A DNA stretch of 37,035 nucleotides from assembly GCA_903946925.1 (NCBI GenBank), contig CAJAXK010000395.1, positions 1-37,035 on the forward strand, read 5' to 3'. How positions within the stretch are numbered: the stretch's first letter is position 1; every line of letters starts with the position of its first letter. A program made the translations under genes and the position numbers. The DNA is from an uncultured Bacteroidales bacterium (lineage in GTDB: Bacteria > Bacteroidota > Bacteroidia > Bacteroidales > UBA4417). The notes beneath the pieces are model-generated. The model was not told the origin of the DNA, made no database searches, and saw nothing but the letters and a program-made list of their open reading frames with translations. Shown here piece after piece: positions 1-37,035 of the stretch.

Positions 1-714
1 ACTGGTGTGGCAAAACCCAACGGGGAACTCGAAATTCCGGTTGAACGGGTAATTTCGTTCCTGGGGCCACTTTCTATCAGTAAAATCCCGGGAATTGGCG
101 ATAAAACCTACCGCCTGCTACGTTCCATGGGCATCGCTACTATTGATACCCTCGGCCACATGCCTCCCGAAATGATACAAAAAGTATTAGGGCAAAACGG
201 GTTGGTAATCTGGAAAAAAGCTAACGGTATTGATACTACGCCTGTAATACCCTATTCTGAGCGAAAATCCATCAGTACCGAAACTACTTTTGAACAGGAT
301 ACAATTGATATACACATGATTAACGAACTGCTGGTGCAAATGGTTGAGAAAATTGCTTTTTCGCTCCGAAAGAAACAGAAACTTACCTCCTGCGTTACGG
401 TAAAAATCCGCTATTCAAATTTCGATACACATACCGTACAGCAACGCATAGGTTATACTTCCTTCGACCATGTGCTGATACCTGTGGCCAAAGAACTGTT
501 CAGGAAATTGTACCAGCGCCGTATGCTTATCCGTTTGATTGGTGTGAGGTTTAGCCATTTGGTAACCGGTGTGCAACAGATCGATCTTTTCGACCAGACT
601 CCCGAACTTATCAACCTGTACCAGGCTATGGACCGTATGAGGTTGCGCTACGGGCGGGATAAACTGGTAAGAGCCGTGGGAGTCGGGGTAAAAGATGAGA
701 AAGAAGATGATTGA
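1..714 (+). CDS. dinB: DNA polymerase IV-type Y-family polymerase, C-terminal part (5' end outside window)
   Basis: The reading frame is open from base 1, so the start and the palm domain with its catalytic acidic residues lie upstream; 237 codons are visible. The visible part has the thumb helix-hairpin-helix (SKIPGIGDKTYRLLRSMGI, about codons 27-45) and then the little-finger domain, announced by KSISTETTF, which grips DNA and gives Y-family enzymes their lesion tolerance. Known role of the family: low-fidelity synthesis across damaged template. The next gene on the same strand, 92 bases downstream, is a short DnaE-type polymerase, so the pair looks like the damage-inducible translesion cassette of many bacteria. 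It could also be called ImuB-like; the missing N-terminus would decide, because ImuB lacks the catalytic residues. The gap to the next gene is filled by a heptamer array. Confidence 0.88.
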   Translation, partial: TGVAKPNGELEIPVERVISFLGPLSISKIPGIGDKTYRLLRSMGIATIDTLGHMPPEMIQKVLGQNGLVIWKKANGIDTTPVIPYSERKSISTETTFEQDTIDIHMINELLVQMVEKIAFSLRKKQKLTSCVTVKIRYSNFDTHTVQQRIGYTSFDHVLIPVAKELFRKLYQRRMLIRLIGVRFSHLVTGVQQIDLFDQTPELINLYQAMDRMRLRYGRDKLVRAVGVGVKDEKEDD

Positions 715-719
715 TATTA

Positions 720-803
720 TGTTGGATGTTTGATGTGCGATGTCGGATGTTTGATGTGGAATGTCGGAAGTAATCGCACATTGCACATCCCACATCCCAC
801 ATT
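720..803. repeat. Heptamer array with inverted halves between dinB and dnaE
   Basis: Twelve 7-base words follow each other in perfect register from 720 to 803. The first seven fit TGTNNGA (720, 727, 734, 741, 748, 755, 762); after one transition word (769) the last four are of the reverse-complement type NCACATY (776, 783, 790, 797). The array starts six bases after the dinB stop and ends three bases before the dnaE start codon. The two halves can pair into a long imperfect hairpin in the dinB-dnaE transcript. Confidence 0.85.
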
Positions 804-806
804 AAA

Positions 807-3749
807 ATGTACCTCAACTGCCACTCCTTTTACAGCCTCCGTTACGGCACTTTTCCGGTTGAAAAACTGGCAGAATTGGCCGTAGCTAATGGTATTGCTA
901 CGCTTGCACTTACCGATATCAACAACAGCATGGGCATGGTTGATTTTGTGAAAGCCTGCAACAAAAATGGGGTAAAACCTGTGGCCGGTATCGAGTTTCG
1001 CGATGGGAACGAATTGTTGTATATATGTATAGCCCGCAACAACGAAGGTTTCATGGAACTGAACGAATTCCTGAGCCATCACAATATCAACAAAATCCCT
1101 TTGCCTGCCGAAGCCCCTGAATTCAACCAAAGCATTGTGATTTACCCTTTCGGGAAGAAATTGCAAAACCGATTACGGGAAAATGAGTTCATCGGAATAA
1201 GAAGCACCGATCTGAACCTTTTGCTGTCGTCAGAATACCGCCATAAGCAACATAAATTGCTGGCATTGTGCCCTGTAACTTTCGATAGCGAGCAGGGTTA
1301 TGAACTGCACCGCAACCTTCGCGCCATTGATAACAATACCTTGCTGAGCATGTTGGTGCCTGCACAGGTGGCCGCTCCCGACGAATTTCTTATGACGCCT
1401 ACCGAACTCGAAAAACTGTTTGAATATTACCCGCAGATTATTTCCAATACATATAAATTACTTGCCGACTGCAGTATCCATTTCGATTTCAGCAATGTAA
1501 AAAATAAGAAGCTGTTCTCGGCCAGCGCCTACGACGACCGCTTGTTGCTCGAAAAATTGGCGTTCGATGGGCTTGTTTACCGCTATGGCAAAAATAATAA
1601 GGAAGCGAAACAGCGCATAAAACACGAACTCGAAATTATTGACAAACTTGGGTTTTCGTCGTATTTCCTCATTACCTGGGATATTATCCGCTACACGATG
1701 AGCCGTGGTTTTTACCACGTGGGCCGTGGAAGTGGTGCCAACAGCATAGTGGCTTATTGCCTGCGGATCACGGATGTGGATCCCATTGAACTGAACCTCT
1801 ATTTCGAACGTTTCCTCAACCCCAGAAGGAGCAGTCCGCCCGATTTTGATATCGACTTTTCGTGGAAAGACCGCGACGAAGTATTCGACTATATTTTTAA
1901 ACGCTACGGGCATAAACATACTGCTTTGCTTGGCGCGACATCTACGTTTAAAGGGAAATCAACTTTACGCGAATTAGGTAAAGTTTACGGCTTGCCAAAA
2001 GAGGAAATTGATATTTTGATCGAAGAACCAAATAACCCACTTAACAACAACGATATAGCGAAACATATCGTAAAGCTTGCTGTGCGTATGACCGATTTTC
2101 CAAATATCCGCAGCATCCACGCCGGCGGTGTGCTGATTTCGGAAGAACCGCTTACGGCCTACACAGCCATCGATATGCCTCCAAAGGCTTTCCCAACCAC
2201 GCAATGGGATATGTACGTGGCCGAAGACCTACGGTACGAAAAGCTTGATATTTTGAGCCAACGCGGCATAGGGCATATTCAGGAAGCCGTGGATATTATC
2301 AAACAAAACAGGGGTATAAACATTGATATCCATCGTGTTGCAGATTTTAAAAAAGATGAAAAAATAAAACGGCAACTAAAGTCAGCCGAAACCATTGGGT
2401 GTTTTTATATCGAAAGCCCAGCCATGCGCGGTTTGCTGAAAAAGCTTAAATGCGATAATTACCTTACATTGGTTGCAGCAAGCAGCATCATCCGGCCCGG
2501 TGTTGCCCGTTCGGGGATGATGAAGGAATATATCTGGCGGTTCCATAACCCCGATAAGTTCAAATACCTGCATCCCATAATGGAACAGCAACTTGGCGAA
2601 ACGTATGGCGTAATGGTTTACCAGGAAGACGTGCTCAAAATTTGTCATCATTTTGCTGGCCTCGACCTGGCCGATGCCGATGTGCTGCGCCGTGCCATGA
2701 GCGGGAAATACCGTTCGCGGATCGAATTCCAGAAAATTGTGGACAAGTATTTTGAAAGTTGTTATGCGCAAGGGCATTCGGAGGAGATTACCAAAGAAGT
2801 TTGGCGGCAGATCGAGTCGTTTGCCGGATATTCATTCTCAAAAGCCCATTCGGCCTCGTTTGCAGTGGAAAGTTACCAAAGCCTTTACCTCAAATCCTAC
2901 TTCCCACTTGAGTTTATGACTGCCGTGCTAAATAATTTCGGTGGTTTTTATCAGGCCTGGGTGTATATAAATGAAGCTAAGCGTTGTGGTGCAAGTATCG
3001 AATTGCCGTGCATAAACCGAAGCCACAGCACTTCCACCATCATCGGAAGCACTATATGGCTTGGCTTTGTTTATATCGCAAACCTCGAAAGCAACATTGT
3101 AAATGCCATTGTTGACGAGCGTGTGCGCAATGGCGTTTTTGCAAACCTGGCCGATTTTGTCAGCCGTGTGCCAATCACGCTCGAACAGGCCATATTGCTT
3201 ATCAGGCTCAATGCATTGCGGTTTACCGGTGTAAGCAAGCAACAGTTGTTGTGGGAAGTCCACCTTATGTTGCGCAAATCCGCACCGCCGCCCACCGATG
3301 GTTCCCTGTTTGCCACACCTGTAAGGCAATTTGTAATGCCGGTGCTCGACCATTCCGTTGTTGACGATGCTTTTGACGAAATAGAATTGCTGGGTTTTCC
3401 GGTAACAATGGGTTATTTCGATCTTTTGCAGACCAATTTCCGGGGCGAGCTTCGTGCCCACGAAATTGCATCGCATGTTGGCGAAACCGTCAGGATGCTT
3501 GGTTCGTTGGTTACCATAAAATATGTGCGCACCATCAGGAACGAGATTATGCACTTTGGAACTTTTTTCGATGTGGATGGCGAGTTTTTTGATACTGTGC
3601 ATTTTCCACAATCGGCCAAACTATACCCATTTAAAGGAAAGGGCGTTTACCTGATGAAAGGAAGGATAGTTGAGGAATTTGGTTTCCCCAGTATTGAAGT
3701 GGAAAAAATGGCGAAGCTTCCGTTGGTGAAGGATAGGAGGTATTTGTAG
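807..3749 (+). CDS. Short DNA polymerase III alpha-type (C-family) polymerase, translesion DnaE class
   Basis: 980 residues, against about 1160 for E. coli DnaE; the C-terminal clamp-loader-binding part is missing. N-terminal PHP domain (1 to about 190) is degraded: the expected HxH reads NCH in YLNCHSFYSL (residues 2-11), and the later TDH reads TDI, so metal binding and proofreading are unlikely. The polymerase core is intact: GRGSGANS at 306-313, catalytic aspartates in PDFDIDF (D346 and D348) and a third candidate D481 in EKLDILS. KAHSASFAVESYQSLYLKSY and the following GFYQ region resemble the DnaE2/ImuC type. An OB-fold-like region ends the protein. Position directly after a Y-family polymerase supports a role in mutagenic repair and not the main replicase. 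The ATG at 807 is the first in the frame and follows a heptamer array. Main alternative: a second housekeeping DnaE; length argues against it. Confidence 0.9.
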   Translation: MYLNCHSFYSLRYGTFPVEKLAELAVANGIATLALTDINNSMGMVDFVKACNKNGVKPVAGIEFRDGNELLYICIARNNEGFMELNEFLSHHNINKIPLPAEAPEFNQSIVIYPFGKKLQNRLRENEFIGIRSTDLNLLLSSEYRHKQHKLLALCPVTFDSEQGYELHRNLRAIDNNTLLSMLVPAQVAAPDEFLMTPTELEKLFEYYPQIISNTYKLLADCSIHFDFSNVKNKKLFSASAYDDRLLLEKLAFDGLVYRYGKNNKEAKQRIKHELEIIDKLGFSSYFLITWDIIRYTMSRGFYHVGRGSGANSIVAYCLRITDVDPIELNLYFERFLNPRRSSPPDFDIDFSWKDRDEVFDYIFKRYGHKHTALLGATSTFKGKSTLRELGKVYGLPKEEIDILIEEPNNPLNNNDIAKHIVKLAVRMTDFPNIRSIHAGGVLISEEPLTAYTAIDMPPKAFPTTQWDMYVAEDLRYEKLDILSQRGIGHIQEAVDIIKQNRGINIDIHRVADFKKDEKIKRQLKSAETIGCFYIESPAMRGLLKKLKCDNYLTLVAASSIIRPGVARSGMMKEYIWRFHNPDKFKYLHPIMEQQLGETYGVMVYQEDVLKICHHFAGLDLADADVLRRAMSGKYRSRIEFQKIVDKYFESCYAQGHSEEITKEVWRQIESFAGYSFSKAHSASFAVESYQSLYLKSYFPLEFMTAVLNNFGGFYQAWVYINEAKRCGASIELPCINRSHSTSTIIGSTIWLGFVYIANLESNIVNAIVDERVRNGVFANLADFVSRVPITLEQAILLIRLNALRFTGVSKQQLLWEVHLMLRKSAPPPTDGSLFATPVRQFVMPVLDHSVVDDAFDEIELLGFPVTMGYFDLLQTNFRGELRAHEIASHVGETVRMLGSLVTIKYVRTIRNEIMHFGTFFDVDGEFFDTVHFPQSAKLYPFKGKGVYLMKGRIVEEFGFPSIEVEKMAKLPLVKDRRYL

Positions 3750-3752
3750 GAA

Positions 3753-3780
3753 GGGATTGGGGTTTAGGGGTTGGGGGTTA
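3753..3780 (+). repeat. G-rich heptamer array, potential G-quadruplex
   Basis: Four G-rich 7-base words in register start four bases after the dnaE stop. G-runs lie at 3753-3755, 3759-3762, 3767-3770 and 3773-3777 with loops of 3, 4 and 2 bases, which fits a canonical G-quadruplex on the plus strand. It sits between the converging ends of dnaE and the toxin gene, so it could slow or end transcription from either side. Confidence 0.7.
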
Positions 3781-3814
3781 GGACCATAGGCACCTGATTA
3801 TGTGCGAATTGTTA

Positions 3815-4147
3815 CTAATAAGTAAGTATCTCATTTAAACCTTTTTTAATTATATCGAACTGATTAATAGTAATTTCTCCAATTTTACGGATCAAACGTT
3901 GGCCCGAAATTGCCCTAATCTGGAACGTGATTACCTCAGAATCCGATTCAAGCCCATTGATAGCATCACTTTTCAGAACCAAACATCCTGCATAATTTTT
4001 AATTTTTGAGCTTAATGGGCATACAATACAAACATTCAGATTATTGTTCATGGCATTGCCACTAACCACAACAATTGGTCTGATGCCCTGTTGTTCGCTA
4101 CCTTTCACAGGATTAAGGTCAGCCAGCCATATTTCCCTTTGTTTCAT
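3815..4147 (-). CDS. MazF/PemK-type endoribonuclease toxin
   Basis: 110 residues, the normal size for MazF-fold toxins, which cut mRNA at short sequence motifs when their antitoxin is lost. Family signs: N-terminal REIWLADLNPVKGSEQQGIR, with R23 in GIRPIVVVS matching the catalytic arginine region, and CPLSSKIK in the place of the usual PLTSKxK catalytic segment (serine instead of threonine). The ATG overlaps the stop of the antitoxin gene by four bases (ATGA at 4144-4147), so the pair is translationally coupled with the antitoxin first, the usual order. No export signal, so cytoplasmic. Which RNA motif it cuts cannot be told from sequence. Confidence 0.9.
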   Translation of the reverse strand: MKQREIWLADLNPVKGSEQQGIRPIVVVSGNAMNNNLNVCIVCPLSSKIKNYAGCLVLKSDAINGLESDSEVITFQIRAISGQRLIRKIGEITINQFDIIKKGLNEILTY

Positions 4148-4386
4148 TCTTCGGTTATTATTTTCAGGTAATCTTCAATACCTTCTTCTGCCAAAGTTTG
4201 CATCTCTCCATCGGTGGAAGCCCGGTGGAAGGAATGTGCGTATTCCGCTTTCTTCAACCTATCGAAATAGGCTCTTAATGCCTGCTCCATTATCCTGTTT
4301 TTAGGTAATTTGAACATTTTTGAATATGCATCAAGCTTTTCTATCAAATCGGTGGGCAGTGAGCTGGTGTAATTTACAGCTTTCAT
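4144..4386 (-). CDS. Ribbon-helix-helix antitoxin of the MazF-type toxin
   Basis: 80 residues from the ATG at 4384-4386. A longer in-frame start at 4485 would run back through the promoter and a hydrophobic stretch unlike any antitoxin, so it was not used. Residues 1-45 have the RHH/CopG pattern: a short beta strand (KAVNYTSSLP), then helix, turn, helix (DLIEKLDAYSKMFKLPKNRI and MEQALRAYFDRLK). Such domains pair into dimers that bind an operator over the own promoter, and the C-terminal tail (after about residue 50) wraps and blocks the toxin. Autoregulation is therefore expected. Classical MazE has an AbrB-type fold; an RHH partner is the less classical but well known variant. Confidence 0.85.
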   Translation of the reverse strand: MKAVNYTSSLPTDLIEKLDAYSKMFKLPKNRIMEQALRAYFDRLKKAEYAHSFHRASTDGEMQTLAEEGIEDYLKIITEE

Positions 4387-4398
4387 ACTTTTTTTTTG

Positions 4399-4406
4399 CA
4401 AATATA
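4399..4406 (-). promoter_or_regulatory. Candidate -7 box for the toxin-antitoxin operon
   Basis: The minus strand reads TATATTTG, an exact fit to the Bacteroidota -7 motif TAnnTTTG, 12 bases before the antitoxin ATG. No clear TTG is seen about 20 bases further upstream. The short leader would leave room for the antitoxin to repress by covering the box. Confidence 0.5.
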
Positions 4407-4743
4407 ATATATAAGTATAAACTGTATGTATGATTACGGTAATTGTCGCACCAATTGGAACTAACTTGGCGTAAAACAAGTGCAACCCCTCAAATGTATC
4501 GCTTCATATCCTGTTATTTATTTTAGTTTTGTGAAAATTGTAGGTTCTGGAGGGTTGAGTAATATGGTTAAAATTTCAGAGTTTAGGCATCTCTCTCTCT
4601 TTTCAAGTAGTGGGGAAGGGGGTGAGGTCTTTGAGGTGATAAACTCAGAAAATAAAAAACGAGCTAACCTAAATCATCTTATAGTAAGACAAGTGTAAAA
4701 TGTCATTTGTAATAGCTTCTTTATCAGTAATTTATTTTTAGTT

Positions 4744-4813
4744 TGATGAAATAGCCATGATTGGAATAAATAACCAACCGAAGATGATATAATAATCAAT
4801 CTGGCGAACCTTT
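4744..4813 (+). repeat. Dispersed repeat, copy A (decayed coding remnant)
   Basis: The segment aligns without gaps for about 48 bases with 36929-36976 (37 of 48 identical by hand count) and more loosely on to about 4813. Both copies share ATGAAAT-A/T-GCCATG and then ACCAACCGAAxATGATAT. Read in the frame DEIAM, this copy encodes DEIAMIGINNQPKMI followed by two stops, against EIAMVKFYHQPKMILWRIPS in the right-hand copy. So it looks like a broken piece of a short gene present more than once in the genome. Confidence 0.6.
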
Positions 4814-4966
4814 AGCTCACGAATACCTATAAAAAATTAGCTATGCATGAGTAATTCCATGCGACCCGTAAAAAAACAAATAATAACGCATGAAAGTTTA
4901 AAAAGGCTTGAGGCTTCCAACAAACTAACATTGCCCATTAAATCAACTGCCGAGCCTATTTATTTA

Positions 4967-4974
4967 TACCTTTG
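4967..4974 (+). promoter_or_regulatory. Candidate -7 box for the beta-helix gene
   Basis: TACCTTTG fits TAnnTTTG exactly and lies 65 bases before the chosen ATG at 5040. No matching -33 TTG at the usual distance was found. Confidence 0.45.
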
Positions 4975-5039
4975 ACTTGCATTTAGAATCTATTTATTGA
5001 ATCCTGTTCTTGAAAATAATTTGCAATTCAAAAAGCATT

Positions 5040-6566
5040 ATGAATAAAACACTCCTTACAATTACTGCAATTGTTTTAATGTATTTCAATCTTTATGCAC
5101 AAACCACGATTCCCGGTGGAATGGTAAGCGGAACATGGACACATGCCGATTCGCCATACAACATAATGGGTCCCATTATGATTCCCGACGGTTCAACACT
5201 TACCATTGAACCCGGGGCAGTCGTAAAATTTCAGGGCACATATAAACTGTATGTATTAGGGCAACTACTTGCTATAGGCAATTCGAGGGATTCCATAACT
5301 TTTACTGCGTCCGATACCGAAAATGGATGGTATGGAATACGTTTTGATAACACACCTGAATCAAACGACACCTCCAGATTAATCAACTGCAAACTGCTGT
5401 ATGGTAAAGCCTCGGGCACGGCTCCTGACAATGCTGGCGGTGCATTGTACTTTTACAAGTTTTCCAAAGCAATAATCTCTAACTGCCGGATTTCCAATTG
5501 TGCTACCGATTTTTTGGGCGGTGCAATTTTTTGCAATTATAGCAGCCCAATTATTCAAAACAATACTATTTCGAATAATACATCTTATCTTGGTGGTGGA
5601 ATTTCCTGTTATAACAGTGATAGCAGCCAAATTATTTCGAACAATATCATTTCAAACAATTCTGCTTTTTCTGGCGGCGGGATTTATTTTAATGGCGACG
5701 TGACAATTAGGAATAACTTCATTTCGAACAATTCAGCTACATATGGTGGTGGGATTTCTTGCGACAACAGCCTTAACTACACAAATATTTCAAATAACAT
5801 CTTCTCGAATAACTCCGCTTCTTATGGGGGCGGACTATACTGTACTGCCAACGGCAGCCTCATTATTACAAATACCACAATGGCAAATAACCAAGCAGAG
5901 TATGGAGGTGCGGTTTATTTCGATAATTATTATCCAACTTTGCGTAATACAATCTTGTATGGAAATACTGCCAGCATGAGTGGGGCGCAGGTATTCTTAC
6001 TGAATGAAAACTGCGACCCTGATTTTTATTATTGCGATGTGCAGGGAGGAACAAGTGCCTTTGGCTTCGGTTCTGGTTATTTTTATACAGGAATATATCA
6101 GAACAATATAGATACAATTCCGGCTTTTTTGGCCGAATCCGCAGGAAGTGGCACCGCATACAACGGATTAGCTGCCGATTGGTCAATGCAGTCCGGTTCG
6201 CCTTGCATTAATGCTGGAGACCCTGACGGTTCTTATCCTGCAACAGATTTAGCTGGCTATCCCCGCGTATTTGATACCACCATTGATATCGGCGCGTATG
6301 AATTTCAAGGGTATGTAAGCATTAATCCAGTCCATAAACAGGAAGCCCTAATCCTATATCCAAATCCTGTGAGCAATTACCTCGTTGTCCAAAATCAGCA
6401 AAATTCAACGGTGCAAATTATAAATACCAAGGGACAAATTATTAAAACTATCCAAAACGACTTGCCAAGAAAAACAATTTATTTGGGGGATTTATCCAGC
6501 GGTGTTTATATGCTTAAAGCCATTACAGGCAATGAAGTTACTGTGAAGAGGTTTATAAAACTTTAG
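5040..6566 (+). CDS. Secreted right-handed beta-helix protein with T9SS type A sorting domain
   Basis: 508 residues from the ATG at 5040; an upstream in-frame ATG at 5010 would add ten polar residues before the signal peptide. Residues 1-21 form a signal peptide (KTLLTITAIVLMYFNLYAQ, cleavage after AQ likely). The middle, about residues 130-310, holds seven coils of 24-27 residues, each ending in NNSAxYGGG(I/L), the pattern of parallel beta-helix (pectin-lyase-like) proteins with asparagine ladders. The last 75 residues are a T9SS type A domain: YPNPVSNYLVV, a central SGVYMLKA, and the ending VKRFIKL. Known meaning: export by Sec, then across the outer membrane by the type IX machine with removal of the tail. 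A surface or extracellular adhesin or polysaccharide-binding role is inference; no catalytic site is visible. Confidence 0.88.
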   Translation: MNKTLLTITAIVLMYFNLYAQTTIPGGMVSGTWTHADSPYNIMGPIMIPDGSTLTIEPGAVVKFQGTYKLYVLGQLLAIGNSRDSITFTASDTENGWYGIRFDNTPESNDTSRLINCKLLYGKASGTAPDNAGGALYFYKFSKAIISNCRISNCATDFLGGAIFCNYSSPIIQNNTISNNTSYLGGGISCYNSDSSQIISNNIISNNSAFSGGGIYFNGDVTIRNNFISNNSATYGGGISCDNSLNYTNISNNIFSNNSASYGGGLYCTANGSLIITNTTMANNQAEYGGAVYFDNYYPTLRNTILYGNTASMSGAQVFLLNENCDPDFYYCDVQGGTSAFGFGSGYFYTGIYQNNIDTIPAFLAESAGSGTAYNGLAADWSMQSGSPCINAGDPDGSYPATDLAGYPRVFDTTIDIGAYEFQGYVSINPVHKQEALILYPNPVSNYLVVQNQQNSTVQIINTKGQIIKTIQNDLPRKTIYLGDLSSGVYMLKAITGNEVTVKRFIKL

Positions 6567-6770
6567 GCGCCGTTTGCAAAGTACGGACTGCACCGGCCTT
6601 CAGCCTTCGCGATGAATATTTTAATTTTTGTTCTACAAAAATGATTGTTGTGTCCAGTCCGAAAATTTTTTTTTGCCAATACGGTACTAAATCGCTAACT
6701 TCCACAAAGTTTATAGTGCTGATTAATAACACTCTGTGTCCTCTGTGCCTCCGTGTTTTTTTTAGGGTTT
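6567..6770. repeat. Probable degenerate intergenic repeat element, with a 9-base-period tail
   Basis: Directly after the beta-helix gene, CGGACTG (6584-6590) and its inverted copy CAGTCCG (6655-6661) frame an AT-rich core. At 6732-6758 follows a tract of period 9, based on CTCTGTGNC, whose complement (CACAGAGG-type words) is a motif I have seen between genes of many unrelated environmental bacteria. No protein is supported. The combination looks like the remains of a non-coding mobile or palindromic element. Confidence 0.5.
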
Positions 6771-6803
6771 TCGGAGTGGGCTCAAGTTTGTAAATAAAAA
6801 ATC

Positions 6804-6839
6804 TTTGCCTCATAAAAAGTATTACTTTAGTGAGGCAAA
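6804..6839 (+). promoter_or_regulatory. Inverted repeat over the rhomboid promoter region
   Basis: TTTGCCTCA (6804-6812) and TGAGGCAAA (6831-6839) are perfect inverted copies with an 18-base spacer, ending nine bases before the rhomboid ATG. The spacer contains TACTTTAG (6823-6830), one mismatch from the Bacteroidota -7 motif. This arrangement would suit an operator, or a hairpin in the leader of the mRNA that covers the ribosome site. Confidence 0.5.
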
Positions 6840-6848
6840 TTTATTTAA

Positions 6849-7598
6849 ATGGATCAGGAAGAAAAACGAAGATTTTTTGGGAGCCTTGTTTTCCCTGCAA
6901 TTCTATTGCTGACAATATGGTTGATTAAACTTATAGAAGTAGGTTTTCAGGTATCGTTTGCTGAGTATGGGCTTATACCTCAAACGCTTATAGGCTTGAT
7001 GGGAATATTGTTTTCACCGCTTTTACATGCCGATTGGTCGCACCTTTCATCAAATTCGGTCCCATTATTTCTTTTAACTGCAGGTTTGTTTTATTATTAT
7101 GGTAAAAAATCCTGGACAATATTTACCCTTTGTTGGTTGGTTACCGGATTGTGGGTCTGGATTTTTGCAAAGGATACCGGCGTTCATATTGGTGCTTCGG
7201 GGGTTGTATATGCATTGGCTACTTTCCATTTTACTGGCGGGGTACTGCGCCGCGAACCTAAGATGATGTCTTTTTCCTTACTGGTGGTTTTCCTTTATGG
7301 GGGATTGGTATGGGGTATTTCCCCCGAATTTTCACCGGGTAAAAATATATCGTGGCAATCGCATTTATTAGGCGGTGTTGCAGGAATCCTTATGTCATTT
7401 GCATATAAAGATATCGGGCCGCAACGGAAAATTTACGAATGGGAAGAAGATGATGAAGAAATTGAGTATTTTGAAGAAAATGGAATGCCCGAAAACGAAA
7501 TACCGATTGAAAAAACCGAAAGCGAGGTAAAGCCCATTTCATCTGAAAATGAACAGAACCTTATGAAAATCAAATATGAATATAAGGAGAAGCTTTAG
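6849..7598 (+). CDS. Rhomboid family intramembrane serine protease
   Basis: 249 residues, about six membrane segments between residues 11 and 187. The catalytic dyad is visible: serine S117 in GASG (115-118) and histidine H172 in WQSHLLGGVAG. The loop with HADWSHLSSN (about 60-69) is the conserved asparagine/histidine region found before the active-site helices. Rhomboids cut single-pass membrane proteins inside the bilayer. After the last membrane helix comes a cytoplasmic tail of about 60 residues, very acidic (many E and D), not part of the core. The gene appears to be transcribed alone: 86 bases separate it from the next gene, which has very different base composition. Substrate unknown. 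Confidence 0.92.
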   Translation: MDQEEKRRFFGSLVFPAILLLTIWLIKLIEVGFQVSFAEYGLIPQTLIGLMGILFSPLLHADWSHLSSNSVPLFLLTAGLFYYYGKKSWTIFTLCWLVTGLWVWIFAKDTGVHIGASGVVYALATFHFTGGVLRREPKMMSFSLLVVFLYGGLVWGISPEFSPGKNISWQSHLLGGVAGILMSFAYKDIGPQRKIYEWEEDDEEIEYFEENGMPENEIPIEKTESEVKPISSENEQNLMKIKYEYKEKL

Positions 7599-7684
7599 AA
7601 CTGAAAGTTATTCTATTATGCTGAATGCTAACAAATGTCTTTAATATTCGCACCGCAGAAATTTAAAAATATTTTATTAAAACA

Positions 7685-9502
7685 ATGAAAGACCAAATTC
7701 AGACTACATGGACTGTTGGTGAGTTATTTGACTTTAAAAATGGTCAATTCATTAAAGTTCAAGAATTTTTTCTCAATTATAACCTAAAAGATGAAGAAGA
7801 TCAAGATAGGTTGATTGAACTACGACATGAACTTGAATTGGCAATTCAAAAAAAAATAGCAGCCAAATACGGATGTTGGTACTGTAAAGGTTTAGCCTCT
7901 TTACGAGCTGTGAGATCTGATAAACGAATAATTTATTTTAAAGCAATTCACTCCCTAGAATGCAAAGAAAAATCTAAAAACTTGAGTAGAGAGCAAATCT
8001 CAAGAATTAAATATAATGGTCAGCAAGAGGGTGAATTACACTTGATACTAAAGCGCAAAATTGCTGAATTGTTAGAATTAAACAAAATTAATAAGGGCGA
8101 GATACAGGAGGTTGTAATTGAAAAACCTAGAAAATTGACAACTGATCCCAGTTCACATGAATGGAAAAAACCAGACATTTTTACTCATTTTTACAAGAAC
8201 AAATGTATTTATAACATTGCTTTTGAATTGCAATTATCAACAACCTTTCTTGATGTAGTTATTTCAAGACAAGACTTTTACAAAAGGGATGGAAGTTACA
8301 TTATTTGGGTATTTAACAATTTTGATCATGAGAGGAGAAACCAAAAAATGATGCAGTTAGATATTGTTGTATCAAATAATAAGAATGCATTTGTTATAAA
8401 TGAAATTACTATTGCTGAGAGTTATAAAGTTAATGATTTGGTGCTTATTTGTCATTATAAATCATATCATCGAAAGGGAAGCGAAATTGTGTCAAAATGG
8501 AACGAACAATTAATTACCTTAAGTGATTTGTGCTTTGATGATGACTATAAAGTGTATTACTATAATTCTGATGCTGAATATAACAACTTAAATAAACAAA
8601 TACAAATTGAAAACAAATCTTGTGAATTAACAAGAGTAAAAGAATACGAACAGAAAACAAATGGTACATATATTGGAAATGAAGGTCAAGTAATTGAAAT
8701 TTTAAGTTCTGAAGATAAGATTCATGAAATCTTAGATCTTTTAAAAAAGATTTACAATTCAAACTCAGAAGTAAATGATTTATACTGGTGGATTAATAGA
8801 AAAATATATGCTTTACAAGAGATTGATGTTCAATATTTAAACAAGAAATTGAAATTTAATACAGATAACAAATCATTCATAGAAAGCCTGATATATGGAA
8901 TCGAGCATTTAGATTTTTTAGATTTCATTTTAGAGAATCATAATATCGAAGTAGAGTTAAACAAATCTGATGTGGGAAAAGAAACCTTGTTTATGGTATA
9001 CATGAGTAAACAATCAAGGAATAAGATTTGCAATGGGGTTGAACTTTTTATAAAAAATGGTTATAATTTAACGGAGATAGACAAAACATTTATTTCAAAT
9101 ACATATAAAATAAACGATTATAATCAGGATGGTTTCTCCGAAAATTATTTTGTAAATCTTTTAATTTCTTTAAATAGCTTAGATTCTATCCGGAAAGTAA
9201 ATGCAAATTCAAAATTAAGAAATTTTATTTTGGTCCTTCTTCCATTGAAATACAATCAATGTAGTAGTTGGGAATTCGATAATTTCGCATCATTAGAACT
9301 ACTTATTTATGATAAATATAAAGAATACGCTCTTTTATTTGACAAGGCTGTAAAACTATATGGAAGAGTTACATCTTCGATTCATCAGAATAGTGTAAAA
9401 AATCGAAAATTGATTGAACTTACAGATAGTTTAAATAATAAACTGAATGCAAAAATACAAGACGAAGAAATTTTAAAAATAATTTTTCCAGAATTGTTTT
9501 GA
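7685..9502 (+). CDS. Uncharacterised protein with CoiA-like (PD-(D/E)XK) nuclease core and N-terminal zinc site
   Basis: 605 residues, no signal or membrane segment. Residues 64-93 hold CWYC and, 22 residues on, HSLEC (C64, C67, H89, C93), a plausible zinc site. Then comes an arrangement like CoiA-type nucleases (and DUF6035-type proteins): EGELHLILKRKIAE (about 116-128), KPDIFTHF with D164, AFELQLS with E181 and Q183, and SRQDFYKRDG with R195 and Y199. D164-E181-x-Q183 would be the metal-binding PD...ExQ motif. Residues 300-605 are an alpha-rich part without recognisable motif. Base use is far more AT-rich than the neighbours (for example 12 G+C in 60 bases at 8581-8640 against 30 in 60 at 17581-17640), so recent transfer is likely. 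A role in DNA uptake or defence is inference; no partner genes lie nearby. Confidence 0.6.
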   Translation: MKDQIQTTWTVGELFDFKNGQFIKVQEFFLNYNLKDEEDQDRLIELRHELELAIQKKIAAKYGCWYCKGLASLRAVRSDKRIIYFKAIHSLECKEKSKNLSREQISRIKYNGQQEGELHLILKRKIAELLELNKINKGEIQEVVIEKPRKLTTDPSSHEWKKPDIFTHFYKNKCIYNIAFELQLSTTFLDVVISRQDFYKRDGSYIIWVFNNFDHERRNQKMMQLDIVVSNNKNAFVINEITIAESYKVNDLVLICHYKSYHRKGSEIVSKWNEQLITLSDLCFDDDYKVYYYNSDAEYNNLNKQIQIENKSCELTRVKEYEQKTNGTYIGNEGQVIEILSSEDKIHEILDLLKKIYNSNSEVNDLYWWINRKIYALQEIDVQYLNKKLKFNTDNKSFIESLIYGIEHLDFLDFILENHNIEVELNKSDVGKETLFMVYMSKQSRNKICNGVELFIKNGYNLTEIDKTFISNTYKINDYNQDGFSENYFVNLLISLNSLDSIRKVNANSKLRNFILVLLPLKYNQCSSWEFDNFASLELLIYDKYKEYALLFDKAVKLYGRVTSSIHQNSVKNRKLIELTDSLNNKLNAKIQDEEILKIIFPELF

Positions 9503-9509
9503 ATGATGA

Positions 9510-9537
9510 TTGATTTATATAATCAAAGATTTTTTTT
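9510..9537 (+). terminator. Rho-independent terminator of the CoiA-like gene
   Basis: TTGATT (9510-9515), a five-base loop and AATCAA (9521-9526), followed after three bases by a run of eight T (9530-9537), eight bases after the stop codon. The stem is short and AT-rich but the T-run is good. Confidence 0.55.
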
Positions 9538-9731
9538 ATCTAATAACTGTAACGAATTTATATTGTGTAAGTTGACTGTTTTTGGAGAATAAAAGATGAC
9601 CTATAATTTTAGGGAATTAAAAATTATATAATATCGAAAGTATTTTAGAAGAAGATTGAAATCAAAAAATACATAAAAAAAATAAGTTTTTTAATGTCAA
9701 ATATGTTTTTCTGAGATAGCTATTACGAAAA

Positions 9732-11213
9732 TCAGCCCTCCATTACGAACCAGCTTTTAACAAACTCATCTTTCTGACGCCATTCGTTAATGTGTACAAA
9801 TTCGTTGGTATGTTTATTATACAAATAATCTTTTCTCCATTCTTTATGATGAACAGATACCATTTTTATGGCATCAATGATAAATATAAGTTCCTCGTCA
9901 GTCATTGTGGGATGCAGCGAAAGCCTTACCCATCCTGGCTTTAACGAAAGATCACCATGAGTAATCAGGTCGGTAATTTCCTTTGATTTTTCGTGGCTTA
10001 CATCCAATAAAAAATGTCCGTACGTGCCAGCACAGGCGCATCCACCGCGAAGTTGTATCCCGTAGCGGTCGCTAAGCAATTTTACCACCATGTTAAAGTG
10101 CAAACCGTCAATATAAAAGGAAATGATTCCTAACCGTTTTTGTTGTGTTTCAGCAAGTATGTGCACGCCCGGTATGCAGCACAAGTGTTTAAAAGCCATT
10201 GCAACCAATTCTTCCTCCCGTTGCCGGATCAATTCTGTTGACATGCTGTTTTTCAGCCTGATGCACAGCGCAGTTCTCATCGCTTGCAAAAAACCGGGAG
10301 TGCCACCATCTTCACGCACTTCAATATCGTCAATAAATTTATACTCGCCCCAAGGGTTTGTCCAATCTACTGTCCCACCTCCCGGAGCATCAGGAACCTT
10401 GCAATGATAAAGGGCAGAATCAAATACCAAAACACCTGAAGATCCAGGGCCACCAAGGAATTTATGTGGCGAAAAAATTACAGCATCCAGCTTTTCTAAA
10501 GGGTTTTCCGGGTGCATATTTATATCAACATAAGGGGCAGAAGCGGCATAATCGGCAAAGCAATACCCACCTGCTTCGTGCATTATTTTAGCCAATTCGT
10601 GAATGGGTGTTTCGATACCAGTAACATTTGAACATGCTGTAAATGAACCAATTTTGAGTGGCCTGTCGTTGAATTTTTCTAATAATTTTCTTAGGTTTTC
10701 TGGCTCGACAAGCAGATTTTTTGATGGTGGGATAACCTCAACATCGGCAATGGTATGGTACCATGAAGTGTGGTTGGAGTGATGTTCCATGTGGGTGATA
10801 AAAACAATTGGCTTTTTACCATTGTAGGCAAATTCGCCGTAAAAGTTTTTTTCGGGGACCTTTAAATTGAGCATGCGCTGGAATTTGACCAAAACCCCCG
10901 TCATGCCGAAACCTGAGGTAATCAGCACATCGTTTGGCCCAGCGTTAACATGTTCCTTAATAATCCTTTGGGCTTCGTGATAGGCTTTTGTCATCAGTTG
11001 GCCGCTTTCGCAGGTTTCGGTATGTGTGTTTGCCACCCAAGGTCCAATAACTTTTGCAATGCGCTCTTCAATAGGTTTATACAACCTTCCACTGGCAACC
11101 CAGTCGGCGTAAATCATTTTCTGAACCCCAAAATGCGTTTTATATTCTAGGTCAATACCAACTATTTCCTTTCGGAATTTGTTGAAATGCTCAGTTAGGT
11201 TCTCCATTTCCAA
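9732..11213 (-). CDS. Class V aminotransferase, cysteine desulfurase-like
   Basis: 493 residues, PLP-dependent fold type I. The PLP lysine is K251 in SPHKFLGGPGSSG, the cofactor-pairing aspartate is D221 in CFADYAASAPY, and a ring-stacking histidine is likely in HMEHHSNHTSW (141-151). A candidate catalytic cysteine lies in RGGCACAGTYG (C392 or C394), where cysteine desulfurases hold the residue that takes sulfur as persulfide. It is about 90 residues longer than SufS, with an extra C-terminal part from about 450. No Suf, Isc or Csd partner gene is near, so a house-keeping Fe-S role cannot be assumed; it could instead act on another amino acid, as the kynureninase/isopenicillin epimerase branch does. 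Start: the first ATG; a second ATG two codons later is equally possible. Confidence 0.82.
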   Translation of the reverse strand: MEMENLTEHFNKFRKEIVGIDLEYKTHFGVQKMIYADWVASGRLYKPIEERIAKVIGPWVANTHTETCESGQLMTKAYHEAQRIIKEHVNAGPNDVLITSGFGMTGVLVKFQRMLNLKVPEKNFYGEFAYNGKKPIVFITHMEHHSNHTSWYHTIADVEVIPPSKNLLVEPENLRKLLEKFNDRPLKIGSFTACSNVTGIETPIHELAKIMHEAGGYCFADYAASAPYVDINMHPENPLEKLDAVIFSPHKFLGGPGSSGVLVFDSALYHCKVPDAPGGGTVDWTNPWGEYKFIDDIEVREDGGTPGFLQAMRTALCIRLKNSMSTELIRQREEELVAMAFKHLCCIPGVHILAETQQKRLGIISFYIDGLHFNMVVKLLSDRYGIQLRGGCACAGTYGHFLLDVSHEKSKEITDLITHGDLSLKPGWVRLSLHPTMTDEELIFIIDAIKMVSVHHKEWRKDYLYNKHTNEFVHINEWRQKDEFVKSWFVMEG

Positions 11214-11283
11214 TTTTATTTCGAAACGGCAAATGTCCGAAAATTATAACAAATAGTAAGAATACTTTTTAGGCAACTATTCA

Positions 11284-11332
11284 GGGTTTGGCTTTATGGG
11301 GTTAGGTTTTAGGGTTTGGGTGTTAGGGTTTA
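11284..11332 (+). repeat. G-rich heptamer array
   Basis: Seven 7-base words in register, consensus GGGKTTA, telomere-like in look. It resembles the arrays at 3753 and 31219 in wording as well as period. G-runs are interrupted, so a stable quadruplex is less likely than at those two sites. Confidence 0.7.
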
Positions 11333-11383
11333 TCATGAAATGTGATATTATGGATCAAATCAAGCATTATTTGAATGACAAAA

Positions 11384-11431
11384 GCCCAACAGCCTAACCG
11401 CCTAGCAGCCCAACCGAATAACCGACTAACC
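11384..11431 (+). repeat. Octamer array
   Basis: Six 8-base words in register, consensus GCCTAACC with variants such as GACTAACC. The period changes from 7 in the array 50 bases upstream to 8 here. Confidence 0.65.
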
Positions 11432-11600
11432 GCCTTCATCAAACATTAGATTTGTTTTTACTTGACTTGTGCAGGGCCAATAGTTGCCTTCTTAGCAACC
11501 GTGTACCCTTTTTAAGGATTAAAATGAGTAGTCAGCCATTGATAGGGTTGATTTTATGTTTTATTAAGAGGGCTTAAACCCCCACTGCTTATAATTTCAA

Positions 11601-11608
11601 TATCTTTG
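11601..11608 (+). promoter_or_regulatory. Candidate -7 box for the 1500-residue protein gene
   Basis: TATCTTTG fits TAnnTTTG exactly, 77 bases before the ATG at 11686. No TTG at the -33 distance. Confidence 0.45.
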
Positions 11609-11685
11609 TAGTTATAAATCTAAAAAATAATTCCTTTGCACCCGAAGGTAAAAACGTTATGATCCACTCAATTTGATTTTGAACA

Positions 11686-14600
11686 ATGTATAGCAAAAAG
11701 GTAAGCCTTGTAGTATTCTTGTTTTTTGTTGCCGCAATTTTTAAAGCGAATGCTCAGGTGCAACCCTCTGGTTTTTCGTCTGATACATCAAAATTTATTA
11801 GCGAACTTACTACCCGTTTTCAGCAGGTTGGCGAAATTAATGAAGCTGAGGCAAAATTGCTGTTATCCTCGTTTACATATCAATGGGAATCAAAACTTTT
11901 AACATACCCCCAAAAGCTACAAGCTCAATCCGTTTGCATCGCATTAAGTGAGCAGAAACTTCAGGTTGCCCCCTACTATCTTTTGTATTTCAAAACCTTG
12001 ACCATTTTGGTGAAACAAAGTGCCAGCCCATCGGCTTTTGATTTGTTCCACAAAGGGGTAATGTATTGTATTGAAGGTAAAAACCCTTCGCGTACCCTAC
12101 TCAAATACTTGACGCAGACTGACTTGATTGTTAGCAAGAATGATTTGATGTTCTCAAATACCGAAGCCTGGCATGCACGGAACGGCAGTTATACTTTTGC
12201 TTTTGATACCGTTCCTTTTTTTAATTTCAAATCAATAGACCTCGCCTGTGTGGTTCGAAACGATAGCGCATGCATTTATGAAACAAAAGGCAAATTTTAC
12301 CCATTGACCCAAATGTGGTACGGAAACGGAGGCAAGGTTTATTGGGAAAGGGCAGGGTTGGCCCGCGATGTGGTTTATGCTAAACTATTTGATTATAAAA
12401 TAAATACACGTTTAATATCCTATACTGCCGATTCGGTTTTGTTTTATCATGGCGGATATTTCAAAAAATTCCTGCCTGGTAAACTTGAGGACAAGGCCAT
12501 GGTTGATATAACTGCCGAAAGTGCAACCTTTCCCAAGTTTACAATGAAAAAAGGCGACCAAATTTACATCAACTTATTTAAGGATGTTGAATTTTTTGGG
12601 GGCTTTAACTTACAAGGTTCGAGGGTAATTGGAACACCCGCTGATGATGGTTTTTCGCGCATAGAAATTAAACGCAACAATATTCCTTTTATCAGCCTTA
12701 AATCGGCCGAGTTTGCAATCAGGCCCGACCGTTTTGTATCATCCCGCGCCTCGGTATTGATATTTATCGAGAACGACTCTATTTTTCATCCTTCCGTGCA
12801 AGTTAGGTATAATTTATCAGCCAACGAGCTTGTTATGAGTAGGGGAGATGAAGGGTTGGGGCAAAGCCCGTTTTTTAATTCGTACCATCACCTCGATATG
12901 TACAACGAGGCAATTTACTGGAAACTGAATGAGGAAACCATGAGCCTTGAGGATTTGAAAGGTATCCGCACAAAAAGCGAGGCTACTTTCGAATCTTCCG
13001 ATTATTTTTCGGCATATCGCTTCGATAAGATGCAAGGCATTGATGACGTAAATCCTGCAATGCTTGTTTCTGCCTATGTGCGCAAGCACAGAACCGATAA
13101 GTTTTATGCCGAAGATTATGCCACATGGGCAAAAAAACCTTTGGAACAAATTGTCGTTCAGCTCATTAAACTTGCTAATGCAGGTTTTTTGAATTACGAA
13201 ATCGACCAGCGCTTTGCCACGGTGAGGCCTCGCTTAAACGAATTTTTGGCAGCCCGATCTGGTGTTAAAGATAGTGATGTAATATTGTTTAATTCTTTGG
13301 TCGAAAAGGGATCAAATGCCCAACTCGATTTGAAAAACTTTAGGTTAACAATCGAAGGTGTTAGCAAGGTGATGCTCAGCGATTCGCAGTATGTTTATGT
13401 TGCGCCACGCGATGGGAAAGTGATAATCAACAAAAACCGGGATTTTTCGTTTAAAGGCCGTGTACATGCCGGTTTATTCGATTTTATAGCTAATGAATGT
13501 ACATTCCAGTACGATAAATTTTCGCTCAGTATCCCCAACATTGATTCGGCTATGATGATAGCACCCGCTTGGAGTGTTGATGCCAATGGATTCCGCGACT
13601 TTGTGAGGGTTAAAAACGTGCTGGCCAATATGAATGGCGAATTGTTTATTGATTCGCCCGAAAGCAAATCGGGCCGAAAAATGTTGCACCATTACCCTCT
13701 TCTTATTAGCAAGGACACAAGTTATGTTTACTTCGACCGCAAGGATATTGTTAATGGTGCCTACAAAAAGAAAGACTTCTATTTTCAGGTGAATCCATTT
13801 ACTATGGATAGTATAAACTCTTTGCCTCCCGGTGATTTAAAATTTGAAGGCACCTTGATTTCAGCGGGAATATTCCCCGATTTAAACGAAACTATCCGGG
13901 TTCAAAAGGATTATTCCTTGGGGTTCAGTAAGGTAGTTGCTAGTCCTGGTTTGCCTATTTATGGTGGAAAAGGAACTTATAGCGATACAATTAGGTTGAG
14001 CAACAGGGGCTTAAGAGGTTCAGGAAAATTGAATTTCCTGAGTTCTGTTACTGAGGCAAATGATTTTCTGTTTACACCCGATTCAACATCGGCAAAGGTT
14101 AAAAATTATGAATTGGCCAAAGTTGTCGGCGAGTTCGAGTTTCCTGATGCCAATGTAAAAGATGCCTCAATAAAGTGGTTTCCAGGTAAAGATGTAATGA
14201 CAGTCCAGAATTCGAAAAATGACTCAATCAGCATGTTTGGCAACAAGGCTAAATTGAACGGTGCGCTCACGGTTACACCAACCGGGTTAAAAGGAAATGG
14301 AAACCTCTCGTTCGAAAACGCGCAAGTTGACTCAAAACTATATAATTTCAAAAACGAATCGTTTACATCCGATACTTCCGATTTTAAATTGCTCACAGAT
14401 GACCGTTCCAGGGAAGCACTCCGTGTTCATGTATTCAAAGCTTCTATTGATTTTGCCTCTCGCCAGGGGCACTTTATTGCCACAGGAAAAGGCGCACTCA
14501 TGGAGTTCCCGGTAATACAGTACAATTGTGTTGTTAACGAATTCGATTGGTTGATGGATAAAAAGCAGTTGCAACTTATTAACAAAGCCGATTTTACCCG

Positions 14601-16188
14601 CGAAAAATACTATCAGTTGAAACCCGAGGAGCTTATTACCTATAACCATGGTAAGGAAATCTACACTTCTACCGATCCAAAACAAGATTCATTGAGCTTT
14701 TTTGCTTTGCACGCCATATACGATTTGGATTCCAATTTCCTCGAAGTTGATGATGCACGTATTATCAAAGTGGCTGATGCGGCTATTTTCCCTTTTAATG
14801 GCAAGCTTGCGGTTGGGAAAAATGGAATGATAAAAGAGTTGAAGCAAGCTGAAATTTTGGCAAATAAAACCAATTTATACCATAAGTTTTACAATTCAAA
14901 TGTAAACATAGCATCGCGCAAACGATACACAGCCAAAGGTTTATACGATTATACCCCTTCCGATGGTGAGGTGACAACCCTCGAAATGAACAATATTGCT
15001 ATAAACAGCCAAGGCGAAACGTTTGCCAGTACCAAAATCAGCGATTCGATGAATTTTATGATTAACAGGTATTTTCGTTTTCTGGGAAAAATGGAGGTAA
15101 ATGCCGGCACAAAACGTATCAAGTTCGAAGGTGGATATGGTTTTGTTCACGATTGCAGTGCGTTGAAACACGAATGGGTTGAAATATTTGCAGAAATTGA
15201 TCCAAAAAATGTCATGATCCCCGTACCCGAAAAACCGGAAAATACGGGTAATGGGAAATTACGGGCTTCGATTTTTTATTCGTTGACAGAGAACACAATT
15301 AAACCTGGTTTCTTTTCAAAAGTCGAAAATGTTACCGACCCGGATATTTTTTCTGCCAGGGGTTTTGTTGCTTACCAGCCACAATGGGCTGAATACCGGA
15401 TTGCAGACAGCAGCAAACTCCGAAACCCACAACTAACCGGTAATATGCTGGGGTTTAATACCAACAGGTGTATGTTGTCGGGTGAAGGACAAATTGATCT
15501 TGCAACTAATTTGGGCCAATTGAAGATGCGGTCGGCTGGTGCTGTAAACTATTTTTCAATTGTTGATTCAACATCCTGTAATGTATTAAGTGCTTTCGAT
15601 TTTTTCTTTAGCGATGATGCAATGAAGATATTTGCAGATGCGCTTAACGGCTCTGAGTTGAATGGGATTGATGTTTCTGGCCTAAACTATACACGTTCGC
15701 TGCGCGAATTTGCCGGGCAGGAAGAAGCCGATAAAATACTAACAGAATTAAGCCTTTATGGCCAATACAAGAAATTCCCCGATGTGCTTAACCATACTTT
15801 GGTTTTAACCGAACTACAGTTGAGCTGGAATCAGGATTTAAGGTCGTTTATCAGCAAAGGGCCAATTGGTATCAGCAACCTTGGTAAAAATCCTGTAAAT
15901 AAGCGTGTTAACGGAGTAGTAGAAATTGGAAAGAGACGATCAGGCGATATCCTCAACCTTTATTTTGAACTTTCCGAAAACCAATGGTACTTCTTTACTT
16001 ATTCGAGTGGAACCATGCAGGTGCTTTCTTCCGATAAAACCTTCAACGAAAAACTTACAGGCTTGAAGGAAAGCGATCGGGTGATAAAAGGGGGGAAAGG
16101 CCAACAAAGTTACCAGTTCATAATTGGTACCCCCGAAAAGAAATCTGTTTTCCTGCGAAAGATGAAACAGACAGCGGGAGATGAATAA
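11686..16188 (+). CDS. Very large exported protein of unknown function, beta-rich
   Basis: 1500 residues. Residues 1-24 are a signal peptide (SLVVFLFFVAAIFKANAQ, cleavage after AQ). The first 170 residues are mostly helical; the rest looks like a long run of beta strands. Around residues 1010-1035, stretches such as YDLDSNFLEVDDARIIKVAD and AAIFPFNGKL recall the strand pattern of OstA/LptA-type beta-jelly-roll proteins that handle lipids in the periplasm; this is a resemblance by eye only. There is no lipobox, no T9SS tail and no clear outer-membrane barrel end, so a periplasmic place is most likely. The gene stands just before plsY (phospholipid synthesis), with 172 bases between, which would suit an envelope role. 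Codon use looks like that of the neighbouring core genes, so it is probably an old chromosomal gene. Confidence 0.8.
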   Translation: MYSKKVSLVVFLFFVAAIFKANAQVQPSGFSSDTSKFISELTTRFQQVGEINEAEAKLLLSSFTYQWESKLLTYPQKLQAQSVCIALSEQKLQVAPYYLLYFKTLTILVKQSASPSAFDLFHKGVMYCIEGKNPSRTLLKYLTQTDLIVSKNDLMFSNTEAWHARNGSYTFAFDTVPFFNFKSIDLACVVRNDSACIYETKGKFYPLTQMWYGNGGKVYWERAGLARDVVYAKLFDYKINTRLISYTADSVLFYHGGYFKKFLPGKLEDKAMVDITAESATFPKFTMKKGDQIYINLFKDVEFFGGFNLQGSRVIGTPADDGFSRIEIKRNNIPFISLKSAEFAIRPDRFVSSRASVLIFIENDSIFHPSVQVRYNLSANELVMSRGDEGLGQSPFFNSYHHLDMYNEAIYWKLNEETMSLEDLKGIRTKSEATFESSDYFSAYRFDKMQGIDDVNPAMLVSAYVRKHRTDKFYAEDYATWAKKPLEQIVVQLIKLANAGFLNYEIDQRFATVRPRLNEFLAARSGVKDSDVILFNSLVEKGSNAQLDLKNFRLTIEGVSKVMLSDSQYVYVAPRDGKVIINKNRDFSFKGRVHAGLFDFIANECTFQYDKFSLSIPNIDSAMMIAPAWSVDANGFRDFVRVKNVLANMNGELFIDSPESKSGRKMLHHYPLLISKDTSYVYFDRKDIVNGAYKKKDFYFQVNPFTMDSINSLPPGDLKFEGTLISAGIFPDLNETIRVQKDYSLGFSKVVASPGLPIYGGKGTYSDTIRLSNRGLRGSGKLNFLSSVTEANDFLFTPDSTSAKVKNYELAKVVGEFEFPDANVKDASIKWFPGKDVMTVQNSKNDSISMFGNKAKLNGALTVTPTGLKGNGNLSFENAQVDSKLYNFKNESFTSDTSDFKLLTDDRSREALRVHVFKASIDFASRQGHFIATGKGALMEFPVIQYNCVVNEFDWLMDKKQLQLINKADFTREKYYQLKPEELITYNHGKEIYTSTDPKQDSLSFFALHAIYDLDSNFLEVDDARIIKVADAAIFPFNGKLAVGKNGMIKELKQAEILANKTNLYHKFYNSNVNIASRKRYTAKGLYDYTPSDGEVTTLEMNNIAINSQGETFASTKISDSMNFMINRYFRFLGKMEVNAGTKRIKFEGGYGFVHDCSALKHEWVEIFAEIDPKNVMIPVPEKPENTGNGKLRASIFYSLTENTIKPGFFSKVENVTDPDIFSARGFVAYQPQWAEYRIADSSKLRNPQLTGNMLGFNTNRCMLSGEGQIDLATNLGQLKMRSAGAVNYFSIVDSTSCNVLSAFDFFFSDDAMKIFADALNGSELNGIDVSGLNYTRSLREFAGQEEADKILTELSLYGQYKKFPDVLNHTLVLTELQLSWNQDLRSFISKGPIGISNLGKNPVNKRVNGVVEIGKRRSGDILNLYFELSENQWYFFTYSSGTMQVLSSDKTFNEKLTGLKESDRVIKGGKGQQSYQFIIGTPEKKSVFLRKMKQTAGDE

Positions 16189-16360
16189 TGCTGTGTCAAC
16201 CAAAATCTGATACCTTTGCAATCTATAAATAAATTTGAAGAAGGTTTTCTGATTTATAAAAACGATTGCCCGGCTAAGAAACGATGTTGTTAAAATACTT
16301 TTAAATAGCTTACAATGAATAATATAAAACTAACTTCCGGTAACCTTAAAAGCCAAAGAA

Positions 16361-16999
16361 ATGGATAAAGAAATATTGCTTTTGGTTGTTGGAGGTATTG
16401 TTGCATACTCGATGGGATCTTTTTCATCGGCGGTTTGGATCGGGAAATGGTTTTATAACACCGATGTCCGCACTCACGGTAGTGGCAATGCTGGTGCAAC
16501 CAATACTTTCAGGGTTTTAGGCACAAAAGCTGGCCTAATAGTTATGATTATTGATGTTTTGAAAGCCTGGGGCGCGGTTATGCTTGCCAATGTTTTTGCA
16601 GATGGTAGGCTTACGGATTCGCAATTGATTGATTATAAGATTGTATTGGGTGCATTAGCCGTAATTGGACATGTATTTCCGGTGTTCACAGGTTTTAAAG
16701 GTGGTAAAGGGGTAGCCTCGCTTGTTGGGGTAGTTTTAGCACTTTATTCGCCTTACATTATGCTGTTTACATTACTTTGGTTTGCCCTGGTGTTTATAAT
16801 TACCCGTTATGTTTCGCTTTCATCAATCACAGCTTCGTTGGTTTTTGCCTTGCTGGCAATATTTGTTTTTCACGAACAAAACCTATATTTAATAATTTTA
16901 GCAGCATTGATAGCATTGTTTGTCCCGTTAACCCATCATAAAAATATCAAGCGTTTGGTAAAAGGGGAAGAAAGTAAACTCGCTTTCAGAAAAAAATAA
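16361..16999 (+). CDS. plsY: Acyl-phosphate:glycerol-3-phosphate acyltransferase PlsY
   Basis: 212 residues with about six membrane segments. The three family loops are present: GSFSSAVWIGKW near the N-terminus, THGSGNAGATNTFRVLG (about 38-54) that binds glycerol phosphate, and GHVFPVFTGFKGGKGVAS (about 103-120), the phosphate-binding loop. PlsY makes 1-acyl-glycerol-3-phosphate from acyl-phosphate at the inner membrane, the first step of phospholipid synthesis. The ATG at 16361 follows AAAGAA with no real Shine-Dalgarno sequence. The basic tail (KRLVKGEESKLAFRKK) is typical. Confidence 0.95.
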   Translation: MDKEILLLVVGGIVAYSMGSFSSAVWIGKWFYNTDVRTHGSGNAGATNTFRVLGTKAGLIVMIIDVLKAWGAVMLANVFADGRLTDSQLIDYKIVLGALAVIGHVFPVFTGFKGGKGVASLVGVVLALYSPYIMLFTLLWFALVFIITRYVSLSSITASLVFALLAIFVFHEQNLYLIILAALIALFVPLTHHKNIKRLVKGEESKLAFRKK

Positions 17000-17071
17000 A
17001 AAATGTATCCAAAGTCCATTTAATGTTAATATCTTAGTGCCATCTAATTCTTTACTTTAAAGAAAGATTGT

Positions 17072-17079
17072 TACTTTTG
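17072..17079 (+). promoter_or_regulatory. Candidate -7 box for dnaN
   Basis: TACTTTTG fits TAnnTTTG exactly and lies 45 bases before the dnaN ATG. It suggests that dnaN has a promoter of its own and is not only read through from plsY. Confidence 0.5.
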
Positions 17080-17124
17080 TTGCTTAATCATTGCAATTGC
17101 TAAATCACTGAAAAACATAATACT

Positions 17125-18252
17125 ATGAAATTTATCATCAATAGTCAGGCCTTGTTGAAGAAACTCCAGCTCCTGAACGGAGTTATTAATTCGAACAATA
17201 CATTACCCATACTGGATGATTTTTTGTTCGATCTTGAAGAATCTACGCTTAAAATTACAGCAACAGATCTGGAAACCACTTTGATAATGACCCTCGAACC
17301 ATCAATGGCTGATGAACCTGGAAAAGTTACAATACCAGCCAAACTTCTTCTCGATTTTTTGAAATACCTTCCTGATGCACCGATAACATTCAATATCGAT
17401 TCAAATACGCTTGGCATAGAAATACTTTCCAGTGAAGGTAAATACAAACTTACTGGTCATAATGCCGAAGACTTTCCTGAGCTGCCGCTTTTGGAAGATA
17501 CCACCAATTTTGAACTTTCATCGGGTATTCTGGCGGCAGGGATTAACAAAACTGTTTTTGCCACCGGTAACGATGAACTCCGCCCGGCAATGGGGGGCGT
17601 TTATTTTGACATTATGCCCGATTACATGACTTTTGTTGCCACCGATGCCCATAAGTTGGTTAGGTACCGCCGCAACGATGCAAAATCAGGGATATCAACT
17701 TCTTTCATTATCCCTCGCAAACCCCTCAACGTACTTAAAAATTTATTGATGGCCGAAGAAGTTAATGTTGCGGTCGAATACAATGTTACCAATGCTTCTT
17801 TTGCGTACGATGGCGTTAGGTTATACAGCCGGCTTATCGAAGGCCGTTACCCTGCTTATGATGCTGTTATACCCAAGGACAACCCAAATAAACTAACAGT
17901 TGATAGGAGTTTGTTCATCAATTCGGTAAAACGCCTTTCGCCGTTTGCAAACCAATCCACACACCAGGTTAGGTTGCGCATAAGTGGGCAGGAACTGCTT
18001 ATGAATGCCGAAGATATCGATTATTCGAACGAAGGGGTTGAGCGGCTTGCTTGTACGTACGCAGGCGAAGATATGGAAATTGGTTTCAATTCCCGCTTCT
18101 TGCTCGAAATGGTAAACAATCTCGATTCAACCGAAATATTGTTCAAGTTATCGGGCCCAACCCGCGCAGGGATTATTGTTCCGGCTAACCATAACAATTC
18201 CGACGAGGATATTTTAATGCTGGTAATGCCCGTTATGTTAGGGCAGAATTAG
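17125..18252 (+). CDS. dnaN: DNA polymerase III beta subunit (sliding clamp)
   Basis: 375 residues, usual length. The N-terminal MKFIINSQALLKKLQLLNGV and ATDLETTL, the middle TDAHKLVRYRR (about 174-184), YPAYDAVIPKDN (about 247-258) and the C-terminal end with LMLVMPVML are standard for the three-domain clamp. Two copies form the ring that holds polymerases on DNA; it would also be the docking site for the two polymerases at the left end of the window, since Y- and C-family polymerases bind the clamp. The gene is followed by a strong terminator. It is not beside dnaA, as is common in Bacteroidota. Confidence 0.97.
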   Translation: MKFIINSQALLKKLQLLNGVINSNNTLPILDDFLFDLEESTLKITATDLETTLIMTLEPSMADEPGKVTIPAKLLLDFLKYLPDAPITFNIDSNTLGIEILSSEGKYKLTGHNAEDFPELPLLEDTTNFELSSGILAAGINKTVFATGNDELRPAMGGVYFDIMPDYMTFVATDAHKLVRYRRNDAKSGISTSFIIPRKPLNVLKNLLMAEEVNVAVEYNVTNASFAYDGVRLYSRLIEGRYPAYDAVIPKDNPNKLTVDRSLFINSVKRLSPFANQSTHQVRLRISGQELLMNAEDIDYSNEGVERLACTYAGEDMEIGFNSRFLLEMVNNLDSTEILFKLSGPTRAGIIVPANHNNSDEDILMLVMPVMLGQN

Positions 18253-18279
18253 AGATTCCATTTCAACCACCTAAACAAT

Positions 18280-18310
18280 AAAAAACCCGATATTCCTATC
18301 GGGTTTTTTT
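18280..18310 (+). terminator. Rho-independent terminator of dnaN, likely working both ways
   Basis: CCCGATA (18286-18292), loop TTCC, TATCGGG (18297-18303), with six A before and seven T after. The symmetric A and T runs let it end transcripts from both strands; gdhA converges on it. Confidence 0.88.
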
Positions 18311-18351
18311 ATTGTTATTGGTTAATGATTGTTCTAAAGGATTGTAAGGCT

Positions 18352-18397
18352 GGTTCAGGTTCAGCTTTTTAGGTTTTCTTATAACAGAACCTGAACC
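18352..18397. repeat. Inverted repeat after gdhA
   Basis: GGTTCAGGTTC (18352-18362) and GAACCTGAACC (18387-18397) are perfect inverted copies with a 24-base spacer, starting 13 bases after the gdhA stop. There is no T-run, so it may protect the mRNA 3' end or be a protein site; a terminator is less likely. Confidence 0.55.
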
Positions 18398-18410
18398 TAA
18401 AGTTAAAAAC

Positions 18411-20072
<1,662 letters not shown>

Positions 20073-20100
20073 AAAAAAAAGGCCACCAAACTTGGTGGCC
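20073..20100 (-). terminator. Rho-independent terminator of the oxidoreductase operon
   Basis: GGCCACCAA (20081-20089), a two-base AC centre (the real loop must open more) and TTGGTGGCC (20092-20100); on the minus strand the stem is followed by eight T (complement of 20073-20080). It lies 24 bases after the gamma subunit stop. Confidence 0.88.
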
Positions 20101-20124
20101 TAATGGTATTTTGAATTGCTTGTT

Positions 20125-20679
20125 TTAACTTAAAACCAGAACGGGTGTTATCAGCGTTTTTCCGGTTTCAATTGCTTTCTCGTTTTCGGGTATCATAACA
20201 TGATGTCGGGCAGGAAGCGATTTCTCCAGTCCTTTATGTATGTATTCCATATCAACTATTGGTTTCAATTTCAGGAAACCTCCGAGGACAATCATGTTGA
20301 AAACCCTTGAAAGCCCTAGCTTGCCAGCCATTTCTGCTGCCTCAATCGAATATATATTGATATCGGTCCTTTCGGGTAAACGGGTTATCCCATTTGGATC
20401 ATAAATAAGGAGGCCTCCAGTTTTAACCGAATGTTCAAACTTATCGAGTGATTGTTGGTTGAGGATGATTGCAGTATCGTATTCGTGCAGGATAGGGGAG
20501 CTAATACGTTCGTCGCTGATTATAACGGTTACGTTTGCCGTACCGCCGCGCATTTCGGGGCCATACGATGGCATCCAGCTAACTTCCTTGTTTTGCATTA
20601 CTCCCGAATATGCAAGGATTTTTCCCATCGAAAGAACGCCTTGTCCGCCAAAACCGGCTATGATTATTTCTTCAGTCAT
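20125..20679 (-). CDS. 2-oxoacid:ferredoxin oxidoreductase, gamma subunit
   Basis: 184 residues, cytoplasmic. N-terminal AGFGGQGVLSMGKILAYSG (8-26) and PSYGPEMRGGTANVTV (about 38-53) define the gamma (CoA-handling) domain of pyruvate/2-oxoglutarate/branched-chain 2-oxoacid oxidoreductases. Last gene of a four-gene operon, 74 bases after the beta gene. Oxidation of a 2-oxoacid with CoA gives acyl-CoA, CO2 and reduced ferredoxin. Whether the substrate is 2-oxoglutarate (KorC) or branched-chain 2-oxoacids (VorC) cannot be settled from the sequence; the neighbouring gdhA favours 2-oxoglutarate slightly. Confidence 0.9.
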   Translation of the reverse strand: MTEEIIIAGFGGQGVLSMGKILAYSGVMQNKEVSWMPSYGPEMRGGTANVTVIISDERISSPILHEYDTAIILNQQSLDKFEHSVKTGGLLIYDPNGITRLPERTDINIYSIEAAEMAGKLGLSRVFNMIVLGGFLKLKPIVDMEYIHKGLEKSLPARHHVMIPENEKAIETGKTLITPVLVLS

Positions 20680-20753
20680 TGTTTTTTAATTTAAAACTTT
20701 TAATACATGCTTTTAATCGAGGTAATTTGAAAGGGATTTCGAAAAACACAAGC

Positions 20754-21536
20754 TTATTTTTCCTCATTCACCTTTATATCGCCAATTGGATAAAAAGGGA
20801 ACATATTTTCGACCATCCATTCATTCGATTGCAAAGGGTTCATTTTCCAACCAGAATTGCAGTTCGATACTATTTCAACAAAGGATAAGCCCTTGTTGAG
20901 CTTTTGGTTCTCAAAGGCTTTTCGTACAGCACGTTTTGCTTTGCGCACTGCCGATGGGGTATGCACCGCCTGACGGGTTACATATATGGTTCCTGGCAAA
21001 GTAGCAACAAGTTCGGTCATTTTCAGAGGGTTGCCCATGGTTTGGATATCACGTCCGTAAGGCGAAGTGCTCGATTTCATGCCAGGAAGTGTGGTTGGTG
21101 CCATTTGGCCTCCGGTCATACCATAAATACCATTGTTGATGAAAAAAATTGTCATGTTTTCGCCACGGTTACAGGCATGTATGGTTTCTGCTGTGCCAAT
21201 GGCAGCTAAATCGCCATCTCCCTGATAGGTAAAAACAAATTTTTCGGGAAAAAGCCTTTTGATGGCTGTTGCCACGGCTGGTGCGCGTCCGTGTGCCGCT
21301 TGCTGTATGTCAATATTCATAAACTCGTAAGCAAGTACCGAGCATCCAACTGGGGCAACGCCTATAGTTTCGGATTGGATTCCCATTTCTTCAATAACCT
21401 CCATGATAATGCGGTGGGCAGTTCCATGACCGCATCCTGGGCAATAACTCAAAGCCTTTTCGGTAAGGAGGTTGGTACGTTTGTAAACCAGGTTTTCCGG
21501 TTGCAGTATTTCAGGGTTTGTTTTAAATTCGGCCAT
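20754..21536 (-). CDS. 2-oxoacid:ferredoxin oxidoreductase, beta (thiamine diphosphate) subunit
   Basis: 260 residues. CPGCGHG (32-38) and the thiamine diphosphate/magnesium motif YQGDGDLAAIGTAETIHA, closed by the NN of FINNGIYGMTGGQ, are standard. The subunit carries the cofactor that attacks the 2-oxoacid. It begins five bases after the alpha stop, so the two are coupled. There are only two cysteines near the N-terminus for a cluster, so most electron transfer passes through the separate ferredoxin subunit encoded first in the operon. Confidence 0.94.
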   Translation of the reverse strand: MAEFKTNPEILQPENLVYKRTNLLTEKALSYCPGCGHGTAHRIIMEVIEEMGIQSETIGVAPVGCSVLAYEFMNIDIQQAAHGRAPAVATAIKRLFPEKFVFTYQGDGDLAAIGTAETIHACNRGENMTIFFINNGIYGMTGGQMAPTTLPGMKSSTSPYGRDIQTMGNPLKMTELVATLPGTIYVTRQAVHTPSAVRKAKRAVRKAFENQKLNKGLSFVEIVSNCNSGWKMNPLQSNEWMVENMFPFYPIGDIKVNEEK

Positions 21537-21541
21537 ACTAC

Positions 21542-22624
21542 TTATCCTCCTATAATTTGTTTTTTCAAAGCTTCTACTATTTCTGATGGGGAATGTACAA
21601 TCCCGCCATAGCGGCCAAAATGTTCAACTTTTATGCGTCCTTCGACAGCTAATTTCACATCTTCTATCATTTGGCCTGCACTCATTTCGACACATAAAAT
21701 CCCTTTTACCCTTGATGTCATATCGTTAAGGATCTTTTTTGGAAAAGGGAACAATGTAATAGGACGCATTAACCCAACTTTAATTCCTTCGGCGCGTGCG
21801 AGTTCGATAGCTTTCTGACAGATACGGGCACTGGTACCGTAAGCAACAAAGGCATATTCTGCATCTTCGCAACCTATTTTTTCGTAGCGTACTTCGTTTT
21901 CTTCTATCAAGCGGTATTTTTCCTGAAGCTTTTGGTTATGTTGCTCCATTTTTATGGATTCCAAATCGAGGGAAGTGATAATATTATGATCCCTGTCAGG
22001 GGTTTTGCCAATAGTTGCCCAAGGTGTATTTTTCCTGATTTCCTCATCGGTAAAGCGTGGTTGCTGAACATCAAGCTCCACTTTTTCCATCATCTGTCCA
22101 ATAGCACCATCAGAAAGCACAAGAACTGGGTTACGGTATTTAAAAGCAAGTTCAAAGCCTAAACCGGCAAAATCGGCCATTTCCTGAACGGATGAAGGTG
22201 CAAGTACTATTAACCTGTAATCGCCATGGCCTCCACCTTTTGTACTTTGAAAATAGTCGGATTGCGAAGGTTGTATGGTTCCCAATCCAGGTCCCCCGCG
22301 CACAACATTTAGCAATAAACAGGGCAATTCGGCACCGGCTATGTACGAAATCCCTTCCTGTTTCAAACTCATTCCCGGGCTTGATGATGAGGTAAGCACT
22401 CGTTTGCCGCAACCCGCCCCGCCATAAACCATATTTATAGCTGCAATTTCGCTCTCGGCCTGCAAAGTTACCATACCTGTGCGCTCATGAGTTTTTTGGG
22501 CCATTAGGTACTCCATAACTTCCGATTGGGGAGTTATGGGATAACCAAAATATCCATCAGCACCTGCCCGGATTACAGCCTCGGCAAAAGCTTCATTTCC
22601 TTTCATTAACCTTAATTCTTTCAT
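21542..22624 (-). CDS. 2-oxoacid:ferredoxin oxidoreductase, alpha subunit
   Basis: 360 residues. N-terminal KGNEAFAEAVIRAGADGYFG and YPITPQSEVMEYL, then LQAESEIAAINMVYGGAGCG and SSSSPGMSLKQEGISYIAG, are typical for the pyrimidine-binding alpha subunit; the C-terminal part carries the transketolase-C-like domain. The gamma domain is not fused to it, unlike many clostridial and other enzymes. The length and the motif order are closest to the VorB/KorA group with three or four separate subunits. Confidence 0.93.
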   Translation of the reverse strand: MKELRLMKGNEAFAEAVIRAGADGYFGYPITPQSEVMEYLMAQKTHERTGMVTLQAESEIAAINMVYGGAGCGKRVLTSSSSPGMSLKQEGISYIAGAELPCLLLNVVRGGPGLGTIQPSQSDYFQSTKGGGHGDYRLIVLAPSSVQEMADFAGLGFELAFKYRNPVLVLSDGAIGQMMEKVELDVQQPRFTDEEIRKNTPWATIGKTPDRDHNIITSLDLESIKMEQHNQKLQEKYRLIEENEVRYEKIGCEDAEYAFVAYGTSARICQKAIELARAEGIKVGLMRPITLFPFPKKILNDMTSRVKGILCVEMSAGQMIEDVKLAVEGRIKVEHFGRYGGIVHSPSEIVEALKKQIIGG

Positions 22625-22642
22625 GCTTAGGTTATTTTTAGC

Positions 22643-22870
22643 TTAATCAATAAATTTCTTTCGGTAAACAGTAATTGCGCCATCCGGGCACACAACGGCG
22701 CAATTAGTGCAACCGGTGCATAAATCATTGGTAGGCATCGCGTAATGGTAGCCTTTCCTGTTTACTTGTTTTGCCATAGCAATAACATCTTCGGGGCAAG
22801 CCGGGATACAAACCTCGCAACCCTTGCACCTTTCGTTGTCAACTACGATTTCGCCTTTGTTTTTTGCCAT
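22643..22870 (-). CDS. 2-oxoacid:ferredoxin oxidoreductase, delta subunit (2[4Fe-4S] ferredoxin)
   Basis: 75 residues from the ATG at 22868-22870; a start six codons earlier is possible but adds only hydrophobic residues. Two cluster motifs are seen, CKGCEVCIPACP and CTGCTNCAVVCP, each CxxCxxCxxxCP, so two 4Fe-4S clusters. It is the first gene of the operon, 18 bases before the alpha gene, and takes the electrons from the beta subunit on to free ferredoxin. Confidence 0.94.
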   Translation of the reverse strand: MAKNKGEIVVDNERCKGCEVCIPACPEDVIAMAKQVNRKGYHYAMPTNDLCTGCTNCAVVCPDGAITVYRKKFID

Positions 22871-23179
22871 AATAATTAAGAGTTTCACTGAATTGTGGCT
22901 GCGAAGGTAGAAATTTATTGCAATTTACTGCCATTATTATTAGGGAATAGTTGCGATTGTTGTTAATTTAAAATGAGTATAAATTGATTGTGGTTTTTTA
23001 ATGGGTTTGAGAGTTGAAATCCACTTGCCCGGCATCTTGAACTTGAGATGAAGTGTTATATTTCATAAAAATAAATATTATAAAATAACCTTTTGCTATC
23101 TATATTTTTAGGATAATTGAGGTGATTATTGCTAAAAGCCCGACCTTCGCAAAAAAAAACTCCATCAGTCAGAGAATCA
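22871..23179. other. 309-base divergent intergenic region
   Basis: Between the oxidoreductase operon (minus) and the ABC transporter genes (plus). On the minus strand TACCTTCG (complement at about 22899-22906) is one mismatch from TAnnTTTG and a fair -7 box for the operon. On the plus strand TATATTTT (23101-23108) is a weak one for the transporter. No frames or repeats were seen. Confidence 0.4.
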
Positions 23180-24097
23180 ATGAGGAATTATTTTGTGCTT
23201 CAATACAGTATGGCCAATAGGCATTTGTCCGAATTTGGGGTGAATCCATTTCTGGGGGCTGGGTTGCTTGTTTTTGGTTTTGTTGGCCTGTCAATTGTCC
23301 TTTTTACTAAAACGGAATTTGCTGCATACATTTATCCTTTAATCGCATTGGCCATTATTTCGAAGTTAAGCGAAACTGGAAGGAATGATTTCCTCAAAAC
23401 TATTTTTAACGAATTGGGATACTACCGGATCCGTATCATTGAAAATTGCCTTGTTGCTCTTCCATTTATAATTTTCCTGACTGTTAAATCATCTTCAATT
23501 CCTATTTTAATTCTGCTCTTATCGGCGTTTGCATTGGTTTTTGTCAATTTCAAGAATCAATTTAATTTTACAATCCCAACGCCTTTCCAAAAGCATCCTT
23601 TTGAGTTTATAGTAGGCTTTAGAAGCAATTTGGTGCTTATAATTTCAACCTGGTTTTTTACTGTTATGTCCATTATTTTTGGAAATTTTAATTTAGGTAT
23701 ATTTTCGTTGTTGCTTGCCTTCCTTATTTTTCTTTCGTTTTATGGAAATCCCGAGAACGGGTTTTATGTTTGGGTTTTCAGCTTGGCCCCACATAAATTT
23801 CTGCTCCGGAAAATTAACACAGCCATATTTTGTTCAACCTTGTTGTGTTTACCAATTACATTGGCTTTATCTGTTTCCTTCTATTCCAATGTATTTATAA
23901 TCATAGGTTTACAGGCTTTATGTTGTCTTTACCTTGCAACAATTATTCTGGCTAAATATTCTGTTTTCCCAAATCAAATGAACCTGCCCCAATTAATACT
24001 ATTGGCATTGAGTGTAGGGTTTCCACCTTTATTGCTGGTGGTAATCCCATTTTTTTATACCAAATCCATCAACCGCCTAAATGCATTATTGCAATGA
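23180..24097 (+). CDS. ABC transporter permease, uncharacterised
   Basis: 305 residues from the ATG at 23180. A TTG start at 23129 would add 17 basic residues; the shorter form starts with MRNYFVLQYSMANRHLSEFG, which looks like a natural N-terminus for this kind of permease. Eight or nine hydrophobic membrane segments, no extracytoplasmic domain. The ATPase gene overlaps it by four bases (ATGA at 24094), so the two form one exporter-type unit. The substrate is unknown; such two-gene sets in Bacteroidota are usually poorly studied exporters with no binding protein, as here. Confidence 0.82.
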   Translation: MRNYFVLQYSMANRHLSEFGVNPFLGAGLLVFGFVGLSIVLFTKTEFAAYIYPLIALAIISKLSETGRNDFLKTIFNELGYYRIRIIENCLVALPFIIFLTVKSSSIPILILLLSAFALVFVNFKNQFNFTIPTPFQKHPFEFIVGFRSNLVLIISTWFFTVMSIIFGNFNLGIFSLLLAFLIFLSFYGNPENGFYVWVFSLAPHKFLLRKINTAIFCSTLLCLPITLALSVSFYSNVFIIIGLQALCCLYLATIILAKYSVFPNQMNLPQLILLALSVGFPPLLLVVIPFFYTKSINRLNALLQ

Positions 24098-24774
24098 TTA
24101 AAATAGAAGGATTATCAAAATCGTTTGGTTCAAATGCTGTTTTGCATAACATTAATCTTGTTTTTGAAAAGGGCAAGGTTTATGGTATTGTTGGCGAGAA
24201 TGGCTCGGGGAAGACCACATTGTTCAAATGTATAACCGGCTTGGAAAAATACACTGGTAAAATATCGTCAGACTTCGACCAACTGAAAAACCATATTGGC
24301 TTTTTACAAACCGAACCGTATTATTTCTCAAAAATTACCGGTCGGGAGTATATACAATTGCTTTGCAATGCGCGAAACAAGCAAACCGGCAACATAAACG
24401 AAAGGAATATTTTCGAATTGCCTTTAAACCAATATGCTTCAACCTACTCAACCGGGATGAAGAAAAAGCTCGCAATAACCGCGATATTGATGCAGGAAAA
24501 CGACTGTTATATATTTGATGAGCCTTTTAATGGCGTTGATATACACAGCAATATGATTATTACCGATATTATCAAAAAACTTAAGGGTTTACAAAAAACG
24601 ATACTTATTTCGTCCCATATTTTTGCAACTTTAAACGAAACCTGCGACGAAATCCATTTGCTTAAAAATGGGGTATTCCTGAAAAAGGTTTTGAAGTACG
24701 ATTTTTCACTTTTGGAGCAGGAAATGAGGGATTTTACCGTAGGCGACAAAATTGATAAACTTGAACTGAAATAA
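24094..24774 (+). CDS. ABC transporter ATP-binding protein
   Basis: 226 residues. Walker A GENGSGKTT (about 34-42), signature in the degenerate form YSTGMKKKLA (about 111-120), Walker B CYIFDEPFNGVD, and a switch histidine in ISSHIF. The Q-loop is at FLQTEPYYF. It supplies ATP hydrolysis for the permease encoded just before it. The gene ends 57 bases before the converging nucleoside kinase gene, and no terminator hairpin was seen between them. Confidence 0.93.
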   Translation: MIKIEGLSKSFGSNAVLHNINLVFEKGKVYGIVGENGSGKTTLFKCITGLEKYTGKISSDFDQLKNHIGFLQTEPYYFSKITGREYIQLLCNARNKQTGNINERNIFELPLNQYASTYSTGMKKKLAITAILMQENDCYIFDEPFNGVDIHSNMIITDIIKKLKGLQKTILISSHIFATLNETCDEIHLLKNGVFLKKVLKYDFSLLEQEMRDFTVGDKIDKLELK

Positions 24775-24831
24775 TCAGTCCTAGGGTTCTCACGATTTTA
24801 GTTTTGATTTTTTAAATTATAGTTCCCTGGT

Positions 24832-26502
24832 TTACAAATAACTGAAACTACTACCGCCCAAAAATTCCCTTAAAATAGACGTAGGTGGGATTTCGCTATG
24901 CTTGAGAGGCTTGAAATAGCTGAAGAAATCGAGTAAACGTGTTGCTTCCGAATATTCGGGTTGATTGGGTTGAACTTCGAGCAATATTGGTTCGGCAAAA
25001 GGTTTCAAAACTGCCAATTCATATAGCAAAGCGGAGTTGAACATAGTGTCAGCTTCTTCCTGAAAAGGGAAAATGTGTTTTTCTTCGCCATCTCGCACGC
25101 TCTGCCACCTCGAAATAGTATCCCTTGCCGAATATTTTCGGTAACGGTAATCGCGCACAATCCTTCTAATCAATCGGTTATCAGTCGTGCTAACACGGTT
25201 ATGATCGTCAATATTAAGTGAAGTAAGTGCCGAAACATAGATTTTAAATTTCACATCGGCAGGAATTGAACTTGTGAGTTCAGGGTTCAATCCATGGATA
25301 CCCTCTATAATCAACACATTTTCGGGATGCATCTGCATGGTTTCGCCATTGTAGAAACGAGTACCGGTTTCGAACGAAAATCTCGGCAGTTCAACTTTTT
25401 CGCCATTTAGCAAAGCCAGCAAATTCTGGTTGAATGTTTCCAAATCTAATGCGTCAACAGCTTCATAATCATGGTTTCCATTCTCGTCTAAAGGCGTTTT
25501 ATCGCGATCGACGAAATAATTGTCGAGAGATAGGTTCAATGGTTTCATACCGTTAACAATTAGGTGTATTGCCAACCGTTTTGCGAATGTGGTTTTCCCA
25601 CTCGATGAAGGGCCACTGATCAAAATAATTTTCACAAACTCTTTGCGCTGGCGGATACTATCGGCAATCTGACCGATTTTTTTCTCATGCAGTGCTTCCG
25701 AAACCTTGATCAGCACTTCCGATTTTCCGTTTGAACAGGAGTTGTTTAGGTCGCTGATATTAGGTACTTCAAGGATTTTTATCCATTGCGAAAATTCCTG
25801 GAAAATTTCAAATAATTTGTTTTGTACTACCAGGTTTTCGACATATTTGGGGTTCTTTTTTTGAGGCAACTGCAATAACAAGCCATTAAAATACTTGTTC
25901 AGGTCAAAAACCTTTAAATAACCAGTTGAAGGGATCATACATCCATAAAAGGAGCCAATATGTCCGTTAAGATTGTAATAACTGGTAAAATTTTGCCCTT
26001 TATGCTTTAACAAGTCTATTTTATCGGTCAATCCTTGCGCTTCAAATTTCCTTATCACTTCCTCGGTCTCCTCTTCCAAATGGATGAAAGGAATATCGGC
26101 ATTAACTATTTCGAGCATACGCTGCTTGATGCTTGCAACATCATCAAACGTAAGTTCCTGATTGAATGTAGTTATACGGCAATATATCCCCTTGGCAATA
26201 GAGTGGTTGATGCGTAGGCGCGAATTGGCAAAAAGTTCGTGTACAGCCTTACAAAGCACAAAAGAGAGGCTGCGCAGGTACATCTTCATCCCATCAGGAT
26301 GGGTAATATCAATAAACTGTATAGAAACAGGATGGAAAATCTCGAAAGTTAGTTCTTCCAGAACATTGTTGACCATAGCGCCAAGTATTGGGTTTTCTGA
26401 TTTTACATCAAATTGTTCAATTACCTGGTTTAAGGAAGTTCCTTTAGCCACGATTTTAGTGGTACCCGAATTTATGCAGTTTATTGCAATTGTTTTGTTC
26501 AT
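24832..26502 (-). CDS. Nucleoside (uridine) kinase-like protein with N-terminal TGS and threonyl-tRNA-synthetase-like domains
   Basis: 556 residues. Residues 1-60 resemble a TGS domain. Residues 75-190 follow the pattern of the second additional domain of threonyl-tRNA synthetase, but the zinc-type histidine motif is lost: where the synthetase has HSxxH this protein reads RSLSF before VLCKAVHELF. From about 285 comes a P-loop kinase of the uridine kinase/phosphoribulokinase type: Walker A GPSSSGKTT (297-305), SLDNYFVDRD, and IIEGIHGLNPEL. The C-terminal basic part (RIVRDYRYRKYSARDT) is standard. Known domain layout in Bacteroidota and Thermotogota nucleoside kinases. The exact nucleoside is unknown; a use in salvage is inferred. 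It begins alone, with no gene close upstream. Confidence 0.88.
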   Translation of the reverse strand: MNKTIAINCINSGTTKIVAKGTSLNQVIEQFDVKSENPILGAMVNNVLEELTFEIFHPVSIQFIDITHPDGMKMYLRSLSFVLCKAVHELFANSRLRINHSIAKGIYCRITTFNQELTFDDVASIKQRMLEIVNADIPFIHLEEETEEVIRKFEAQGLTDKIDLLKHKGQNFTSYYNLNGHIGSFYGCMIPSTGYLKVFDLNKYFNGLLLQLPQKKNPKYVENLVVQNKLFEIFQEFSQWIKILEVPNISDLNNSCSNGKSEVLIKVSEALHEKKIGQIADSIRQRKEFVKIILISGPSSSGKTTFAKRLAIHLIVNGMKPLNLSLDNYFVDRDKTPLDENGNHDYEAVDALDLETFNQNLLALLNGEKVELPRFSFETGTRFYNGETMQMHPENVLIIEGIHGLNPELTSSIPADVKFKIYVSALTSLNIDDHNRVSTTDNRLIRRIVRDYRYRKYSARDTISRWQSVRDGEEKHIFPFQEEADTMFNSALLYELAVLKPFAEPILLEVQPNQPEYSEATRLLDFFSYFKPLKHSEIPPTSILREFLGGSSFSYL

Positions 26503-26600
26503 TGTAGTCCAATTTCACACAAATATTTAATTTTCTTCTAATTTGCCTTTTCAAAACAAAGACGTCGAGGATTGGTAAAAACCATTCGAAGGGTTAATTA

Positions 26601-26704
26601 CCACATCCCCATATCTCCAAATTCCCAAATTCTCAAATTCTCTCATCCCCAAATCTCCACATTTTCAAATTATCGCATTACCACATTACTGCATTATCGC
26701 ATTA
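26601..26704. repeat. Octamer array running into the end of uvrA
   Basis: Thirteen 8-base words stand in perfect register from 26601, of the kinds CCAAATTC and TCGCATTA; the word drifts gradually from the first kind to the second along the array. The uvrA stop codon (26694-26696 on the minus strand) and its last two or three codons lie inside the array. Confidence 0.8.
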
Positions 26705-29561
26705 CCTCTTTTAAATATTCAGCCGTATAGCTTTTTTTGTTTTTTATAAGTTCTTCAGGGGTTCCTTCGGCAATAATATAACCACCGCGTCCACCTCCTT
26801 CGGGGCCAAGGTCAATAATATAGTCGGCAATCTTTATTACTTCGAGGTTATGTTCTATTACCAAAACCGAATTTCCCCGGTCAACAAGTTTGTTTAAAAC
26901 ATGAAGAAGAATATTTACATCCTCAAAATGCAAGCCGGTAGTAGGTTCGTCTAATATATATAGCGTATGGCCGGTATCGCGTTTCGAAAGTTCTGTTGCA
27001 AGTTTTACACGCTGGGCTTCGCCGCCCGAAAGGGTTGTTGAACGCTGCCCAAGTGTTATATATCCAAGCCCCACTTGATTTAACGTGTTGATTTTTTGAA
27101 TAATGGAAGGTATATTGGCAAAAAAATCAACTGCATGTTCAATTGTCATGTTGAGCACATCGGTAATGGATTTACCCTTGTAACGAACTTCGAGGGTTTC
27201 GCGGTTGTAGCGTTTGCCATCACAAAATTCGCAAGGGACGTGGACATCGGGCAAGAAATTCATTTCAATAACCCGTATTCCGGCACCCTGGCAAGTTTCG
27301 CAACGCCCACCTTTTACATTGAACGAAAAACGCCCTGGTTTATAACCTCTAATTTTTGATTCGGGCAAAGCTGAGAAAAGTTTGCGTATTTCGTCGAAAA
27401 CCCCAGTATAAGTAGCTGGGTTTGATCGCGGTGTGCGGCCAATAGGCGATTGGTCAATTTCAATTACTTTATCAATATTTTCAAGCCCTTCGATACTTTG
27501 GTAGGGTAGGGGCTTTTGTTCCGAACGGTAAAAATGCTTGCTCAATATTGGGTAAAGTGTTTCGTAAATCAAACTCGATTTACCACTTCCCGAAACACCT
27601 GTAATGCATGTAAAAACACCTAATGGAAGTTTTAAATCCACATTTTTCAGGTTGTTACCTGTTGCACCGTTTAGGGTAAGAAATCCTTTCTCAAGCTCTC
27701 TCCTTTTTGATGGTATTGCTATACTTTTCTTTCCCGAAAGGTATTGGCAAGTAATGCTTTTACAGTCTTTTAGCGATTCGGGCGAGCCTTGACCAACAAT
27801 AAGTCCACCATGAGTTCCGGCACCTGGTCCCATATCAATAACATGGTCGGCGGCAAGAATCATATCCTGGTCGTGTTCCACTACAATTACTGAATTTCCG
27901 GTATCGCGTAGGTTTTTAAGCGAAGCTATCAACCTGTGGTTGTCGCGTTGGTGTAGGCCAATGCTGGGTTCATCTAAAATATACAGTACGCCTACCAATT
28001 GCGATCCTATTTGTGTAGCAAGCCTAATCCGCTGTGATTCGCCACCCGAAAGGCTTCCCGATGTGCGGTTAAGTGAAAGATAATCAAGTCCTACATTTAA
28101 CAGGAAAGTCAAGCGGCTTTGTATCTCGCGTATTATTTCGTGGGCAATCTGTTTTTGCCGTTCTTCCAAATGTTGTTCAAGATTGCTAAACCATTCAGTT
28201 AGGTTTATCAAGTCCATATTTGAAAGTTCGGCAATGTTTTTCCCATTCAATTTGTAGAACAACGATTCCTTTTTCAACCTTGTGCCGTTGCAATCGGGGC
28301 AAACCACCGAATTCATAAACCCTTCGGCCCAGCGTTTCAACCCTTCGGGGTTTCCAGCCTCGTTATGGTTTAAAATATGTTGCACAATCCCTTCAAAGTT
28401 AAGCGAATAGGAAGATGTAACCCCTAAATATTCGTTTTTTACTTTTATTACTTCTTCCGAACCATATAAAATGGTCTCGATAGCTTCATCAGGAACATCC
28501 GAAAGTGGGGTATCGAGGGTAAAATGATATTTATGGGAAATTGCTTCGAGTTGCCTGAAAATCCAGGTAGGTTTGTACTCGCCAACCGGTGTAATCCCAC
28601 CTTTTCGGATGCTCTTGCTTGTATCGGGAATAATTTTGGCAAGGTCAATTTCAGAAATGTACCCTAATCCTTTGCAGCGTGGGCAATATCCATAAGGCGA
28701 ATTGTACGAAAAACTGTTTGGCTCGGGTTCATCGTAAGCAATGCCGGTTTCGGGATCCATGAGCAAGCGGCTGTAAAACCTCGCTTCTTTTGATGTTGAT
28801 TCCATGGCCATCAAAGCACCTTTGCCCTGACGCAGAGCTGTTTGGATGGAGGCAGTCAATCGGGTTAATGATTTCTCGTTAACTTTTATGGTATCAATAA
28901 CGGCCTCAATATCATGGATTTTGTACCTATCAACCTGCATCCCGAATGTAATTTCGCTTACTTCGCCATCAATACGGACTTTAAGGAATCCTTGTTTGCG
29001 GATTTGTTCAAATAATTCCCTGTAATGCCCTTTTCGCCCACGAACCAAGGGTGCAAGTATGTATATAGTTTTCTCGGAATAGTTTTCCAGTATCAGGTCG
29101 ATAATCTGGTTATCTGTGTAACGGATCATTTTCTGACCAGAAACAAAGGAGTAAGCATCGGCAGCGCGAGCATAAAGCAGGCGGAGGAAATCATAAATTT
29201 CGGTAATTGTGCCAACCGTTGAGCGTGGGTTTCGGTTGGTGGTCTTTTGTTCGATCGAAATTACCGGGCTTAAACCGGTAATCTTGTCAACATCAGGCCT
29301 TTCAATATCGCCCATAAACTGCCGTGCATACGCCGAAAAGGTTTCCATATAGCGGCGTTGCCCTTCGGCGTAAATTGTGTCGAAGGCAAGGGAAGATTTT
29401 CCGCTTCCGCTCAATCCGGTTATGACAACCAATTTATCGCGCGGAATTACTACATCAATGTTTTTGAGATTATGTACCCGGGCACCGTAAACTTCCAGGA
29501 ATTCCTGATGCGAAGTAATGACTTCCTCTTGTTCAATGTATTCGATACTATCCTGTTCCAT
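26694..29561 (-). CDS. uvrA: Excinuclease ABC subunit A
   Basis: 955 residues from the ATG at 29559-29561; a TTG start 12 codons earlier would touch the upstream stop and was rejected. Two ABC modules: the first Walker A is [11 protein letters not shown] (about 48-58), the second [11 protein letters not shown] (about 645-655), with signatures [16 protein letters not shown] and [15 protein letters not shown]. Zinc sites: CPRCKG and CPDCNG in the first half, CETCQG and CEFCDG in the second. UvrA finds bulky DNA lesions and loads UvrB for nucleotide excision repair. It has an N-terminal extension of about 20 acidic residues ([12 protein letters not shown]) before the core, as other Bacteroidota copies may have. 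It starts 38 bases after the lytic transglycosylase gene and is probably co-transcribed. Bacteroidota often have two UvrA copies, so this may be one of a pair. Confidence 0.96.
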
Positions 29562-29599
29562 GATTGACTGAAAATTGATGCGCTGTTTTTGAAACAAGG

Positions 29600-30604
29600 T
29601 TACTTTGGCAGTGAGCCGACAGAAATGGTATCGTTAAAAATTTGTTCGGCATTGTCAATTTCGGCCAGCAACTTATCGAAATCCTCAAATCCTTTTACAG
29701 GAAGTGTGAGGTTGTATTGCTTTTTGTTTGGGTTAACCAATTTATCGGAACGCAACCATGGGTTAAAATCCTTTAACAAACGATAATTGATATTCATGTT
29801 TTTGGCGAACACTGGCAGGTTTGCTATTGTTGAATCAATCAACAAGTTATAGGTTGGAATTGGCGGGTACAAATCTTTTTTGCGGATAAAATAGCCATAT
29901 TCGGTCGGATGTTCGTAAAGCAGTTTTAGCGCTATTATGCGATACACGTAACGCATGGTTTCTTCAGGTAGGTATAAATCGTAATAATTGTTCGATTTTT
30001 GGCGTTCCAGTTCTTTCGATATGCGGCCTTCGCCAACATTGTAGGCTGCTGCAGCCAAAGTCCAACTGCCAAATTTGTTATACGAACCGCGCAAAAGCTT
30101 GCAAGCAGCTTCGGTAGCTTTTTCAACATGGTAACGTTCGTCAATTTGATCCGTAATTTCAAGTCCAAAATTCTTGGCTGTTGCAGGGATAAACTGCCAG
30201 AAACCTGCTGCCCCGGCTTGTGACTGAACATTCGACAAACCACTTTCGATTAATGCCAGATACTTAAAATCTTCGGGGATGTTATTTTTCTTTAAAATCG
30301 GGATAATGATATGGAAATACCGGTTCGATTTTTTTAGCATCAATAAAGTTGACGAATGCCAATAGGTATTTACCATTAATTCGCGGTCGAGGCCTTCGCG
30401 GACATAATACAATCCAAGTGGGGCTTCCTCACCGGCGAATTCGGCTTTATCGGGTAAAACCAAAGAGAAAATTTTATTGCTATGCTGAAATGCTTTTTGG
30501 TAATCACTGTCGGAGGCAGACTTTTGCATGTTCCGCGAATAATAAAAACCTTCGAAAGCCGCAAATGCTACTAATGCAATTATAAAAATGAACCTTTTAC
30601 TCAT
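29600..30604 (-). CDS. Membrane-anchored lytic transglycosylase (MltD-like, SLT domain)
   Basis: 334 residues from the ATG at 30602-30604 (an upstream ATG three codons earlier is less likely). Residues 4-19 are a signal/anchor helix (RFIFIIALVAFAAFEGFYY). The SLT domain spans about 95-235: catalytic glutamate E120 in YLALIESGLSN, followed by QAGAAGFWQFIPATAKNFGL and AAAAYNVGEGRI. The enzyme cuts peptidoglycan strands with formation of anhydro-muramic ends, in the periplasm. The C-terminal part (about 255-334) has no typical LysM repeat, though KKQYNLTLPVKGFEDF is what remains in its place and could be a degenerate one. Confidence 0.92.
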   Translation of the reverse strand: MSKRFIFIIALVAFAAFEGFYYSRNMQKSASDSDYQKAFQHSNKIFSLVLPDKAEFAGEEAPLGLYYVREGLDRELMVNTYWHSSTLLMLKKSNRYFHIIIPILKKNNIPEDFKYLALIESGLSNVQSQAGAAGFWQFIPATAKNFGLEITDQIDERYHVEKATEAACKLLRGSYNKFGSWTLAAAAYNVGEGRISKELERQKSNNYYDLYLPEETMRYVYRIIALKLLYEHPTEYGYFIRKKDLYPPIPTYNLLIDSTIANLPVFAKNMNINYRLLKDFNPWLRSDKLVNPNKKQYNLTLPVKGFEDFDKLLAEIDNAEQIFNDTISVGSLPK

Positions 30605-30623
30605 TAAAAACAAATTAAGTTAT

Positions 30624-30647
30624 CCGCCCGCTGCTTTAGCAGGACGG
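30624..30647 (-). terminator. Possible weak terminator or attenuator after rfbC
   Basis: CTGCT (30631-30635) and AGCAG (30638-30642) make a tight hairpin with extra pairing of CCG and CGG on the outside. On the minus strand it is followed by AT-rich sequence with a five-T run only 13 bases further, so termination would be partial. It lies between rfbC and the transglycosylase gene. Confidence 0.4.
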
Positions 30648-30669
30648 CAATCGTCAATGTGAAGTTTGA

Positions 30670-31209
30670 TCAGAAAACTAATGCATCCCTCAATAATGGT
30701 GCCACTTTATCTTTTTCTGACAAAAGAGGGTCGGTAACTCCCCAGTCGATATTCAATTCAGGGTCGTTCCAGCGGATGCTGCCTTCGGATGCCTTGTTAT
30801 ACATTGCCGAACATTTATATGTAAAAATGGTGTCGTCTTCAAGTGTAACAAAGCCATGTGCAAAGCCAGCCGGGATCCAGCAAATCCATTTGTTTTCGCC
30901 CGTGAGCTCCATTGAAACCCATTTACCAAAAGTAGGTGAGTTGCGCCGGATATCAACGGCTATATCCAAGACTGCGCCCCTGATAACGCGGATAAGCTTG
31001 CCTTGCGCAAAAGGAGGCAATTGAAAGTGCAAACCCCTCAGCACATTTTTTTGCGACCTCGATTCATTATCCTGCAAAAATGGCTCGGTTATGCCAAAAG
31101 CTGCAAATTTGTCCACATGGAATGATTCGAAGAAATATCCTCGGTCGTCGCCGAATACATCCGGCTTAATAATTTTTACATCAGGTATTGAGGTGGGGAT
31201 AAGTTCCAT
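30670..31209 (-). CDS. rfbC: dTDP-4-dehydrorhamnose 3,5-epimerase
   Basis: 179 residues from the ATG at 31207-31209; the longer frame to 31272 would translate the heptamer array and was rejected. Cupin fold signs: DVFGDDRGYFFES, NVLRGLHFQLPP with the catalytic base H61, LDIAVDIRRNSPTFG, WIPAGFAHGF (111-120) and the tyrosine Y131 in FTYKCSAMY. The enzyme turns dTDP-4-keto-6-deoxyglucose into the L-rhamnose precursor, used for surface polysaccharides. The other genes of the rhamnose pathway (rfbA, B, D) are not in this window, so the gene is separated from its usual cluster. Confidence 0.93.
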   Translation of the reverse strand: MELIPTSIPDVKIIKPDVFGDDRGYFFESFHVDKFAAFGITEPFLQDNESRSQKNVLRGLHFQLPPFAQGKLIRVIRGAVLDIAVDIRRNSPTFGKWVSMELTGENKWICWIPAGFAHGFVTLEDDTIFTYKCSAMYNKASEGSIRWNDPELNIDWGVTDPLLSEKDKVAPLLRDALVF

Positions 31210-31218
31210 GTGTGAAAA

Positions 31219-31337
31219 GGGGTTGGGGGTTAGGGTTTTGGGGTTTGGGGGTGGTAAAAGGTAAAAGGTCAAAGGTAAAAGGTCAAAAGGAAAAGGTCAA
31301 AGGGAAAAGGTCAAAGGGAAAAGTAAAAGGGAAAAGG
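31219..31337. repeat. Composite heptamer array (G4-type then purine-type) in front of rfbC
   Basis: Seventeen 7-base words stand in register. The first five are of the kind GGGGTTG with G-runs at 31219-31222, 31225-31229, 31233-31235, 31240-31243 and 31247-31251, a canonical G-quadruplex on the plus strand. From 31254 on the words become GTAAAAG, GTCAAAG and GGAAAAG, and GTCAAAG-type words alternate with GGAAAAG-type words to give a 14-base unit (31267, 31281, 31295, 31309). It ends ten bases before the rfbC start codon, so the rfbC leader would be the C/T-rich complement. Confidence 0.85.
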
Positions 31338-31390
31338 TTTACTTTTCTGGTGAAATCAAATTTCTTGAGCTTTCAATATTCCTTAGTATC

Positions 31391-32782
31391 CTACAAATGA
31401 ATCACTTCGCCATAAGCGGCGGCAACGGCTTCCATAACCGCTTCGCTCAATGTTGGGTGTGGATGTATGGATTTAATGATTTCGTGACCAGTGGTCTCCA
31501 ATTTCCTGGCTACTACTGCTTCGGCAATAAGTTCAGTTACATTTTCGCCAATGTAGTGGGCACCAAGCCATTCGCCATATTTTGCATCAAAAATCACTTT
31601 TACAAAACCATCTTTTGCACCTGCCGCACTTGCTTTACCTGATGCAGAGAATGGGAATTTGCCAACTTTTATTTCATAACCGGCTTCCTTGGCTGCTTTT
31701 TCGGTCATTCCAACGGATGCAATTTCGGGAGAGGTGTATGTGCAACCGGGAATATTTCCATAATCAATTGGCTCAACGTGCATCCCTGCAATTTTTTCAA
31801 CGCAAGTGATACCCTCGTGCGAAGCAACATGAGCCAAAGCCGGACCGCTCACAATATCGCCAATGGCATAATAACCTTCAACATTTGTACGGTAAAACCC
31901 GTCAACAAGCACTTTGCCTTTTTCAAATTTTATTCCGGTTTCCTCTAATCCAATGCCTTCGAGATTGGTTGCAATCCCAACTGCCGACAACACGATATCA
32001 CATTCAATGGTTTCAATTGTTTTGGGCGTTTTTATTATTACAGCGCATGAATCCCCATTCACTTCAACAGCTTCTACCGAGGAAGAAGTCATTACTTTTA
32101 TCCCAGCCTTTTTGAAACTGCGTTCCAATTGTTTTGAAACTTCTTCATCTTCGATTGGAACAATATTCGGAAGAAATTCCACCAAAGTTACCTGTACGCC
32201 AATGCTATTGTAGAAATGGGCAAATTCGGAGCCAATAGCACCTGAACCAACAACTACCATACTTTTGGGCATTTCGGTCAAGGTCATGGCCTCGCGGTAG
32301 CCAATTATTTTTTTTCCATCCTGCTTTAGGTTAGGCAATTCCCTCGATCTTGCCCCGGTAGCAATGATAATATGGTTAGCCGAAAATTCGGTAACCTTGC
32401 CTTCAGCATCGGTAACGTCAATTTTCTTGCCTGGTTTTAATTTTCCAAAACCTTGAATATGGTCTATTTTGTTCTTTTTCAGTAGGAACTGTATCCCCTT
32501 GCTCATGCCATCTGCCACGCCGCGGCTTCTTTTTACCATTGCAGGTAAGTCGGCAGTTACTGAGCCTTCTAATGTAACCCCATAATCGGAAGAGTGTTTC
32601 ATGTAATTGAAAACCTGTGCACTCTTTAGCAATGCTTTGGTTGGGATGCATCCCCAATTAAGGCAAACACCGCCAAGTTCTGATTTTTCGACAACCGCTG
32701 TTTTGAATCCAAGTTGTGCTGCCCTGATGGCTGCTACATAACCACCTGGTCCGCTGCCAATTACAATAACATCATAATTCAT
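31391..32782 (-). CDS. lpdA: Dihydrolipoyl dehydrogenase
   Basis: 463 residues from the ATG at 32780-32782, which directly precedes the FAD fold (NYDVIVIGSGPGGYVAAIRA); a start 12 codons earlier crosses the promoter. Redox disulfide C40 and C45 in GGVCLNWGCIPTK, NAD fold VVGSGAIGSEFAHFYNSIG, second FAD contact GYYAIGDIVSGPALAHVA, and the C-terminal catalytic HPHPTLSEAV (H442, E447). It oxidises protein-bound dihydrolipoamide with NAD, as the E3 part of 2-oxoacid dehydrogenases or of the glycine cleavage system. No E1, E2 or glycine cleavage gene is near, so it serves distant complexes. Confidence 0.95.
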   Translation of the reverse strand: MNYDVIVIGSGPGGYVAAIRAAQLGFKTAVVEKSELGGVCLNWGCIPTKALLKSAQVFNYMKHSSDYGVTLEGSVTADLPAMVKRSRGVADGMSKGIQFLLKKNKIDHIQGFGKLKPGKKIDVTDAEGKVTEFSANHIIIATGARSRELPNLKQDGKKIIGYREAMTLTEMPKSMVVVGSGAIGSEFAHFYNSIGVQVTLVEFLPNIVPIEDEEVSKQLERSFKKAGIKVMTSSSVEAVEVNGDSCAVIIKTPKTIETIECDIVLSAVGIATNLEGIGLEETGIKFEKGKVLVDGFYRTNVEGYYAIGDIVSGPALAHVASHEGITCVEKIAGMHVEPIDYGNIPGCTYTSPEIASVGMTEKAAKEAGYEIKVGKFPFSASGKASAAGAKDGFVKVIFDAKYGEWLGAHYIGENVTELIAEAVVARKLETTGHEIIKSIHPHPTLSEAVMEAVAAAYGEVIHL

Positions 32783-32806
32783 AGAATAGAATTTTAAGTT
32801 CTGATG

Positions 32807-32814
32807 CAAAATTA
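32807..32814 (-). promoter_or_regulatory. Candidate -7 box for lpdA
   Basis: TAATTTTG on the minus strand fits TAnnTTTG exactly, 24 bases before the ATG. No -33 TTG seen at the usual distance. Confidence 0.5.
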
Positions 32815-32943
32815 CCAATTTTACTCGGATTTTGCCTTATTTCTTTTGATTAATCAACAAAAACGATGTTTCGGCAACAACGTTACCATGTTTTTACTAA
32901 AATTTTTTAACACCAAGTTTTTGAGTTCATCATCATAAATAGA

Positions 32944-32968
32944 AACGGCTCACAATCTGCGAGCCGTT
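32944..32968 (-). terminator. Terminator-like hairpin after the lipoprotein gene
   Basis: AACGGCTC (32944-32951), loop of nine, GAGCCGTT (32961-32968), 25 bases after the lipoprotein stop on the minus strand. The stem is strong but the T-run that follows is interrupted. Confidence 0.6.
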
Positions 32969-32993
32969 CTATGTTTTTACAATTGGTATGCTG

Positions 32994-33710
32994 TTATTTT
33001 TTTTCTGGTTCGGCAGTGGCCGGAGCTTCTTCAGGCAATTGTTCCATGCTTGGAACAGTTTGATCCATAAAGCTGTAGCCTTCTGGAACCTTGAATTTCT
33101 CGGCTGGTACTTTGGTATCAAAATCAACTTTATCAGCAATTATCTGCATTTCGGCAAAAGAAACTTTCAATGGAATGTTTTTGTAATGCACGCCGGTTAT
33201 CCGTTTATCTGGATTTGTGCTGTCGGGCGACATGGAATATTTAGAGCCAGCCATCCCAGCAACGGTTTCTTCGCCTTCTTCCTTGAAATTGACTTTGGCT
33301 TTTAGTTTATCGCTTAGGGAGCCAATGTTCATTAGTTCGAACATTTCGGGTTCAAGAGTTGACTTGTATGCACTTTTGGTAGCTTTATCCTGTCCATTTT
33401 CAATATTTTCGGTCTCATAGTGGTACATTGTGAAGCCATCAGTAATATCAAAAGTATGTTGTTTCATTTCAACACCATTCATGTTTCCTTCTACGATGGT
33501 TTCACGCATGGTCTTTTTCCCAAAATCGTCGAAATACAAAGTTTGGGTAACTTTTACTCCCATCATTTCCATTGGTTTATATACCACTGTTCCACTCTTT
33601 TCGCCAAAGGGCTGTTCGGCAGTACCTCCACTAAATCCAGAACCACCCGATTTGCACGACATCAACAAAGAAAGGGCAACAAATGGGACTAAGACAAAAA
33701 ATCTTTTCAT
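32994..33710 (-). CDS. Lipoprotein of unknown function
   Basis: 238 residues. Signal peptide of a lipoprotein: KRFFVLVPFVALSLLMSC with C19 as the lipid-bearing cysteine (lipobox LLMSC), followed by a short Gly/Ser linker (KSGGSGFSGG). The mature part looks like beta strands: repeated patterns such as VKVTQTLYFDDFGKKTMRET and MKQHTFDITDGFTMYHY, as in outer-membrane-associated lipid- or substrate-binding proteins of the DUF4412 kind, although I cannot confirm the family. A proline/glutamate-rich tail closes it (EEAPATAEPEKK). It stands alone between a hairpin and a long heptamer array. Location: periplasmic side of the inner or outer membrane. Confidence 0.82.
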   Translation of the reverse strand: MKRFFVLVPFVALSLLMSCKSGGSGFSGGTAEQPFGEKSGTVVYKPMEMMGVKVTQTLYFDDFGKKTMRETIVEGNMNGVEMKQHTFDITDGFTMYHYETENIENGQDKATKSAYKSTLEPEMFELMNIGSLSDKLKAKVNFKEEGEETVAGMAGSKYSMSPDSTNPDKRITGVHYKNIPLKVSFAEMQIIADKVDFDTKVPAEKFKVPEGYSFMDQTVPSMEQLPEEAPATAEPEKK

Positions 33711-33741
33711 TTTTTAAATTATTGGTTGTTATTTTTTTTTG

Positions 33742-33749
33742 CAAAAGTA
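33742..33749 (-). promoter_or_regulatory. Candidate -7 box for the lipoprotein gene
   Basis: TACTTTTG on the minus strand fits TAnnTTTG exactly, 31 bases before the ATG. The heptamer array starts 36 bases further upstream. Confidence 0.5.
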
Positions 33750-33784
33750 GTAAAAGTTAATGAGATAGGTAGATGAGTTAAAAT

Positions 33785-34043
33785 GGTTATTGGTTAATGG
33801 TTATAAGTTATTGGTTATTGGCATTTTGTAATTTGTAACTCGTAATTGGTTATCGGTAATTGGTTAATCAGCATTCGTGAAGTGTCATTGGTTATTGGAA
33901 ATTGGTTAATCGTCATTCGTGAATAGTTATTGGTTATTGGAAATTGGTTAATGGTCATTAGTGAATTGTTATAGGTTATTGGAAATTGGTTAATCGTCAT
34001 TCGTTATTCGCCATTCGTAAATGGTTATTGGGAATTGGATTAA
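33785..34043. repeat. Long heptamer array with 42-base higher-order unit
   Basis: Thirty-seven 7-base words stand in perfect register, consensus NGTNATT (common words GGTTATT, GGTTAAT, CGTCATT). From 33848 on, a six-word (42-base) unit appears; copies at 33848, 33890, 33932 and 33974 are clearly alike, an earlier one at 33806 is more worn. A 61-codon frame on the minus strand (33815-34000) arises only because 42 is a multiple of 3; it gives 14-residue repeats (MTINQFPITN...) and is not taken as a gene. It fills most of the gap between the lipoprotein and DUF1648 genes. Confidence 0.9.
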
Positions 34044-34066
34044 AGATTACAAATTGCCGGTTCTTA

Positions 34067-34579
34067 TTATTTTGGAGTAGCCTTTTTTGTGAATGAAAAG
34101 GCCAATATTATAGGCAGTGTAACAGGAATTGCAATCGCAAGCGGAAGAAACCAAAATGGCAAATTACTGTTTTCGTTTGTATTACATATTTGCCATTCGA
34201 TCGCAAAGAATAAAACTACTACTAACAACTTGATAATCCGCATCAAACGTGTGGCTTTTGAATAAAGTTGAAGCGCATTGTCCTGAGTAACTTTGGTAGG
34301 ATAATTAAAAATTTGAGGATATTTATTCATGACTGTAAGCCCGATATACAAAACCAAAGCGAAGGATGGTAAAATAAAAATTGTGCCTTTGCTTCCCCAA
34401 TCATCTATTTCACCTTTTAGGTTGTAATGTGTTGGAATAGTTTCTGGAAGGATTTGATAAGCAAAAATTGGAAGCAACCAAATTGCCAAAACGAAAAGAA
34501 ATGCAGCTATTTCAAGAATAAGATCAAATTTTGTTGAAACAGGTTTTAGTTTAGGACGATTTTCGGAAACGGTTTTCAT
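34067..34579 (-). CDS. DUF1648-domain membrane protein
   Basis: 170 residues with four membrane segments. The DUF1648 signature is clear: after the first helix comes LPETIPTHYNLKGEIDDWGS (about 45-64), with the loop pattern P-x-H-x-x-G-x-D-x-W. Such domains occur in SdpI-type immunity proteins and related small membrane proteins of uncertain job. A second segment pair ends in a short basic tail. The gene is framed by heptamer arrays on both sides that carry the same word family in opposite orientation. Confidence 0.85.
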   Translation of the reverse strand: MKTVSENRPKLKPVSTKFDLILEIAAFLFVLAIWLLPIFAYQILPETIPTHYNLKGEIDDWGSKGTIFILPSFALVLYIGLTVMNKYPQIFNYPTKVTQDNALQLYSKATRLMRIIKLLVVVLFFAIEWQICNTNENSNLPFWFLPLAIAIPVTLPIILAFSFTKKATPK

Positions 34580-34650
34580 AAAACGATTGGCTATGATGCT
34601 TTTGATGTTTTTTTAATTTGTTAATTTACTGCTCTACTATTCCAAATCCC

Positions 34651-34734
34651 CTATTTTCTATTTTTCTATTTTCTATTTCCCATTCTCTATTAACCATTTT
34701 CTATTAACCATTCACCAATAACCATCAACCAATC
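34651..34734. repeat. Heptamer array at the end of the Lrp-type gene
   Basis: Twelve 7-base words in register, first CTATTTT and TCTATTT, later ACCATTC, ACCAATA and ACCATCA. Read on the minus strand the later words are the GGTTATT/GGTTAAT family of the array at 33785, in opposite orientation. The stop and last codons of the Lrp-type gene (34725-34734) lie inside the array. Confidence 0.8.
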
Positions 34735-35195
34735 GGCAATTGCCTCGAGAACCCTTCCTGCAAAGATATAAATGTTTCGGTAAAAGAAATTTCGGGAATG
34801 GATTGGATTTGTTCGATAATCACCTGTTTGAGGTGTTCGTTATTTCGGGTAATTATTTTAAGCAAAAGCGAATATTTGCCCGAAATATGGTGACATTCAA
34901 CTATTTCGGGGATTTGCTTTATTTTATTGAAAACTTCGTTGTGCGTGCTAGTGGATGTAAGGTTTACTTGAATTCCGATAAAAGCACAAGTTAGATACCC
35001 CATGCTTTTATGGTTGAAAACCAATTGGGATCCTGATATGATTCCGGCATCCTTCATTTTGTTAATCCGTTGATGAACAGCGGTATGTGTTACTTTACAC
35101 TGACGGGCGACTTCTACATACGAAGTTCGGGCATCCTTCATTAACTGTTCGATTATGCGCCTGTCGAGCGCATCAAGATGAAAGTTTGAAACCAT
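34725..35195 (-). CDS. Lrp/AsnC family transcriptional regulator
   Basis: 156 residues. N-terminal winged helix-turn-helix (LDALDRRIIEQLMKDARTSY and VARQCKVTHTAVHQRINKMK, about 7-48), then the RAM/ligand-sensing alpha-beta domain (about 65-145, with IVECHHISGKYSLLLKI). Lrp-type proteins form dimers to octamers, bind DNA in response to amino acids and often control the gene next door. Here the divergent neighbour, 189 bases away, is an amino-acid-degrading PLP enzyme, so local control is likely. The last codons fall in a heptamer array, so the C-terminal four or five residues may be variable between strains. Confidence 0.93.
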   Translation of the reverse strand: MVSNFHLDALDRRIIEQLMKDARTSYVEVARQCKVTHTAVHQRINKMKDAGIISGSQLVFNHKSMGYLTCAFIGIQVNLTSTSTHNEVFNKIKQIPEIVECHHISGKYSLLLKIITRNNEHLKQVIIEQIQSIPEISFTETFISLQEGFSRQLPIG

Positions 35196-35245
35196 TGTTT
35201 TATGATTATTTATTCAGTATGAAAGCAAAAGTTCTTTATAAAATT

Positions 35246-35253
35246 CAAAATTA
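35246..35253 (-). promoter_or_regulatory. Candidate -7 box for the Lrp-type gene
   Basis: TAATTTTG on the minus strand fits TAnnTTTG exactly, 50 bases before the ATG. Next to it, AATAT (35255-35259) and ATATT (35267-35271) form a small inverted repeat between the two divergent promoters, a possible site for the regulator. Confidence 0.45.
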
Positions 35254-35292
35254 AAATATTATTGCGATATTGGATTCATAATGTCATATTTA

Positions 35293-35323
35293 TTGTTCAA
35301 ATCGTAAACATCTGATAGTTTTG
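35293..35323 (+). promoter_or_regulatory. Promoter of the Cys/Met PLP enzyme gene
   Basis: TTG (35293-35295), a 20-base spacer and TAGTTTTG (35316-35323), an exact -7 box at the right distance from -33. The leader would be about 55 bases. Confidence 0.65.
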
Positions 35324-35384
35324 CATCTTTGAAACCGTACTCAATTTAGTCCTCGGAAAAGCAATAATTTCACAACAAAAAAAC

Positions 35385-36578
35385 ATGAAACACGATCCAT
35401 CACGCGCAATTTTTGAAATGAAACAGTTTGGCGAATTTGGCGATGTTAACCCATCCATAACCGATTCGGCCACTTACACATTCCTGCAAGCCAAAACCAT
35501 GAGCGATACTTTTCATGGCGAGTCTGAAGGTTGTTTCCTTTATTCGAGGCACTGGAACCCAAGCAATAAATACCTTGCCGATGTGCTGGCAGCCATGGAA
35601 GGCACCGAAGAAGGTTGGGTAACGGCCTCTGGCATGGGTGCAATTACTTCTGCAATTTTGCAATGCTGCAATGCCGGCGACCATATTGTATCGAGTGTTA
35701 CAACCTACGGCGGGACTTTTGCTTTTATGCAGAATTACCTCCCAAAATTCAATATCAAGACCACTTTTGTTGATATTACCGATTTGGAGGCTGTGCGTAA
35801 TGCCATAACGCCCGAAACAAAGATTATTTATACTGAATCCATGACCAATCCAATGCTGCAGATTTCGGATATTCCGGCTTTGGCAGCCATTGCCAACGAG
35901 CACAATATCAAGCTGATGGTTGATAACACCTTCACGCCGATGATCATACAACCGGCTGCTTTGGGTGCACATATTGTTGTGTACAGCATGACTAAATTCA
36001 TAAATGGGAAAAATGATTGTGTTGCCGGTGCTATTTGTGGAACCCATGAATTTATTGGCTCTTTGATTGATGTGAACAGCGGAACTGCCATGCTTCTTGG
36101 TCCGGTACTTGACCCATTGCGTTCATCAAGCATCCTGAAAAATCTGCACACTTTACATATTCGGATGCAGCAACACAGCAAAAATGCGATGTACCTGGCA
36201 ATTAAAATGAAAGAAGCCGGATTGAAAATCAGTTATCCCGGTTTGCCCGATCATAAAGGCCACGAAATAATGAAAAGCCAGATGAACCCTGATTTTGGTT
36301 ATGGTGGAATGTTATCCATTGACTTGATTACCAGCGATAAAGCAAGCAGGTTTATGGAACTTATGGAAATGCACGATGTGGGATATTTGGCGGTTAGTCT
36401 TGGGTATTTTAAAACCTTGTTCAGTAATTCCGGCAAAAGTACTTCGAGTGAAGTTCCACAGGATGTGCAGGATGATATGGGCTTATCGGCTGGTTTGGTG
36501 CGTTTTAGCGTTGGACTGGACCACGACATAGAGCGTACATGGAAAAGCATTGAACACTGCTTGAAGATGATGGAATAA
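35385..36578 (+). CDS. Cys/Met-metabolism PLP enzyme (methionine gamma-lyase or cystathionine lyase/synthase type)
   Basis: 397 residues, fold type I. PLP lysine K204 in YSMTKFINGKNDCVAGAI, D180 in MVDNTFTPM, phosphate-binding SGMGAITSA (82-90), and YSRHWNPS (53-60) from the partner subunit. Y108 sits in TTYGGTFAFM; methionine gamma-lyase usually has a cysteine after this YG, here glycine, so the methionine lyase call is not certain. The family splits sulfur amino acids at the gamma or beta carbon, or joins cysteine with homoserine esters. An Lrp-type gene is divergently read next to it, as known for methionine gamma-lyase genes in some bacteria. A good promoter and a good terminator make it a single-gene unit. 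Confidence 0.88.
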   Translation: MKHDPSRAIFEMKQFGEFGDVNPSITDSATYTFLQAKTMSDTFHGESEGCFLYSRHWNPSNKYLADVLAAMEGTEEGWVTASGMGAITSAILQCCNAGDHIVSSVTTYGGTFAFMQNYLPKFNIKTTFVDITDLEAVRNAITPETKIIYTESMTNPMLQISDIPALAAIANEHNIKLMVDNTFTPMIIQPAALGAHIVVYSMTKFINGKNDCVAGAICGTHEFIGSLIDVNSGTAMLLGPVLDPLRSSSILKNLHTLHIRMQQHSKNAMYLAIKMKEAGLKISYPGLPDHKGHEIMKSQMNPDFGYGGMLSIDLITSDKASRFMELMEMHDVGYLAVSLGYFKTLFSNSGKSTSSEVPQDVQDDMGLSAGLVRFSVGLDHDIERTWKSIEHCLKMME

Positions 36579-36637
36579 TAACAATTCGAGAATTGGTTTT
36601 CTGGAAATGCTTTTCGGCAACCAAAGGTATTTTTAGA

Positions 36638-36676
36638 GCGGGAATGACGATCCACAAATCGCATTTCCGCTTTTTT
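36638..36676 (+). terminator. Rho-independent terminator of the Cys/Met PLP enzyme gene
   Basis: A stem of about 13 pairs, left arm 36638-36651 (GCGGGAATG then CGAT, one bulged A), loop CCACAA, right arm 36658-36670, followed by six T (36671-36676). One G-T mispair in the stem. Confidence 0.75.
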
Positions 36677-36797
36677 GTTGAGTATCTTAGCCTTACAAAT
36701 GCATGGATTGTATGTACAAAATAGATTGATTTTTACTAAATCCCTTTAATTCAATTCTTCAAAAACGTTTAAGGTATCCACTCACTAAAATTTGCAC

Positions 36798-36828
36798 TTG
36801 ACAAAGAACACTTTTTGAATTAACTTTG
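36798..36828 (+). promoter_or_regulatory. Bacteroidota-type promoter near the right end
   Basis: TTG (36798-36800), a 20-base spacer and TAACTTTG (36821-36828), an exact -7 box. It reads towards the coding remnant at 36929 and the partial gene at 37011. Confidence 0.6.
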
Positions 36829-36850
36829 TGACCCTGAACGAACTCTGTTT

Positions 36851-36998
36851 TTGTTCCAAACTTTAATCTGGTGCATTTCTATCCAAATACCAATACTTGG
36901 CGCGAATATCCCTTAAGTTTCTTTTGCCATGAAATTGCCATGGTAAAATTTTATCACCAACCGAAAATGATATTATGGCGTATTCCATCTGACCTTTA
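36851..36998 (+). pseudogene. Dispersed repeat copy B, remnant of a short coding sequence
   Basis: An open frame from about 36848 to the TAA at 36996-36998 has no start codon at its head and reads ...LVHFYPNTNTWREYPLSF and then EIAMVKFYHQPKMILWRI before the stop. The two halves look alike (LVHFY...WR.YP against MVKFY...WRIP), so it may itself be a duplication. Bases 36929-36976 match 4744-4791 without gaps. DEIAM returns at the start of the next frame (37011). Family not recognised; a tie to phage-type antirepressor or RhuM-like proteins, which often begin in such a way, is a guess. Confidence 0.5.
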
Positions 36999-37010
36999 AA
37001 AAACAAATTA

Positions 37011-37035
37011 ATGACAGATGAAATAGCCATGGTAA
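37011..37035 (+). CDS. Start of an unidentified gene (runs out of the window)
   Basis: ATG at 37011 opens the frame MTDEIAMV up to the window end. Bases 37018-37035 repeat 36929-36946 and 4745-4762 almost exactly (ATGAAATAGCCATGGTAA in this copy), so this is copy C of the dispersed repeat, and perhaps the intact gene from which copies A and B derive. Only eight codons are seen, so no family call is made. Confidence 0.4.

Follow-up and report, generated by a model that had tools for sequence, protein, structure and literature searches.

Seven- and eight-base tandem arrays in a Bacteroidales genus share recurrent words and mostly point their G-rich strand away from genes

STRR sequences, tandem heptamers of several words, were reportedly described in filamentous cyanobacteria by Mazel in 1990. 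Among other described repeats, GGGAATC and GGGGA(C/T)T heptamers occur in Xanthomonas and Nostoc (Rehm et al. 2015, PMC4692102), and the same account mentions three heptamers in Calothrix. TAACTGA repeats are reported from Beggiatoaceae, Cyanobacteria and five Bacteroidetes (MacGregor 2015, PMC4679880). In Gramella, Aequorivita (where they are long) and Elizabethkingia, that account describes arrays of TAACTGA and of further heptamers, and it records indels between two Cyanothece strains that fall mostly in steps of 7. For long simple sequence repeats, in which heptamers are the commonest class, slippage and polymerase contact were proposed (Mrazek 2007, as cited in PMC4679880 and PMC4692102). 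As these two accounts present the matter, heptamer arrays are known in several phyla, and the cause of their step and orientation is unsettled.

Here, we analyze such arrays in a window of 37,035 nucleotides from an uncultured Bacteroidales bacterium and in genomes of its genus. An earlier note had regarded them as not well described in Bacteroidota, which is only partly right, since heptamer arrays are reported in Gramella, Aequorivita and Elizabethkingia (PMC4679880).

Arrays of the window and their period

On re-reading, all eight arrays of the earlier note were present in their places, with words as written. Directly behind the dinB stop codon (712-714), a G-rich arm of period 7 with the consensus GATGTNN occupies 719-770 (+ strand), and a C-rich arm of the same period, NNACATC (776-803, - strand), ends 3 bp short of the dnaE ATG (807). 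In some cases, 719-803 among them, what had been read as word drift is instead a switch of strand, with C-rich words taking over from G-rich ones. Past the dnaE stop by 3 bp lies a short G-rich array of GGGGTTA/GGGATTG (3753-3780, + strand). It is weak alone, and GGGGTTA-type words stand at the same place in genomes G013 and G009. Farther on, a G-rich arm of GGGTTTG/GGGGTTA (11280-11331, + strand; period 14 by score, 7 by eye) lies 66 bp upstream of the start of a minus-strand class-V aminotransferase gene. At 47 bp from this arm, the C-rich period-8 arm GCCTAACC (11379-11435, - strand) completes a G-to-C pair.

The C-rich array ATT-NN-C-NN (26597-26711, - strand) also has period 8. A G-rich array of GGGGTTG/GGGTTTT (31218-31252, + strand) lies at the 5' end of a minus-strand dTDP-4-dehydrorhamnose 3,5-epimerase ORF (30670-31272 if taken from a TTG start), which has a Pfam domain from residue 27 and an in-frame ATG just beyond the array. 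It is followed by a second word set of period 7, GGTAAAA/GGTCAAA (31253-31338, + strand), 52 bp from the stop of a minus-strand pyridine-nucleotide oxidoreductase gene and oriented inward at that edge. The longest array, of the GGTTATT family (33782-34040, + strand), has a higher repeat of 42 bp (6 units); it points outward from the start of a minus-strand gene (32994-33710) and inward at the DUF1648 stop. Finally, the C-rich period-7 array CTATTTT/CCATTAA/ACCAATA (34651-34734, - strand) runs into the stop of an Lrp/AsnC gene. Contrary to the earlier note, which placed all arrays between genes, they are not strictly intergenic: 26597-26711 overlaps the uvrA 3' end by 18 bp, the last array (as 34662-34733) overlaps the Lrp-type ORF end by 9 bp, and 31218-31252 falls inside the epimerase ORF if the TTG at 31272 is its start. 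Identity of a copy to its neighbour is 57-76% in the window arrays.

Autocorrelation, which the earlier note had named as its refutation test, did not go against an excess at lags 7 and 8. In the window gaps, z was 6.7 at lag 7, 4.6 at lag 8, 6.5 at lag 14 and 4.9 at lag 21, with all remaining lags of 2-30 at 3.7 or below. A stride sample of 189 gaps (48,254 bp, window excluded) gave 6.9, 8.1 and 4.7 at lags 7, 8 and 14, and at most 3.3 at the rest of lags 2-35. Of 51 gap arrays in this sample, 35 had periods in the 7/8 families. At a score of 12.5, period 7 was found 19 times and period 8 11 times in gaps, and each other period at most 4 times; ORFs held 2 and 4, respectively, and the Markov resample 0.6 and 0.4. 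Tandem 7-bp units are therefore mostly non-coding, as in the STRR or heptameric LSSR class. Other periods occur as well: G000 has 11 and 23, G001 a block of 11, and G003 has 10. The array load varies widely among species of the genus.

Scored singly at their stated periods, six of the eight window arrays lie far beyond chance and were never reached in 60 resamples. The claim of single significance does not extend to 3753-3780, expected 0.15 times per 37 kb at lag 7 and 0.7 times at any lag of 5-12, or to 11284-11332, expected 0.75 times at lag 7 and 5.6 times at any lag. Scored as period 14, 11280-11331 passes (score 16.9).

Recurrent words and growth in register

Contrary to the earlier note, words are not particular to each site. 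In stride-picked contigs only, 21 of 31 arms had a word in common with another locus, against 6.5 expected; several words each recur at many sites, again as in the STRR or heptameric LSSR class. Over all arms, words were shared by 360 of 4392 arm pairs within genomes and 201 of 7095 between genomes, and by 87 of 93 G000 arms, the within-genome figures being inflated because part of the contigs were chosen non-randomly. Some contig sets were taken by stride, some mostly by stride, and some by size or because earlier results named them; several contigs of the last group were known beforehand to carry GGTTATT, or contained uvrA, dnaE or further hits. The named loci L045-L049 duplicate the records G005, G008, G015, G007 and G002 and are not independent of them. 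Shared three-word strings numbered 128 at period 7, against 43 (sd 12) in word-shuffled arrays; at period 8 there were 4 against 1.7, without clear excess. The excess hints at copying between sites, which local slippage does not give.

In 89 of 99 arrays that were 56 bp or longer (62 of 67 at period 7, 27 of 32 at period 8), the strongest self-match at lags from 12 upward fell on a multiple of the unit, which supports the suggested change in whole units. A multi-unit block beat the single unit by more than 0.1 match in 25 of the 99. We also compared orthologous gaps between species, with one genome per species. At eight G000/G002 gaps with an array called in G000 only, six of them of the 7/8 families, the G002 gap matched the array words at 9-12 of 12 positions (mean 10.6); other array-free gaps averaged 8.7, and 2.2% of them reached the own-site median. 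These seed-like matches were read by eye at L028:4970 and at window positions 31272 and 33710. They were weaker in G009 (6 gaps, mean 9.7 versus 9.1). Plain common descent would also be expected to produce such matches at orthologous sites.

Together, the unit-multiple self-match and the near matches at the same sites in G002 fit in-place growth by in-register duplication. A short pre-existing seed would have grown in place into an array by whole-unit duplication, through replication slippage, as we infer, or through unequal exchange of neighbouring copies. We propose that the step stays constant because each later duplication takes its register from neighbouring copies, and that words drift as point mutations spread with the duplicated blocks. 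The favouring of 7-8 bases at birth would likely be a property of the replication machinery, as suggested by Mrazek 2007 (via PMC4679880 and PMC4692102). Arrays would survive mainly in gaps and, near genes, persist or form mostly in one orientation, through a filter or bias presumably tied to transcription and not to words. We consider this account as a whole, in-place growth by slippage plus a transcription-linked orientation filter, moderately probable. A copying enzyme of the reverse-transcriptase kind, which had also been suggested, does not fit: RVT_1 was found in 9 of 16 genus genomes and was unmatched in G013 (99% complete) and G004 (97%), both of which bear arrays.

Strand polarity at gene edges and its candidate causes

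Strand polarity, absent from the earlier note, is the strongest result and the most informative feature. With genes taken as long ORFs, called by script and not by a gene finder, the outward strand of arrays less than 50 bp away was G-rich in 69 against 10 at stops and 37 against 4 at starts, arrays with an absolute skew of 0.1 or less being excluded. Out-to-in counts at stops fell from 58:6 (<20 bp) to 11:4 (20-50 bp) and 9:7 (50-100 bp), and were 56:4 at starts (<100 bp). The polarity held with ORFs of at least 200 aa (<50 bp; 51:7 at stops, 29:1 at starts), with ORFs of at least 150 aa and overlapping arrays removed (32:8, 28:2), in the stride-sampled G000 contigs alone (19:2, 9:1) and across the seven remaining genomes (20:6, 15:2). 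Beyond the genus there was a weaker trend (25:11 at <50 bp, p 0.03). Arrays more than 150 bp from a stop lean the opposite way (9 out, 22 in; ORFs of at least 200 aa). Since the outward strand is G-rich and C-poor, the mRNA is C-poor just after the stop, and the leader or promoter is G-poor before the start; the short reach of the polarity speaks for transcript regions.

Plain background composition covers part of the start-edge rule (outward-strand C of 0.07-0.15 over the initial 40 bp of gaps that lack arrays) and fails for the stop-edge rule, with G about equal to C in three of four genomes. Stop edges of array-free gaps showed no outward-G skew in G000, G003 and G001 and a slight one in G002 over the first 20 bp (n=47), so these gaps reveal no compositional rule common to 3' ends.

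Where a gap holds two arms, they run G then C in 35 cases and C then G in 1 (6:0 in stride-sampled loci); arms below 14 bp or with a skew of 0.25 or less were excluded, leaving 16 of 153 gaps without an arm. The two arms mostly have unrelated words and often meet without a spacer. By eye, words in a few gaps gave the impression of having been added inward from the gene edges.

The pairing of a G arm and a C arm in 35 gaps could reflect inverted repeats retained because they terminate transcription or stabilise mRNA, and some pairs do match (window 719-803, L195, L236). As a class, though, such REP/BIME-like hairpins were rejected and are highly improbable: similarity to the own arm was 0.373 against 0.374 with foreign arms (41 pairs, permutation p 0.48; G000 alone p 0.98, 26 pairs), and the own arm was best in 4 of 41. 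As a class, the paired arms have no words in common and so are not hairpins. Quadruplexes were likewise rejected, with a G4 motif in 10 of 204 arms, and an orientation rule common to many unrelated words makes both structures unlikely as its cause. The G-then-C order, the unrelated words and the missing spacers would also follow if both 3' ends of a break gained G-rich telomere-like repeats and were then joined. Attractive for its order, this was dropped as very improbable since the preference vanishes away from genes: among 38 arms lying farther than 100 bp from each edge, the G strand had its 5' end nearer its edge in 19 and not in the other 19. The seed-like matches in G002, the RVT_1 result in G013 and G004 and direct C-to-G junctions (8 versus 27) also stand against it. 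Retention of C-poor words after genes because stop codons lack C is hardly credible. In 72 stop-edge arms, stop frequency reached 0.0775 on the G strand against 0.030 on the complementary strand, but it stayed below the 0.0963 (sd 0.0054) given by permuted unit letters, on which ground this idea was rejected; it also leaves start edges unaddressed.

Two transcription-based causes deserve more weight. RNA that leaves a gene untranslated, whether it runs past the stop or upstream of a bidirectional promoter, may hybridise best if G-rich, and slippage of the displaced strand would then favour expansion mainly in that orientation. The orientation follows the direction away from the gene, stop-edge arms begin a median 2.5 bp past the ORF (104 arms), and the polarity fades by 50-100 bp after stops. 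However, start edges would need frequent divergent antisense transcription, and words such as TTGAAAA are only weakly G-rich; we regard such R-loops as a less likely cause. Alternatively, arrays may be selected as candidate Rho-loading sites that end untranslated entry into genes: a polymerase entering a gene, sense or antisense, would first make G-poor, C-rich RNA with regularly spaced cytosines, which would give the outward-G rule at both edges from a single cause. Starts and stops do show like polarity, the C-rich strand, at about 31% C and 6% G, fits the composition of Rho utilisation sites, and 14 of 16 genus genomes carry Rho (TIGR00767). The share of units with a YC step is 84%, compared with 80% when unit letters are permuted (z about 3), and arm length (median 54 nt, upper quartile 87) comes close to the 70-80 nt that PMC6407284 gives for a C-rich, G-poor site. 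Yet cytosine spacing in that account is 11-13 nt, against 7-8 in the arrays, the excess of YC steps is slight, YC makes up the same share of all C as in a plain letter shuffle (0.646 versus 0.642), and array-free stop edges in three of four genomes are without C-over-G bias in the antisense direction, so genes do without a Rho-type bias. We regard Rho loading as unlikely. Its genome-wide form is more doubtful still: slippage would supply cheap periodic G-poor RNA, and selection would keep it as a guard wherever polymerase enters genes either way, loading Rho. Word identity would be irrelevant to such guards, so that words could be replaced with no change in place, step or strand. The remaining testable causes of orientation form a short list, Rho, R-loops and leader composition, and a genus with wide between-species differences in array load offers ground for testing them.

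Comparison with known heptamer repeats

As the earlier note had proposed, the arrays resemble the cyanobacterial heptamer repeats in being tandem heptamers of several words, here in another phylum. With the TAACTGA repeats they share intergenic heptamer direct repeats, and other heptamers are mixed in for some Bacteroidetes in that account (PMC4679880). Tandem TAACTGA itself occurred neither in the 833 kb sampled from G000 nor in the window. The arrays share an excess of 7-mers with the long simple sequence repeats of Mrazek 2007. Those repeats are reportedly closer to perfect; neighbouring copies in the window arrays are only 57-76% alike.

The GGGNATC-type repeats come close in orientation, as a G strand pointing outward from the near gene is already published there (PMC4692102) and is found here at 69:10 at stops and 37:4 at starts (<50 bp). 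That account describes two related G4-forming words, whereas here there are many words, with a G4 motif in 10 of 204 arms. Period 8 and paired arms with mostly different words are further differences. Exact tandem pairs of GGGNATC or GGGGA(C/T)T numbered 0 in 833 kb of G000, and a GGGNATC tandem pair with one mismatch allowed 0 in the window. Short tandem arrays with a step of 7 or 8 are thus already known as a repeat type; here they come with a genome-wide vocabulary and a G-rich, C-poor strand that mostly points away from the gene.

Occurrence of the arrays and other repeats

Reading confirmed the earlier description of all eight window arrays as tandem repeats of 7 or 8 bases, although two of the eight were not significant when scored alone. 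Autocorrelation of the window gaps (intergenic regions) showed an excess at lags 7, 8, 14 and 21. The lag test proposed in the earlier note, performed on 189 gaps of stride-sampled contigs without the window, likewise gave z values of 6.9 at lag 7 and 8.1 at lag 8. In these contigs, period-7 arrays numbered 19 in gaps, 2 in ORFs and 0.6 in Markov resamples, and period-8 arrays 11, 4 and 0.4, respectively. ORFs make up 352,580 of the 408,919 bp in the stride sample, yet the arrays concentrate in gaps. Arrays of the 7/8 families in the gaps of this sample number 35, which extrapolates to roughly 500 in the whole genome (6.17 Mb, 498 contigs, the window being contig C395). The five nearest named relatives by uvrA are all metagenome-assembled genomes (four Bacteroidales, one Bacteroidetes). 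Period-7 arrays also occur in other genera: 75 loci totalling 1.49 Mb had 23 of them in gaps, as against 4 in ORFs and a single one in a resample, indicating that the feature extends beyond the genus.

Gap arrays of period 11, 12 or 23 (TGGTCATTCGG; GCTATTGAATG), with a step unlike the 7/8 class, were seen at L038:15162-17047 in the genome of the window (G000) and L200:73-426 in the congener G001. An array of CAACCTTTGA with period 10 (L197:6800-6953, G003, about 150 bp) adjoins a stop codon. A dispersed element, roughly 150 bp long and with inverted ends resembling GAGTCCRCTCNGA ... TCGGAGTGGACTC, lies at window 6636-6804 and L028:14676-14970 and has numerous copies in G002; one copy is nested within the period-8 array of L028:10134-10568. 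Another dispersed intergenic repeat (ATGATTGGAATAAATAACCAACCGAA... / CCATGGTAAAATTTTATCACCAACCGAAAATGAT) occupies window 4436-4895 and 36928-37035 and has numerous partial copies in G002, G003 and G013. Window 5010-6566 encodes a probably secreted beta-helix protein with a C-terminal sorting domain (Por_Secre_tail), and the 1500 aa ORF at 11686-16188 had no Pfam match at E 0.001.

Words, orthologous gaps and growth

The earlier claim that each site has its own word did not hold. A repeated word was present in 31 of 36 stride-sampled arms (G-rich or C-rich stretches within a gap), and in 21 of these 31 the word recurs at another locus once rotation and strand are disregarded, against 6.5 expected and a maximum of 14 in 200 trials with permuted unit letters. 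Frequent word classes among the sampled G000 arrays are ATTGGTT, ATTGCGG, AATGGTT, ATTTCGG and ATGTNGG, together with the period-8 grammar ATT-NN-C-NN. The vocabulary varies by species: G003 prefers AAAAGTG, AAGAGTG and AAGTCGG, and G000 has 251 matches to GGTTATTGGTTATTGG (≤1 mismatch), G002 124, G001 45, G014 30 and 4 of 15 congeners none.

Judged by eye, the dinB-dnaE gap carries period-7 words in nine of the ten congeners compared with the window; the 39 bp gap of G001 has none. Most retain GATGT-type words 3' of dinB and ACATC-type words 5' of dnaE (only the latter in G010), while the interior varies. At the uvrA end, ATTTTCAAATTATCGC is common to G000 and G002, G008 has CCATTTT-type words, and no such words were seen by eye in G005, G007 and G013. 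Among 29 orthologous gaps of G000 and G002, an array was called only in G000 in 8 (six of 7/8 families), in both in 4, only in G002 in 1 and in neither in 16; the G002 counterparts of those 8 hold near matches to the array words. The DUF1648 gene (window 34067-34579) lies within a gap of variable length, 766 bp in G002, 721 in G005 (L045), 223 in G008, 132 in G009 and G013, and 72 in G015 (L047).

When only lags from 12 upwards were considered, 62 of 67 period-7 and 27 of 32 period-8 arrays that were 56 bp or longer matched themselves best at a multiple of the unit, and window 33782-34040 repeats a 42 bp block of six units 3.8 times. Whole-unit slippage or unequal exchange would produce the step, drift, block repeats and seeds, the step being kept because later duplications fall in register. 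Mismatch repair is described in part of PMC4060949 as handling 1-3 bp loops and declining beyond, so that units of 7-8 bases would be spared. Neither slippage nor unequal exchange explains the orientation of the arrays.

Strand polarity and its possible causes

Sampling 1.73 Mb from eight genomes gave 153 gaps with 222 arrays, whose skew declines along the gap (Spearman -0.61), with 40 G-rich and 2 C-rich arrays in the left fifth and 4 and 41 in the right. Stop and start edges behave alike: G:C counts are 31:1 at stops and 14:2 at starts on the left side, and 3:31 at stops and 0:14 at starts on the right. Within 50 bp, the strand leaving the gene was G-rich rather than C-rich by 18:1 at convergent and 51:9 at tandem stops, and by 5:0 at divergent and 32:4 at tandem starts. 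The polarity persisted with stricter ORFs, overlaps excluded, stride-only sampling or G000 removed, and was weaker outside the genus (25:11). C makes up 6.3% and G 31.5% of the G strand, in which A and T are about equal. Two-arm gaps run G-C in 35 cases and C-G in 1; another six gaps switch several times.

Quadruplexes, stop-codon supply and reverse transcriptase are contradicted by the data as causes, as are hairpins, since arms within one gap are no more like each other's complement than arms of other gaps. In distance bins, the polarity reaches about 50 bp past stops and 150 bp ahead of starts and is then gone, and this limited reach points to transcripts. Rho loading on the C-rich strand, for which site features are described in part of PMC6407284, and R-loops on the G-rich strand remain as candidates.

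Comparison with known systems

In the limited literature searched, we found no report of the polarity spanning numerous unrelated words, nor of head-to-head arms whose words differ, and a term search of PMC7015867 returned no mention of heptamers. Heptamer arrays in five Bacteroidetes appear in portions of MacGregor 2015 (PMC4679880). Rehm et al. 2015 (PMC4692102) describe a polarity identical to the one observed here, as well as convergent repeat pairs in Xanthomonas, there for two related quadruplex words.
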